Assembly (NCBI GenBank): GCA_022376515.1
Contig: WTXI01000117.1
Span: 1 to 64,000 of the forward strand
Reading direction: 5' to 3'
From: Lactifluus volemus
Lineage: Eukaryota; Basidiomycota; Agaricomycetes; Russulales; Russulaceae
Length of the DNA stretch: 64,000 bases
The notes below the pieces were generated by a model, which ran no database searches, had not been told where the DNA came from, and worked only from the letters and a program-made list of their open reading frames with translations. The position numbers were made by a program, and so were the translations under genes. The first letter of the stretch is position 1. Each line of letters begins with the position of its first letter. This document shows positions 1-64,000 of the stretch, piece after piece.

Positions 1-1242
1 TCCAATTACCGGATAATGGACCACCGCACCACCCACCCTCCATCCCCCACCTGGTCCACCAGCCGGCCCACCACCTCACCATCACCCCGGCCTATCCTCG
101 GACTGGATAGGCCACCAACTGGTCCACCCCCATCTGCATATTATATTCTACCCCTACGGTGCACAACCAGGCCTATCACCTCCCCATGGGGAGCGCCCAT
201 GTCCACCTTTCCCCGGTTTCGGTTCGTATCCACTGCCGCCGACGGAATCCTCCCCCCGGGCTAGGTCCATACGCACCTCCCCCCCTACCCATCCACCAAA
301 CGGTTATTCGGCTCCATATGGTACACCCGGACCACAGTTTTCCGTACCGCAAGGTTATTCGATGGCCTATACCCCGCATGGGTCCCTGCTTCCATGCCAT
401 TCGCCCCGCCGGCCCACCGGGCCCCCACCACCCTCTGCACCACCACGCCCGCCTGAGCGGGTCACACGCGCTGAGCGCTACGATAAGATCGGACATTTTG
501 CGGCAGGCCACACTGTATGCGACACGTTTACTTACCTTGACGAGTGTTTTAACTTCCCCTTTCCCATTTGCGCAGATGGCCCTGTACTTGACCATTACTA
601 CTCAAAGCCGTCAGCGCAAAGCTTCATGTCAACCCCTTGCTGCTCCTGTCCGGTGACAATGACGAGAGGCCGCATCTCCAGTGGAATATGCTCTTTTCTA
701 CCGCACATTGCCACCGCTCTACAGACCCGTCCCATCGTTCCTGGTCTATGGACGGCAGGAACCTGCCACATTCCCCCGTGTGACCCAAGTCCGCTCATCT
801 CGCACGTGGTGCCATGGATTCTCAACGTCGCGCGACAAACCCCGCCCTCGGCGTCAGTTGCGGCGACGTGATCGAGCAGTTATCCGACCACCTACAGCGG
901 CGGCTGCGCAAGGAAGACTATGAGGGTGCAACGGGCATGAAACGACGCGCAATCCGCGACGCGTACCACCACAATCGCTCACGGAGCGCAGGGGTGCCGG
1001 TGGGCAGCTAGGCGACGGGCTCAAGGCGCTCGATTGGGCTCGGCAATGAGACGATGTATGGCGGGATACAGCTTAACGAACAGTATATCATGGACCGGTT
1101 TAACGTCGTGATGCCCTGCATGCTCGAGCTGTTGTGCGTGGAACGGCCGTTGATCGACGATGACGAGATGGAGGATGCGCGTCGTGCGAGGCGCAGTCGG
1201 AACATGTCGACATCGCGGCCTCCGAGCCGCGCGTCGGGCTAA
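1..1242 (+). pseudogene. DUF6699-domain protein, decayed, 5' end outside window
   Basis: A proline-rich, apparently disordered leader is read from the left edge to about 514 and leads to a likely donor at 515. A DUF6699-type domain follows from about 619 to 1230. Recognisable landmarks are the entry (LHVNPLL), the middle (GVSCGDVIEQL), the basic HHNRSRS stretch and the C-terminal TMYGGI. These blocks lie in different frames: frame 1 at 619-760, then frames 0 and 2 between about 750 and 830, frame 1 at 850-990, frame 2 near 1000-1040 and frame 1 at 1054-1242. At least four single-base shifts are needed to join them, and TAG at 1009 and TGA near 778 interrupt the reading. DUF6699 is common in Agaricomycetes and its function is unknown. 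Neighbouring genes read cleanly, so genuine decay is likelier than poor sequence, though indel errors cannot be excluded. Confidence 0.6.
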
Positions 1243-3059
1243 AAACCCCACTGTCTGTGATACACCCACAAAGATATAGACTCACTTGCTCAAATGTATT
1301 GCCACCCAATAGGGTGCCTTGCTTGTATTTCTTTTTTGTTTTTCCTTGTTTCCACACACTCTTTTGTAACTCAAAGCCTCGAAGGTCTCCGTTGTTTGCT
1401 AGTATTGTCCCGTACACGTGACTGGAGCGTATGCACACGGATGGACCCTACTAATGGCACTCGTACGACTGTAACACCGCTACTCTTGTTACAAAAAAAA
1501 GTTCTTGCAGCGACTCTGCGGCTGTAGCTAATACTGTCGACTTGCAGTGGTCTGGATAACCTTTACTACTGTATGGCACTGTGTATATCTTAACGCACGG
1601 CCGAGATGTACTAGGATTGTGCCGACTTGGACTGCAACAATAGACCATATAGATGAAAAAAAGCTGCGCTTTCGATTGGAAGTTCCGTCGCCGCCTTCTT
1701 TCCAATGTAGTTGCCGGCATATATGTACACGTTAGCTTCAAGCTTCAAGCTTCAAGTTGTGGCTGACACGGTCCTTTGTGATATCCCCGTCCAGCCCTTG
1801 CCAGTGAGTAACGTTACGGGTCAGTGGCGACCCGGTCGAGTCGTACCTCCCACTGGCATGGAACGCTTCAACTTGGCATGGAAGATGACAGCGGTTACCA
1901 GTGCCAAACATATATATATATATGCACCTGTCTAGTGTTTTCTCGTCACGGTATAATAGGAGTAACGTACTTTCATCAGGTGCCAGTACAGGTGCCAGCA
2001 CTGAGCGCCCACTGGCGGTACACGCAATATGTCAATAGCCAGTGCCAGTAGGGTCAGGTCTGTAATCGTGCCAGTAGACGCTCCGTCGGGCGGTTTCGAC
2101 CTTCACACTTCCGCCAGCGTATCAACAACCCCTTCTGGCTTGTTCCTGAACTGGTTTGGATTGACACTACGACAACACGACTTGAATGAGGCGCAGACTC
2201 ACAGCCCCATCAATGACACTGGTTCTTTATTCCAGTGATGAACGCGATAAGCAGTTTCAATACGTCGTTTTACGCCCAAGTTTCGGTCACGATAGCACCC
2301 ACTTGTCGGTGACGAGGACACAATTTACCTGAAATAATGCAGCTAAAGGAGGAGTGCGTTTCTAGTGCATACCTTCATTGGGTAGGCCCGCCTATCTGGC
2401 GCAAAAACACGTTGGAATGAACACTAAATCCCGTTTTCTTCATGAATATAATGCATCCGCATTCCCAAATTCCGGGAGTTTTGATGTCCCAATGACCCTT
2501 ATACAGCTCCAGCTCTGCTATTAAACAGCTGTTCTGCCTTTCCTCGGACTCGGGAGTCAAATCGCGTAAATGATCGTACTCGTTTCCTTTTGCGCTCTGA
2601 ATCTGGCGACTCTGGCGAAGAGAGAATCTGAAAGCTAGCAAGCGCAGCGTGTGGGTTCATCCAAGAGACGAAGAGTAGCAGTGGAAGGCAACGATTGAAA
2701 TTCTATGAAAAAGTTGATATGAGCATCTGAAGAAGTAAACGCAGATTGTCGAAAAAGTTAGTGGCACGTGATCACCGCCAGGCACAGGCTCGAAGTCACG
2801 TATCAAAGGTTTGGCTAAACCATCGTGCCAGTGAGACGAGAGTGAGAATCGTGAAGGCGAGTGCAGATGACCTGAGCCTAAGACAGTGTCGGCTTTTTCG
2901 CGGAACGCTTATTACGAATGCTGACCGATCATCCGAAATGAGCTTGGGCGCTTGAATATTGTCTACACCGACTCGTCAAATTCGTCAAATTCATGCAGCG
3001 CGGTATATATTTTTACGGCTAACGTGGATTTGGCTTCTGTCACCGCTCTAACCTCCTCT
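1243..3059. other. Intergenic, no gene recognised
   Basis: I see no convincing coding segment on either strand. The stretch holds a short tandem repeat of AGCTTCA units (about 1734-1757), a TA run (1910-1922) and an unusual cluster of GCCAGT/ACTGGC words between about 1798 and 2070. The distal part (2700-3059) probably contains the promoter of the aquaglyceroporin gene. Confidence 0.5.
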
Positions 3060-4658
3060 ATGCGTTCGCTATTTCAGTCTCTGAGAAGTATTTCCCGTCA
3101 ACGTCTTGATACCAGGCAAGACGAAGAAGGCGGTGCTATACAAAACTTGAAGGTCGAATCACCACAGGCGGATGTCTTTTCTGCGAGTCAAGCGGTATAC
3201 TCGGCTCAGCATCCAAACAAATGGGCAAAAATACGGTTCGTGCGCACTCCCCATAGCATATTAATATGATCCCAATTCTGCACAGCGAAAAGATCAGGGA
3301 ACCGGCGGCAGAAATGCTCGGGACCATGATCTTCATCCTTATCGGGAACGGTGTGAACTGCCAATTCGGACTAAGCGGGGATACGGACCTCTCCCCGTCT
3401 GCGAAGGGCAGTTATCTCGGTTTCAACTTTGCTTGGGGATGCGGTCTGTAGACCTAAATATGCCTGCCCGTCTACTGCTTAATTTCCTTCCAAATCAGGT
3501 GCGGCACTGGGCGTCTGGATTTGTGTTGGCATCACCGGTGGTCACATTAATCCCGCAGTATGCTTCGATCAATTGCATAGAATGCATGCACTTCCTAATA
3601 TCCTTTGTATTGTCTTCTAGGTGACATTTTGCATGGCCGTTTTTCGACGGCTTCCATGGTTCAAGGCAGTTACCTACATTCTTGGTCAATTCATCGGCGC
3701 ATGGCTTGGCGCGCTCGTAGTTTACGCAAATTATTCTGAAGCCATCAATATCTTCGAGGGTGGCAATGGCCAACGCACGCTCAAGACTGCTGGTCTCTTT
3801 TCAACTTACCCAGTTTGTTTTGTTTTGTTTTGTTTCTCTTGTTCTTTTCTTTCTTTCTTTCGATTCTCACAGGAAGTGTTTTGTTTTGGGTAGCTCGCCT
3901 ACGTGTCGTCGGCTAACTGCTTTTTCGACGAAGTAAGAGCCAGATCTGCCCTTCACGTGAACTTGTTTGGTTGTTGAACGACTCACGTAGTTCATCGGCG
4001 CTTTCATCCTGGTTTTCGTCGTGTTCGCCATCTCCGATAGACGCAACAGTGGCTTGGATCCTAGTTTCATTCCTTTGGTCATCTTCATTCTCATTCTAGG
4101 AATAGGCGCAGCTTTTGGAATGCAAACTGGTACGTACCGCCGCTTCAATCCTGGCCCAATGTCCGTTTGAGTGGTAGGCTGACGATGTACGCCACGCGCA
4201 GGCTACGCCATCAACCCAGCGCGTGATCTTGGGCCGCGTGTCATGACCGCCATGGTCGGGTATGGGGCACAGGGTTCGTGGCCAGGTTACTTTCAAAGTT
4301 TGAATAACGTACTAACATTCAAACGATGGGTAGTGTTCACATTTCGTCACCACTACTGGATCTGGGGGCCAGTCATTGCCTCGTGTTGCGGTGGACTCGT
4401 TGCGGGCCTGCTCTACGATCTTTTCCTTTACCGTGGCCCCGAGAGTTTCGTCAATCGATCGTGAGTGTTCCTGTCTGACTGTCGCAAGTCATTGGATCCT
4501 GTCTTCTAACAGCATTTGTTCGCACCTGCAGGTGTGCTAGCGCCCCAGCTCATGCCTCGTCCCAAAGGAGAGACGAATACCTTGTCCAGGGCTCTCCCCT
4601 GTCACCTGCAGGAACCACAACAGATGAACCAAATCTAAGACACATACTCGAGGTCTGA
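3060..4658 (+). CDS. Aquaglyceroporin (MIP family), nine exons
   Basis: Predicted 362-aa major intrinsic protein that would conduct water, glycerol or other small solutes across a membrane. Exons are 3060-3235, 3286-3443, 3499-3557, 3621-3812, 3894-3932, 3991-4129, 4202-4273, 4334-4460 and 4532-4658; they sum to 1,089 nt with every junction in phase at GT-AG sites. The two half-helix motifs are visible: GGHINPAV, spanning the exon 3/4 junction, and INPARDLGPR at the start of exon 7. Asp after the second NPAR is the usual mark of aquaglyceroporins rather than strict aquaporins. Six hydrophobic segments are present, for example FIGAFILVFVVFAI and WGPVIASCCGG. The N-terminal ~60 residues are hydrophilic and the C-terminal ~45 are a polar tail. 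The start is the first in-frame ATG with an open exon. No lesions were seen. Confidence 0.92.
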
Positions 4659-5435
4659 CCTTGCTTTGGGTAATGTTTCCTGACAATCCCATCCTACCTC
4701 AATAAAATCTAGGTCTTACGGGCTGATGTAGGGATACCTGCATAGTGAGAACATAAAATGACTAGCGAAATAAGGAGAGAAGACGATAACGAGGGCCTGA
4801 TTTAAACCGGTGTATGGCGTGCAGACCACCACGAAATGAGAGGTAAACAGAAAAGATATTGAAATTGAAATTGAAAGGACTGGGGATGCAGAGCTGCTAT
4901 TAAGCAACGTATGATAGCTCAATTAGCTAGGGGTAGATGAATCTTGAAGTACCACTATCGCATTGGGAACTAGATCCTGAGTAACGAAGAGCCTGAGCAG
5001 TGGTCTTTTAAAGAGAGCGCCGGAAGCAATAGATAGTACGCCTCCGCTGTCAAGCTAATCGCACCCGGGATTACAACTTGGCGTGATGAAAGCCATCATA
5101 AACCGCAAGCTTGGGGATGTGACATCCCGATGAGAAGAGTGAATTTCAGACATTTACCGTGACGCAGACTCGGGCATGACTGGGTGAGCGCGAGCACGAA
5201 TTTCTGGTGCCGACTTACGTCGGCTTTAGCAGGTACACATCAAATTGACAGAGGGTGTGTATCCACAAATGACTACTGAACCCAGTCTGAGTCACTGAGG
5301 TAACTTATACAGCACCAGCACGAGGTGTAACTTACGGAAAATAATCTGTGGCCCGTGGGAAGGCGCCAAGTTAGTGGCTGTCAGCTGCGTTTACTTTTCA
5401 TCGTCATTCAACAAACTCACAAGTGACACTCCAAA
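4659..5435. other. Intergenic between convergent genes
   Basis: This is the 3' flank of the aquaglyceroporin gene and of TPR-CHAT copy 1. An AATAAA-like signal (CAATAAAATC, about 4700) lies about 40 nt past the aquaglyceroporin stop. No coding signal or repeat was recognised. Confidence 0.5.
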
Positions 5436-8400
5436 TTATGCGCCATAATGCACATAATTAACCCATCGCTCCAAAGTCACTACTTTCCTCCTCCGCAGAT
5501 TCTTCACAGCGTCCCGAAGTGCCCGAGCCGATCTCTCATAATATGCAACACCCGGTTCGCCGTCCGAGTCACTCGACAATATTGACTCGTAGAAATGTTC
5601 GGCTAGATCGTGTCCATCTTTATCCGCCATCGCCCACATCGTCCCAACAACACTTCGGAACCCACAATATTGCATCGCCGCCGCAAGATGGAGTACCTCA
5701 TCAGAGATGCTCTCCTCAGTCAGCTCAGCCGTGTGACAAGCTGAAAGGAACGCAAATTCAGCCGCAGGAAGTCGGGAGCGCACAATCTCGAGTAGCGTGA
5801 GCTGCTGGCCTCCATAGAGCTTGAATGATGCGTCAAATGGCTTCCCTGGTTCCAGATTTCCATGGCACACAAAATGGGAGAACTGGTGATCTCTGAGACC
5901 CTCGACCACATTAGAGGGTGTCGCCTTCTTTGAGATAAGAAATGTGACTGTTGTATTGAGATGCTGTATCGCCCAGATCTCTTTGATGGCATGTCGCAGA
6001 GATTCTGGTTGTGCGACGAGAAGTATTGAAGGCTTCCCCGAGGTCTGCCCTTTGGGTTTGTGTGACTCTATGAGTGCAGATAGCGTTGGGGTGTATGATG
6101 GAATGTATAGGTCAGAAAAATAGTGTTTAACCCCGTCATCTGAAGGGATTGGCCCCATTGCATGGAGAGGGAGATGACAAAACACAGACGTAGGACACCA
6201 CCAAACTCGGGATTGTTCTGGTATCCTCATCTTGTGAAATTCTTGAATGACGGGCTTGCCTACAAGCTTATAGAGACCCTCGAGTACGAAACGGAGAGCG
6301 CGCTGATACTGCTTTGATTCAAGGCTGTGATCCTTTCTAGCTTTTACAAGCCGATCACGCAACTCGACTGCGCGGCCGTAGAAGTCATCGCTTGTGGTGA
6401 TAAGGGAAGGAGGAGAGTCGTAGAAAAGTATGAGAATGTCAGAGCGCAGTGTGCAATGGTTAATGATGATGACTGGTCCGCATAACGCAGCGGACCGAAG
6501 GGTATCAAACGACGGAGGCTTCAAGAAGTTACCAAATTCTGGTAAGGCTCGGATCCGCGAAATGAGTTTGTCGCGATCATCCAGAAGTTGTCGTTGCTTC
6601 GTTACGAGATGACCAAACGGATTCGTTTCCCAGAAGCCCCGTACTTCGCTATCCTCTATTCCCATATTTTCGCGCGGCGCCATGGACATGGTAACTTTCT
6701 CGAGGTCCCTATTTATCGCCTCAAATTCCCCTGCCAGATTCGAGTCGACTGTACGAAGTTGATCAGCAGAGGTGCGGAAACCACGCATCTCGGACCAGAG
6801 TAAGGCTCTTCCTCTTTCTAGGGTCTCGATTGCCTTGTTGATTTGGCCGGTGTGGACCTGGTACGATGCATAGTGTGGTGGCAGCTCCTCGTAATTCTCG
6901 CGCATAGACACAAGACGAAAGTGTTGGATTTCGAGCGTAGGAGCGTAGGAAAGAGTATCTTGCATGAGGGAGAAGGCATTCTCGTAGGCAGCTGTGACGG
7001 AAGGGTGACCAAAACGCCGTGCGAGAATTGCCCATAGATATGAAAACCTAAATTTCTGAGATACCCTCGTGGTAATATCGTTTAAAAGGGTGACGACTAA
7101 TCGAATGAATTCATTCAAATCTTCTCGGCGCCGAAGAAGCTGCGTGCGGTAATATAATGGCAAAATAAGACACTCGGCTAGACAATGCTGGTCAAACGCT
7201 GTGTTAAACAACTTGAGAGCATCATGGAATATGGCAATTGACTCATCGAGGTACTCGATTGTGTGGGTGTTCCTAAACGCGCTGAAGAGAAGGACACCCA
7301 GCTGAAAAAAGACACGTTGTGGGTGTATACAAGTTCGATCACGGTAAATCGAAACATGCAGCAGCCGACAGTACTTGATCGCCGCTTCAATCTCCTCCAT
7401 ATCGGTGATGTACATCAAGGTGTCAAGTGCCCGAAAGTGTTCCCACCACTGTTCCATGGATATCGAAGAATTAGAATTGGTAAGAGAGGCAGTGAGAGAT
7501 GAAAGGTCGATTGTGTGTGGATCACTGTGACGCTCATCTTCCACAACCTCAATGCCGAATTCGTCGAGGCGCTTGTCTGCGAGAGTCGCAAGACAGTAGG
7601 ACAAAAGGGGGCGGTACGGATCGTCAGGAGGAATCAAGTTGAGAATAGTCCTGGAATGGGAAATTGCCTCTTCCAAATGTTCTGGCTTCTCATATGTGGC
7701 GAATCGCATGTAGGAAAGTCTTGCAACCTCCGTTAAAACATCTTTCTGAAAGTTACTGCGAATGTCTTCGGGGAGATCGGGGATGGAAGTTATGGCTCTA
7801 TTCAAAAGGGTTGTTGCCTCCTCGTAATCAACAATTGAACGTTTCATGTCGAAGCGTCGGCACAGAGCACAGGCGAGCAGAAAAGAAAGCTCGCGAGAAG
7901 GGAAGCGAACGTCTGCTTCCCGGAGGCATTCGATCACTTGGTCTCCAAGTTCACCCTTCATGGCGTATGGGCTAGTCGATCTAAGGGCTTCTCCAAGGAA
8001 TATGAAGGGACCGATTGGAGGGCCTTCCAGGTTGAGTAATTCGCGGCAAACAGTCGTCATCTCCCTGACCTCCTCCATGCAGTCGCCTGGAATCAACTCC
8101 ACCCGATTTGCCAATGTCCAGACAAGAAATGACGTGACATAACCATATGGGATGACATCGTCAAAGCCTTGACGCCATAGGTCTCGCAAATGACGAAGGT
8201 ACTTGATTCCACGACTTGAATCTGTGATGTCATCATCTGGCCGCGTAAATCCGGCCCAGCGAAGAAAAAGGGTGAGGGTGAGCCGAAAGAAAAGCCGAAC
8301 GGGATTTGGTGTAGTTCTACCAGTCCTACGCGATGGGAGGAGTAGCGCTTCCGCCAAGTTGAGGATGGATTTTTCAAGCTGTTCGTGCGAATCAGACAGA

Positions 8401-8613
8401 CTGTAGTGTTGGAATCTCCAGAATGCCAGTTGTTCGAGACAACTGGGGCGCCGAGGGTCAAATCGAGGAATTAGAGAAAGGATGTTTTGGTGTTCATAAA
8501 TCAAGCCCTCGACTTCAGGAAGAGAGACTATTCAAGGTGGAAATTATTGATAAGATGATAGGAAAGTTCGAGTTTTGAATCCGGAACTTACGTTCAAGTT
8601 CCTGGATGTTCAT
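5436..8613 (-). CDS. TPR-CHAT domain protein, copy 1 (caspase-like peptidase fold)
   Basis: Two exons, 8592-8613 (22 nt) and 5436-8527, give 1,037 aa. The tiny first exon (MNIQELE) is inferred from a phase-1 GTAAG intron that is conserved in all three paralogues. Residues ~20-650 are helical and repeat-like, consistent with degenerate TPRs. The C-terminal ~400 residues match a CHAT domain, a clan-CD cysteine-peptidase-like fold first named for HetF-associated proteins. A likely catalytic pair is visible: His in HFVCHGN (about residue 896) and Cys in FLSACHTA (about 938). The motif GFRSVVGTMWAM follows, as in other CHAT domains. By family analogy it is a peptidase or a scaffold in regulated cell death; its substrate is unknown. 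It is a paralogue of the genes at 19125 and 24940 and has no lesions. Confidence 0.85.
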
Positions 8614-9342
8614 GTTGCAATTCCAAAGACTCAGAAATAAATCAGAAACGGTCAGAGGACGACTTTGGGCTAGGAAAGAAGGGAGTCTGAAATCGATGGA
8701 GTTGAACGTTGAACATGAAGTATGTTGCTGTTAAATAGAACAATAATCGGACATGCGTTATCCGCGTGTTCGGACTCGGGAACTTTCATCGTCTCATCTT
8801 CATGGCTCGGAAATGTTCCTGTCTGCCAGTGGTGGTCAGCGAGCCCCTGACTTACTCCCGTTAGGAATTTCAACAGGCAAATCACACTGAGTCTAAACCG
8901 AACTGGCTTAGGAATCATACAGGCAGAGGATGGCTGATGCGATAAAAAGTTGAGCGCGCTGGGCATGATGCCATGGTGATAATCTCGAGCTCAATCACAT
9001 GCCTGGGCGTGTTGTTCAAGGCTATAATTAGGTTGACGTGTCGTCTCCTTTTCTGCACTGTACCGTACCATATCATACCATAAATGCAGCCCAGTCCTCG
9101 CACCGATGCCTGGAGACCCCGGCCCCATGCGCCAATGCATTGAGAGGCATCTACATCTGTCTCAGTCTCACGTGAAGGGAAGCCATATGAAGAGAGCCGG
9201 CTTTATAACCCAAGAGCATATGAGGAATACATGAAGAATAACACAAGAATCTTCACAAAGCCGTAGTAGCGAAATGCCTTTTTGTCAGAGCCAGGAGGGG
9301 TCGCGATACCGTCCTCCTATAGGACTCCCTGTTTTTCAAGCT
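8614..9342. other. Intergenic, upstream of TPR-CHAT copy 1
   Basis: This separates the start of copy 1 from the 3' end of the PRPP synthetase gene, so it probably contains the promoter of copy 1. No gene or repeat was recognised. Confidence 0.45.
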
Positions 9343-10712
9343 CTAATACCCGTTCAATCCGTTCATACCTGTATCTACCCAATCTCCGAAAAGCAAACTG
9401 ATCGATTCGCCGTTGTGGGTACGACGTATGCTCTCCGCAATAGTCGCGCTGATATCTAACGTCACTAGTTTTGTACAGCTTTTTTGGTGCCCATCTTGTG
9501 GGATCGTATTTGTGACCTATAGTTGAGAGGAATAATTAACAGCTGACATTGGTATCGGCTGCGTAAATATAGGCTCCTACCACTAGTGTTTCTATTGGGA
9601 GATTCTCAATAACACTCATGCTCATTTCTGAGAACAAGCCTATTGGCAAGTCAACAACCGAGAGGAAGGGGGACAGTGTGAGATGCACCATGAGAGACGA
9701 GCGCGTAAGTTCTTGAAGCCCCATTCTCCTTCAAAGATCGTGCAGCTAATGTCAACGTCTTCCCAGTGTCAATCATATCATCTACGAGAATAGCGACCTA
9801 GCACAAGGTTAGTCAAAAATGAAACCGAGAAATCTGAAAGTGCGAGAGGTCATGGCAATGGACTCACCTTGCCTCTGACATCGCCAACCAAGAGTTCCAT
9901 CTTTTCCGGCGCGTCAAGGGCTTTGCCGTCTCGCTTCTTGTGAAAGAGGGCAAATTCGAGACCGAGTTTGTCAGCGATGGTGGTGACACTTGAGGACCGG
10001 AGAGGTCCGGACGTCAGCGTGGATTACTAAACCCAAAAAAAAAAAAGAAAACACGCAACCGTTTGGCACCACCCGCATCGGGACTAACGATGATGCTATC
10101 CTCCCAACCCTCGATATGATACTTGATATACGAAATCATGAGGGGCTCGGACCAGAGGTTGTCGACGGGGATGTCGAAGAAACCCTGAATTTGGCTGGCA
10201 TGCAAATCCATGGTGATGACGTGATCGCAACCGGCGACGGCTAGCATGTTAGCGACGAGTTTCGCGGTGATAGGTGCACGACTCTTGTCTTTTTTATCCA
10301 TGCGCGCGTATGGATAAGATGGGATGACGGCGGTGACGCGACGGGCGGAAGCACCCTTGCACGCCGAGATGAGAATGAGAAGCTCCATGAGGTGATCATT
10401 GACGTCTCGACAGGCAGATTGGATGATAAAGACGTCCTCGTCGCGGACCGATTGGGTAATCTTAACGTTGACCTCTCCATTTGAGAACTTGGTGACTGTA
10501 CAGGGTGTGAGGGGAGTGCCGAGCCTAAGGGCATGTCCGTGGACTGCTCAGGTGGCGCACAGGGAAAACTGCATCTCACCGCTCGGCCACAGCAGCGGCG
10601 AGCTCCGGATGGCTGTTTCCTTTGAATGTGGCTTTAATGGCAAAGAAACGGGTGATGAAGGGGAGGAAAGAAGCGCACCAGCGAGGAGTTGGATAGAGTT
10701 ACCGTGTAACAT
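9343..10712 (-). CDS. PRS: Ribose-phosphate pyrophosphokinase (PRPP synthetase)
   Basis: Catalyses ribose 5-phosphate + ATP to PRPP + AMP, feeding purine, pyrimidine, histidine and tryptophan synthesis. The gene is read through at least seven exons from ATG at 10712 ([12 protein letters not shown]) to TAG at 9343. Family landmarks run in order: [23 protein letters not shown], the ATP-binding region around [30 protein letters not shown], the PDAGGAKR strand, the PRPP loop [14 protein letters not shown], and a C-terminal [21 protein letters not shown] carries the acidic pair typical of the phosphoribosyl loop. Length is about 320 aa, normal for the family. Introns are short with GT-AG ends; one contains an A-run near 10029. 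A transposon remnant begins only about 85 nt upstream of the start codon and may replace or shorten the promoter. Confidence 0.92.
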
Positions 10713-10796
10713 TGAATGAGAAAGGAAGGTAGAAGTAGAATACTGGAGATGATAAAATAAAGTGAAGGTGACCAAGGGTAAGTTAAGGCTAAAAGC

Positions 10797-11639
10797 TAAG
10801 GTAGGGGCCAACAGGAACGGGCACCCTTATGTAATCTACTTGTATAAGCGCCGAGAACGGCAAAATATGGACTTTGAGTAAACAAAAAAATTTATGGGTT
10901 GGAAATGCTTCAAAAAGCTTTATACATTATTGAGGTGTGTATTATACTTTTTTTCATGTTCATTTTTGAGCTTTGTTGCCATTTCCGGAGGTAATGTTCA
11001 ATGGCCGTGATATTTATGGTTTGCCCAGGCCGCCTCTGGGCCACTCAGACCATGTCCATATGTGCTGATAAACCGGGCTGCACGATTCGCGTAACTGATC
11101 AATCAGATCAGCTCAACATTGTTGACATGTCCGAGGGCTCTCACCATTGAATTTGGACAACTGGCATGTTGTCAAGTGAGTTCTTGATGTTTTGCTCCAT
11201 TTCTTTCATGTCTTTTGTCTTTGGGCTAGTCCTATAGATTAGCTTTGCAGCTCCCCAGTACTGCTCAATGAAATTGAGCTTGCAATATGCGTTTTTGACT
11301 GGTTTTGGGTGTGCTTGGCTTGCCCCATAGGTCACGTGTTGACATTATATAAGCGGCAAAATACGGTTGACCAAAAATTGAATCATTTCTCTCTCATTGT
11401 GAATCATCATTTTAGAGCATTTGGAACCTCTTTCCAATAAAAATATTTTTGGTGATATATCAAAGGCATAAGGCCAAATTTTTAGAAAGAAAAACCACAG
11501 AATTGCAGGACTACATGCTCTCTATCATCCCCAGCTACCAAATTTCAAACCACTGTTATGTTGTGAGTGTAATTGAGATTGCCATAAAGTACGACTTTGG
11601 CTTACATAAGGGTGCCCGTTCCTGTTGGCCCCTACCTTA
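10797..11639. mobile_element. Non-autonomous TIR DNA transposon remnant
   Basis: Perfect 38-bp terminal inverted repeats occupy 10797-10834 and 11602-11639, starting TAAGGTAGGGGCC and ending GGCCCCTACCTTA. If the outer TA is the duplicated target, the element is AGGTAGGGG...CCCCTACCT with a TA target duplication, as in Tc1/mariner/pogo-type elements. The interior encodes only the C-terminal part of a DDE transposase on the minus strand (separate entry). It is wedged between the PRPP synthetase start (85 nt away) and the glutamate 5-kinase stop (about 45 nt away). Confidence 0.85.
10965..11335 (-). pseudogene. DDE-superfamily transposase, C-terminal remnant
   Basis: The minus strand encodes CKLNFIEQYWGAAK followed by a charged helix (KDMKEMEQNIKNSLDN). 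After a probable short intron it continues with NRAARFISTYGHGLSG and AAWANHKYHGH. This block is characteristic of a DDE transposase family I recognise from basidiomycete genomes; the glutamate in the LNFIEQYW motif is probably the last acidic catalytic residue. The frame then meets TGA where related proteins usually have Arg before TLPPE, which would fit a CGA-to-TGA transition. The DNA-binding part and the first two acidic residues are absent, so the copy cannot be autonomous. It lies inside the TIR element at 10797-11639. Confidence 0.75.
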
Positions 11640-11684
11640 ACTGATCGATCATTACGATTTGTTTGCTCAGAACAAATACAGATT

Positions 11685-13448
11685 TTATAACCGCCGTGCG
11701 AATATCGTCACATTTTCAACAACATACTCCGTATCTGCATATCCTAGCAACTGAGCAAGATAGGCGCTGTCATATGTGATTAGCAAAGAGCGATTAGCCA
11801 AGATGGGGGGGGAATACACACCTGTTTAACCCTTTTACCTTGTCGATCTGTGCCGAATTGTAGTTCGCTAACCCACGACCGACCTCCTCTACTTCCCATT
11901 GTCCATCGTCCTCCTCAATCACCGTAGTGTCATCCTCTGTGAGAGGCGATACACCCTCAATACCATCCGATCCCGATTCCTGCCGCATCCATGGAGCGTC
12001 ACCAACCGATTCAGTTCCACGTGGTGAACCAGGTTGAGTAGGCGCAAGTCCGCGGATATACTCCTCACGTGCCGCTTCCGCGTCTTCTGGTTCCGTACCA
12101 GCGGCCGTTTTGCGTATCAATATCCGCACCGCTTGTCCTGATGCAAACGCTCCGCGGACACCGACCACCCCAGCAGCTAAGAGGCGCCCCCCTGATTCTC
12201 TCCTCGCAAGGACGCAGTGCGCACCCGAATCGATAACAACATTCCCTGCAGGCGTCAGCGTATGTCGGGTCCAAGCTTTAAGGTCTCGCAGTGGTAGGGC
12301 GGAGGGCGTGAACAAGGTGTGCGGCGGTCGGATCATCGGATTTGCACCTGTGGAGCCCGAACTGAGGCCGTGATACTCGAGAATCGCAAAGAGAGACACC
12401 GGGTTGCGGCTGCCAGTGATTATTGTCGACACGCCAGCGGCGGTAGCGATTTCTGCTGCGATGAGTTTTGTTTCCATCCCACCTGTCCCTAGGCTCGATC
12501 CGAGGGTCGCTGTGCTCACTGTTACCACCAAGCGGGCATCGATGAGAACAAGAAAGGACCGTGCGGACAAGGAAATCAGATACCTTGGGCGCGAATCGCA
12601 GCAGTCGACTCTACGACCTCGATCAGTTGAGCCGACGGATCTTTGCGAGGGTTTGCAGTGTAAAGGCCATCCACATCGGTGAAGAGGAAGAGGTAATCTG
12701 CATGCACCATGGACGATGTTATCGCCGAAAGCGTGTCGTTATCGCCAAATTTGATCTCCTGAAACAACAATGAGACTTGCGTTTTGGACGGTCAGAGGCA
12801 ACCGATACCTACGCTAACAGAAATGGTGTCATTTTCATTCACGATCGGCACGACGCCCATGGAGAGCAACTCTTTGAAGGTGTTAACCGCATTAAGATAC
12901 CTCGTACGCTGAGGAAATGCCCCGTTTAGTATGCATTTGTGTTCCACAAGAAAATGACGGACATCAGAGATATCACCACGCGTCAGAAGGACCTGTGCGA
13001 TTGGTTGTCCCAATTGACCGAACAAATTGTCCCACAAGGCGATCAATCTACACTGTCCGATAGCAGCCAATGCCTTTTTTAACGCCAGAAGGCGCACACA
13101 GAGTCAGTCTCACATGTTTCAGACGTCCTCCAAAAAGAAACTGGCCTGCTTTCCAGAAAGACTTTTGGGACGGGCTGGCATCGCCATCCGCTGTAGACCG
13201 ACGCCGATCGCGCCCGAGCTGACGAGAACGACTTTGTGTCCTGCCGAGCGCAGACGCACGACGGTTTCCACAATGGCGGAAAGGGTGGAAAGGAGAGGCT
13301 GGTGCGTCGTTTCATGTACAATCGATGACGTTCCTGCATTTGTTTCAAGGTCAACATGTCAGTCATGCTACATGAAATCGTGAAATAAGAGTGCGAGGAG
13401 ATTCACACCGAGTTTGACTACTATAGTGAGAGCCTTGGCTCGGACCAT
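11685..13448 (-). CDS. PRO1: Glutamate 5-kinase with C-terminal PUA domain
   Basis: First enzyme of proline synthesis, phosphorylating L-glutamate to glutamyl 5-phosphate. Six exons (13409-13448, 13146-13333, 12813-13073, 12584-12758, 11822-12518, 11685-11766) sum to 1,443 nt, 480 aa. The amino-acid-kinase domain shows an N-terminal TIVVKLGTSSIV strand, [50 protein letters not shown] and [10 protein letters not shown]. The PUA region follows ([16 protein letters not shown] through [12 protein letters not shown]). An acidic insert of about 70 residues, near residues 345-415, splits the PUA-side region; such linkers occur in fungal Pro1. Intron 2 (13074-13145) has a GC donor; no GT donor keeps the frame. 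A single stop-to-TIR gap of about 45 nt separates this gene from the transposon remnant. Confidence 0.92.
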
Positions 13449-13934
13449 GTCTAGATCGTGAGGAAAAAATTCAAGATCAAGTATATATGATCAGTTTATC
13501 GTGTGCCTGGAAGTGCTGCCTATCTTGGACGACCTTCGAGCCGCTCGTCCACCTAGTGGGTCCCGGGCCGGTGTTTACACCTCCTGCTAGGTTATGTTGA
13601 CATGAAATCACATCCAGCGCACCCCGATCAGCGTCACTCTTTCGATGGAAATCCGTTCCAAACAACTGGTGGGGATCTCAGTCCAATCTAGCTTGGTATT
13701 CTCGTACACCACGATCAATGTGCCGACAGCTCATTGTTCAGAGCACCATCCTCGTTCAATTTTTAGTTTATTTCAATGACTCATGTATACACTAGTTCGA
13801 AAGGTGCGAGTCATGTTTACAGAGTCAGGGAAAGCTGACACCGAGAATAGTAGTCCATGCAAGATTCGAAAGATTCTCTCCCCTCGCCACCTTCGAGAGA
13901 CAAGTAGTCCAAACCACGGTTGACAATTTTTTGG
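13449..13934. other. Intergenic between glutamate 5-kinase promoter and dioxygenase 3' end
   Basis: Probably the promoter of the glutamate 5-kinase gene plus the 3' flank of the next minus-strand gene. Nothing else was recognised. Confidence 0.45.
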
Positions 13935-14760
13935 CTAGGGCATGAGTTCTTGAGGAGCCGGAGCTGCTTCTTCCTCGCCCTGGAGAATTTTTTCGATATT
14001 CGCTCCTAATTGTTTGCGAGCTTTAAGCGACAGCGGAGGCGTCTCGGACGAATATCCAAGCTCTGTTATAACAATCAGGCGTCCGGTTACCAGAGATAGA
14101 GAGTGCTTGAGACTGACTAAGGGATGGATATTGCAACGGAACCGTCTCGCTTTTCACTGGGAGAGTGGAGAGATCGAGGGGGGATGGGGCGCCTATCCAG
14201 GCATTTCGGAACTCGTGATCCCTGGATGTTCGATAGTAAGGAAAGAGTACAACATACTGACGTATTACTCACTTTCGCTACAGCGAGTGACAGGTACGTC
14301 AGTCGTAACAAGTGGGAGTCAAAGACAAGGTACGGACTTCTTCCTTGGTAAGAGGGTGCACGAGGATACTGAAACACTCATAAGTAATAGAAGTTTCATC
14401 CCTTTGGACCTTTGGACGGTACCTTAAGTCTCCGCGGTTCATGCACAAGTAAGAAAATACGGATGAGAATGATTCTGATGGGCACCAGATCTCGTATGAA
14501 CCTTGTCACAGGCAGCAGTCAATCAGGGCCATATGAGGAAGCAAAAAAAAATCCAGAGACTCACCGACTGGATGGGGGCCTATGGGTTCTAGATTCACCC
14601 GCCACAGAGGTACAGCGACGAAGGCTCCATCCCGTCTCAAACACAGTACGGCGTCACGAAGCTCGAGTGCAGCTTTGTGTTCGAGTTCATTCTTCTGGTG
14701 AAAATAAATGTCTGTGACGAAGGATTCGTCAGCTTTGACGGCGCCAATAATAGGTAACAT
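13935..14760 (-). CDS. DOPA 4,5-dioxygenase-like protein
   Basis: Exons are read from ATG at 14760 (MLPIIGAVKADESF) to TAG at 13935. The family core is clear: SFVTDIYFHQKN, an ALELRDAV helix, IGPHPVG, then after an intron SYEIWCPSESF, FSYLCMNRGDL and ILVHPLTKEE, then DHEFRNAWIGAP and LDLSTLP. The C-terminal exon (ARKQLGANIEKIL, then an acidic/Ala-Pro tail) is reached by a phase-1 intron that follows ALSIS. The family performs extradiol cleavage of DOPA or related catechols in fungal and plant pigment pathways; substrate here is unknown. His residues in GPHP and VHP are plausible metal ligands. The start is uncertain: an upstream exon with ATG near 14874 is possible, but I could not find a clean splice. 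No damage was seen in the core. Confidence 0.8.
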
Positions 14761-15165
14761 GTTCCATACGAAAATGCCACTCCCTGGAGAGGTTCAGCCA
14801 AATGTTAGTCGAAAGAGACCCCGCACGCACTTTATTTCGGATTGGAGTACCTCCTGCAAATCGACCATCGGACTCATTTTGTGAATTGAGTAGTTAAACA
14901 AGATACTGCGCTGCGGCGCCGTCGCTCGCCGCAGCAGGAAAACCACTCGGCCCGGGGATCCCTGAAGCCCGCCCGGTTCGTCACTCCTACCATCATGATG
15001 GATGTCTACTCTACGGAGGCCGAGGATTCTTTGAGTCCTTTATTCCACCTTCCAACACTTTGATTTGTTGTCACCAGCCAGATTGGAAATTGGCCGTTGT
15101 GGTATCGCTTTTCATTCGAGGGTGGCCTTGAAGGCTACTCCTCGCATTCCACAGGCACCTAACCA
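14761..15165. other. Divergent promoter region
   Basis: This lies between the start of the dioxygenase-like gene (minus) and the start of the lyase-like gene (plus), so it probably serves both. A possible upstream exon of the dioxygenase may fall at 14840-14880. No repeats were recognised. Confidence 0.45.
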
Positions 15166-16547
15166 ATGCGACGGACACCTCGGTGTTGTTTCTTTTCAAC
15201 ATTAAAGCTGTTACAGTGTTTAGCATCCCTTTCAGGCTCTATCCAGACTCGAGCCTTACAGCCACCCGTTACGCCACCAGCGTTCAATGACCCACGGAGC
15301 TTTTGTCCACAGTTCTTTCCTACCACGCACCCTTCCCTCCTATTCTCTGTGTTTGAAAATTCAATGGCTTCACAGCCCACCATCCCACCATCATTCCCCG
15401 ATAGACCCGAATCTGTCACTATGGAACAGATAGGAGTAACGTCTGACGAACCGAACGGCGACACACCCGACGATTGTTCGAATTCGGGTTCCTCGTGGGC
15501 TGCACCAAAAGTTTTCTCCGACCTTTCTGCATTTAACATCACACACTTTGCGTCGGGGAGAGATAACTTGGAAGTTGTCGCAGGCGTCACGTTCGATCCC
15601 GTTGCTCGTGCGGATGACACGTCTTCCTGGATAACGTGGACAAATGTCTCTACTATGCTTCAGCTCTTTTATCCAAAGGATTCAGTCAACCCTGCGGGAT
15701 GGCCACGCGGTGGCTCCGAATTTTACGCCGAACCACTCGACCTCAGTGACGCGCGCAGCGTCACTTTCGCATACAGTGTCTTTTTCCCGAGCGATTTTGA
15801 ATGGGTCAAGGGAGGCAAGCTGCCAGGACTTTATGGAGGACGTACGGGATGTTCGGGTGGAGATCCTGCGGTTGACTGCTTCAGTACGCGTCTGATGTGG
15901 CGGCAAGGCGGTGCAGGCGAACTTTATCTTGTAAGCCCATTCAGCGCCCTTTCTGACCCACCGAGCTGCTCACCCCGTTTTCGTCTTTCGTAGTACGCGC
16001 CGAAAGATCGGCAGGTGCCCTCCTTATGCGACGCACCACCCCTCACTGTTTGTCATCAAACGTACGGGTTCTCCATCGCCCGTGGTTCTTTCAAGTTTTC
16101 TGCCGGGTCGTGGACCTATGTTAGCCAGACCGTGGTGCTCAATACGCCTGGTTATCCAGACGGCGGTTTTCATCTTGAGGTTGATGGGAAGGTAGCGATC
16201 GATCTCACGGAAGTCTTCTACCGCGATTATCCGGACCGCGACTTCACGCCTGCCGGTACAATCCTTGGCTATCATTCGAATTCAGAGTTCGACCGTGATG
16301 GCGGGTTATCTAGCGCACAGGCATCCGATGATGGGATTTCGGATCATAGGCCAGTCGGGTTTAAAGGCATATTCTTCAGGTATGCATTTTTTTTACTATA
16401 TTTATGATGGGTTCGGACGCTCTGACACATTTATGATTGACCTTCAGCACATTCTTTGGAGGACACCAGAGTGAATTTGCCACGCCAAAAGACCAGCGTG
16501 TTTGGTTCAAAGATTTCTCACTTAGTATCAACGATTTTGTATTGTAG
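15166..16547 (+). CDS. Polysaccharide lyase family 14-like secreted protein
   Basis: Three exons (15166-15930, 15994-16379, 16448-16547) sum to 1,251 nt, 416 aa, all junctions in phase. The first ~25 residues are mildly hydrophobic after a basic start (MRRTPRCCFFSTLKLLQCL), consistent with a signal peptide. A Ser/Thr/Pro-rich spacer follows to about residue 130. The C-terminal ~240 residues match the PL14/alginate-lyase-like jelly roll: ARSVTFAYSVFFP, WVKGGKLPGLYGG, a Cys-containing loop, FKFSAGSWTYVSQTVVLNT, and the closing GIFFSTFFGGH plus VWFKDFSLS. In these families the enzyme cleaves uronic-acid polysaccharides by beta-elimination. The exact substrate (for example glucuronan) is not predictable here. 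Domain call is good; the catalytic residues were not assigned. Confidence 0.8.
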
Positions 16548-16653
16548 ACTTTGGCTGTATTTAGTAACCATGATCCACTCCTAACCAGAAATTAGGATTC
16601 ATTAAGGTTGACGTGTCTGTTACCGCACAATAATCGTATACAGCACAACCACG

Positions 16654-18299
16654 ATGCCGCTGCGGATAGCCTTCATACACCCTGATCTGGGAATAGGTCT
16701 GAAAGTTGTATCTGTCGTATCTTTGTTTTTTATCTAATTCCTAGTTCAGGTGGCGCAGAGCGACTGGTCGTGGATGCTGCCGTCGGCCTTCAGAAGCTAG
16801 GCCATACGGTTGAAATATACACGTCCCATCACGATCCTGCCCATTGCTTTGACGAGACACGAGATGGTGGGTCAAGTGTCTGAAGCGAATACCGGCAGCT
16901 CATCGAGCCTGGCTTCCGCATAGGAACCCTTACCGTGCATGCCATTCATCCCCCGTTTCCACGACATATCGGGGGGAAGTTTCACATCCTTCTTGCTCAC
17001 CTCCGACAGTTGCATTTAATCAGCCACATGCTACGAACTAATGCATCTTCCTATGATGTGTATTTCGTGGATCAACTATCCACGTGTATCCCGGCCCTTC
17101 GTTTTCTCGCCCAAAGGCGCGTCGTCTTTTACTGCCACTTCCCGGATAAACTGCTGGCGAACGGTGAATTCGTGGAAGGAAAGATGAAAAGGCGTGGCAG
17201 TTTACTTAAGCGAGCGTACCGCCTTCCTATGGATTTGTTAGAGGAAGTCACAACTCGTGCGTTCTGACAGCTCTCAGTTAATGAGTACGCGCGCTGAAAG
17301 ATGACAGGAAACGCGGACATCATCCTTGCCAACTCGAGATTCACTTCCAGGGTGTTCAAGGCATACTTTCCGAGTATCCCGCAAGAGCCACGTGTCGTAC
17401 ATCCAGGTATCAACCTTCTCTCATACGAGCCGGTTAGTGATTGCGAGGAACCGGACATTGCTATGGTTTCATCGTATGTGCGTCTACTGCTCGCGCTTTG
17501 TGGATCTCATCGTGTCTTCAGAACCCGACCAACATTTCTGTCACTTAACCGCTTCGAGAAAAAGAAGAACGTTGCGCTCGCAATTGATGCATTTGCGCTT
17601 TTCAAAAAGGACCTCTCGAAAGAAGGTCATCATGCTTCGCTAACGAGTCCAAGGCTTATCGTTGGCGGTGGCTATGACTCCCGGGTCGAAGAAAACATGA
17701 TGACTCTTGTCTCATTGATCGATCACGCAAAAGCGGCATCCTTATCTTATAACATCATTTCTCCTTCGTCGTCAAGAACCCCCATACCCCCATTCAACAC
17801 AACACATAGAGACCCAGACGTTCTCTTCCTGCTCAATTTCACTACCTCACAGCGAGCTGCTCTCCTGTCTGCATCTTCCACCCTCGCCCTATTATACACA
17901 CCCACGAACGAGCACTTTGGTATCGTGCCTGTCGAAGCCATGTCTTCAGGGCTACCCGTTCTCGCTTGCAACAGCGGCGGTCCTACAGAGAGCGTCATTG
18001 ACGCCGATCCACCAGGTGCACGAACTGGCTGGCTGCGCGTATCAGAACCATCGATCTGGGCGGCGGCCCTAGTCGAAATTGCTGAGCTGACGCCATCCGA
18101 GAGGGCCGCATTGGCAGATCGGGCGCGGACGCGGGCGCGAGAACACTTTGGGATGGAAGCGATGGCCCTCAAGTTGGAGCTTGCTCTTGTGGAAGCCGCA
18201 CGGATGGGCCAGGTGCCCGCGCCGGCGGTGTTGTGGTTTGGCTCGTTCGTTATGGTCGCGTTGTTCGCTTACTTTATGGCGACCATCTACGCCTCGTGA
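16654..18299 (+). CDS. ALG2: Alpha-1,3/1,6-mannosyltransferase ALG2
   Basis: Adds the second and third mannose to dolichol-linked chitobiose on the cytosolic face of the ER during N-glycan precursor assembly. Five exons (16654-16696, 16750-16866, 16924-17256, 17308-17473, 17522-18299) sum to 1,437 nt, 478 aa. The GT4 N-terminal domain opens with IAFIHPDLGIGGAERLVVD, typical of ALG2, and includes FYCHFPDKLL. The C-terminal Rossmann domain has LSLNRFEKKKN (the usual SxNRFExKKN motif) and EHFGIVPVEAMSSGLPVLA with the paired glutamates of the EX7E motif. A hydrophobic C-terminal segment (LWFGSFVMVALFAYFMATIY) is a likely membrane anchor. The exon 3/4 junction needs the acceptor at 17307, not the nearer AG, to hold the frame. 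No lesions. Confidence 0.92.
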
Positions 18300-19124
18300 C
18301 GAGGTTATTCACTGCCTCAATCTGTCGATATTGAACAGAGAGAGATAATGAACTGCTTGGTAGCGGGTGGTTACTACGTCACGTAGTCGCGTCATCAAAT
18401 TCAAGACTCCAATGCCACTGTCACTGTTCAGAAATTTCCAAGTAATGTGGGTGCGATACAATAGTCAATTCTTTTATTTACACATGCCCTGCTCATAATA
18501 CATGCCACTTACATTGCCTTCGGTGAGCTGTGGGAAGCATCAGTCAACTTGAAAGTAAAACATGTATCTGCTTTCAAGTTGACTAATGATTCCCACGGTT
18601 ATACCGCATGCTCGTGGACGGTAAACCCATCCCCATCAGCCGTCAGGCGGGAAGTTTGTGCTATTCAGTTGCGTAGAATAATTGGTTGCAGCCGTCGCGC
18701 TTTCTCAAAAGAAATGAAAATGAGAAAAAAATAAATTAAGACCTTACGGAGTCCGAGACGAGGGAGGCAACGAGATGAATGGCATAACGAGATTACAGTA
18801 TGTACAGGGCATAAGGGGCAGTGGCAGATAACGATGACAACTAGAATTGAGAGAGACGAGACACATAGCAGTACTAGTAGTAGAAAGGGAAACAGACTCG
18901 GATTGAGGCCTCGCAGCATGGATTGATAACGCACCGGTGGTCCAGGAGCAATTAAGATACCGAGGATGGCGACAGTGAATGAGCAAAGGCCAGAACAAGA
19001 CAAATAAGCAGTTCCAAAGGGTAGTAGCTGTGACGCCAACCTCACATCTGCGTTCAATGTTCATATATCAAACGGAAGTTTCGGAACTCAGAAATACTCA
19101 CAGATATTGTAGTCTGAGTCCCAA
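18300..19124. other. Intergenic with hairpin and duplicated 3' flank
   Basis: This is the 3' flank shared by two convergent genes. It holds an imperfect inverted repeat (18532-18596). From about 18920 it contains a stretch that resembles DNA at 24760-24935, downstream of TPR-CHAT copy 3. No gene was recognised. Confidence 0.5.
18532..18596. repeat. Imperfect inverted repeat (hairpin)
   Basis: Two arms of about 24 nt face each other with roughly 17 nt between them. The core AGTCAACTTGAAAG at 18542 pairs with CTTTCAAGTTGACT at 18571, and pairing extends outward through GGGAAGCATC versus GATGATTCCC-like sequence with about two mismatches. It lies in the 3' flank between ALG2 and TPR-CHAT copy 2. 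It may be a remnant of a small element or a hairpin-forming transcript end; nothing distinguishes these. Confidence 0.55.
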
Positions 19125-22100
19125 TCATGCACCATAATGAACATAATTCACCCATCGCTCCAGAGGCATTCCTTTCTTTCTCTTCCGCAGATCCTTCACG
19201 GCGTCTCGAAGTGCCCTCGCCGATCTCTCATAATACGGCACACCCGGTTCATCGCTCGAAAGTATCGACTCGTAAAAATCTTTAGCTAGATCTTGTCCAT
19301 CTTTATCTGCCATTGCCCACATCGTCCCAACCACACTTCGGAATCCACAATATTGAATCGCCGCTGTAAGGTGCAGTGCTTCATCAGAGATGCTTTCTTC
19401 GGTCAGCTCAGCTGTGTGACACGCTGAAAGGAAGGCAAATTCAGCTGCGGGAAGTCGAGAGTGCACAATATCGAGTAGGGTAAGTGGTTGACCCCCATAG
19501 AGCTTGAATGATGCATTGAATGGCTTCCCTGGTTCCAGATTTCCGTGGCATACAAAATGGGTGAACTGGTGATGTCTGAGGCTCTCCACCACACTAGAAG
19601 GCGTTGCCTTCTTTGAGATAAGAGATGTGACTGTTGTATTGAGATGCTGTATCACCCAAATCTCTTGGATTGCGTGCCGCAGAGATTCAGGTTGTGCGAC
19701 AAGAAGTATTGAAGGCTTCTCCGAAGTATGTGCCCCAGGTTTGCGTGATTCGATGAGTGCGGATAGTGTTGGGGTGTATGAGGGAATGTATAGGTCGGAA
19801 AAATAGAGTTTAACCCCGTCATCCGAAGGGATAGGCCCCATCGCATGGAGAGGAAGATAGCAAAACACAGACGTAGGACACCACCAAACTCGGGATTGTT
19901 CTGGTATCTTCACCTTGCGGAACTCTTCTATGACCGGCTTGCCTACGAGTTCATAAAGGTTTTCAAGTACGGAACGTAGAGCACGCTGGTACTGTTTCGA
20001 TTCGAGACTATGATCTTTTCTAGCTTTCACAAGCCGATCGCCCATTTCGACCGCGCGGCCGTAGAAGTCATTGGCCGTGGTTATAAGGGAAGGAGGAGAG
20101 TCGTAGAAAAGGATCAGGATGTCGGAACGCAATTTGCAATGGTTAATGATGATGACCGGTCCACGTAATGCAGCAGAGCGAAGAGCATCAAACGACGGGT
20201 GCTTCAAGAAACTACCGAAACCTGGTAAGGCTCGAATATGTGAAATGAGCTTGTCGCGTTCCGCCAAAAGTTGTCTTTGCTTCATCACGAGACGACCAAA
20301 CGGATCCATTTTCCACGGGCCCTCGACTTCGCTACTCTCTGTATTCAAATTTCCACAAGGCGCCATAGACATTGTAACTTGCTCGAGGTCCCTGTTGATT
20401 GTTACGAATTCCGCTGCCAAATTCGAGTCGTGGGCTTCAAGTTGATCAGCAGAGGTGCGGAAACCACGCATCTCTGACCAGAGTAAGGCCCTCCCTCTCT
20501 CGAGGGTCTCAATTGCCATGTTAATTTGACCTGAGTCAATTTGGTACGACGCATAATTTGACGGTAACTTCTCGTAACTCTCGCGCATCAAGACAAGGCG
20601 GTGATGTTGTATTTCAAGTGTAGGGGCATAGGATAGGGTGTCTTGCATGAGAGAGAAAGCATTCTCGTAGGCAGCCGTGACGGAAGGGTGAAAAAAAAGA
20701 TGCGCTGTAGTCGCCCAATGGTAAGAAAATTGAAATCGACTGGTTAGCCTCATATTAGTATCCGTTGCAAGCGCGATAAATACTTGGATAATCTCATCCA
20801 AATCTTCTCGGCGGTTAAGTCGCAGGATGCGGGACGATAACGGCTGAATCAGACACTTGGCTGGAAGATCCTGGCCAACCCGTACATGTCGCGCTTCCCG
20901 AAGCACGGAAATTGACTCATCGAGGTACTCGATTTTGCCGCTGCTGCGAAACGCGCTGAAGAGAAGGTTTCCTAGCCCCAGAAGAACGGGAGCTGCGCCT
21001 GCGCCACTCATTTGTTCACGGTGAATTGAAGCGAGCAGCAGCCGACAGTACTTGATAGCTGTTTCTATCTCCGCAATATTGGTGGTGGCATTCATCATGA
21101 GGGAGTAAACCGCTCGAAAGTGTTGGCTTAATTGGTCGGGGGATAGTATCGAGGAATGTGGTTCGGTAAGAGACGCAGTGAGGGACGGTAAGCATGAAAG
21201 GTCAATAGTCATCGGATCTCCGTAAGGCCTTTCTTGATTTTCCCCGACACCAAATTCATAGAAGCGCGAATCAGCGAGATCCGCGAAGAAGTCAGAAAAA
21301 ACGCGGCGGCGTGGGTCATCAGGGGAAAGCGACCTGAGATAGATCTTGGCATGGGAAATCCCCTCCTCAATATACTCTGGCTTCCTAGTCATGACGCATC
21401 TAAAATAGGAAAGCCACGCAATCTCCCGTAAAGCCTCTTTCTGGAATTTGTTCCAACTGCCTCCGGGGAGATTTGAAGGGGATGTTATGACTCGATTAAG
21501 GATGGCTATTGGCTCCTCGCAATCAGCAATCGAATACGTTGCCCAGAAACGCCTAGAGAGAGAATAGCCAAACAAAAAGGTAAGTTGGTGGGAGCCTGGA
21601 AAACGAATATTCGCTCCTCGGAAGCATTCGATGACATGTTCTAGAAGTCCTCCCTTTACGCCGTGAGTGTTGCGAAGGGCTCTGCCCAAGGACATGAAGG
21701 GTTCGGCTAGATGATGTTCTGAGGCATTCGACTTGAGCAATTCACGGCAGAGAACCGTCATCTCTTCGATATCCTTCATTACATTGCCCGCATTCAACTT
21801 CACCCGAAGTCCCAACGCCACCACAAGAAGTGACGCGACATGCCTGTGATTGTGTGGGGAATCGAAGGGTTGAAGTCGTTCGTCTCGCAAATACCGAAAG
21901 TACTCGATAGAGTACTCAATATCATCTGGTTGCTTGAATTTGAACGAGCGAAGAAGAAGAAAATGCGCGAGCAAAAAGAAAACCCTGACGGGATTTAGCG
22001 TGGGTCCAGTCTTACGAAGCGGAAGGAGTAGCGCTTCTGCCAAGTGGAGGAGTAAATTTTCCAACTGTTCGCGCGAATCAGATAGATTGTAGTGCTCAAA

Positions 22101-22291
22101 TCGCCAGTATGCCAGGGATTTGAGATAGTTTGCGCGCCGAGGGTCAAATCGAGGAAACAATGAAAGGATGTTTTGATGCTCATAGATTGAGCCCTCGACC
22201 TCAGGAATAGTGACTGAAAAGACGAAATATGATACATTTATAACTCAGAATTGGTTTGAAAGTTAAAGGACTTACGTTTTTGGGTGTTCAT
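19125..22291 (-). CDS. TPR-CHAT domain protein, copy 2
   Basis: Exons 22276-22291 (16 nt) and 19125-22213 sum to 3,105 nt, 1,034 aa. The architecture matches copy 1: a 5-residue first exon, ~600 residues of helical TPR-like repeats, then a CHAT domain. The putative catalytic His (THFVCHGN) and Cys (FLSACHTA) are kept, as is the GFRSVVGTMWAM motif. It lacks the two-residue SD insertion seen near the C-terminus of copy 1 and is closer to copy 3 throughout (for example LNRVITSPSNLP is shared by copies 2 and 3). The N-terminal third is the most divergent part between paralogues, while the last 450 residues are nearly the same, which suggests conserved catalysis with changing recognition. No frameshifts or stops. 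Confidence 0.85.
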
Positions 22292-22929
22292 GTAAACCAA
22301 AAACGGTCAGACGACGACTTCCGGTTGGGAAGGGAGAGAGATTTAAATTCGGGAAAGGAGAAGACACGATGACTGGGGCACCAATCCACGTGGTGAACAT
22401 GACAGGACATCGTGTGCCAGTGTCACATGCCAGTGGTTTCATTGGTTCTTACTTGAGACCAGTTGTCTGGCAGGCGAAACGTTCAACTTGAAGTCACCCG
22501 GTCCGGTGTTGTGTGTACGCGAAGCTTTGAAGACGCAGCCAATGAATGACCAGGAAAGAGTGACAGGGGGCAATGCCAGCTTACTCTTCTCCTGTCCAAG
22601 CTGGTTGTGATCAGACTCATCTAGTACTGTATTTTTCCGACACGCACTGGCAATCGAACGGAAGAATACGTTTGACAAGCATGTCTTATAGAAATCAGAT
22701 GAGACAACATTTCACATTGGACAACCAGTCCAAGTCTATCACAGTGACATGGACTACATGTACAAAACCGAGCGTAAACAAAACCCAAAGTAGCCCCAAC
22801 TACACCGCGTTCGCGCACGCATCAAGAACGCTTACACACTGGAGAGGTTAGATGGGGAGGAAGTCGAGCGCGAGTTCAGCGCGAGAAGGCTGCGAGAGGA
22901 GCGAGGAAGCAAACACGGTGCGGACACCG
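22292..22929. other. Intergenic, upstream of TPR-CHAT copy 2
   Basis: Contains the probable promoter of copy 2 and the 3' flank of the kinase-like gene. No coding signal was accepted. Confidence 0.45.
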
Positions 22930-24021
22930 CTATTTGCGAGGGGGGAACATGGAATGGGGGATAGGGAACAGGTGGGGCGAGGACAAAGCGGGTGAGCATG
23001 TAGTTAGACGGCTGACATAATGGTTCAACAGTGGTTCTTGACGCGAAACTACGACTCGAGTGGCACGACTCGCCCCTCCAACATCCATGCCGCTAGTCTC
23101 GGGATTGCCGTGCTCATCCAGGTCTATGACGAACGTTAGTTGAATTCCCATATCGAGTATAAGTTGACGCACCGAGTGTCGGGTTGGCCACCATCCATAA
23201 AAGCGAGGAGACTGCAGTCATCGGGACAATGGAACTATCCGACAAGCCCAAAGCGATGGCGATAGGGACGAGGCGTTTCTCCGAAAACATGGTATGCGCG
23301 ACGAAGGTTTCGGGCAACAGCCCTATCTCCGCGAAATCCATCAAGACCGTCTTCCCGTTCTGGTCGACGCCGAAGTTGCTGGGGTGCATGTCGGACTGGG
23401 TGAACATGAGGCGATCACCGCTTATCTCGACGGGAGAGAGCCGCTTCTGGGCCTGGGCCGAGAGAAACGTGTACGCCTGGCCCAGGTTGCGTGTTAGGGA
23501 ACGGTGGATGGTCGAGAAAAATGAAAGCAAGGACGCACCTTGCGCATGTACCGTTGTAGGGCCTCGACGCTTGAGAAAAGAAGAGGTGCCCTGTACCTCT
23601 TAAAGAATTTGTGGCGGATACAGCCGCCCCCTAAGGGGCCAATCACATGGTTGGGAGGAGGTGGGACGCTCGAGAGCCATACGAGAGCCTGTGCTGTCCG
23701 GTCGATGAGGTCTAGAGGGGCGGCCGTGAGCGTGATGAACTCCATGACCAGATACGTGGTCATGCTGCCTCCGAAGTAGTGCACCACCTGGGCAATGCGC
23801 GGCGCATCAGGGTGGGGGTTAGACTTTGCATAGTCGAAGATGTACAACTGAGTTTGGAGTTCAGGCCATAAAGCGTAGGGATGACCAAATTTCACGAAGT
23901 AATCCGTCCCGATGGACACGCATGCTCGGTAGTCCTTGTCTTTCGAGTGTAAGAGCTGGTGGTTTGTGCAAGCCTCCACGATGTTGGCCTCGAGAGCCTC
24001 GAGAGCGGCATTCTGGTCCAT
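22930..24021 (-). CDS. Aminoglycoside-phosphotransferase-fold kinase-like protein
   Basis: Exons 23539-24021, 23173-23476 and 22930-23123 sum to 981 nt, 326 aa. The start MDQNAALEALEANIV is chosen because the reading frame and homologous-looking content begin there. A small kinase-like fold is indicated by FVKFGHP (putative Lys of the ATP-binding lobe), the hinge-like YLVMEFITL, the catalytic-loop-like FTQSDMHPSNFGVD with Asp and Asn in the right spacing, and VLMDFAEIG in the metal-binding Asp position. Such APH/choline-kinase-fold proteins are numerous in Agaricomycetes and mostly uncharacterised; a role in antibiotic resistance should not be inferred. The last exon encodes a low-complexity, probably disordered tail. 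It lies between TPR-CHAT copies 2 and 3 on the same strand. Confidence 0.72.
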
Positions 24022-24939
24022 GGCGAGATGTCCTGGATGATGCAACGTAAGGAAGGGGGAGGAAGGGCTACGAAATGACACGCACGAGTGGACCAGGTAG
24101 GGCGAGAGCAGACGATAGTGCGACACTTTTGATGAAGGTGAGCAAAGGTAGGAAGAGCGTTAAAAGCGTACGTGGTATAGTAGAGGGTCAAGAGGTGAAA
24201 TTTGGTGGAAGACGACAAACAATTGCAATGCTCAGGGAAGATCGATAGGGCTGAACATACACACGACGACGAACACGGAATTGATACGAGACCACGACGT
24301 CATGAACGGACGATGCTTGAGTGAGGGTAAGGAAGAACGCCCAAACGGGGTAGGAAGGATGCCTTTTAAGCACCTGTTTCACCCAATTTTCCTACCCCAC
24401 TTAGCCCCTTATTAGGCGTCCCACTACCCCTATGTGGCCTTCCACGTCAGCCGATTAGGGGCTCCAGCCAAACGGTTTCCCTTTATAGTACGCTTGCCTT
24501 CCAACCTTGCCATGGCCCATGGCTTCCCAAAAGGGATCACACTGTCTCACTTCCGCCTGCTTTCCTAAATACTGTATATTTGATAACAATGCTTCCTTTC
24601 GCCGTTGAGACGGGTGTTCAAGTTGCTGCCTGGAAGTTGACTCGGACTGCGTTGTGTCGACACACCCCTCCCCGCCTGCCAGTGTGGCGTAGAGCCAACC
24701 TCGAGGCGCAAAGGTGGTCATTGCCGAGGCAGCACCATGGAGCGGGAATAGAAACATGGCTTGATAGCGCACGGGTGGTCCAGGCGCATCGAGATACCGA
24801 GGTGACGACCGAGGAAAAAAAATTAATAAGCAGACTTCAAGGGTAGCGGTCGTGACGCTGACCTCCCGTCTGAATTGAATGTCAATATATCAGACGGAAA
24901 ATAAAAAATACTCACAGAAAATGTAAAAAGAACTCTGAA
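24022..24939. other. Intergenic with DNA shared with the 3' flank of copy 2
   Basis: Contains the probable promoter of the kinase-like gene at its left end. The segment 24740-24935 resembles 18900-19100, both just downstream of a TPR-CHAT stop codon, so the duplicated unit included 3' flanking DNA. No gene was recognised. Confidence 0.5.
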
Positions 24940-27900
24940 TCATGCGCCGTAATGTACATAATTCACCCATCGCTCCAAAGACAGCCCATTCTTTCTCCGT
25001 AGATCCTTCACGGCATCTCGAAGTGCCCTCGCCGATCTTTCATAATATGGTACACCGGGTTCATCGCTCGAAAGTATCAACTCGTAGAAGTCTTTAGCTA
25101 GATATTGACCATCTTTATCCGCCATTGCCCACATCGTCCCAACCACACTTCGGAATCCGCAATATTGCATTGCCGCTGTAAGGTGCAGTGCCTCGTCAGA
25201 GATGCTTTCCTCGGTCAGTTCGGCTGTGTGACAAGCTGAAAGGAAGGCAAACTCTGCCGTAGGAATTCGAGAGCGAACAATCTCGAGTAGTGTAAGTGGC
25301 TGGCCCCCATAGAGCTTGAATGATGCATTGAATGGTTTCCCTAGTTCCAGATTTCCATGGCACACAAAGTGGGTGAACTGGTGATGTCTGAGACCCTCCA
25401 CGACGCTAGACGGCGTCGCCTTCTTTGAGATAAGAGATGTGACTGCTGCATTGAGGTGTTGAATGGCCCAAATCTCTTGGATCGAGTGTCGCAGAGATTC
25501 AGGCTGTGCGACAAGAAGTATCGAAGGCTTCTCCGAAGTCTGTGCCCCGGGCTTGCGTGATTCGATGAGTGCGGATAGTGTTGGGGTATATGAGGGAATG
25601 TATAGGTCGGAAAAATAGAGTTTAACCCCGTCATCCGAAGGGATAGGCCCCATCGCGTGGAGAGGAAGATAGCAAAACACAGACGTAGGACACCACCAAA
25701 CTCGGGATTGTTCTGGTATCTTCGCCTTGTGGAACTCCTCTATGACTGGCTTGCCTACAAGTTTATAGAGACTCTCGAGTACGAAACGGAGAGCGCGCTG
25801 GTACTGTTTTGAGTCAAGGCTGTGATCCTTTCTAGCTTTTACAAGCCGATCACGCAACTCGACTGCTCGGCGATGAAAGTCATCGGTCTGGGTTATGAGG
25901 GAAGGAGGGGAGTCGTAGAAAATGATTAGGATGTCCGAACGTAATTCGCTATGGTTAATGATGATGACCGGCCCGCGTAACGCAGCGGAGCGAAGAGTAT
26001 TAAACGACGGGTGCTTCAAGAAGTTATCGAAGCCTGGTAAGGCTCGGATTTGTGACAGGAGCTTGTCGCGTTCCGCCAAAAGTTGACGTTGCTTCATCAT
26101 GAGACGGCCAAACGGATCCATTTTCCAGGGGCCCTCGACTTCGCTACCCTCGGTATTCATCTTTCCACACGGCGCCATGGACATTGTAACATGCTCGAGG
26201 TCCCTGCTGATTTTTACGAATTCCGCTGCCAAATCCGAGTCGACCGCTTCAAGTTGATCAGCAGAGGTGCGGAAACCACGCATCTCTGACCAGAGTAAAG
26301 CTCTTCCTCTCTCGAGGGTTTCGATTGCCCTGTTGATTTGGCCTGTGTCGATCTGATACGAGGCATAACACGACGGTAGCTTCTCGTAACTCTCGCGCAT
26401 GAAGACAAGACGATGATGTTGTATTTCGAGTGTAGGGGCGCAGGAAAGAGTGTCTTGCATGAGAGAGAAAGCATTCTCGTAGGCAGCCGTGACGGAGGAG
26501 TGAACAAAAAGATGTGCCGTAATCGCCCATTGGTATGAGAACTGCAATCGCTGAGATGCTCTCGTACTGGTGTCAGTTGAAAGCATGATTAAAACTTGAA
26601 TAATTTCATCCAAGTCTTCTCGGCGGTTAAGCAGCAGCATGCGCGTCCATAAGGGCCGAATAAGACACTTGGCTGGCAAGTCCGGGGCCACCGGTAAGCC
26701 TTGCGTCTTGAAAGCATCACGAAGTATGGCAATTGATTCATTGAGGTACCCGATATTCTCGGTGATCTCGAATGCACCGAAGAGAAGGTTTCCTAACTCC
26801 AACAGGACGGGGAGTGCGCCCCCATCCATTTTTTCCATCGAGGTTAGTAGCAGTAGACAGTACTTGATAGCATCTGCAATCTCCGCAATATTGGTGATGT
26901 TCTTCATCGTGAGGGAGTAAATTGCTCGAAGGTGTTGCCTCCATTGGTCCGGGGATATCGAAGAATTCGGTTCTCTAAGAGAAGTAATGAGGGATGGCAA
27001 GCATGAAAGGTCGATAATAATTGGGTCACTCTGAGGCTCTTCTTCAAGTTGATCCACTTGGATACCGAATTCCCCGAGGCGCAGCTTGGAGAGTTCCGCG
27101 AGTTGCCACGAGAAATAGGGGGGGTGCGGATTATCAAGAGAAAGGGAGCTAAGAAGAGTCCTGTAATGGGAAATTGCCTCCTCGAAATACTCTGGCTTCC
27201 TAGTCATGATGCATCGGAATCCGGAAAGATCCGCGATTTCCATTAAAGCGGATTTCTGGAATTTATTCCGATTGCCTTCGGGGAGATTGGAAGGAGATGT
27301 TATGACTCGGTTCAGGGTAGCTATTGCCTCCTCGCAATCAACAATCGAGTACGTTTCCTCGAAGCGCATGGAGAGAGAATGGCCGAGGAAAAAAGAAAAT
27401 TCGATGGAATCTGGGAAACGAATATTCGCTTCCCGGAAGCATCCAATCACTTGTTCTAGAAGTCCTCCCTTCACGCCGCGAGTGTTGTGAAGGGCTCTGC
27501 CCAAGTGCATAAAGAGTTCGGTTGGAGGACTCGCCGAGCTATCCGAGTGGAGGCATTCGCGGCAGAGAACCATCATCTCCTCGAAATCCTTCATGACATC
27601 GCCTGATTTCAACTTCACCCGAAATGCCAATGCCGACACAAGAAGTGGCGTGACAACATCGCATGGGATGCCGAAGCGTTGAAGTCGCTCGTCTCGCAAA
27701 TAACGAACGTACTCGATGGAATACTTGATATCATCTGGCTGCTCGAGTTTGATCGAGCGACGAAAGAGGTAATACGCGAGAAGTAAGAAAATCCAAACGG
27801 ACTTTGGCGTAGGTCTGGCCTTGCTCAGTGAGAGGAGGAGCGCCTCTGCCAAGTGGAGGATTGAATTTTCCAGCTGTTCGTGAGAATCAGATAACTCGTG

Positions 27901-28117
27901 GTGCTCGAATCTCCAGGATGCCAGAGAAGCGAGATAATGAGCGCGACGAGGATGAAATCGCGGAATTGACGAAAGGTAATTTTGGTGTTTATAAATGGAG
28001 CTCTCGATCTCATGGATAGAGGCTGTAATGGTGAAAAAAGATACGTTTATGAGTGACGCAGAAATGCGCGGAAAGTTCCATCCGGCCCGGGAACTTACGA
28101 TTAGTATGGGTGGCCAT
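24940..28117 (-). CDS. TPR-CHAT domain protein, copy 3
   Basis: Exons 28099-28117 (19 nt) and 24940-28022 sum to 3,102 nt, 1,033 aa. The first exon encodes MATHTN and differs from copies 1 and 2, but the phase-1 intron sits at the same place. TPR-like helices fill residues ~15-640 and the CHAT domain the remainder. The putative dyad is present in THFVCHGN and FLSACHTA. The reading frame also stays open through the intron into upstream DNA to 28242; I reject that extension because the spliced form aligns with the other copies. The gene is intact and is the upstream-most of the array relative to transcription. Confidence 0.85.
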
Positions 28118-29295
28118 GAAAAATCAGAAGTACTCGCAGTTGTGTGAGGGTGGAGCCGTACTGTGTAAATCACAAACAGTGGGCGTAAGACAATCCACGT
28201 GGAGAATGCGGTCAACGCGGAATTCCGAGAACTAGTGGCCATGTGATATAACTCATGCGGCCCACTCAGCGTGCGTCACAGAATTCGCTGCACCTGGCCA
28301 GAAGGCCAACTTCCTGCAATTGCTGAATTTGCCCGGTGCTGGATGTGCGCAATACAGAGTAGTGGAAGACATAAGGACTCCAAGTTGGACACGGCAACTC
28401 AACTTGAAGCGGCGGCGTAAGTGATTTGACAAATTGAAAACGCGGCAGTGGCGGCACACCTGACAGCGGTAGCGACGCCCTCTGGAATGATGTTCCGTCC
28501 GGAAAAGGTCTACACAATAGTCACTGAGAAGCGAGGTGAGATGTGTTGTTGTGTATCAGAGTCAATTGTGTTACAAGCGATGAATAGCCTGAGTACAGAA
28601 ACAGTGCGTCGTGTTGCATCGATCCGAATACCTCCTGATAGATAAATTACTACATGTTAACAAGATAAACACTCAAATGACCTGTTATCAAAAGCAGCGT
28701 GAGCTGGTATGAGAGTCACAAATGCAGATGCTCTTAGCGCTTACCTGGCCTGGGCCGGGTTCAATTTGTCATGGAAACTGATTTGGAGCGGCACAGCGGC
28801 ACGGCCTCAGCTCAACTGCCTCAACATCGCGCGATCGTCAACTTCCGCATCCATCCAATTTCATTCACTGTTATTCACCAGTGCCATTAAAAAAAATAGA
28901 GTCTACGTCCAAGTAGAGAATCTCAGTTAAAAGGATGGTGTTGTGCACACACTGGAGTTCGAGGCCGTTTTCAGGCTACGAAGGACTAGTGCTACTTGCC
29001 AGACCCGACGGAACGGATGACCTCGAACAATAGGATGGTAAGACATCTTTAGTTATTCTATGATCCTATCATTCCTTTACGGGTCAGCGAACTCGTGTCC
29101 AATGAACAGATGTCCCTTCCTTTTGTCTCCATACTCCCTTCCTCTCCGGTTCCGTGCGTTTGTTCCCAGGTCCAAACCACATAAAAGGATTGTCATGGCC
29201 TAGTCCTAGCGCTCACATTTCCAACACCCGAGTGCAAGACACTCCTCTCTCCACATCCTTCTTCTGCTGGACATCGCCACCCCCTCCCCACTAAC
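28118..29295. other. Divergent intergenic region
   Basis: Between the starts of TPR-CHAT copy 3 (minus) and the DUF6593 gene (plus), so it should contain both promoters. No coding segment or repeat was recognised. The DUF6593 side is CT-rich just before the ATG (29220-29295), a common feature of fungal promoters. Confidence 0.45.
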
Positions 29296-30164
29296 ATGTT
29301 CGGGAAATTATTTCGCACTGCTAAGGTATCCGCTGGCGGATTTATCTCCCCCCCCAACCACAGTAGCGCGTCAATCCCCACTCAGAGCCCAACACTTGTC
29401 AACACCCCTAATCACAACAATCGTCCATCCGTTATACTCACAATCTCCGGCAGCGGCGAAGACTTCCTCGACAGACTCCCATTTAACACGATGATGTGCG
29501 GGCCCAGTAAGTCAAGCATGCTCAACAGCACCGTATCCGATGCAGCTGGCCGAACCCTCTATGTCATCTCAAGTACCACGAAGCGCTCGACTCTGATGTC
29601 GTGCGGAAATAATGCCGAGGTCGCCCACATAAAATGGAACCGTGAGACCCCAACCTTGGTTTATCACGGAAAGAAGACAAAGTGCATGTATTGGTTGCCA
29701 TTTGTGAAGCAAGAATCAATGTATGACAGGCGAGATACGTAAGTCAACCTGATCATAACCACCTACTGCCATCCTGAATGATATGGGGTCATTGACCAGC
29801 ACTCGCCTACTCACGCACGGTGATACACAATTCATATGGGTACGGCAAGGCAACCTCGGTTATGTGTGTATCTAAGATGATATCAATTCCCGTATCGTAT
29901 ATGCTAATAGGCCTACTTCAGTTGATCCCTGCGGACCGACCCGGTCTCTCAGTAGCCAAGTGGTGGATTCGAGCCCAAAACGATGAGCTCCGTCTCCAGC
30001 TATTCCAATCGGCGCTTGTCGAGTGCGGCCTTCTTGAAGCGATCGTCCTCTCCCTCCTGGTGATGCGATCCGGATACTGCCTCGGTGACGTCGCCAGTTC
30101 GATCACGGACTACTATAGGTCGGTGCCACAGGTGCCAGTCAAGGGTGCTTGGCAGTTAACATGA
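29296..30164 (+). CDS. DUF6593-domain protein
   Basis: Exons 29296-29738, 29800-29863 and 29922-30164 sum to 750 nt, 249 aa. After ~50 polar residues the fold resembles the DUF6593 group, which has a beta-rich, tubby-like barrel: LPFNTMMCGPSKSSMLNSTV, RTLYVISSTTKRSTLMS, VAHIKWNRE, then THGDTQFIWVRQGNLGY and VAKWWIRAQ. The last exon ends with a Leu-rich helix (LLEAIVLSLLVMRSGY) as expected for the central helix of a tubby-like barrel. Function is unknown; these proteins are abundant in basidiomycetes and some may bind membranes, which is inference from the tubby resemblance only. All splice junctions are GT-AG and in phase. Confidence 0.75.
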
Positions 30165-31147
30165 AAGCTCGGACGATTTGATGACTATTTTAACGAATGT
30201 ATGCTGGTGCTTTCCCTTCGAATTTTCTGGGTCGTAGTTACGAACTCATGTACATTACGTCCAAGTCTCTACGTCTCTGTAGCAATACAGTATGCATGAC
30301 CGATCATTTGATCCACGTATTGTTTGGCTCTTCGACTTTTGGCTGTCCTTTGTCAGCGGTGGTAATTGTTTCCTAAATATCTCGTGAAATTTTAGAGGCC
30401 GGGATGAAGACAAATGCACGCGCCCCACAATACGAAAAAGATATGGAGAAGGACGCACCATCACTCGGACACTGTGTTATTTGGACAATTACCTTTCGAT
30501 CTGATCATTTTATGTTTCACTTCACATCGATAGATATTAACTACTAGCACAGTATGATAGGAAGTGAGGCACACACTCAGGTGTGCACGCATTCGTAATA
30601 CCCGATCGTTACCCTCATTGAGTTTCTTCTCATCGTAATGGCCTTTGAGCCCTTTATATTTGTAGTTTTGACCCCTTAGCTCCCTCAGTTCTGTGCAAGC
30701 TAGTGCACAAGATTCTGAGCCCTATTGGTATTGTCTTTTGTCAGGAAAATCCTCGTGCACACCCTTTACTTTTGAATCACAAGGCTCAGCGCTCATCAAG
30801 CATCACTGATTCACTGCAGGTACTAGTAACGCTAGCGCCAGCCTGAGTGCGCCACTCGTTATTGTAACCTGCCTAATACAGTATGGTGTGTGAGCCTGGT
30901 TCGCGAAGAAAACCGCAACGCGGCCAACGGTCGCCGCGTTGAATTCTCCAATGATCCATTGTCTTACATTTCCACTTGAGGTGCTTATTATTATAATAAC
31001 TCCCTTTGTTTCTCGCAAAAGCCATACAAATGGGTCCGTCATACCATTGGTGTCGACCTTGGAACTGAAGGCTTACCGTTCTACTCAGGCCCGGGTGGGG
31101 TCATCAGGAACTAGCATCACTAGGCTTTCCTTCCAACTTCACTCAAA
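30165..31147. other. No gene recognised
   Basis: The 3' flank of the DUF6593 gene followed by about 700 nt in which I see only short chance reading frames. It borders the transporter fragment at its right end, so some of it may be the scrambled edge of that rearrangement. Confidence 0.4.
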
Positions 31148-31655
31148 TCAACACGTTTTTAAAAAGTGGCGCCAATACTTCAAAGGTGTTGTTGATCGCA
31201 GCGCCAAGGTCGAGGATACGGAGTACTCCACCAGTTTTGCGACGGGTGTGCCATGCGAAGGAGAGATTGAGGAGGTGGTTGAATGATAGCGATGACATTT
31301 CTAGAGAAAGGAATCGGTATTCAGCTCACGTTAAACATTCATCCTGCGCACCGCGATCCGAGTATTGCATGACGGGGATCCAGAGTGCCTACCCAACACA
31401 AGTTGAAATGAACATTGTGAGGAAGAAGATTGGATGAGTCCAACATACATCGCGGAGCGCAGAGAGCCCCCCACTGTTCTGGAGGAAGCGCAGACCGACA
31501 TAGCCAAGAAGATATGGCCAAGGTGAGAGCTTAACACCCCCTTCAAAGATGGATATGAGTCGTGCAAGCAGGAAGGGGACCGTGAGGTTCACGAATCGGC
31601 CGAGGATGAGTATGAGACTAAGGAGGGTTCATCTCGGGGCCATCCAGAGAAATGT
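31148..31655 (-). pseudogene. HMT1-type ABC transporter, N-terminal membrane-domain fragment
   Basis: The minus strand encodes part of the first half of the transmembrane domain of a half-type ABC transporter of the heavy-metal-tolerance (HMT1/ATM1-like) group: WPRDEPSL, LILILGRFVNL, PWPYLLGYVGLRFLQNSGG, LSALRDV, IPVMQYSDR, then LSFNHLLNLSFAWHTRRKTG and VLRILDLGAAINN. One intron within SDR|EMSS splices in phase. A one-base shift separates WPRDEPSL from LILILG. The similarity ends after FKNVLI at about 31150, with no nucleotide-binding domain. The matching C-terminal part of such a transporter is found at 35870-40152 on the same strand but in the wrong order, so this is a displaced fragment. 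Confidence 0.75.
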
Positions 31656-31834
31656 TCACTTCGAAGAGCTGGCGTCCGGTGAGTCCGAGCTTGAGGTTAT
31701 CCTTTCTATGCCCAATCCCGTATGTCTGAGTCATCCGAGTCGAGCAACAGAGCGAGGCGCCTTGCGCATGGCTCGCCCGCAGTCAGCTCTGGGACTCGGA
31801 GTTTTGGGGCCCGGGTAGTCCCATCCGAGGTCGC

Positions 31835-32208
31835 TTGCATCCGGTCTCATCCGATCACACGCGTCCCATCGTTCCTCTCCATACATCATTCCGCGACTTT
31901 CTGACGAGCAAGAAGAATGACATGTTTTATGTGGACCTTGATGGTGCCCATCGTGAATCGGCACATTCCTGCGTTAGCTTGATGCTCTTCAAGCTCAAGT
32001 TTAACATTTGCGAGCTCGAGTCATCATACCTTGCGAACAGCGATGTCCCAGACCTTAACTCTCGAATTTGCAAACACATTCCACCTGCTCTATCATATGC
32101 CTGCATTTTCTGGGACAATCACTTAGGACATGTTGATTTCGACCAAGACCTCTTCGGGAAATTTGGATCCCTGTTCGAGACAAAGTTTCTGTTTTGGCTT
32201 GAAGTGCT
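31835..32208 (+). pseudogene. NLR-like protein fragment (region between NACHT and WD40)
   Basis: Encodes RPIVPLHTSFRDFLTSKK, a HRESAHSCVSLMLFKLKFN helix, NSDVPDLNSRI, and a terminal ETKFLFWLEVLS. This is the same segment as in the intact NACHT-WD40 gene (residues ~600-720 there). The upstream NACHT ATPase is missing, and similarity stops abruptly after LEVLS at about 32208. The reading frame happens to stay open to 32728 through unrelated DNA. The matching WD40 part resumes at 34049, so the original gene was split by 1.8 kb of foreign sequence. Confidence 0.78.
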
Positions 32209-32740
32209 CAGTGAGCATGGTCAACGGTGCGTCGCTCTTTTTTTTTTGACTTCTCACACTGACATTTCTTTTTTTCCTTCTCTCCCTTTGTCGTCCGCAT
32301 CCCCGCCTCGTCCACCCCCTTGTGGTCATGCTCGTCCCAACACCAGTGATGTCTTCCTCCCCGCTGCTGCTGTCCCTGCACCTGCCTCAGCAACCGCCGC
32401 CGCCGCCGCTACCAACGCTCGCTTACGGAGCTCGAGCCTGGTCACCACCATCATCATCTCGATGACCGTTGTCAAATCCAAGATGGGCAACATCATCGGT
32501 ACATCGCTTTTTATCTTTCCGAGATGCTCTTGCTCATTTCCCTTAGATATCATCCGTAGTTTCAGGTCCGCAGCCAAAGCAGCGGTACCTCAAGCGGTGC
32601 ACGCCGTCTTCTCCGGCCGCGACCGCGACCGCTTGCGGGGGAGGTCCATGACTTCTCTGCAGTCTGATTTCAGTCTTGGATCGGGACGTTCATCTATGTC
32701 ATCAGACACTTGGGAGGTATCAATTTGAGCTTGGGTCGGG
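32209..32740 (+). other. Unassigned segment with possible gene-fragment exons
   Basis: A long frame continues from the NLR fragment through a Ser/Pro/Ala-rich stretch (32340-32440), then a stretch reading VPQAVHAVFSGRDRDR and SLQSDFSLGSGRSS. Its regular, polar composition suggests one or two exons of an unidentified protein rather than random DNA. I cannot name it. It is part of the 1.8-kb block between the two NLR pieces. Confidence 0.35.
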
Positions 32741-32759
32741 CGGGGCAGCACAGGCCAAA

Positions 32760-33305
32760 CAATCAGTTATGTATGAGCGCATCAGCGACCGCTGGGAAGT
32801 TGGCTTTGCGGTCTCGGACGGCACGTTTCAGAATGTGTTGTCCGCCAACTCGATCTCCACGATCAAGGGTGGCTCGCATGTCAACTATATCGGAGACCAG
32901 ATTGCGAAGAGCCTCATCACGGCCATCGCGAAGAAAAACAAAGCCGCGGCAATCAAGCTTCCCAAGATCAAAGAACACATGTGGATCTTCGTCAATGCGC
33001 TCATAGAGAATCCGACGTTTGACAGCCAAACCAAGGAGACCATGACGTTACTGACCTCGAAGTTTGGTTCAAAACCGACGCTTTCGGAAGAATTCATGAA
33101 GAAGGGTGAGATTGGTTGTATTGAACACGGTGTGCGATTATTGATCACGCTCTAGTGGCCAAGTCTTCCATCGTGGAGAATGTGTTAAATTGGGCAAAAT
33201 TCAGGGCCGACCAGCAACTCAAAAATTCTCCGTAGTCTTACTGGTATCACAAAGCTTTCCGACGCAAACAACGCTGGAATGCGTCAGGCATCGCAATGCA
33301 CGACT
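32760..33305 (+). pseudogene. DNA topoisomerase II fragment
   Basis: Encodes the transducer-domain segment of eukaryotic topoisomerase II: YERISDRWEVGFAVSDG, NSISTIKGGSHVNYIGDQ, IKEHMWIFVNALIENP, TFDSQTKETMTL and SEEFMKK. A phase-correct intron (donor at about 33105) leads to SSIVENVLNWAKFRADQQ. A frameshift near 33230 is followed by LTGITKLSDANNAG and ASQCT, the start of the TOPRIM region, after which similarity is lost. The ATPase, the rest of TOPRIM and the cleavage domain with its tyrosine are absent. It is therefore a captured genomic fragment with introns, not a working gene. Neighbours are NLR pieces on both sides. Confidence 0.85.
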
Positions 33306-33330
33306 GTGGCTGGTGTGAAGAATCCCGTCA

Positions 33331-33747
33331 GTGATGAAATCCAAGACGATGAAAGTGAGATTGACGGAGATGAGGATGAGGGATGAGGCAAGCGTAGATG
33401 CTGAGCATGAGTTGCCTGTTCCTCTGTTGATGAAGGCTCGTCGCGTACCGATTCCCCTTGGCTTTAAGCACCCCGTATCAATGAGAACCATTCCTGCGGG
33501 TCTATTCAAGGAGCTCGTGAACGGGAATGTCAGTAATGCAAACAGTAGTGCAGAAGGTGAAGAATGTATGCGCCGCACGGTGCACAGCCGACTCGGCTTG
33601 CGCGAGATTTTAGAGCACGCAGCTCGCCCGTCCCTCGATGACCTACATGTCCCCGCTATCTCGCATAAAGCATCACGTGGCTTATCACTGACCCTTGCCT
33701 CGGGAGGATCCCTCGCCACCGCAGGAGCCACCGCAGCTGGCTCGTGA
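33331..33747 (+). CDS. Unidentified open reading frame, 138 codons
   Basis: A continuous frame starting MMKSKTMKVRLTEMRMRD and ending with an Ala/Gly-rich tail. I recognise no domain. The middle (VPIPLGFKHPVSMRTIP, HSRLGLREILEHAARPS) looks less random than flanking DNA. It may be another gene fragment in the mosaic; equally it may be a chance frame. It has no introns or motifs to decide the matter. Confidence 0.25.
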   Translation: MMKSKTMKVRLTEMRMRDEASVDAEHELPVPLLMKARRVPIPLGFKHPVSMRTIPAGLFKELVNGNVSNANSSAEGEECMRRTVHSRLGLREILEHAARPSLDDLHVPAISHKASRGLSLTLASGGSLATAGATAAGS

Positions 33748-34048
33748 TTGCCGCGCGTTGCTTCCCGCAATGGGCAGTGCCCGCTCCTCACTTTTGGATG
33801 CATCGGTTCCCCCACCAGATGTCTCATGTAACTTCATATTGTAAAACTTAAGAGGGGGGCAGAAAAAAAAGAAAAAGAATTTTTCTTATTTGTGTGGCTC
33901 AAGTCGACTAAGAGCTGCAGCTGAGTCGAAGTCGCGGCTCCTGAGCAGAATAATTGGCGAAGTCGAGCCGTTCCCGGAAAAAGCCGTGGCTTTACCAAGT
34001 CGGCGCACGCTAGCTGAGCCGCGGCAACACTATTCCCTCATACGCTGT

Positions 34049-34320
34049 GCTTGGAACGCAGGCAGTTGTCTCATTGGCCCACATTGGAAATGACGATTCA
34101 GGCACATGAAGAATCAATCAACTCTGTTGCGTTCTCACCAGATGGGCAGTGCATTGCCTCAGGCTCACGGGATTGCACAATTCAGGTGTGGGATGCCACA
34201 ACCAGGGAGCTTGTTGCAGGCCCGTGTACTGGACACACTGGCAAAATCGAGTCGGTTGCATTCTCTCCTGGAGGGCAGCACATCACCTCTGGCTCAAGGG
34301 ATGGTACAATTCAGGTGTGG
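34049..34320 (+). pseudogene. WD40 fragment of an NLR-like gene
   Basis: Begins with the same lead-in as the intact NLR (GQLSHWPALEMTIQ in that gene; RQLSHWPTLEMTIQ here) and carries two WD40 repeats: VAFSPDGQCIASGSRD...IQVWDATTREL and VAFSPGGQHITSGSRD...IQVW. A TAA follows directly in VW. An intact relative at 47849-52316 has eleven full repeats. The DNA start of similarity (34049) fits the end of similarity of the upstream NLR fragment (32208) when both are aligned on the intact gene, so they are two halves of one disrupted copy. Confidence 0.8.
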
Positions 34321-34537
34321 TAAGGAGATGTGTGGGATGAGCATGTCAAGTAAAAAAAACAAGGGTAGGGGGGAGGGGAGACGGGAAGGTGACAGGTGAA
34401 TAAAAAAGAGTAGAAAAAAAGGAATGCATAAATGGGTATGCGATACGAATTCGCGCAGCGGTGAGCTATAAGAAGGGAGTAGGTTAAGCTACATGTGAGC
34501 AGGAAAAAGTTGCTACTCACTACCGCAGTGGATGAGA

Positions 34538-35508
34538 TTAGTAGCCGGTGTAGCCTGTTGCTCCACCCTGATAACCCCCTGCTGGTAGCCTCCCTGCTGC
34601 GGGTAACCAGCCTGTTGGTAACCTCCTCCTTGGTAGCCTGCACGGATGGTGAAGACCTGATCATCAGACAATATTATCTCGACCTACCACCTTGCGCAGG
34701 ATAGGTCCCATAGCCCTGTCCAGCGCTGTAGCCTGCTTGGCCACCATATCCGCCACCACCACCTTATATCATCCCGAGTTTCTCGCTTAGTGCCCGACTA
34801 TCTCAAGTCAAGTTTGCGTTCTACTCACGACTATATCCAGAACCGCCACCGTTGTCGCCACCTTGATATCCTAACAGCAGTGAGAAGGATTATAACGGAT
34901 AGAAAAATGGAGTTTTTGACGGACCGCCATCACCACCACCGCCGCCGCCGCCACTCCGGCCGTTAGCGATGTTGACACGGATCCTGCGGCTATCGAGCTC
35001 GGTGTCGTTCATCTCATTAATAGCTGAGTGGGCTTCCTCCTCAGTGCTATAAGTTACGAAACCAAAACCACGCGAGCGATTCGTCTCGCGGTCACGCATC
35101 ACGATCGCCTGTTCGATAAAAAAAAAGGGCAGACAGCAAGGGAACACCAAAAAATGTATCCCTCGTCAATCGGGAAAAAATCAATTCACGCAGGTGGACA
35201 AAGAGGCGTACATCAATAATGCTGCCAAAGGGGCCAAAGGCCTATCAACGGGGGCACGGCAATAAAAAAAGATAACCAGGCAAGGCAAGGACAAAAGATC
35301 AGGAACAATATAAGCAGAGCCAGGACATCAGACGAACTATGCGCAATCCTTCATCGGTCGTATTCCAGCTCAGATTGCTAACATAGAGTACAAAAAATTA
35401 CTATCAGCGGCCACGCTCCCCCCCGTTTTCAAAAACGGGAAGAAACGATGAGGATGATAAGATATCACAAGCGCGCACGACTGACCCAACATAAATCTTT
35501 GTAGACAT
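34538..35508 (-). CDS. Glycine-rich RNA-binding protein, single RRM
   Basis: Small RNA-binding protein of the cold-induced/glycine-rich type. ATG at 35508 gives KIYVGS (RNP2), then spliced exons [21 protein letters not shown], and [20 protein letters not shown], the last holding RNP1 (RGFGFVTY). The RRM closes with [12 protein letters not shown] Gly/Tyr/Gln-rich tail follows over several short exons ([28 protein letters not shown]). Close to the end a C-run at 34574-34578 (five C) puts the final GGATGYTGY out of frame. Adding one base would restore it, as would a longer C-run, so this may be a sequencing indel. Without it the protein ends at 34513 with ~20 altered residues. Likely functional despite its position inside the fragment mosaic. 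Confidence 0.8.
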
Positions 35509-37388
35509 GATTGCAATAATACAATGAAACGGAGAACAGACGGGAACACAACCGAGAAAAAAAGCAGAGAAGAGGCAAAAACGAGAACAAGAACGGAACG
35601 GTTGGGGGTGTCGTCGTCCGACTGTACGCAATCCCCATGTCATCTTTTCGGCCTTCCTTATATACTACTCCGTCAATTTTCAATCTCAGCTTAAAACACA
35701 GCCGAGGCCCTTGATTCTAGACCCACACGTCAGCCGACCGCCGATAGTCACGGCAACCCCCCTTTGGCTTTAAGCTTTTCGAGATATCAGTTCAGTCGTG
35801 AATGTGTAAAGCAACGTCGAGAAAAACAAGTAAACATAGGTGGGTGCCTCATACGACACGATGGATTACTTAGAGGAATCTCCTCTTCTTCTCCTTCTCC
35901 TTCTCCTTCTTCTTGCCCTTATCCTTATCTGGCTCGCTCTGGATACTGGCAGCTGGCGACTCCGAAGTCACGGTAGGCGCTTCATCGGTATCCGTCGATG
36001 GCTGCGCTTGCGCAGATGTCGAGGCAGACGATGAGTCACGCCGAAGGCTGCCTAGGATTGGGATGTTCGACACGGAGCCAGCTCTTACAGAGATTCGTCG
36101 TGCAAGCCGCTGGAAGTTTTGGGACGAAATGCGCTTGCGCTTCGGCTCAGCATCAGGATCCGGAGAGCCTCTGCGCTCAGGTGTCCCCACCTCTGGTGCG
36201 AACGTGATACCTTGGGCCGAAGGAGCATTCTGCGATGGAGCTTCATCGCTATCTGCCCGGGAAAGCAACAAGTGCAGGGTCGGTCGTTGAGGTGACGGGA
36301 TTGTCCTTCTGCGGGGGAATGGTCTCGATGGTCGGAGCCTCGCCTATATCGGACGAAGGAAAGGTGACAGGCGTCTCGTCTACTTGGGTGTCCTGAGCGG
36401 GTGCAGTCTCCACCACGGGTGGCTCCGCGGTGTCTTGTGTAGGGGCGACGTCGATATCCTGAGTGATAGATTGGCCTTGGTTCGCATCGTCAATTTGGTA
36501 CCCGCCGACCGCTTCCCCAAGTCCCCATCCGCCGGTAGTCCGCCGTCCGCACTAATCTGGTTGGCCCACATGACCGCAAAAACGCCGTTGAGTTCGAGAA
36601 GCTGCTTATGATTTCCCTGTTCGATAATCTGACCGTCCTTGAGAACAAGAATCCTGTTATTCTATGAGTGATGACACGTCAAGGAAGCCAGAAAAAGGAT
36701 ATCTCACAAGTCCGCATTGGCAATAGTCTATAAAGAGCGAGACAGGTCAGATGCCATGTTCCAGACGCAGAAATAGACTCACCGAAAGCCTGTGGGCGAT
36801 AGATAGCGAGGAACGGCCGCGAACCAGATTCTGCAGAGCTTTCTGGATGTCACGTTCCGTAGAAGTGTCTAGGGCGCTGATAGTGACGTATCAATCAGCC
36901 ATCGATCCGCCAATTTGGGGCATGCAACAGACCTGGTGGCCTCGTCAAGCAACAATATAGGGGGATTCTTGAGCAGAGTGCGCGCAATAGCCACACGCTG
37001 CTTCTCTCCTCCACTGAGCCGAATGCCGCGTTCGCCAACCTTAGTCACATATTTCTCAGGGAACGACATAATGCGGTCGTGCATCTGTGCCGCTGTCGCC
37101 GCTTCCTCCAGTTCTTCCGGGCTCCCCAAACTTGCCATAGCTGCAAGGCTCACCATTAGAGCCCCAGGGCCAGAGATGATATCAGAGATACGCACCCAAT
37201 ATACTTGCATTAAAAAGTACGGCATCCTGTGGGACCACGCCAATTGCCTTACGCAAACTTGCTTGTGTCACGTCGCGGATATCCTGCCCGTCAACTAAAA
37301 TGCGGCCCTCACCCTCCTTCAAGTCATAGAATCGGTACAATAGGCGGAGGATAGTCGACTTGCCCGCGCCGGACTCGCCGACGAGGGC

Positions 37389-38572
37389 TACTATATTGGA
37401 CCGGACCATCGTCAGGACCGCTCGATCGTCAAGTCACACAATGTCACACACGGGCCGAACAGCTATAGCCAAGCTGATTCGAAGTCCGCTAGGGTGAGGT
37501 GATGATGTGCGCGTTCAAGTGAGAAGAGTTCAGACTGTATGAATTTATCTATGTCATTACTACTACTAGTCTACTACAACGAATAACCATATGAATGACT
37601 TGAATATGTGTAGTAATAGTGAGGAGCAGGCCCAGGATACTGATAACTTGAAAGGGGGGTATTGGAGAGGACCGGGAGGTAACATAACTTGACTTGGAGG
37701 GCCCTGGCCCTACCCACAGGGCAGCCTTGTCTGGCCTGAGGTGACTTACATGCAGTGGAGGGGTGGTAGAAGGGGTTGAGGTTGCAAGTGATCGGGGCAC
37801 ATGAATTTTTCCAGCCACAGGCCTTTAGGCGGCAGTGGTGGGGGCAGGGTGGGCTGCAGGGGTGGCGCACAATGGTGGCGTCAGGACAGCTGTCAGTGTT
37901 GGAACGGCGGCGGCAGCGTCGGGACAACAACCGCGGCGTTGGGATAGCGGCGGTGGCGACAGCGAGAGAGCGACCACAGCGTCGGGATGGCGGCCGCCCC
38001 ATTGGGACACAACCACGGCGGCAGCGAGGGAGCAGGGGCGGCATAGAGGAGAGGACGCAAGGGGAAAATAAAATAAAAGATTAGTGCGAAAGTGAAAAAA
38101 CAAAACAATACGACGCACCATAGACCATGCTAAGAGACCATGGCAGTCGACAGATGGGGGTACCAGGTGGGCGACAGACCACGCAAGACCACGCAAGACC
38201 ACGCAAGACCACGCGATGACGAGGGCGGGATGAAAGGTGACAGAGAGAGCGCGAGAGGGGAAGGCGATGATAGAGAGCGGGGCAGTGCAGCAGCATTCAG
38301 CGCTGCCAACTGGCTTGTTCAATAGACGCTCATACTTAAACTCCGACATGCCGTCCAACCGGCATGGCCAATCACGCGTGACATTAGCACTAAATTTTAC
38401 CTTCGCTCTACCTTGCTTGCGTGAAGAAAAAATATATGGTACACATAGTAGCAGTCATCTAGAATACATATTCGAAATTTGGTGGTGATTGAGCAAGTAT
38501 TCATTGAGTTATTCAAAAAATAAAAAAAGTGACGATTGAGCGGTCCTGACGATGGTCCGGTCCAATATAGTA
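37389..38572. mobile_element. TIR element A (about 1.18 kb) inside the ABC transporter gene
   Basis: Terminal inverted repeats of about 43 bp: TACTATATTGGACCGGACC at the left and its reverse complement ending GGTCCAATATAGTA at the right, with one mismatch (CTCGATCG versus CTCAATCG). No transposase was recognised; the interior is GC-rich with a 10-bp tandem repeat. It sits in the Walker A-encoding exon of the transporter and is adjacent, head to tail, to element B. Confidence 0.82.
38177..38213. repeat. 10-bp tandem repeat (GACCACGCAA)
   Basis: Between three and four copies of ACCACGCAAG in a row, inside element A. Such subterminal or internal repeats are common in non-autonomous DNA elements but have no proven role here. 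Confidence 0.75.
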
Positions 38573-38573
38573 C

Positions 38574-39425
38574 TAGCCAGGTTCAAAGTTGAGCCCCGAC
38601 TTTCGCGGTCGCGGTTGGGGTCGTGGTTGGGGCTCATCACATAAGCATTAATTCATAGTCCGCATTGTTACCGCCCGTTCGGGCCTGTTCAGCAACCGTA
38701 GGAACGGGTTTCTCTCCGACAAACTCCGCAGCTTAGTCATATGATCCTAATGTGTTTTTTGAATCTCGTATTTCGCCCATATATGGTGGTTTAGGTTAGT
38801 CATCAGTGCGGGGTTTCAAAGCCACTCCCAATTCTGGCCGTGCCCGAACCGTTGACTTATGCAAGCACAGTAGGGCCCGAAACCCGGGCCGAATAGATCA
38901 GCGGTTAGAACGTCTGACTACACATTCCCATCTTAGGAGTGTTCTGGGTTCAAATCCACATGAGTCAATATTTTTAATTAACATGTAGCATACTTTATAG
39001 TACACAAAATGATTACTTGACATTTAGTTTGGAGAATTAATGGTGGATAGATGCAATTCAGCAAAGTCAGAGCACACCTTTTTTTGATTGAAAGTTGTTA
39101 TCACAATCACTAGAACCAGATCTAGTGATGAAGTGATGATTACATATGTGGGTTCTGAAACCCCGCTCTAACAAAGTGGTGACTACCCTATATGGATGAA
39201 TAACAATTTTTAAACACTATGGTTAAGGTTTCTCTCCCAAAAAGAAAGTTAAGACCTTATGACTAAGCTGCGGAGTTTGTCGGAGAAAAACCCGTTCCTA
39301 CGGTTGCTGAACAGGCCCGAACGGGCGGTAACAATGCGGACTATGAATTAATGCTTATGTGATGAGCCCCAACCACGACCCCAACCGCGACCGCGAAAGT
39401 CGGGGCTCAACTTTGAACCTGGCTA
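38574..39425. mobile_element. TIR element B (about 0.85 kb) with 168-bp arms
   Basis: Near-perfect inverted arms at 38574-38741 and 39259-39425, beginning TAGCCAGGTTCAAAG. I count a single mismatch in about 167 bp, so the copy is young. The loop contains a tRNA-like segment. The host sequence GGCTAC occurs once in the reconstructed transporter exon but flanks the pair A+B on both sides (37386-37391 and 39421-39426). This suggests A and B arrived or were duplicated as one unit. Confidence 0.85.
38888..38966 (+). other. tRNA-derived (SINE-like) segment in element B
   Basis: A box-like TAGATCAGCGGTTAGAAC (38894-38911) and B box-like GGTTCAAATCC (38947-38957) are spaced as in a tRNA. The T-arm and D-arm pairings are broken (for example, the T stem pairs only at two positions), so it is not a functional tRNA gene. 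It may be the head of a SINE or a tRNA pseudogene able to attract RNA polymerase III. Confidence 0.5.
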
Positions 39426-40174
39426 CTGATGCTCCTTTAGGAACACGGAAGGATACTCCGTGTAGGGCAGGTTTGCGCCCATCGTACGTAAACTTGACAT
39501 TTTCTGCAAATGCATCGAGTCGATCAGTGGAAGCGAGGAATAGCAATGCCTACCGAATTCGATCTCTCCGTCAGTAATGAGAAGGTCAGGTGCTCCAGGT
39601 TTATCATTCACGTCGGTCGACTCATTGAGGAGCGTGAGTAGTCTCTCTGCGTCCACTAACGACCGATGGATTGATCGATAGATAGATCCAAGCATATTGA
39701 GTGGGCCATAAAGCTACAGAAATGTCAAGGTCAAGGATTGTCGAGTCGTCTCAAACAAAGCCGCTTACCTGAGCCAAGTACGTGACAAAGAACACAAAGT
39801 CACTGGTGTCTAGCTGGCCATTGACCACTCGTCGCGCGACGATCATAGAACCGACCAGTAGTCCGACGGTCTAGAACAAAAGTTGTTATTCAACTGGGGG
39901 AAATGGCATGCGCAGAAGCCTACAATAATAAGATTTTGAACCAAGTTAAGTAGATTCATCGCAGCTGTGACACACGGGTCAGCGCGACAATACTAGAGAG
40001 TTCTATCAATGACACTCACTAATGACGTGGTACTCGAGCTTTTGGTACTTCCTGATAGAGTCGCAATAGCGCTCACTTGCATGTTCCTCACCATTGAAAT
40101 ACTTGACCGTTTCATAGTTAAGAAGACAGTCAGTGTGAATCGCACGTGTAATCTAGCCCGTAGATGTGACTTAC

Positions 40175-40650
40175 AGTTTTAGTAGCTGCTCCTTGTCTGC
40201 GTCCCGTGTCCTTGACTTGGGATCGGAGGAGACCACTGTTCAGGTTTCGTTGACGTCTGCGCGAGCCATAAGATATACGAGAAACTCACTGAAACTCAGT
40301 CCTTCAAACAGATTCGACTGGGTTTGAACGTCCTTGAGATCTACGCCTCTGTATTCCGGAAGTACGGAGGGCTGGGAAAGGAACCTTTATCGCGACTTTG
40401 AGTGGAAGGGTGGGTCTATAGAATACCTTTGCTGTTGCCTTGCGCCTCTTCTTGCCGCTTTTCCTGGTATGCGGTGAGAATTCACGCTGAGAACAGCGCA
40501 TAGACGACAAACTCGGGAGCTTCCTCCATCTTCCTTTTCTTCACTGAACGGACAGCTTCCAGGATAGCTAAACGTTGGATGTAAGGAACGTGAAACCCAA
40601 AGGAAACCTGCTTCAGCACCTGACGCAGTGACACAGTCGGACAGTCAGCC
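40175..40650 (-). pseudogene. DNA ligase IV fragment
   Basis: The minus strand encodes, over at least three exons, ADCPTVSLRQVLKQ, SVKKRKMEEAPE, a Lys/Glu-rich linker AYQEKRQEEAQGN, PEYRGVDLKDVQTQSNLFEG and SFMVSSDPKSRTRDADKEQL. This is the segment between the OB-fold and the first BRCT domain in ligase IV, the end-joining ligase. An intron with donor at about 40305 splices in phase to give LSFMVSS. The fragment stops at a donor-like GTAAG (40170) and the next recognisable exon (40152) belongs to the ABC transporter, so the two are fused by a breakpoint that lies in intronic DNA. An in-frame TGA lies in the linker exon. It is non-functional. Confidence 0.7.
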
Positions 40651-41357
40651 TGAGATTCTACACACTGCAAAGGTTCTGTCACCACTCCTCTGCCCTGTCT
40701 TGTGTTCGTGGTCATGGCCACCTTAGCGCCTCGGGCTACTGTACCCCGGGGTCATATTTCGAGTGAACGGTAGGTTCTTTGCTTCATCTATCTCCGTCGG
40801 AGTGTCGGACCAGCCCTGGGCTTTGATAAGACACTTCATACTCTTTCCGTCTCGTCATGTGTCATCATCTTATCTATTCCCATGCATATCCCATGTGCAC
40901 TCCCTCGTCTGATCGTCTCACTTCCAACTTTTGTTACGGTCTGGCTACGTTCCCCGATGTATATAAAGGTTTTTAACGTATCGGATCACGAGCTCTGTCT
41001 GTCCTAAAACCTCGTACGCGAAATTTTAAGAACTCACCTCAAGCAGAACGTTCTCTCTTTCTGAGTGTCTTTCCGTCTCGGACTCGTAATTGTCATATCA
41101 CCGCTGTCAAAGCATTTTCCCTCCATATTTCACCAGAAGCCCTTCATTTCTACCTGTAGAAAATACCTGCCAAGGCCGAGCTGTGTCAAAGCAAATTTTT
41201 TTCTAAAGTCTCCATTTATATTCCGCAACACGTGGCTATGACAAAGACGCGGTCAGTGGGGATGGGATAGTAAAGGCAGCTGGGGAGGTAAAGGGCGTAG
41301 CGGTGTACTCGACGTTGTATGGGCGGGTGGAAGTGTATAGTAGTGTTTACAAGTACA
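40651..41357. other. No gene recognised
   Basis: CT-rich DNA between the ligase fragment and the LINE tail. No coding signal was accepted; a possible upstream exon of the ligase fragment could not be identified. Confidence 0.4.
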
Positions 41358-41880
41358 CTAATTAGCGTTTTCTGGAGCCTGTTCCGGCAGGGGAATCTGT
41401 CCCGGGTCCCAGACCTGTCTCGGGAGCATGCAGGCGCGGGTCGATTTGATGAAGAGGCTCACAGCTTTCCCACCTTGGGCCGTGCTAAGTAGGATTGTGA
41501 GTGAGAGGTCGCGATCCACGGGCTGGAGGATGTCACGCGTCATCCTAGAGCGGGCAGGCCGCGATGACGTGTTCGACGGATTGCGTGGGTGCCCCACAGG
41601 GGCAGCTCATGGGGAGGTCTGGGCGGAATTTGGCCGTGTACGACTCGATGAAGGCATGGCCCGTAATGAGCCTGACGAGGGTGGAGAAGACCGCCCTCTC
41701 GTGTCCCTTCGATCCTTGGATTACCGGCGGGATTTTGCCATTTGGTGGGGAGGGAAATGTAAGTTTGGGAGTGGTCTGCCAATGTGTCGACAGCTGTGGC
41801 TTTGGCTTCGCGACGTTGATAGCTGGTGGTGTGCGGTTCACGGTAGTCGGGCGGGAGCGGGCGGGGCAAACGAAGTATCT
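41358..41880 (-). mobile_element. Non-LTR retrotransposon (LINE) 3' remnant
   Basis: The minus strand encodes the C-terminal region of a fungal LINE polyprotein: FSTLVRLITGHAFIESY, KFRPDLPMSCPCG, and QSVEHVIAACPL with the Cys/His pattern of the reverse-transcriptase-associated zinc finger. After a one-base shift it reads LQPVDRDLSLTILLST, and ends near TRACMLPRQVWDPG. The reverse transcriptase and endonuclease are absent, which fits a 5'-truncated, decayed insertion. It marks the right edge of the fragment mosaic. Confidence 0.8.
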
Positions 41881-42082
41881 TATCTTTGATGCTTATCGGA
41901 AAGTAACACGTGACCACTGAATCAGACTGGTCCGGGCCGGGGCTGATAGTTATATCTGAAAAACGCCTTCCAAAAATTGTTGAGATTTGAAATGATAATC
42001 GGACGTGGCTGTGGGCCGTCAAGTTTACTTCTTATAATGACCCAAGGAACGCAAGAGGGGCCCTGGGCAGCTGTCACTCACT

Positions 42083-43791
42083 ATGTTTGGGTCCTCTGCC
42101 CTCGTCGCACTTGCATCGGCCTCCCTCGCCATTGCATCACCGGCACTTTTCGACCGACACTCATTCGTAGTGAGAGATGGTGTCAATCACACCGTCTTCG
42201 AGCATGCCGCCACTGGTTCAACGACGTCTTATGTTACCAACAGCGGTATCTGTGAAACCACATCGGGAGTCAACCAATACTCTGGTTATTTCAGCGTCGG
42301 CAAGAATATGGTGAGGAATTATCTTCTTTCCGTATCCCCGACGCTGTCTGAGGAGTTCCTAGCAAATGTGGTTCTGGTTCTTCGAGGCCCGCTCTAACCC
42401 GTCGACCGCACCGCTCGCCCTTTGGCTCAATGGCGGTCCTGGTTGCAGTAGCATGATCGGTCTCTTCCAGGAGAATGGTCCTTGTACCTTCAACAACGTT
42501 TCTGGCTCGACGCCTGTGTTAAACCCTTACAGCTGGAACAATGTCGCCAACATGCTTTACGTAGACCAGCCCATCGGCACAGGCTTCAGCTACGGTACAG
42601 ATGATGTAACGTCGACAATGACAGCGGCACCGTATGTGTGGACGTTCCTGCAAGCCTTTTACGCACAATTCCCTACCTATCAGAACCGCAACTTTGGTCT
42701 GTTCACCGAGTCTTATGGCGGACATTATGGGCCCGAGTTTGCGTCCTACTTGTGGGTTTCGAGCGCCATTATCCTTTAGGTGACTTGACCGTGTTTTTCA
42801 GTGAGTCCCAGAACTCTGCCATCGATCAACACAAAGCAACTGGTGTGAAGATACCTCTTGTTGCCCTCGGAATCAATAACGGCTGGGTGAGTTTTCTCTC
42901 AATTCTAGGTGTCCAAATATCTAAGCAGCTCTGTGCTGTAAAGTTCGACGCAGCCATCCAGTTCAAAGCTTTCATTGATTATTCGCTCTCAAATCCATAT
43001 CGTGCTCTCATTAGCAATTCACAAGCTGCCTCATACCTTAGTGCATATAACAAAACTTGTCTGCCTGCCCTCAACACGTGTAGCAAGTCCCCTTCCGACT
43101 CTCATTGCTCCAATGCCGATGGATATTGCGTCAACGACATTGAAAACCCGATCGTGAGCGGCGCAAACTTTGACCCCTACTACATTCCTTCTCCGAGGCA
43201 AGATCCGTACCCTCCGAAGACATACATCACGTACCTCCAGTCCAAGAATATCATGAATGCTATTGGCGCTCAGGTACAGTTCAAAGACTGCTCTAACGCA
43301 ACATCTGAGAAGTTTTCCAAGACCGGTGACTGTAAGTTCCACCCCATAACCTAATTGGTAGTGTCAGTTCATCGCTGTGTGCTAGCTGCGATCTCCCTCT
43401 TGTCTACGCTCAGCGAGGTCGTACAGAGCGGGATTCAGGTTCTCATCTGGGCAGGGGACGCTGGTACGTTCCCTCCATCGGTCCGACTCTACCGTCACTT
43501 AATCCAACTTTCGGATATTCTTGATTCGTCTCCATAGACTGGATTTGCAACATCGATGGCGTGCAGACCGTCGTGTCTCAACTGACATTCCCGGAATCGA
43601 CCACTTTCAACTCGCAGTCGTTGGTGTCGTACAACGTCAGCGGTGTGAAATATGGCATGTTCAAGACCGCCGGAAAACTATCATTCTTGAATGTGCTCGG
43701 CGCGGGCCACGAAGTACCCGCATACCGGCCGGCCGTTTCGTTACAGGCCTTTACGCAGACGATGAACCAGAAATCGTTGTATTCCACATAG
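42083..43791 (+). CDS. Secreted serine carboxypeptidase (peptidase family S10)
   Basis: Removes C-terminal residues from peptides; probably vacuolar or secreted. Six exons (42083-42310, 42363-42751, 42802-42886, 42944-43331, 43386-43463, 43538-43791) sum to 1,422 nt, 473 aa. A signal peptide is evident ([20 protein letters not shown]). Family motifs: [13 protein letters not shown], the nucleophile Ser in [11 protein letters not shown], the Asp in LIWAGDADWICN and the His in [11 protein letters not shown], so the triad is complete. The nucleophile motif has Thr-Glu-Ser where Gly-Glu-Ser is usual. Cysteines between residues ~300 and 340 fit the disulfide-rich cap. Frame and splice sites are all intact, in contrast with the decayed DNA on both sides. 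Confidence 0.92.
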
Positions 43792-44382
43792 ACCTGTGTA
43801 GCCAGAGGGTCGGTTGCGTGTAAACTAGTCGTTTGGTTCGGTTGTATCAATAAGGATTGTTGATCGAAGCAATTCGAGTCAGGGATGACCGTCGAGCGCA
43901 AGGTAGGGGAACGATCAGAGGACAGGCCATTTGGCTGAAGGACCTGCCAGCTTAGGACATGCCTACGAGCAATCAATCGACACCTAAGGTCTACAGCTTC
44001 CCCACTCATAATTGGTGCGTTGAAGGCCGGGTGTTTCCACCTAGGATTACACTAGCTCGACGTGTCAACTTTGATGGGCAGGCGATGTCTGCGGATGGTT
44101 GTCGGGATCGAGTGTCGTTGTGGAGTGATCACGATGACCACGTTCTTCCAAGAACGGGAGTTCTGAAATATCAGTTCTTTCTCAGAAGACGATGAGAAAT
44201 GATTGAGTCGCGGCAGTCGCCTTCTCTGCCAAAGGTAAAACCTTTGAGTTCCTCGATAGACCTCAAGGCTTGCAGGGGCCTCTCCCGCCTGTCTTCGTGC
44301 CAAATATGATGTTGGAGTCGATCAACAGCGTCCTCAGGAAGTGACGATGTGGTCTAGAGTAATAGCTTGTTAGCTAAAAAAA
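43792..44382. other. Intergenic, no gene recognised
   Basis: The 3' flank of the carboxypeptidase gene and the region before the decayed RAD51-paralogue gene. Nothing was recognised. Confidence 0.45.
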
Positions 44383-45668
44383 ATGACTACTATCTCACGG
44401 CTATCGCGTCAATTGCCCTTCTGCGGTGTCTCAGATGGCTTTCTCACTGCCTCTCATGTCCTTCTAACACCCATCTTTTGAAATTTCGCAAAAGTGTAGA
44501 TTGGCACCAAAGGATTTACAAAAGATCGTCACCGCCGTTTTCTGAACCGTCCACCCCCGCCTTCTGAGAGATGTCGTGCGCCATGGGGGCCAACTGATCT
44601 CGACGGGTGATACTGCCTTCGACCAGATCCTCGGTGTTGGCATCCGAGTCAGTATGGTATGGTCGGGAGGAAAGGCGAGTCTTCACGCATACATGTCCTT
44701 GAACTTTACGCTAATAAATCCTGGCATGCAGCGCATCCGGGAAGTCACAGCTAGCGTTGCAGCTCTCACTCCTCGTGCGGCTCCCCGTCGCTCAAGGCGG
44801 CCTCGATGGCTCAGCATTCTATCTCACCACTTCCTCTGGCCTACCAACGGCCCGCCTCGTGCGACGAAAATCGTAACCTCGCTTCTACACGCTCTCCCTA
44901 ATCATCGACTCGCTCACAGATCACCTCTCAAATACACCAAAACTTCCACGACGACACCCTCTCCGAACATCCGTTCAATCTCTCCACGATCGCGATATAA
45001 CTGCACGCCCCCCTCGCAGCCACGCATCATCTCGCCGTGATCTCCCTCAACCGCGTGACGGACATCTGGGAACGTCGACCGGATGCGGACTCGGGTGAGC
45101 TCCTCTACGATCACCAAGTGCGGATATTCGGTCGCGCCTCCGAGCGTAGTTCTAAGAGCGCCTGGCTCGGACTCGTATGGGCTAACGAGGTAAACGCGCG
45201 CATGGAAAGACGTCTCTTTTTCCCAGCGCCAGTGAGCCACCACGATCGCAAGCGGCTCCACGTCGAGAACGCAAGAGGACTTGCGGCGCCGTGCGTGCGG
45301 ACGAATCGTCGTTCGCCGTTTGATGGTCGTATTTATATTTGTGTGCCCCCCCCGCGCCCATCGATTCCCTCGTCACCTAGCAAGGTGTGCAAACGCTTGC
45401 GGACGACGATGAAGACCTGGAAGAAAATATCCGAGTAGCGTTGCGGGTCCCCGAGACAGCGGTCCGTGCGTCACCGGTAAACGTGGCCATGACTGACATT
45501 TCCCCGTTGCACGTTGGCTCTGTTGTGAACGAGCTTCGGGCTCCACAGCCCAGCGACGTTCCTACGGGAGAGTTGGCCGAAGGCGAAGACGTCTATTGGC
45601 GGGAGGTAGATGACTTTCCGTTTGTCGGAGATAATGTTGATCTAGCTCAAGGTGTGGATCCGTCGTGA
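44383..45668 (+). pseudogene. RAD51 paralogue (RAD57/XRCC3 type), decayed
   Basis: Homologous-recombination mediator family. Recognisable parts: MTTISRLSRQ and DGFLTASHVLLTP (N-terminal helix-hairpin region), LRDVVRHGGQ, ISTGDTAFDQILGVGIRV, Walker A as SGKSQLALQLSLLV, then GSAFYLTTSSGLPTARLV. Further on come AVISLNRVTDIWERRPDAD, GELLYDHQVRIFGRA and LGLVWANEVNAR. A Glu/Asp-rich C-terminus (TLADDDEDLEENI) ends at 45668. Breaks: a shift at the TTTT near 44481, TGA near 44540, a shift between MVW and SGKS at about 44655-44755, TAA after LVRRKS, and a frame change near 45030. At least four lesions make function unlikely. The 3' half is better preserved, and could still be read as a shorter protein from ATG 45037, which I consider less likely. 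Confidence 0.75.
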
Positions 45669-45775
45669 TCGTCAAAGCTCTATCTCGCATCATTTTTGGA
45701 AGTAGTACTTCTGATTACTGTAAAACAACCCTGACGTTCTAGGCTACTTGAATATATCACTCATGCCCTCTAGTC

Positions 45776-46647
45776 TTATGCCGGAAAAATAATTGGAATG
45801 TGCTTGGGATCGTCTCTTAGCCCATACTCCCCAGCAATAGTCACTGCTACTGGAGGAGAGATCTCTCGTCGTCGGGAGATGTGAACTGGCAGCGGTGGAT
45901 CTTCCTTATGGTCAGCGCGGACGCCACCGCAGAAAGCTAATGTGATGTCATTCAGTGGAACGGCGTGAAGGTCTATTGTGTGATGGCACGGACCAACGAT
46001 GAAGGAGGCCCAGGAGAGGCAGAGTGCAACGACGAAGAGCTTGGTGTGGCATGTGGCTGTACCGTCGGACCGGTTGGTACAGAACCCTTTGTTGTCCAAG
46101 CGGACTGACCATCCAATAGCTGCGACTGAGACGGTGTTGCATCAGCCTGGACCGTGACGGGAAAATCCACCCGGAACTTACCAATGTCGAGAAAGGCCAC
46201 AAAGAAAAGGACCGGTTGGTCACGCTTGATGTTGTTGAATACGCAAGATCGCATGACCAACTTGTAGAACAAGCTAGGGGAACAGGATTAATTTAAGGTC
46301 TCATACTCACACACAAATCTCACGTTGAGATAAGGATGAGAGCGGCCAAGGAGCTGCAGGTCACTACTAGGATCTCAACCGCTGGTTTAAAAGGAGTCGA
46401 GATCAGTGAAGGGGCTCGTTTTAGAACACTGTGTCCTGCAGACCTGTAGCAACGACATCGACAGTGATGACCGATATCAAAGGCAAGACAATATTGACAA
46501 CGAGAAGAAATACTTTTGGTGTGGAGAAAACAGAACGCAATCAGCACCCTTCATGTCCCAATCACGAGGGACTGTTCTAGGCTTACTATAACGCATAAAG
46601 CCGGTTACACGAGGGGGAACTTGAAGTGAGAACGGAAGAAGAGACAT
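45776..46647 (-). CDS. Small multi-span membrane protein, family unknown
   Basis: Four exons splice in phase from ATG at 46647 (MSLLPFSLQVPPRV) to TAA at 45776. Predicted hydrophobic segments are VEILVVTCSSLAALILI, VLFFVAFLDIAIGWSV and LFVVALCLSWASFIVGP, with a hydrophilic Cys-containing loop (DNKGFCTNRSDGTATCHT) between the last two. Two Cys in that loop may form a disulfide. The ~75-residue C-terminal tail is polar and proline-containing. I do not recognise the family. An in-frame ATG at 46746 would add a hydrophobic N-terminal helix, so the start is not certain. The exon 1/2 junction requires the second of two nearby AG acceptors. Confidence 0.65.
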
Positions 46648-47848
46648 CTTGTCACAGACAAGTTGATAATGGCTGAAGGAAAGTGCGAGTAAACAGACAG
46701 TTAGAAATCTGAGAGGTGGAGTAAACTTCAGGGCGGGGGAGAACAAACCTCCGTTTTTAACTAGGGTCGGATGTGGATTCCACAGCTCTCGTTTGGTGCA
46801 GGGTGGTAATCGACCACAAAAATGAAACAGCTAGCGCATTGTCCCCAAAGTTGTGGGCGAGAGCAGACACGATAAACTTCGAAAAGCGATGTGAACGAGG
46901 GAATGGAGAGAAAAGCTATGTTTAGCAACTTGGCCTTGCGTGGTTAGTCCCCCACTACGAACACGTTTGCAACTGACAAGAGAAAGGCCTAGCTCTGGGC
47001 CCGGACGTCAATCAAACGATTAGAGGCGGAGGGACAAGTCATATACAAGACGACGCCATGAGGTTCCACCAGTGACAATCCACATGATAGAAATAGAATT
47101 CTTTAGCGCGACCGGATATCTCCGAAAAACCAAATAAACGCTCTCAACGCCCCCACCCACCGACCTGCTTCTACATAGTTCTATCAGCTAGATGTCGTAT
47201 GTCAATTTCTCATGTCGACGTCCCACTTCTGTTAATTATTAATACAGTCAGTATCACATCAATCGTACTCAGACGCAACCGAGCTCTTCCCCGCTCCAAG
47301 TTACTGGTATGTATCTTTATCACCACGTTCTGATAAGTACTAAATCTCTTCCCTTCGCCAGTTCTCAGAGCGCACAATCTTCCCCGTCTCAAGACCCTCC
47401 TTGGGAAGAAAAAACGTTTTTATGCTACTGTGACAGATGGGGGGAGAACATGGAAGACACGATCTGTGCGGAGCGTAGCCCAACGCGTGGAATGGAACGA
47501 GACCATCGATTTGTAGGAAATCTCGTACTTTTATCCTATTTGCAACTGAGTCTCTTGCAGCGTCGTGGAACCACGCTCTCATGTCACAATATGTCTTTAC
47601 GTGAAAATGACCATGCAAGATGATATCCGTGTTGGAAGGCAGGAGATAGCCTGTGAACCCCAACGTGGTTCGTCTTTTAAGAATTCTTACCCATGCGTCT
47701 GGCTGAGCATCTACAAATAGAAATAGATATTGTTTTCGGCAGTGATGACGTACATTCGACGGAGGCGACCATACTCTTCTTAACGATCACCCAGTCGGCG
47801 AACAGGAATTTCTCTCTGAATGCGGCAGTCAACACCCCGAGCCCCACA
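46648..47848. other. Divergent intergenic region
   Basis: Separates the small membrane protein (minus) from the NLR gene (plus), and so should hold both promoters. I see no coding signal I trust; short frames on both strands lack introns, motifs or conserved segments. An in-frame ATG at 47693 is possible for the NLR but would add ~50 residues without similarity. Confidence 0.45.
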
Positions 47849-50800
47849 ATGGCTGATCTCGATAACCCCGCTGCTGAAGGAGGGGCTGCGCGCCTTGCTG
47901 TCCGACTCAACAGTGAAATCATGCAATCCATGACACCTACCACCTCTCTACCTCGTTTATTCCGGACAGGTGATCTTCCCATTGAGAGCGATACTCCTCC
48001 TGTGCAACCAGTGGCGAGGAGTCAGCCAGAGAGGTCACGTACCGCTCTCCGTCGCGCTGGGGTAGCTATCAACAATATCAATACGATAAAAACATGGAAA
48101 AGTGCTGTAACTAATATCAAGTGGGTGATGGACACCGTCACTCCGATCGTAGCAGTATGCCCAATATCATTTTCGCCCATCCGTCGCTGACCCAACTTCC
48201 GCTCTTTAGCTGAACCCCTATGCAAAACTAGCGTGGAGTCTGCTCTCAAAAATCCCTGAGGTGAATTTCATTGCCTTCTCGGATGATGTAAAACAGTCAC
48301 TGATGTTTTTTTTTTCGCTTGGCCTGCAGACCTTGCTACAGCAGGTCGAGCGTGACCTCAACGTCGAAACACTACTTGAGGTGATACGCGATGCCTTTGA
48401 ATTTGTAGAAGAGGCCGATACTTTGAGGAACATCATCCCGGAATCTAGACAAGCAACAATTCTCGAGGAGATGCTGGAGAGCGTCTCTAAATGTGCCGAA
48501 TTTATTCAATCATATGCGGAGGATGTGCATATCGGTACATCATCTTCATCTCTCTCACTGATTGCTATAAATATGTGATTTTCAGGGAAGCGGGCTCTAA
48601 AGCATATCGTCGGCCCAATTGATGGAATAGTCGAACAGTACCGCGCCGACTTCGTCCGACTGCGAAAAAGTTTCCTCGCCCGTGCTACTATTACCATCGA
48701 AGTTGCTGTGCTAGAAGCTGGTGCGTAACTCTAATGGTCACAAGACTTTCGGATCGTCGAACTGACAAAGCACAGAATTGGACGCAAAAATCAGGGAAAT
48801 GCCCTATAAGGGAGGCTGGCGATTCAACGATAAGCGCTGTCTTCCAGGCACACGCGTCGGGTTCCTGGACTATATTATCAAGTGGGTCGAGAATCCCGAA
48901 TCTGAACGTGCGCTCGTTCTCCTCGGCCAGGCAGGCACGGGAAAGTCTTCTATTGCCCACGAGATTGCACGTCACTTCGACGACAAGCGCCTTGGCTCTT
49001 ACTTCGCCTTTTTGCGAAAGGAGCAGTCCAAAGATGAGGCTTACCAACTCTTCACGACACTTGCTCGCGATCTTTCCGATCGCAGTCCTGCTTTCAAACG
49101 CGCCCTTGGAAGGGTCATCAAGGATAAATCGTCTCTCCGTGGTACTCGAGACTATCATACGCTCTTTGAATGTCTCCTCCTTGAACCGCTCAAGAACCTG
49201 TCGCTTCTTGGTCCAGTTCTCATCGTCATCGATGCACTGGATGAGAGCGGAGCCACAATCGACAAGAACGGACTCCATGCCTTTCTTGCTCAACGTCTCA
49301 TTGACCTCCCTCCAAACTTCCGCGTACTCATCACCTCGAGGCCGGGGAGTGGTATTGAACCTGCCTTCGCCGATGCGGAGTCCGTCCGTACCATCTACAT
49401 GGATGATACTCAACTGGCTGCTAATACAGAGCAAGATATTGGCATGTATCTTCAAAAAGAGCTTCCCGAGGACGTGTTCAAAGACCATGGTAGCAAATTA
49501 GCGAAGGCAGCAGAGGGCTTGTTTCAATGGGCAGCCATTGCTTGCGGGTTCATAAATAGTCCTGCTAGTCTTGGCCTTAGCAACAAAGAGTGTGTACAGC
49601 GCCTGTTAGCACACTCTCGAGGACGGGATGGTCAAGGACCATTGGACAACTTGTACGAAGAAATTCTCAAAGAGTACATCAAATCGCATGAAGCACAGAT
49701 TGTATTTCGGTCCGTCATGGGACAACTTCTTGCCGCGATCGAGCCCCTCTCCATCAGCTCCTTGATTTCTTTGCGACGACGTGTAACCAAAGACGACCCC
49801 GAGGATTCCCACCGCGTGCTTGGGATTCTCGGTTACCTCGGCTCGCTACTGAGCAACGCCACTTCATCTGATCAATCGCGACCCATCATTCCTCTCCATA
49901 CGTCATTCCGTGACTTTCTGACCAGCAAGAAGAGTGATGTGTTTTATGTGGATCTTGGCGATGCGCACCATCAGTTGGCACACTCCTGCCTTACGATGAT
50001 GTTCGATGATCTCAAATTCAATATCTGCAACCTCGAGTCGTCACATCTCACCAACAGCGACGTCCCAGACTTGAAATCTCGAATCGCCAAATACATCCCA
50101 CCTGCTCTATCGTATGCCTGCATTTATTGGGACGACCATTTACTAGGAGTCTCCTTCGAACGCGAACTCTTTAAGAAGCTTCGATCCCTGTTTGAGACGA
50201 AGTTTTTGTTTTGGCTGGAAGTTCTGAGCGTTAAGAACAGCGTAGGCGTTGCTTCACCAGCCTTGTCATCTCTGTCGATATGGTTGCAGCCGGAGGTGGG
50301 TACAACATGATTTAATATGACATGTAGTGACTTTAATTGCAATAGCGTTCGCAAACGGAGGTGAAGACTTTTTTGGCATTGGTGAACGATGCGTCCGCGT
50401 TTATGCGGTATTTTGGAATGACGATGGCAAGGAGCGCTCCGCACATCTATATCTCTGCCCTCCCTTTCGCCCCAACCTCTTCCCAGATCCTCAAGCAATA
50501 TCTTCAACATTTTCCTCGCACACTGACCTTGGAACGCGGGCAGTTGTCTCATTGGCCAGCATTGGAAATGACGATCCAGGCCCCTAGCGGATACGTCTAT
50601 TCTGTTGTAATCTCGCCGGATGGGCAGCGTATTGCATCAGGCTCATCCGATCACATGATTCGTGTGTGGGATGCCACAACAGGACAGGTCGTGGCGGGCC
50701 CATTTACTGGACACACAGATTCGGTCAGATCGGTTGCATTCTCGCCGGACGGGCAGCGTATCGCATCAGCCTCGGATGATCACACAATTCGTTTGTGGGA

Positions 50801-52316
50801 TGCTACAACAGGACAGGTCGTAGCGGGCCCATCTACTGGACACACCGATTCGGTCAGATCTGTTGCATTCTCGCCAGATGGGCAGCATATTGCATCAGGC
50901 TCGTCCGATCACACGATTCGTGTGTGGGATGCCACAACAGGACAGATCATAGCAGGCCCATTTACTGGACACACCCATTGGCTCACATCTGTCGCATTCT
51001 CGCCGGATGGACAACGTATCGCATCAGGCTCGTCTGATCACACGATTCGTGTGTGGGATGCTACAACAGGACAGGTCGTAGCGGGGCCGTTTACTGGACA
51101 CACTCATTGGGTCAGATCCGTCACATTCTCACCGGACGGGCAGCGTATTGCCTCAGGCTCTTCTGATCACACAATTCGTGTATGGAATGTCACAACAGGA
51201 CAGGTAGTGGGCCCGTCTACTGAAAACACCAATTCAGTCGAATCTGTTGCATTCTCGCCAGACGGGCAGTGTATTGCATCAGGCTCGTGGGATCACACGA
51301 TTTGTGTGTGGGACGCCACAACAGGACAGGTCGTAACGGGTCCCTTTACTGGTGGACACACCGGTTCAGTCATGTCTGTCGCATTCTCGCCCGACGGGCA
51401 GCGTATTGCATCAGGCTCGTCTGATCACACGATTCGTGTGTGGGATGCCACAACAGGACAGGTCGTGGCGGGTCCATTTACTGGACACACCGATTCGGTC
51501 AGATCGGTTGCATTCTCGCCGGATGGGCAGCGTATTGCATCAGCCTCAAAAGATCACACAATCCGTGTATGGGATGCCACAACAGGAAAGGTTGTAGCCG
51601 GCCCGTTTACTGGACATACCTATTCGATCAGATCTGTTGCATTCTCGCCCTACGGGCAGTGTATTGCATCAGGCTCGTCTGATGACACGATTCGTGTGTG
51701 GGATGCCACAACAGGACAGCTCGTAACGGGCCCGTTTACTGGACCCACCCGTTGGGTCACATCTGTGGCATTCTCGCCGGACGGGCAGCATATCGCATCA
51801 GGCTCGTCTGATGACATGATTCGTGTGTGGGATGCCACAACAGGACGGGTCGTAGCGGGCCCATTTACTGGACACACCAATTCAGTCATATCTGTCGCAT
51901 TCTCGCCGGACGGGCAGCGTATCGCATCAGCCTCGGATGATCACACAATTCGTGTGTGGGATGTCACACCTGGACAGATTGTAGAGGGCCCATTTGCTGA
52001 TCCGGTCACGTCTGTTACATTCTCGCCAGACAGACAGCACACTGCCTCAACCTCTGATGGTGCAACTCATGTGGAGAAGGTCATAAGAGAAGATGTTACG
52101 ATCCATTTTACAGACCAATTCCTGATTGATAGTGATGGTTGGATATATGGGGAAGGGGGGAAACTTCTTTTATGGATTCCTGAGCTTCATAGGCCATGCC
52201 TTCATAGACCTAGTACCATCTGGATTGCGGGTCAGCATGAAACTCGGCTTGGTCTCTCAAAGTTTGTGCATGGATCAAATTGGGCTACAGTATATGATCA
52301 CAGTTTATTTCAATAG
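47849..52316 (+). CDS. NACHT-WD40 NLR-like (STAND) protein
   Basis: Six exons (47849-48154, 48210-48260, 48330-48534, 48586-48720, 48776-50295, 50346-52316) sum to 4,188 nt, 1,395 aa. The N-terminal ~230 residues are helical (LNPYAKLAWSLLSKIP, VEEADTLRNIIPESRQ) and resemble the helical N-termini of other fungal STAND proteins; I cannot assign them to a named effector. The NACHT ATPase has Walker A GQAGTGKSS (about residue 283) and Walker B LIVIDALDES (about 381), followed by FRVLITSRPGS. A helical linker leads to eleven full WD40 repeats and one degenerate repeat from about residue 817. This layout matches HET-D/HET-E type incompatibility proteins and fungal NLRs, in which WD40 repeats recognise a ligand and NACHT oligomerises. 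No lesion was found. Confidence 0.88.
50577..52070 (+). repeat. WD40-coding tandem repeat, ~129-bp unit
   Basis: Eleven full units of about 43 codons plus a degenerate one. The core (VAFSPDGQRIASGSSDHTIRV in most units) is almost the same at DNA level, while the residues at the first strand (for example DSVR, HWLT, HWVR, NSVE, GSVM, YSIR, RWVT, NSVI) and the third (SSDH, SDDH, SWDH, SKDH, SSDD) vary. The pattern fits unequal exchange between units with variation kept at the ligand-facing surface, as in het-d/e. Confidence 0.85.
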
Positions 52317-53090
52317 AATCCGATGTTTTTTATTCTAAAAAAGTGGCGCATTGCGAATACACCCTCAGACTCGGAACCAGTGACAGGACCTCCACCGGCG
52401 CAGCAGCGGCGCTGTACCACCAACGCTACCGACATCCTGACATCCCTTGAAATGTTCAACGAGTCATCAGACGAGACGTGGAGGCGATCCCGCGGCAGCT
52501 GCCCATTGCTGCCGTTAGTACTAGCCCGGTCCCAAGATACCACCACTTCCTGGACTTCAGCTCGCTGGCGCGACTCAATGGGTCCCTTAACCAAGCACCC
52601 TTGATAAAAAGAAAAACAGACCCAAGCTCCACGTTTAAGTGGTATGATTAGTCCCGTACGGCCACGCTGTCAACCGGAAAAACTCATCATCGCTCTAACT
52701 GTTTGCGTACTGATCCCCAGCTCCAGTCAATTTCAAAAATAGTCAGGAAGTTTTCTCTTATTGATGTTGACCCCACTTTGAATCTGGAACTCAACTAACA
52801 TCCGACTGTTCTACGTGAAGCATACCCAAAGTCACCCGTGTCAGCTTACGGAGACGGTATCGAGTGGGGTGGTGCTCCTTAGCCGAGGGAGTACAGAGTC
52901 GCCGGGATTGAGGCAACTTTCGGAACGGCTTGACAGCTCACGTTAGTAATAGTTATTGTATACTCGCCCCCGCACTTGTAATAGGTCCGTATATGGATGC
53001 ATATTGAATCGCAAAACAGGTCCCTCTGATGATTGATCCATAGATCTCTAGCCCTTCGCATGTCGGTGTGGCGTTGGACAACGGCAAACA
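52317..53090. other. No gene recognised
   Basis: The 3' flank of the NLR gene. One frame of ~90 codons starts at 52323, but lacks any motif and I do not call it. Confidence 0.4.
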
Positions 53091-53906
53091 TTATAAGAAA
53101 ACGTACCGGATGGTTTTATCATTTTCTAGATATCTCACGTCTAGCTGGTGGGAGGGAAGATCGCCTCCGCTGTTGTTGTCAACGTCATTAGCATTGGCCA
53201 GAGTTCCTCCTTCCCTAATTCGCGCCGCGCGCCGCCGAGGTAACCCCGATCGTGACCCCTCAGCATGTAACCCTCCCCCATGCATTGTTCGCCTTTTAAG
53301 AAACGAAGCTAACGATGCTCCACAAAGCACAACGCACCGAGGATAGTGAGGCCTTTTACTGACCCTCTTGGTCGCTGCTTGAGATTCTTCCTGCTCGTGT
53401 TCGGCAACGTGATTGTCGATTTCAGTCATCCAGCCCCGATAAAGCTTTCCCGGTGGCCTTTTCCGCAAGCGCTCGGCCATCTTCTCTTCTACTGCCTCGG
53501 CGCGCTCGAATGTCAATCTGTCATGCATCGGTGTGGAGGCCAACATGGTCAGGTCTATAGCCTGAGATTCTACAGCCTTCCTGACGCGTTGATTTTTGAT
53601 TTGCTCGTTCCAGCCTGCTACAAATTCCGGGTTGCCCTCGATCTCACGCATCCATGTTGTGTTGGTGCCAACCGGACCAGTCTTTCCATCGAATCTTGTG
53701 AGGTCGTGGATGGCATCATTCGAGAAGGATTGAAAAAAAAAAAAATACCTCATAGCTAGGCAATGCGGATTGTAAGAGAATGGGGTGAACAAGGAAAATA
53801 AAACGTACTTTGAGATCCCAAATATGTCGACGTCCTCGCCCACGATTCCATGTACGAGCCATTCTTCGTCCTCGGACTCTGGCGAGCTTGGTGAACGGGC
53901 AATCAT
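53091..53906 (-). pseudogene. Chromodomain-like protein, frame-damaged
   Basis: From ATG at 53906 (MIARSPSSPESEDEEW) the first exon reads WLVHGIVGEDVDIFGIS. Two short introns then give NYEIRWKDWS, the second half of a chromodomain (compare the usual YLVKWKGY). A one-base shift within CCGG (about 53682) follows, after which the frame reads GTNTTWMREIEGNPEF and a helical AEAVEEKMAERLRKR segment down to 53091. Chromodomains bind methylated histone tails or occur in retrotransposon integrases; no integrase is present here. The poly-T run (13 T) at 53737 lies in the second intron. It is either a pseudogene or a gene with a sequencing indel. The terminal ~90 codons may belong to a different frame or an unseen exon. 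Confidence 0.5.
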
Positions 53907-54927
53907 CTCATCGTCGTTGCAACTCGACTACCACATGTTACCAATGCCGCATATATATTCAAACAATTAGTCAGGCTCTCCACGTGATCAGCTGGTTGGA
54001 GTTTGTGTGATGGGAAAGCATTAATCATCACTCAACCCGGGGGAGCGCGTAGCTCCCGGCCCGCGGCCTCCGTGTCTGAGGAAAAGTGGCATAGTGCTCT
54101 GCGTACTAAGATTCTCAGTCCGGACTCAAAAATGCACTTTCTGACGAATCCACATTTATGCCCTTTCTGCCTGTATGTCGTGTGGACGGACGGACGCGGT
54201 GTGGCAAGTACCACGAACGACTCATCGGACGATTCGACTATTAGGATATCTTGGTCGCAATGTGCCACCCTTGGCCTTGTCTTTAGAGCGAAGATTGTAT
54301 CCATGGGTGGCGCCAGTCGTGTTTTAAAAGGACTAGGAAGCATGGGCGAAGAGGAGAACTAGGGCTTTAAATATAAGCAAGAATCGAGACGTTGGTGAAC
54401 GTTGTGCTGACTCGGATGTCCGTTGCCCGAGTGTCAGCTTTATGGTCCCATCTCGCTGATTGGCCTGCTACTTTGCAACCAATCGGTCTTTTGTCGACGC
54501 GGTGCGCCTAGAGATTTGTGGCTTTTACTTTTACTAATTTGGCAGTGGTTCAAAGCGTCACACCTGTCCCAAGCGAGACAAGTGAAGGCCCAGTCCGTCG
54601 TGTGAGTCGGCCATGATAGCCATGATAGCCACATTGCACGATTGTAACTGGTACTTGTTCATGTCGTACTTTCAACGACGGCGTTGAAGGGCCAACGGCC
54701 TGAGTCGTCTGCATGCCGCGTCTCTGGCATACTAAGTACCTGTGGCTGCTTGGCCCTCTTCGCATTTATCCTGTGGTCTTCTTACTAGTAGCTATTCCTT
54801 CACGCGTACACTCAAAATACTCCATTGAACTAATCCTTGGATGTCCTTTACTAAGAATACATGTAGGCTTCGCGCGCGGTATGGTAGTATATACAATGTT
54901 GCGGGAAAAAAAAAGAAGAGAATCTCG
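53907..54927. other. Intergenic with one uncertain minus-strand frame
   Basis: On the minus strand at 54032-54299 the frame MDTIFALKTRPRVAHCDQ...SDESFVVLATPRPSVHT might be an exon upstream of the chromodomain-like gene or a separate small gene; I cannot tell. From 54763 rightward the DNA belongs to the RTA1 segmental duplication. Confidence 0.35.
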
Positions 54928-57385
54928 TTACTTCGCTTTCATCTCGGAATCATTGCCCGTCTCATCTGGGGAGGTACCTTTAGAATTGGTCGGGTAGGGA
55001 TAATCCGATGTTTTCAGGAGGACCCCAGGATGGATGATATTCATCGTCCACATCGTTAGTGTGATCATTACGCCATCGAATACGACTGCACAATAATTGG
55101 TTACGATTCGATGCGACTGGTAGCAGAGATACGTACTGAATAACCATTGAGTCGAGTTAACCTTGCCGCGCCATCCATCCACGAATGCGACAGTCCGAAA
55201 GATAGTCCTACAGACCATCAACGACATGTAAAGAAAAGGAGGAAGACCGGGCAGCGTACCGTATGATGATGAAGACGGTGGTGACAAACATGGCATACAA
55301 CACGCACCTCAGACGAAAGTCCATCGTGCCGCGATAAGCCTCGCCAGGGACATATCGTATTGGCCGATCCCGTGCGTACCGGATGAGAAATTCCGCCGCA
55401 AAGGCACAGTACGCGGCAATGGCGACTGGTAGGGTTGTCAGCAATCGTCTTCGTGATCGTGCAGGTGATCTGACACACCGAGCTGGAAGGTAATACCACC
55501 GAGAGCGATGTGCGAGCCCTGATATAGCGAGCATCGAGTTAGTTGGAGAATTAGCAGAACCGTGATGGCGCATGCGGACCAGCCTGAGTTGAGCTTGTAA
55601 ATTTGAATTTGGCTTCGACCTTGGCTTTGATCTGTAGGCTCTCGACACTATACTGCCACCCATGCCTTGAATAAGGAGAGCAACGAGGTCCTAGAAAAAT
55701 GGTAAGAAGAATCGTAAATCCTGTATGGACGAAAATATACTTACGCTGAATATGAATACAATTGTGTCTTCGTCACGGCTATTAATAATTCTCTGATGAA
55801 CAAAGGCCGGGTATGTGACTCACATCGTCTAGGTGTAAGACGGCTGTATTGTGGGCCGAGCCGGCGCATGATGCGTCCTAGGAGAATAAAATTGGCCGCA
55901 ACCAGTGGTGTGGGTGCAAGAACAAGTGTTAATATTCTGTAGATCCATGAGCAAAGGACTCAAAGGCGACCATCGAAGTGTACCCACTGTATGATAAACG
56001 GAGGGAATAAGAACGGATGTCGGCTCGACCACAATCGAGAGCTCCAGCCAACAACCTCAAGGAAACCACAGAGAATCGTACTAGGTAATAGCCACCACAG
56101 GCGAAAATAGAGAGCCTGTATGGTATGGACGACTTGAGGGTGTTCCACTGTCAGCAACAACCTATTGAGACCAAAGGGAGAATACATACATGTAGAGATT
56201 CCGAAGAGGGAAATGAAAGTAATAGCAGCCCATTCTGAGGGAATGTAGTTATACAGTAACTGATGTTGAGTATCACTGGTACCGTTAAAGGAACCTTGAA
56301 AATGTGTACGGTGTACCTAAAAATTTAGTCTGAAAAATCGGAGACAAAGAAGGATGCGCACTCATGAGCAGGGCCACTGGGCTAGGGTTGGAACTGCCTC
56401 GCCGTATCTTCTTGACATGTCTTTATACCCTCAGAAGTAGTGCCTCAGGGTAAGATGCCGATCAGAAGCGCGTTCCTAGATAACCTTACAAGTCTACTTG
56501 GTGACGATTGTTTCCATATGCTGATGAGATATATACGCCGAGGCCGTGCAACACGCGGATGAACGACTGCGCATTCTATCCAACCGAACCTTCAGAGCTT
56601 CAGCTTCAGCGCTTCAGCCACATCCATCATTTTGTTACATCTCACTCATTTCTGGCCCACTTCACTTTATACTTGGCATGTATCACTCAATACATGTCTT
56701 CATGATTTCTCAGGTGTTTTTCGGGAATGAAGTGTAGTTTTCAATGAGAACGAAACTGTCAAACTTACCGAATTGCCAAGTCTGTGCGTGGGAGACTCTC
56801 AGAGGGTTAAATCACGTGCTATCAGATCTGCGCAGTGCACGGCGGCCCGTGCAAGTTTCTCAATCACATATTTCAAGCTCACCCGTTAGAGTAGAGCATG
56901 GCACTGCAGCGCCAGTCCAGTGCAGCATGGCGATGATTAGTAGAAATAGATGACAATGGATTAAATTACTGTGGTATGTATCGTGGTCATGCCGTGAGGG
57001 CTGCCAGTGAGCGATAACTGCCCCTTCGTTGAGGCTTGTTTCCGTCCAGGGATAGGCGCAGAACACTGGCATGAGAAGAGAAATAAGTTCGAGACTGTGC
57101 TATGACCTGAAGAGCCAGAAGGCATACAGACAGCGATGATAGAGGATATCAGTAGAATGTTCTAGTGGCGTGTGTGATCCTAGGAAGCCATGTCGTCTCG
57201 GCGGCCATGATAACGGGCACGATGCGGGCCAATGGGATTCAAAGCGCCTATCCGACATTCAAAAGCCGGCCTCTGTTAGTCCAATTGTTTCACTTTTAGG
57301 AATGTACCACGAGGTATGAGGGTGCCTTAGACTAGTATGTGACTGGGGACGGAGCAATTGCAAATCGCTATGCAGAGCAATCGTT
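54763..57385. repeat. Segmental duplication, left copy (RTA1 unit)
   Basis: Similar along most of its length to 59242-61615, starting at ATCCTGTGGTCTT and ending around GGTATGAGGGTGCC and CAAATCGCTATGC. It contains the RTA1-like gene with its 3' flank and about 1 kb upstream. The two copies differ by small indels: the right copy lacks part of 56500-56860, and carries extra DNA near 61345-61430. Confidence 0.75.
54928..56365 (-). CDS. RTA1-like seven-span membrane protein, copy A
   Basis: Lipid-translocating exporter-like/RTA1 family, seven hydrophobic spans; family members relate to toxicant and sphingoid-base resistance, mechanism unclear. Recognised segments: YNYIPSEWAAITFISLFGIST, IQALYFRLWWLLPSTILCGFLEV, LVLAPTPLVAANFILLGRIMRRLGPQYS, LVALLIQGMGGSIVS, VAIAAYCAFAAEFLIRYARD, FVTTVFIIIRY and FDGVMITLTMWTMNIIHPG. 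The signature GRIMRRLG and GPQYSRL are intact. Small introns include 26-60 nt ones. Start is uncertain: a 4-nt exon at 56365-56362 spliced to an acceptor before GTTCC gives MSSFNGTSDTQ in frame, whereas the acceptor that matches copy B would be out of frame because of a 7-bp insertion. The C-terminus (KTSDYPYPTNSKG) is polar. Confidence 0.78.
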
Positions 57386-58758
57386 GCACTGAATCATGTC
57401 ACAGATTGAACAAGATGGAGCAGAAATTGTACATAGTACTAGTATAGGATTACTAGGGAGACCCGCAATTGAACTTGTTGGAAGCGCAGCAAGTCGAACC
57501 AACGCGCGGTGACACGTTGCGTGACGCGTGACCGCTTATACCCGATGATACCCGATTAGGACAGACTCCAGATTCAGACAGACGTTATCTATGTTTCGTC
57601 TTATTGCCTCGATCTCTTCATTTTCATAGCATCCCACCTTTTATTACTGACATATTACCTTGCTAATTATCTCAGTTATCTTCTACCTTAAGTACTGTAA
57701 CAATTGTGCCCCGCACACCTCAGTCTTTTTTCTTTCTGACTGAGCACTCAGGATTGATTCTCATCCAATAGAACTTTCCTATGATAGAGTTTTGTTAGTT
57801 TCACAAGAGCTTGAAGAGCTTCCCCAGGATATAATCTCCAAATCCGAGTTGGGATCGGTCACGCGAGGGGGTGGTCAGGATGGGGGCGCTTGCGGGCTGC
57901 CTATTGGAGCTCGGTGTCACTAGAAGTTTGTGTTGATCAATTGAAATAGCGTCCTCGTGGTGTTATTGTTCCACGGAAGCGGTTGTCATGACACTATTTT
58001 CCTCTGATATGATGTGATATCGCAACAGCCGATGACCTCTATGATAGTGCAGTTGACTCGTGAGTTGAGAGATCGGTTCCGAGTCATGGAACTATAAATC
58101 GCTGGTCTCAAATCGAAGTACCGAACCATCCATGCGCTCTTCCTTCCGTACTCTACGTTCTTTATGAACATGTTGGTCAACAAATCGTCGAGGAGATCCG
58201 CAGGATGAAAATATCAGAACAGCCCCTGAGTCTGAGGCTGTCCCACGCCAGGTAGTTTGTTCTCTCCCCCTGGCGCTGATCCCTTCAGGTGCCAGTGACT
58301 CGGACAAGGCCAAGTATTCTTTCTCAGACATACACCTATGCTATCCGCACTCATGCAATTCTGATGCAGTTCCAGGGGATATGGGCCATACAATGTCTCG
58401 ATATGAAGGTCATGTCCTCGTATCAAATGGACGATGCCTTCTAGTGAAGGCACAAATTTTGAGGAATGATGGGCGATCGGCGTTTGTATCACACCAACGC
58501 CTATCGATCATCAACCCTTAAAATTTGAGTGCCATGAAAATCTGGAACCAGGAAAATATCGCTTACAAGGCACTGCACCTTACAGAGCGCTTGAATAAAG
58601 TTGAAGATTTCTATGACTCAATGCTCAGGCTATCGAGTGATGAACAGGGTATAACTTCTTATGAGAGATTGGCACTGGTAAGAGCGCTTCTGGGAGTTGT
58701 GAAAATCCAGCAATGATGTCTGATATTGTCCACAGTATGACCAGTGTGTGTAGTGATG
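56366..58758. other. Upstream of RTA1 copy A and unassigned DNA
   Basis: 56366-57385 is duplicated upstream DNA of the RTA1 unit and probably contains its promoter. 57386-58758 holds no recognised gene. Minus-strand frames at 58092-58492 and a plus-strand frame at 58525-58716 lack motifs, and I leave them uncalled. Confidence 0.4.
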
Positions 58759-59060
58759 TAAGGCCAGCTGTGCGGCTGGCCTCACAACCACTGGCGTTGT
58801 ATGCCATCATATTCCTATCTTTACGCCTCCGAGTCGGGCCCGCCAGTGTAGAGCCATACAAGCCATATATCTGAATAGTTCGAGCCTTAAATTAATGCCC
58901 GTACTATACGCAGGTCAAAAATGTAGTTAGAGGCACCCAAATCATCGTAAAATGATGACCCGGATGAATACTACTAGTTACTCTGTTCTCTCGGACTCGC
59001 CCCGGGCCGCCGTGCGCTTTCGGACGTACTTTCAGTGAAGACTCGTTCACCACAAATTCT
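58759..59060 (+). mobile_element. Partial copy of inverted-repeat element C
   Basis: Starts TGTAAGGCCAGCTGTG, continues through CATATTCCTATCTTTACGCC, and matches the left arm of the complete copy at 63179-63770 and part of its interior (TCTCTCGGACTCGCCC and GGACGTACTTTCAGTG regions). The right arm is missing. It ends about 180 nt before the right copy of the RTA1 duplication. Confidence 0.65.
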
Positions 59061-59241
59061 GTTGATTCAAGGCTAAAGTGCATGTTTAATTTTCTGACAT
59101 CTGGATTTCTTTTCTTTTTTCCTTTCTCTCAAAGCAAGCAGCAGAGCCGGGGTCTCAGTGCTCGAGGCGAGGTGGACTTTGTGTAGTAGTAGGTTGGTGT
59201 ACCTCGGGCTTAGATCGTAGTGGCTGTTTTGCTTACCACAT

Positions 59242-61615
59242 TCATCCTGTGGTCTTAGTAGCTATTCCTTCACGCAGGCACTGAAAATACTCCATTGCAT
59301 TAATCGTGTTTACTATGAATAAACAAATACATGTAGGCTTCGCGGTATACTAGTATATAAAATGTTGCGCAAAAAAAGAAAAAAATCTTGTTATGCCGCT
59401 TTCATCTCGGAATCATTGCCGGTCGCATCAGGGGTGGTACCATTAGAATTGACCGGGTAGGGATGGTCTGATGTTTGCAAGAAGACCCCAGGATGGATGA
59501 TATTCAACGTCCACATCGCTAGCGTGATCATTACGCCATCGAATACAACTGCACAACAGTTGGTTACGATTCGGTGCGGCTGGTAGCAGAGATACGTACT
59601 GAATAACCATTGAGTCGAGTAAACCTTGCCGTCCCATCCATCCACGAATTCTACAGTCCGGTAGATGGTCCTACAGACCATCAGCGATAGGTAACGAAAA
59701 AATGAGGAAGAGGCAGCATACCGTATGATGATGAAGACGGTTGTGACAAACATGGCGTACAACATGCACCTAAGGCGAATGTCCACCGTGCCGCGATAAG
59801 CCTCGCCGGGAACATATCGTATTGGCCGATCCTGTGCATACCGGATGAGGAATTCCGCCGCAAAGGCACAGTACGCGGCGATGGCGACTGGTAGGGTCAT
59901 AAGAAATCATCTAAATGATCGTGCAGGGGATCTGACACACCGAGCTGGAAGATAATACCACCAAGAGCGATGTCCGAGCCCTAATATACCGTGCATTGAG
60001 TTAGTTGGAGAATTAGCAAAGCCGTGATATTGCATGCGGACCAGCTTGAGTTGAACTTGTAACTTTGAACTCGGCCCTGACTTTGATGCTGATGCGTTGG
60101 CGCCAGACACTATACTGCCACCCATGCCTTGAATAAGGAGAGCAATGATGTCCTAGAGAACGGTAAGGAAAATCCTAAATCGCATGGACAAGAATATACT
60201 TACGCAGCATATGAATATGATCGTGTCTATATCACGTTCAATTCTCTGATGAACAAAGAAGGCCAGGTATGTGACTCACATCGTCTAGGCGTCAGACGGC
60301 TGTATTGTGGGCCGAGCCGGCGCATGATGCGTCCTAGGAGAATAAAATTGGCCGCAACCAGCGATGTGGGTGCAAGAACAAGTGTTAGTATTCTGTTGAT
60401 CCATGAGCAACTTGAAAGGACTCAAAGGCGACTGTCGAACTGTAGCGTACTCACTGTATGATAAACGGAGGGAATAAGAACGGATGTCGGCTAGACCACA
60501 ATCGAGAACTCCAGCCAGCAACCTCAAGGAAACCACAGAGAATTGCGCTGGGTATTAGCCACCACAGGCGGAAATAGAGAGCCTGTATGGTATGGACGAC
60601 TTGAGGGAGTTCCACTGTGAGCAATAACCTATTAAGAACAAAGGGAACGTACATACGTGTAGAGATTCCGAAGAGGGAAATGAAAGTAATAGCAACCCAT
60701 TCCGACGGAATGTAGTGATACAGTAACAGAGGTTGAGTATCACTGGTACTGTTAGAGGAACCTTGGAAATGTGTACCGGAAGATTTATTCTAAGAACTCG
60801 GAGACAAAAGAGGATACGCACTCATGATAAGGGCCGCTTTCTAGGGTTGGAACTGCTTTTCAGTATCTTCTTGACATGTCTTTATACCCTCTGAAGTAGT
60901 GCCTCAGGTGAGACGCCGATCAGATGAGCGGTCCTAAGTAACCCTACAAGTCTACTCGGTGACAGTGTTTGTTGATTGTTTCCATAGGCTGATGGGATAC
61001 ATACGCCGAGGCCGTGCAATATGCGGGCGAACGTGACTCACTACTACAGTTCAAGTCGAGTGGCAGCGCTAGTCCAGCGCAGCATTGCGATGATTAGTAG
61101 CAGCAGATGACAACGTATTACTGTAGTATGTAACGTGCCACCCAGATGCACGGCAGTGAGCGCGGGAGATAACTGTCCCTTCGTTCCGTCTAGGATAGGC
61201 GCGGAACACTGGTGAAATAAGTTCGAGACTGCGCTATGACCTATCAGAACCCGAAGGCATACAGACAGCCATAACAGATTAACGTGCTAGTGGCGTGTGT
61301 GATCCTAGGAAGCCATGTTGTCTCGGCGGCCATCTGATGACTCGGATCCGCTGGCAATGGGATATGGTTCTGTCAAGGCACAGGCTGAGTAATCAAATTT
61401 GACGCTTGGACTGCTGGCCAGTGGGTACGATGCGGGCCCAGTAGGATTCAAAGCACCGATCCGGCATTCAAAAACTGGCCTCTGCCAGTCCAGTTATTTC
61501 ACTTTGTGTAGGAAGGCAATACGAGGTATGAGGGTGCCTCACTGCCTGTGTGTGAGCCCTTACAGTATGGGCAGGCCCGGGCCCAGGACTTGCAAATCGC
61601 TACGCAGAGAGAAAT
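59242..61615. repeat. Segmental duplication, right copy (RTA1 unit)
   Basis: The tandem, same-orientation counterpart of 54763-57385. Coding exons are better conserved than flanks, consistent with selection on the gene after duplication. Confidence 0.75.
59391..60835 (-). CDS. RTA1-like seven-span membrane protein, copy B
   Basis: Same family and layout as copy A. Segments: YHYIPSEWVAITFISLFGIST, ALYFRLWWLIPSAILCGFLEV, LVLAPTSLVAANFILLGRIMRR, LIQGMGGSIVS, VAIAAYCAFAAEFLIRYAQD, FVTTVFIIIRYA and DGVMITLAMWTLNIIHPG. The second exon starts NKSSGTHFQGSSNSTSD after a four-nucleotide first exon (ATG plus A) at 60832-60835; the intron GTGCGT...TTCTTAG is 41 nt. In copy A the Asn of MT/MN differs and the acceptor seems to have moved. 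APTPLV of copy A reads APTSLV here. The stop is at 59391 after a polar tail ending DSEMKAA. No lesions, so this copy may carry the original function. Confidence 0.78.
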
Positions 61616-63178
61616 CATTTAGAAGTGTCGCAGCGGAAGGTGTGGAGGAGGTTGGGGGCAACCCTCGTGTAGAATTTGTATGTCTTCGTGAGGACAAGTC
61701 AATGCCGCAGATTGCACAGGGATTCCTATACCCATAATGTAGGGTTAGGGGGACAGTCGGAGACCCACTTTTACCCACTTTCGGACTTTGCTATAAATTG
61801 AGTTTCGTTCCTTTTACGGGTCGTATATCTGGCCAAGTCCTTGCATTATCGACGTGCTGGTATTAGCATACAACCGCCCAGAAGTCATCCTGACTTAGAT
61901 CTACGTTTTCTGAACACAGCTCCTCCCTCCGAAAGCTTACCCGGACAATACGTCAACATCGCTCTGTACCAAATTACCTTGCTGGCAAGGTTACTGCAAG
62001 GTCACTGTATTATAATTTCAATTGAACTTGTTTCTCGAACCTTCGGATCCAACCTTCAGAGCTTCACCAGCTTCACCATCTATGAACTCGTCAACCAGAG
62101 ACCGAATATGTTATAACCGCAACAAGTACATATTAACTGAATACTGTCCTGTCGCCGGTGCGTTGGTCCGTGAACGCATTGCGGTTTCGCTCTGATTCTC
62201 CACCGCGACGTAGCTCAAAGAGCAGCCGACCGAGGAGACCAATAACGAGCTCGCATGTGACACCGACGTGCAATTAGAAGATGAACTTTATGTCAATTGT
62301 CTCGTGTTCTCGGCTCTGTGTCTTGTCAGGCTGCCTGAGTAGGCATTTTCGAATGGATTGCAGTTTTACAGCGACATAGAATCTCTGTTGGTTCTCGAAA
62401 CCCCCAGTCACGCCATGCCTCCTCCCGCATCCCCGTTCGACAAGCGGAAGTATGACATTCCATCCGTCGCCTGCCCGGCGCTCGTAACAAGTGGCACATC
62501 ATTTGTCAAATAGCTCATAGTATCTCTCGTCTTTCAAGTTTAGCCAAGTCCTCCATCGTCAAGAATGAAGTACCACTCACCACCCCATGAAACATCTTCC
62601 AGTTCCAGTCTTAGCTCCCGTCTCCGCTTCCCTTCCCGCGCAAGTCCCAGTTCCACCTTCAGTTCCAGCCTCCGTCTCAGCTCCAGCCCCTCCTCTTGCT
62701 CATCCTCCACCTCACTCCAGCCCAAGTTTTCGCAACTTGAAGCACCAGCATCTCCAGCGCCATTTCCAGCACCACCTCTCGCACCACCGCTTCTTCTTCC
62801 ACCTCCGTTCTTAATCGCACAGCTAGTAGCTCGGAATTCCTGTTCGAGTCGCCCTCCTCGCCTAGCCAACATCTTCACGGCCTCACCAACCGTTCTCCCT
62901 CCCCACAAGTCGCTCCTTCGTCTCCACCCGTGTGCCGACATTTTCGGTTGCCCGTATCAACAGCTGCCACTCGTACTACTACCTCCACTCATTCCCGCTC
63001 CTTCGCGCGTCCCCGTTCCGGTGACTGCTCTCTCGCATGCCACATCTCCATCTCCATCATCCGTATCCTTGACCGTGACGATCGTGTTTCTGTCATCCCG
63101 GACGACGCCGCAAGCCCCAAAATTGGCAAAAACGAGGTCTGACTGGGGACCGTCAGAATTTGAACCCGCTGGGAGATG
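60836..63178. other. Upstream of RTA1 copy B; CT-rich region; no firm gene
   Basis: 60836-61615 is the duplicated flank. 61616-62400 shows nothing. A short frame MPPPASPFDKRKYDIPS at 62415 could be an exon start. 62565-63160 is a CT-rich stretch giving Ser/Pro-rich frames on the plus strand and a Glu/Arg-rich frame on the minus strand. With no introns, motifs or conserved block I do not choose between them. Confidence 0.4.
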
Positions 63179-63770
63179 TAAGGCCAGCTGTGTGGTGGGC
63201 CTTGCAACCACGCTGTATCATGATGCCACATTCCTATCTTTACGCCTCGGGCTCGGTGTAGAGCCACACAACTGTCATGTCTGAATACTGTAGTTCGAGC
63301 TTTACCTTATCGTAAATGATGAAGAATGTTAGTCATTCTTTTCTCTCGAACTCACCCGTGCGCCTCCGGGCGTACGTTCAATGCTTCGGTATTCAGTGCG
63401 TTCAATTACGTGTCCTGGGATCGATCGAACTTTATTATCATTGCAAACTGAGGAGTTCCCTGTTGGAAAATTCTGAACGGGCAACTCGGAAGACCCGAGG
63501 AAGGAAAAAGAATCACGTAAAACTTTGATGGTTCCTGCAAGGCACGGCCGAATTTCGCCTGAATACAGTATCGCCCGCATGGAAGCAAGGTAACATCTGA
63601 CTACTAGCTACCTAATGTCACGGTAGTACGGGTGTTAAGGTAAAGCTCGAGTCGGAACTATTCGGACATGAGGCCTGCATGAGGGTTGTGTGGCTCCACA
63701 CCGAGCCCGAGGCGTAAAGATAGGAATGCGGCATCATGATACAGGGTGGTTGCAAGGCCAGCTGGGCGCT
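63179..63770. mobile_element. Inverted-repeat element C, complete copy (MITE-like)
   Basis: Left arm about 63199-63309 and right arm about 63636-63756 are inverted copies: GCCTTGCAACCACGCTGTAT, CATTCCTATCTTTACGCCTC and GGCTCGGTGTAGAGCCACAC on the left recur in reverse at the right. The left end adds a small hairpin (AGGCCAGCTG). About 330 nt of interior has no coding content. Size and structure fit a non-autonomous element. A target duplication could not be decided. Confidence 0.72.
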
Positions 63771-63872
63771 ATCCCTCAGTTATAATTACCTCGGTCTAAC
63801 TGGCACTCACTAGGTAACCATTAACACTACCTCTGTCCCAATCCTTCAATATCAATACTTCGACCACAAGAC

Positions 63873-64000
63873 ATGGAGAACGCTGACTCGGACACAATTG
63901 CCGAAGTGGCCATAGAGACCTGTGCTCAGGTCAGTGATACCTCTTTCCTTCGCGTAGGTTTATATATATATTCGTACACCTCACACCAAATCCTGCTGGG
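63873..64000 (+). CDS. First exon of an unidentified gene, runs off right edge
   Basis: ATG at 63873 follows a run of CAATATCAATACTTCGACCAC and reads MENADSDTIAEVAIETCAQ before a donor-like CAG|GTCAGT at 63930. The acidic N-terminus and clean donor suggest a real first exon. The remaining 70 nt read like intron. Product unknown. Confidence 0.35.
   Translation, partial: MENADSDTIAEVAIETCAQVSDTSFLRVGLYIYSYTSHQILL

Follow-up and report, generated by a model that had tools for sequence, protein, structure and literature searches.

The window, a stretch of 64,000 nucleotides of Lactifluus volemus DNA (positions 1-64000 of the contig referred to here as C21), carries three intact TPR-CHAT genes, all of them on the minus strand. 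The genome examined, that of a member of the Russulaceae, amounts to 62.4 Mb in 628 contigs. Copy 1 lies at 5436..8613 and encodes 1037 aa (exon 1 at 8592-8613, exon 2 at 5436-8527). Copy 2, of 1034 aa, occupies 19125..22291 (exon 1 at 22276-22291, exon 2 at 19125-22213), and copy 3, of 1033 aa, is found at 24940..28117 (exon 1 at 28099-28117, exon 2 at 24940-28022). The ATGs stand at 8613, 22291 and 28117, respectively, and the stop codons begin the intervals at 5436, 19125 and 24940; exon 2 is free of internal stops in all three copies. Exon 1 measures 22, 16 and 19 nt and is followed in each case by a GTAAGT donor and a phase-1 intron. The same pattern of short first exon, donor and acceptor recurs in 27 of 29 full-length frames genome-wide, window copies included, and was not found in the other two by the pattern search. 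Thus, the gene models of the initial annotation, namely three same-strand genes of 1,033-1,037 aa with a first exon of 16-22 nt and a phase-1 intron, are borne out.

The CHAT protease domain of copy 2 extends over 19131..19970 (minus strand) with its His/Cys motifs kept, and those of copies 1 and 3 lie at 5442-6284 and 24946-25779 on the same strand. The catalytic pair is His896/Cys938 in copy 1, as annotated, and 895/937 in copies 2 and 3. The TPR solenoid, mapped on copy 2 at 20571..22211 (minus strand; model residues 1-547), is built of helix pairs, each about 45 aa long.

The three proteins do not differ evenly along their length. Over reference residues 15-560, copies 1 and 2 share 53% protein identity, and copies 2 and 3 share 66%. 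These values rise to 80% and 85% over residues 561-758, and to 87% and 92% in the CHAT domain. The described divergence of the N-terminal part therefore stands, while the wording 'nearly identical' for the C-terminal part was somewhat strong.

Further along the window, tblastn detects similarity to the TPR-CHAT family outside the array, at 58019..58595 on the plus strand (the strand being taken from an ORF at 58168-58521). This stretch is apparently a decayed TPR-CHAT fragment. It sits between tandem duplicates at 54908-56316 and 59371-60789, which are 88-91% identical in DNA; an ORF of the 59371-60789 copy matches RTA1-like proteins. Another gene of the window, at 48210-52316, is NLR-like, with NACHT (NPHP3_N) and WD40 parts and an array of nine 129-bp repeats that are 64-87% identical to the reference repeat. 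It has at least 40 matching places in the genome among 638 candidates, which makes it the member of a second large family, about 20 kb from the CHAT genes.

Predicted fold and genome-wide family

All three window proteins match PF12770 (CHAT) above the Pfam cut-off, with 92-100 bits against a cut-off of 24. No Pfam TPR model gave a match above cut-off in any of them. The assignment of the N-terminal half to the TPRs comes instead from a family profile of 66 sequences, which matches consensus-TPR chains with whole-sequence E values of 1.5e-17 and 1.2e-13, and from the predicted fold. An AlphaFold model built on exon 2 of copy 2 (pLDDT 88) consists of a TPR solenoid linked to a CHAT domain of the clan-CD type, similar to Csx29 and separase. 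The predicted solenoid is a superhelix of antiparallel helix pairs, and the CHAT core, like that of separase and Csx29, contains the His-Cys dyad. The clan-CD identity put forward in the initial annotation is thus upheld by structure prediction. Similarly, the CHAT domain aligns to the bacterial TPR-CHAT chain 7x8a_D, and the dyad of bacterial TPR-CHAT is given as H585/C627 (PMC9729208).

Both motifs are widely retained in the family. They are present in all 41 matching frames of at least 582 aa, and the other 16 of the 57 frames, fragments of 86-424 aa, do not extend over the motif region. Among the 66 aligned relatives, the His is kept in 64 and the Cys in 63; the Cys is lost in P0004 and P0058, and the His in P0031. 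A catalytically dead family was considered and, on the strength of this motif retention, is rejected as far as residues can tell. The length of the protein is also nearly constant, at 1014-1033 residues from model residue 4 onwards in 29 copies.

The window genes belong to a large, tandemly duplicated family of putative receptor-proteases. A CHAT profile finds 58 matches in the genome, many of them arrayed on C312, C615, C602 and C59. Open frames of at least 1000 aa hold 37 of the 58, of which 34 are strong, presumed alleles included, and three are weak (one on C401, two on C99). The other 21 matches fall in shorter frames, so copies do decay. Named relatives with at least 40% identity are all from the Russulaceae among the matches listed, and the nine species-named sequences among 43 further homologues belong to Lactarius, Multifurca or Russula, again among the matches listed.

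The arrays also differ between haplotypes. Contig C596 represents the other haplotype of the window: positions 9800-12700 align to it in two pieces with 99% DNA identity, and over the regions of copies 2 and 3 the identity amounts to 98.6-98.7%. The allele of copy 3 on C596 is intact (98.9% protein identity). In the same haplotype (L029), copy 2 is broken up into two frames, and a stop interrupts the CHAT part of copy 1. Hence, assembly error aside, the content of intact copies differs between haplotypes. Contigs C312 and C615 match at 98% over stretches of 8.0 kb and 4.7 kb and carry different copies elsewhere. The pairs C312/C615 and C545/C263 are treated as presumed alleles, the check on single-copy DNA covering C21/C596. 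Presumed alleles share 96-99% protein identity. A haplotype-specific DNA element was also observed: an insert of about 849 bp at 10794-11642, with 41-bp inverted ends (98%), is absent at the allelic site on C596, where the junction shows a 3-bp overlap. The insert adjoins a PRPP-synthase-like ORF and a PUA-domain ORF.

A genome-wide search with PF04598 (gasdermin) gave no matches, and since the controls likewise gave none, the result is uninformative. PADLOC returned no useful match. When the ORFs between CHAT genes were clustered (C312, C615, C602 and C21 stretches), no neighbour gene common to the arrays was found. Downstream of 12 of the 15 CHAT genes in the C312 and C615 stretches, at a distance of 1.4-1.7 kb, there is a small exon beginning MSLSSLF (loci L009, L011-L014, L016-L020 and L022). 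It may be a hitch-hiker or a linked partner. Its pN of 0.041 against a pS of 0.116 (up to 45 codons, 11 copies) would also fit a gene. We take it for a hitch-hiking duplicate, because the whole length of the spacer is similar between units (88-95% identity), some exon copies contain stops and a tblastn search of the window gave no match to the exon.

Selection along the protein

For the selection tests, 29 of the 34 strong full-length frames were used; five partly retrieved frames and the three weak ones were left out. Across 84 close pairs, the median dN/dS is 1.21, 1.28 and 1.12 in the three solenoid parts, 0.53 in the middle part and 0.19 in CHAT. The corresponding medians of dS are 0.10, 0.13 and 0.15 for the solenoid, 0.10 for the middle and 0.16 for CHAT. 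The one-ratio model (M0) gives the same order, with omega of the N, middle and CHAT parts at 1.53, 0.73 and 0.24 in clade A (14 copies, on C312, C615 and C607), and at 1.27, 0.38 and 0.18 in clade B (seven copies, on C602 and C59). In the window set of three copies and one allele, the values are 0.58, 0.23 and 0.15. Pairwise, the three window copies show a dN/dS of 0.30-0.68 in N and of 0.09-0.11 in CHAT; their divergence is not uniform, in agreement with the annotated picture of a fast-changing and a nearly constant part.

Site models were then compared as M8 versus M8a for the N part of both clades and of the window set, for the middle of clade A and for CHAT of both clades. The N part gives 408 in clade A and 204 in clade B, the middle of clade A gives 62, and CHAT gives 0 in both clades. 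The selected class has an omega of 5.4. The M8 class of the clade A CHAT part (15 sites) has an omega of 1.00, which means no positive selection there. Recombination can inflate site models; CHAT is without signal, and the N sub-blocks, each with its own tree, agree, with the signal present in all six (116, 139 and 125 in clade A; 119, 40 and 70 in clade B). These values come from purpose-written likelihood code, in which branch lengths are scaled, not re-optimised, in the omega = 1 comparison. For the N part of the window set, M8 versus M8a amounts to 1.1, which is not significant for three copies and one allele, and its omega is below one; the case for omega above one therefore rests on the other loci. 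Thus, diversifying selection acts on the solenoid half in two clades of the genome, and strong purifying selection on the protease half.

Diversified positions of the TPR groove

Out of 529 sites, 72 in clade A and 41 in clade B have a posterior above 0.95. The two clades share 21 of them, against 5.6 expected (p 1e-9). Most of the diversified positions belong to the first of the two helices in a pair. Within repeats 1-11, the sites of clade A are distributed as 53 in A helices, five in B helices and 11 in loops, and those of clade B as 32, two and six, so that A helices hold 53 of 58 within-helix sites in clade A and 32 of 34 in clade B. A spacing of three and four residues places them on one helix face.

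In known TPRs, positions 2, 5, 6, 9, 12 and 13 bind the ligand in HOP TPR1 and TPR2A, and the most variable positions, 2, 5, 9, 12, 13, 33 and 34, lie on the concave face (PMC1261162). At the six ligand-binding positions, 44 of 65 residues are selected in clade A or B, compared with 9 of 87 at the other positions of 1-14 (p 1e-13). The TPR register was set from the conserved core after the selected sites were already known, and the groove was assigned on the basis of this register and the order of the helices rather than on coordinates. Moving the register by 3 residues keeps 33-36 of the selected sites, a shift by 1 keeps 15-19 and a shift by 2 keeps 5-7. As the shift by 3 stays on one helix face, the face is more certain than the single position numbers.

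The same distribution is observed where no site model is involved. In nine sister pairs (two of them presumed allelic) joined by non-overlapping paths of the N tree, dN exceeds dS in the A helices of all nine, with a pooled pN/pS of 1.70 (p 2e-8); loops stand at 1.01, B helices at 0.57 and CHAT at 0.17. The solenoid and CHAT parts of these pairs have a pS of 0.08 and 0.135, respectively. The selected sites are also the most variable ones in the 43 further homologues, with a median entropy of 2.95, as compared to 2.03 for other A-helix sites and 1.51 for B-helix sites. Among the window copies themselves, residues differ at 58 of 66 contact positions and at 32 of the 87 remaining A-helix positions; the corresponding counts are 203 of 375 for N outside the A helices and 46 of 280 for CHAT. 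In the two clades, selection is thus concentrated at those positions of the A helices which make ligand contacts in known TPRs.

Two explanations would account for the contrast between the halves in other ways. Redundant tandem copies could be under relaxed constraint, with the TPR surface drifting and CHAT kept for another job. The 21 matches in short frames and the N omega below one of the window copies point in that direction, yet drift cannot exceed the neutral rate, as the A helices do whereas loops sit at neutrality and B helices below it. Nor would it bring about a selected class with an omega of 5.4 or sites common to two clades. This explanation is highly improbable and is rejected on account of the rates above neutral in A helices. 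It could also be ectopic gene conversion among copies, and not constraint, that keeps CHAT constant. The halves do recombine, as is evident from the conflict of the N and CHAT trees, which reject each other with log-likelihood differences of 1265 and 308 (AU test with 5000 replicates, a number that the program rates as too few). Copies C186:3414 and C602:45495 are 92.5% identical in CHAT protein and 49% in N, with a dS of 0.15 in CHAT and of 0.6-0.8 in N, while identity between C312:193084 and C615:76118 is 98% for N and 91% for CHAT. Two of the three window pairs also show a dS of CHAT (0.58 and 0.39) below that of N (0.79-0.80 and 0.51-0.69). Nevertheless, in the 84 close pairs, the dS of CHAT is no lower than that of N, and CHAT dN/dS is 0.09-0.24 in every group measured. 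Exchange occurs, but it leaves the contrast in dN/dS unexplained. As the cause of the constant CHAT domain, conversion is likewise highly improbable and is rejected for close pairs by dS. The constancy of CHAT is ascribed to constraint, because it is mainly replacement changes that differ and because CHAT dS in close pairs is no lower; the contrast between N and CHAT is mainly a matter of selection.

A proposed recognition repertoire and its relation to known systems

Dozens of copies with a constant protease and selected contact points suggest a germline-encoded recognition repertoire. The interpretation that accompanied the initial annotation, a repertoire with a variable TPR recognition part and one kept protease output, finds support here. 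We consider it reasonably probable that the family is a germline repertoire of protein or peptide sensors with a single fixed protease output, probably nonself-triggered cell death. The groove of each copy would bind a particular protein or peptide. By analogy with bacterial TPR-CHAT, in which target binding reduces the dyad distance of about 7 Å to about 3 Å (PMC9729208), binding may shift the TPR part and free the CHAT active site. The constant protease would then cut one conserved substrate, and the output would most likely be regulated cell death or another nonself response. Such an output is favoured because of two fungal precedents: hetB of Aspergillus fumigatus, a heterokaryon-incompatibility gene whose alleles are idiomorphic, is a CHAT gene (PMC11138114), and in Podospora a gasdermin is activated by a CHAT protease that bears TPRs (PMC12881547).

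What the grooves recognise may also be seen differently. The repertoire could decide mycelial somatic incompatibility, each groove reading self proteins of the partner, which we regard as possible but rather unlikely. The haplotypes do differ in intact copies (C596) and in array content (C312/C615). Across four presumed allele pairs, differences fall on 20 of 262 contact positions, as compared to 50 of 1878 other N positions (p 2e-4), but two of the pairs supply 16 of the 20 differences, and one is without excess (1/64). Presumed alleles are, moreover, 96-99% identical, and incompatibility systems usually number fewer than dozens of loci. The idiomorphic hetB, itself a CHAT gene, speaks for allorecognition (PMC11138114). 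Between foreign ligands and self alleles, we lean slightly towards the former, as the presumed alleles differ by 1-4% and the content of intact copies differs strongly. It is less likely still, and in our judgement improbable, that the grooves bind host-plant, symbiosis or developmental partners and not nonself, with the protease signalling apart from cell death. Most Russulaceae are ectomycorrhizal (PMC7023826), the family to which all the listed named relatives belong, and HetF serves heterocyst development in a cyanobacterium (PMC8406250). Against this, selected interaction surfaces of repeat sensors are the pattern described for fungal NLRs (PMC4986451).

A broader proposal can be made, although tentatively. 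In the Russulaceae, a germline peptide-recognition repertoire may use a fixed-length TPR groove as its antigen-binding surface, diversified residue by residue at the contact positions and recombined onto a constant caspase-like protease. Such proteins would be NOD-free receptors of immunity or somatic incompatibility, and a candidate basis of nonself recognition in Basidiomycota. Somatic incompatibility is described as poorly understood in basidiomycetes (PMC8229728), and what triggers the repeat-bearing death sensors of fungi is considered a major open question (PMC10197012, PMC12881547). Since selection marks the binding surface and the output is constant, ligand hunts and genetic tests can target named positions and copies.

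Several elements of this picture are already known, namely TPR-CHAT proteases, a fungal CHAT incompatibility gene, selected TPRs of NLRs and the TPR-CHAT expansions of corals. Among the matches listed, no open-licence title or abstract deals with a TPR-CHAT repertoire in basidiomycetes or with selection focused on the groove of CHAT proteins. With Csx29 and bacterial TPR-CHAT, the family shares a TPR part, a separase-like CHAT domain and the same His/Cys motifs. The NCBIfam Csx29 model NF041237 matches the window proteins with E values of 3e-13 to 4e-12, although at 46-50 bits they do not reach its curated cut-off of 300. The L. volemus family, unlike Csx29, is fungal, with a longer TPR part and a large repertoire with a diversified groove. 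The fungal CHAT proteases, that is, the gasdermin-paired ones and hetB, similarly combine a CHAT protease with a repeat sensor. The hetB product has 1,327 aa, and its alternate allele is without shared protein similarity (PMC11138114), while the L. volemus genes form a tandem basidiomycete family.

In fungal NLRs (TPR, ANK, WD40), the repeat sensors are positively selected at predicted interaction surfaces (PMC4986451), which is a likeness to the present family. However, NLRs change their repeat number, whereas the TPR-CHAT proteins of L. volemus are nearly constant in length, and no Pfam match to NACHT or NB-ARC was found in the three window proteins at E 0.1. Corals have large tandem TPR-CHAT expansions that differ between haplotypes, as described in PMC12314368, and the L. 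volemus arrays resemble them in this respect. In the corals, the TPR parts can be as short as 31 aa and as long as 3,832 aa, in contrast to the near-constant length here, and the groove-focused selection seen in L. volemus does not figure in the coral passages considered. Bacterial TPR-CHAT defence, fungal incompatibility and the coral TPR-CHAT expansions are thereby aligned in one architecture.
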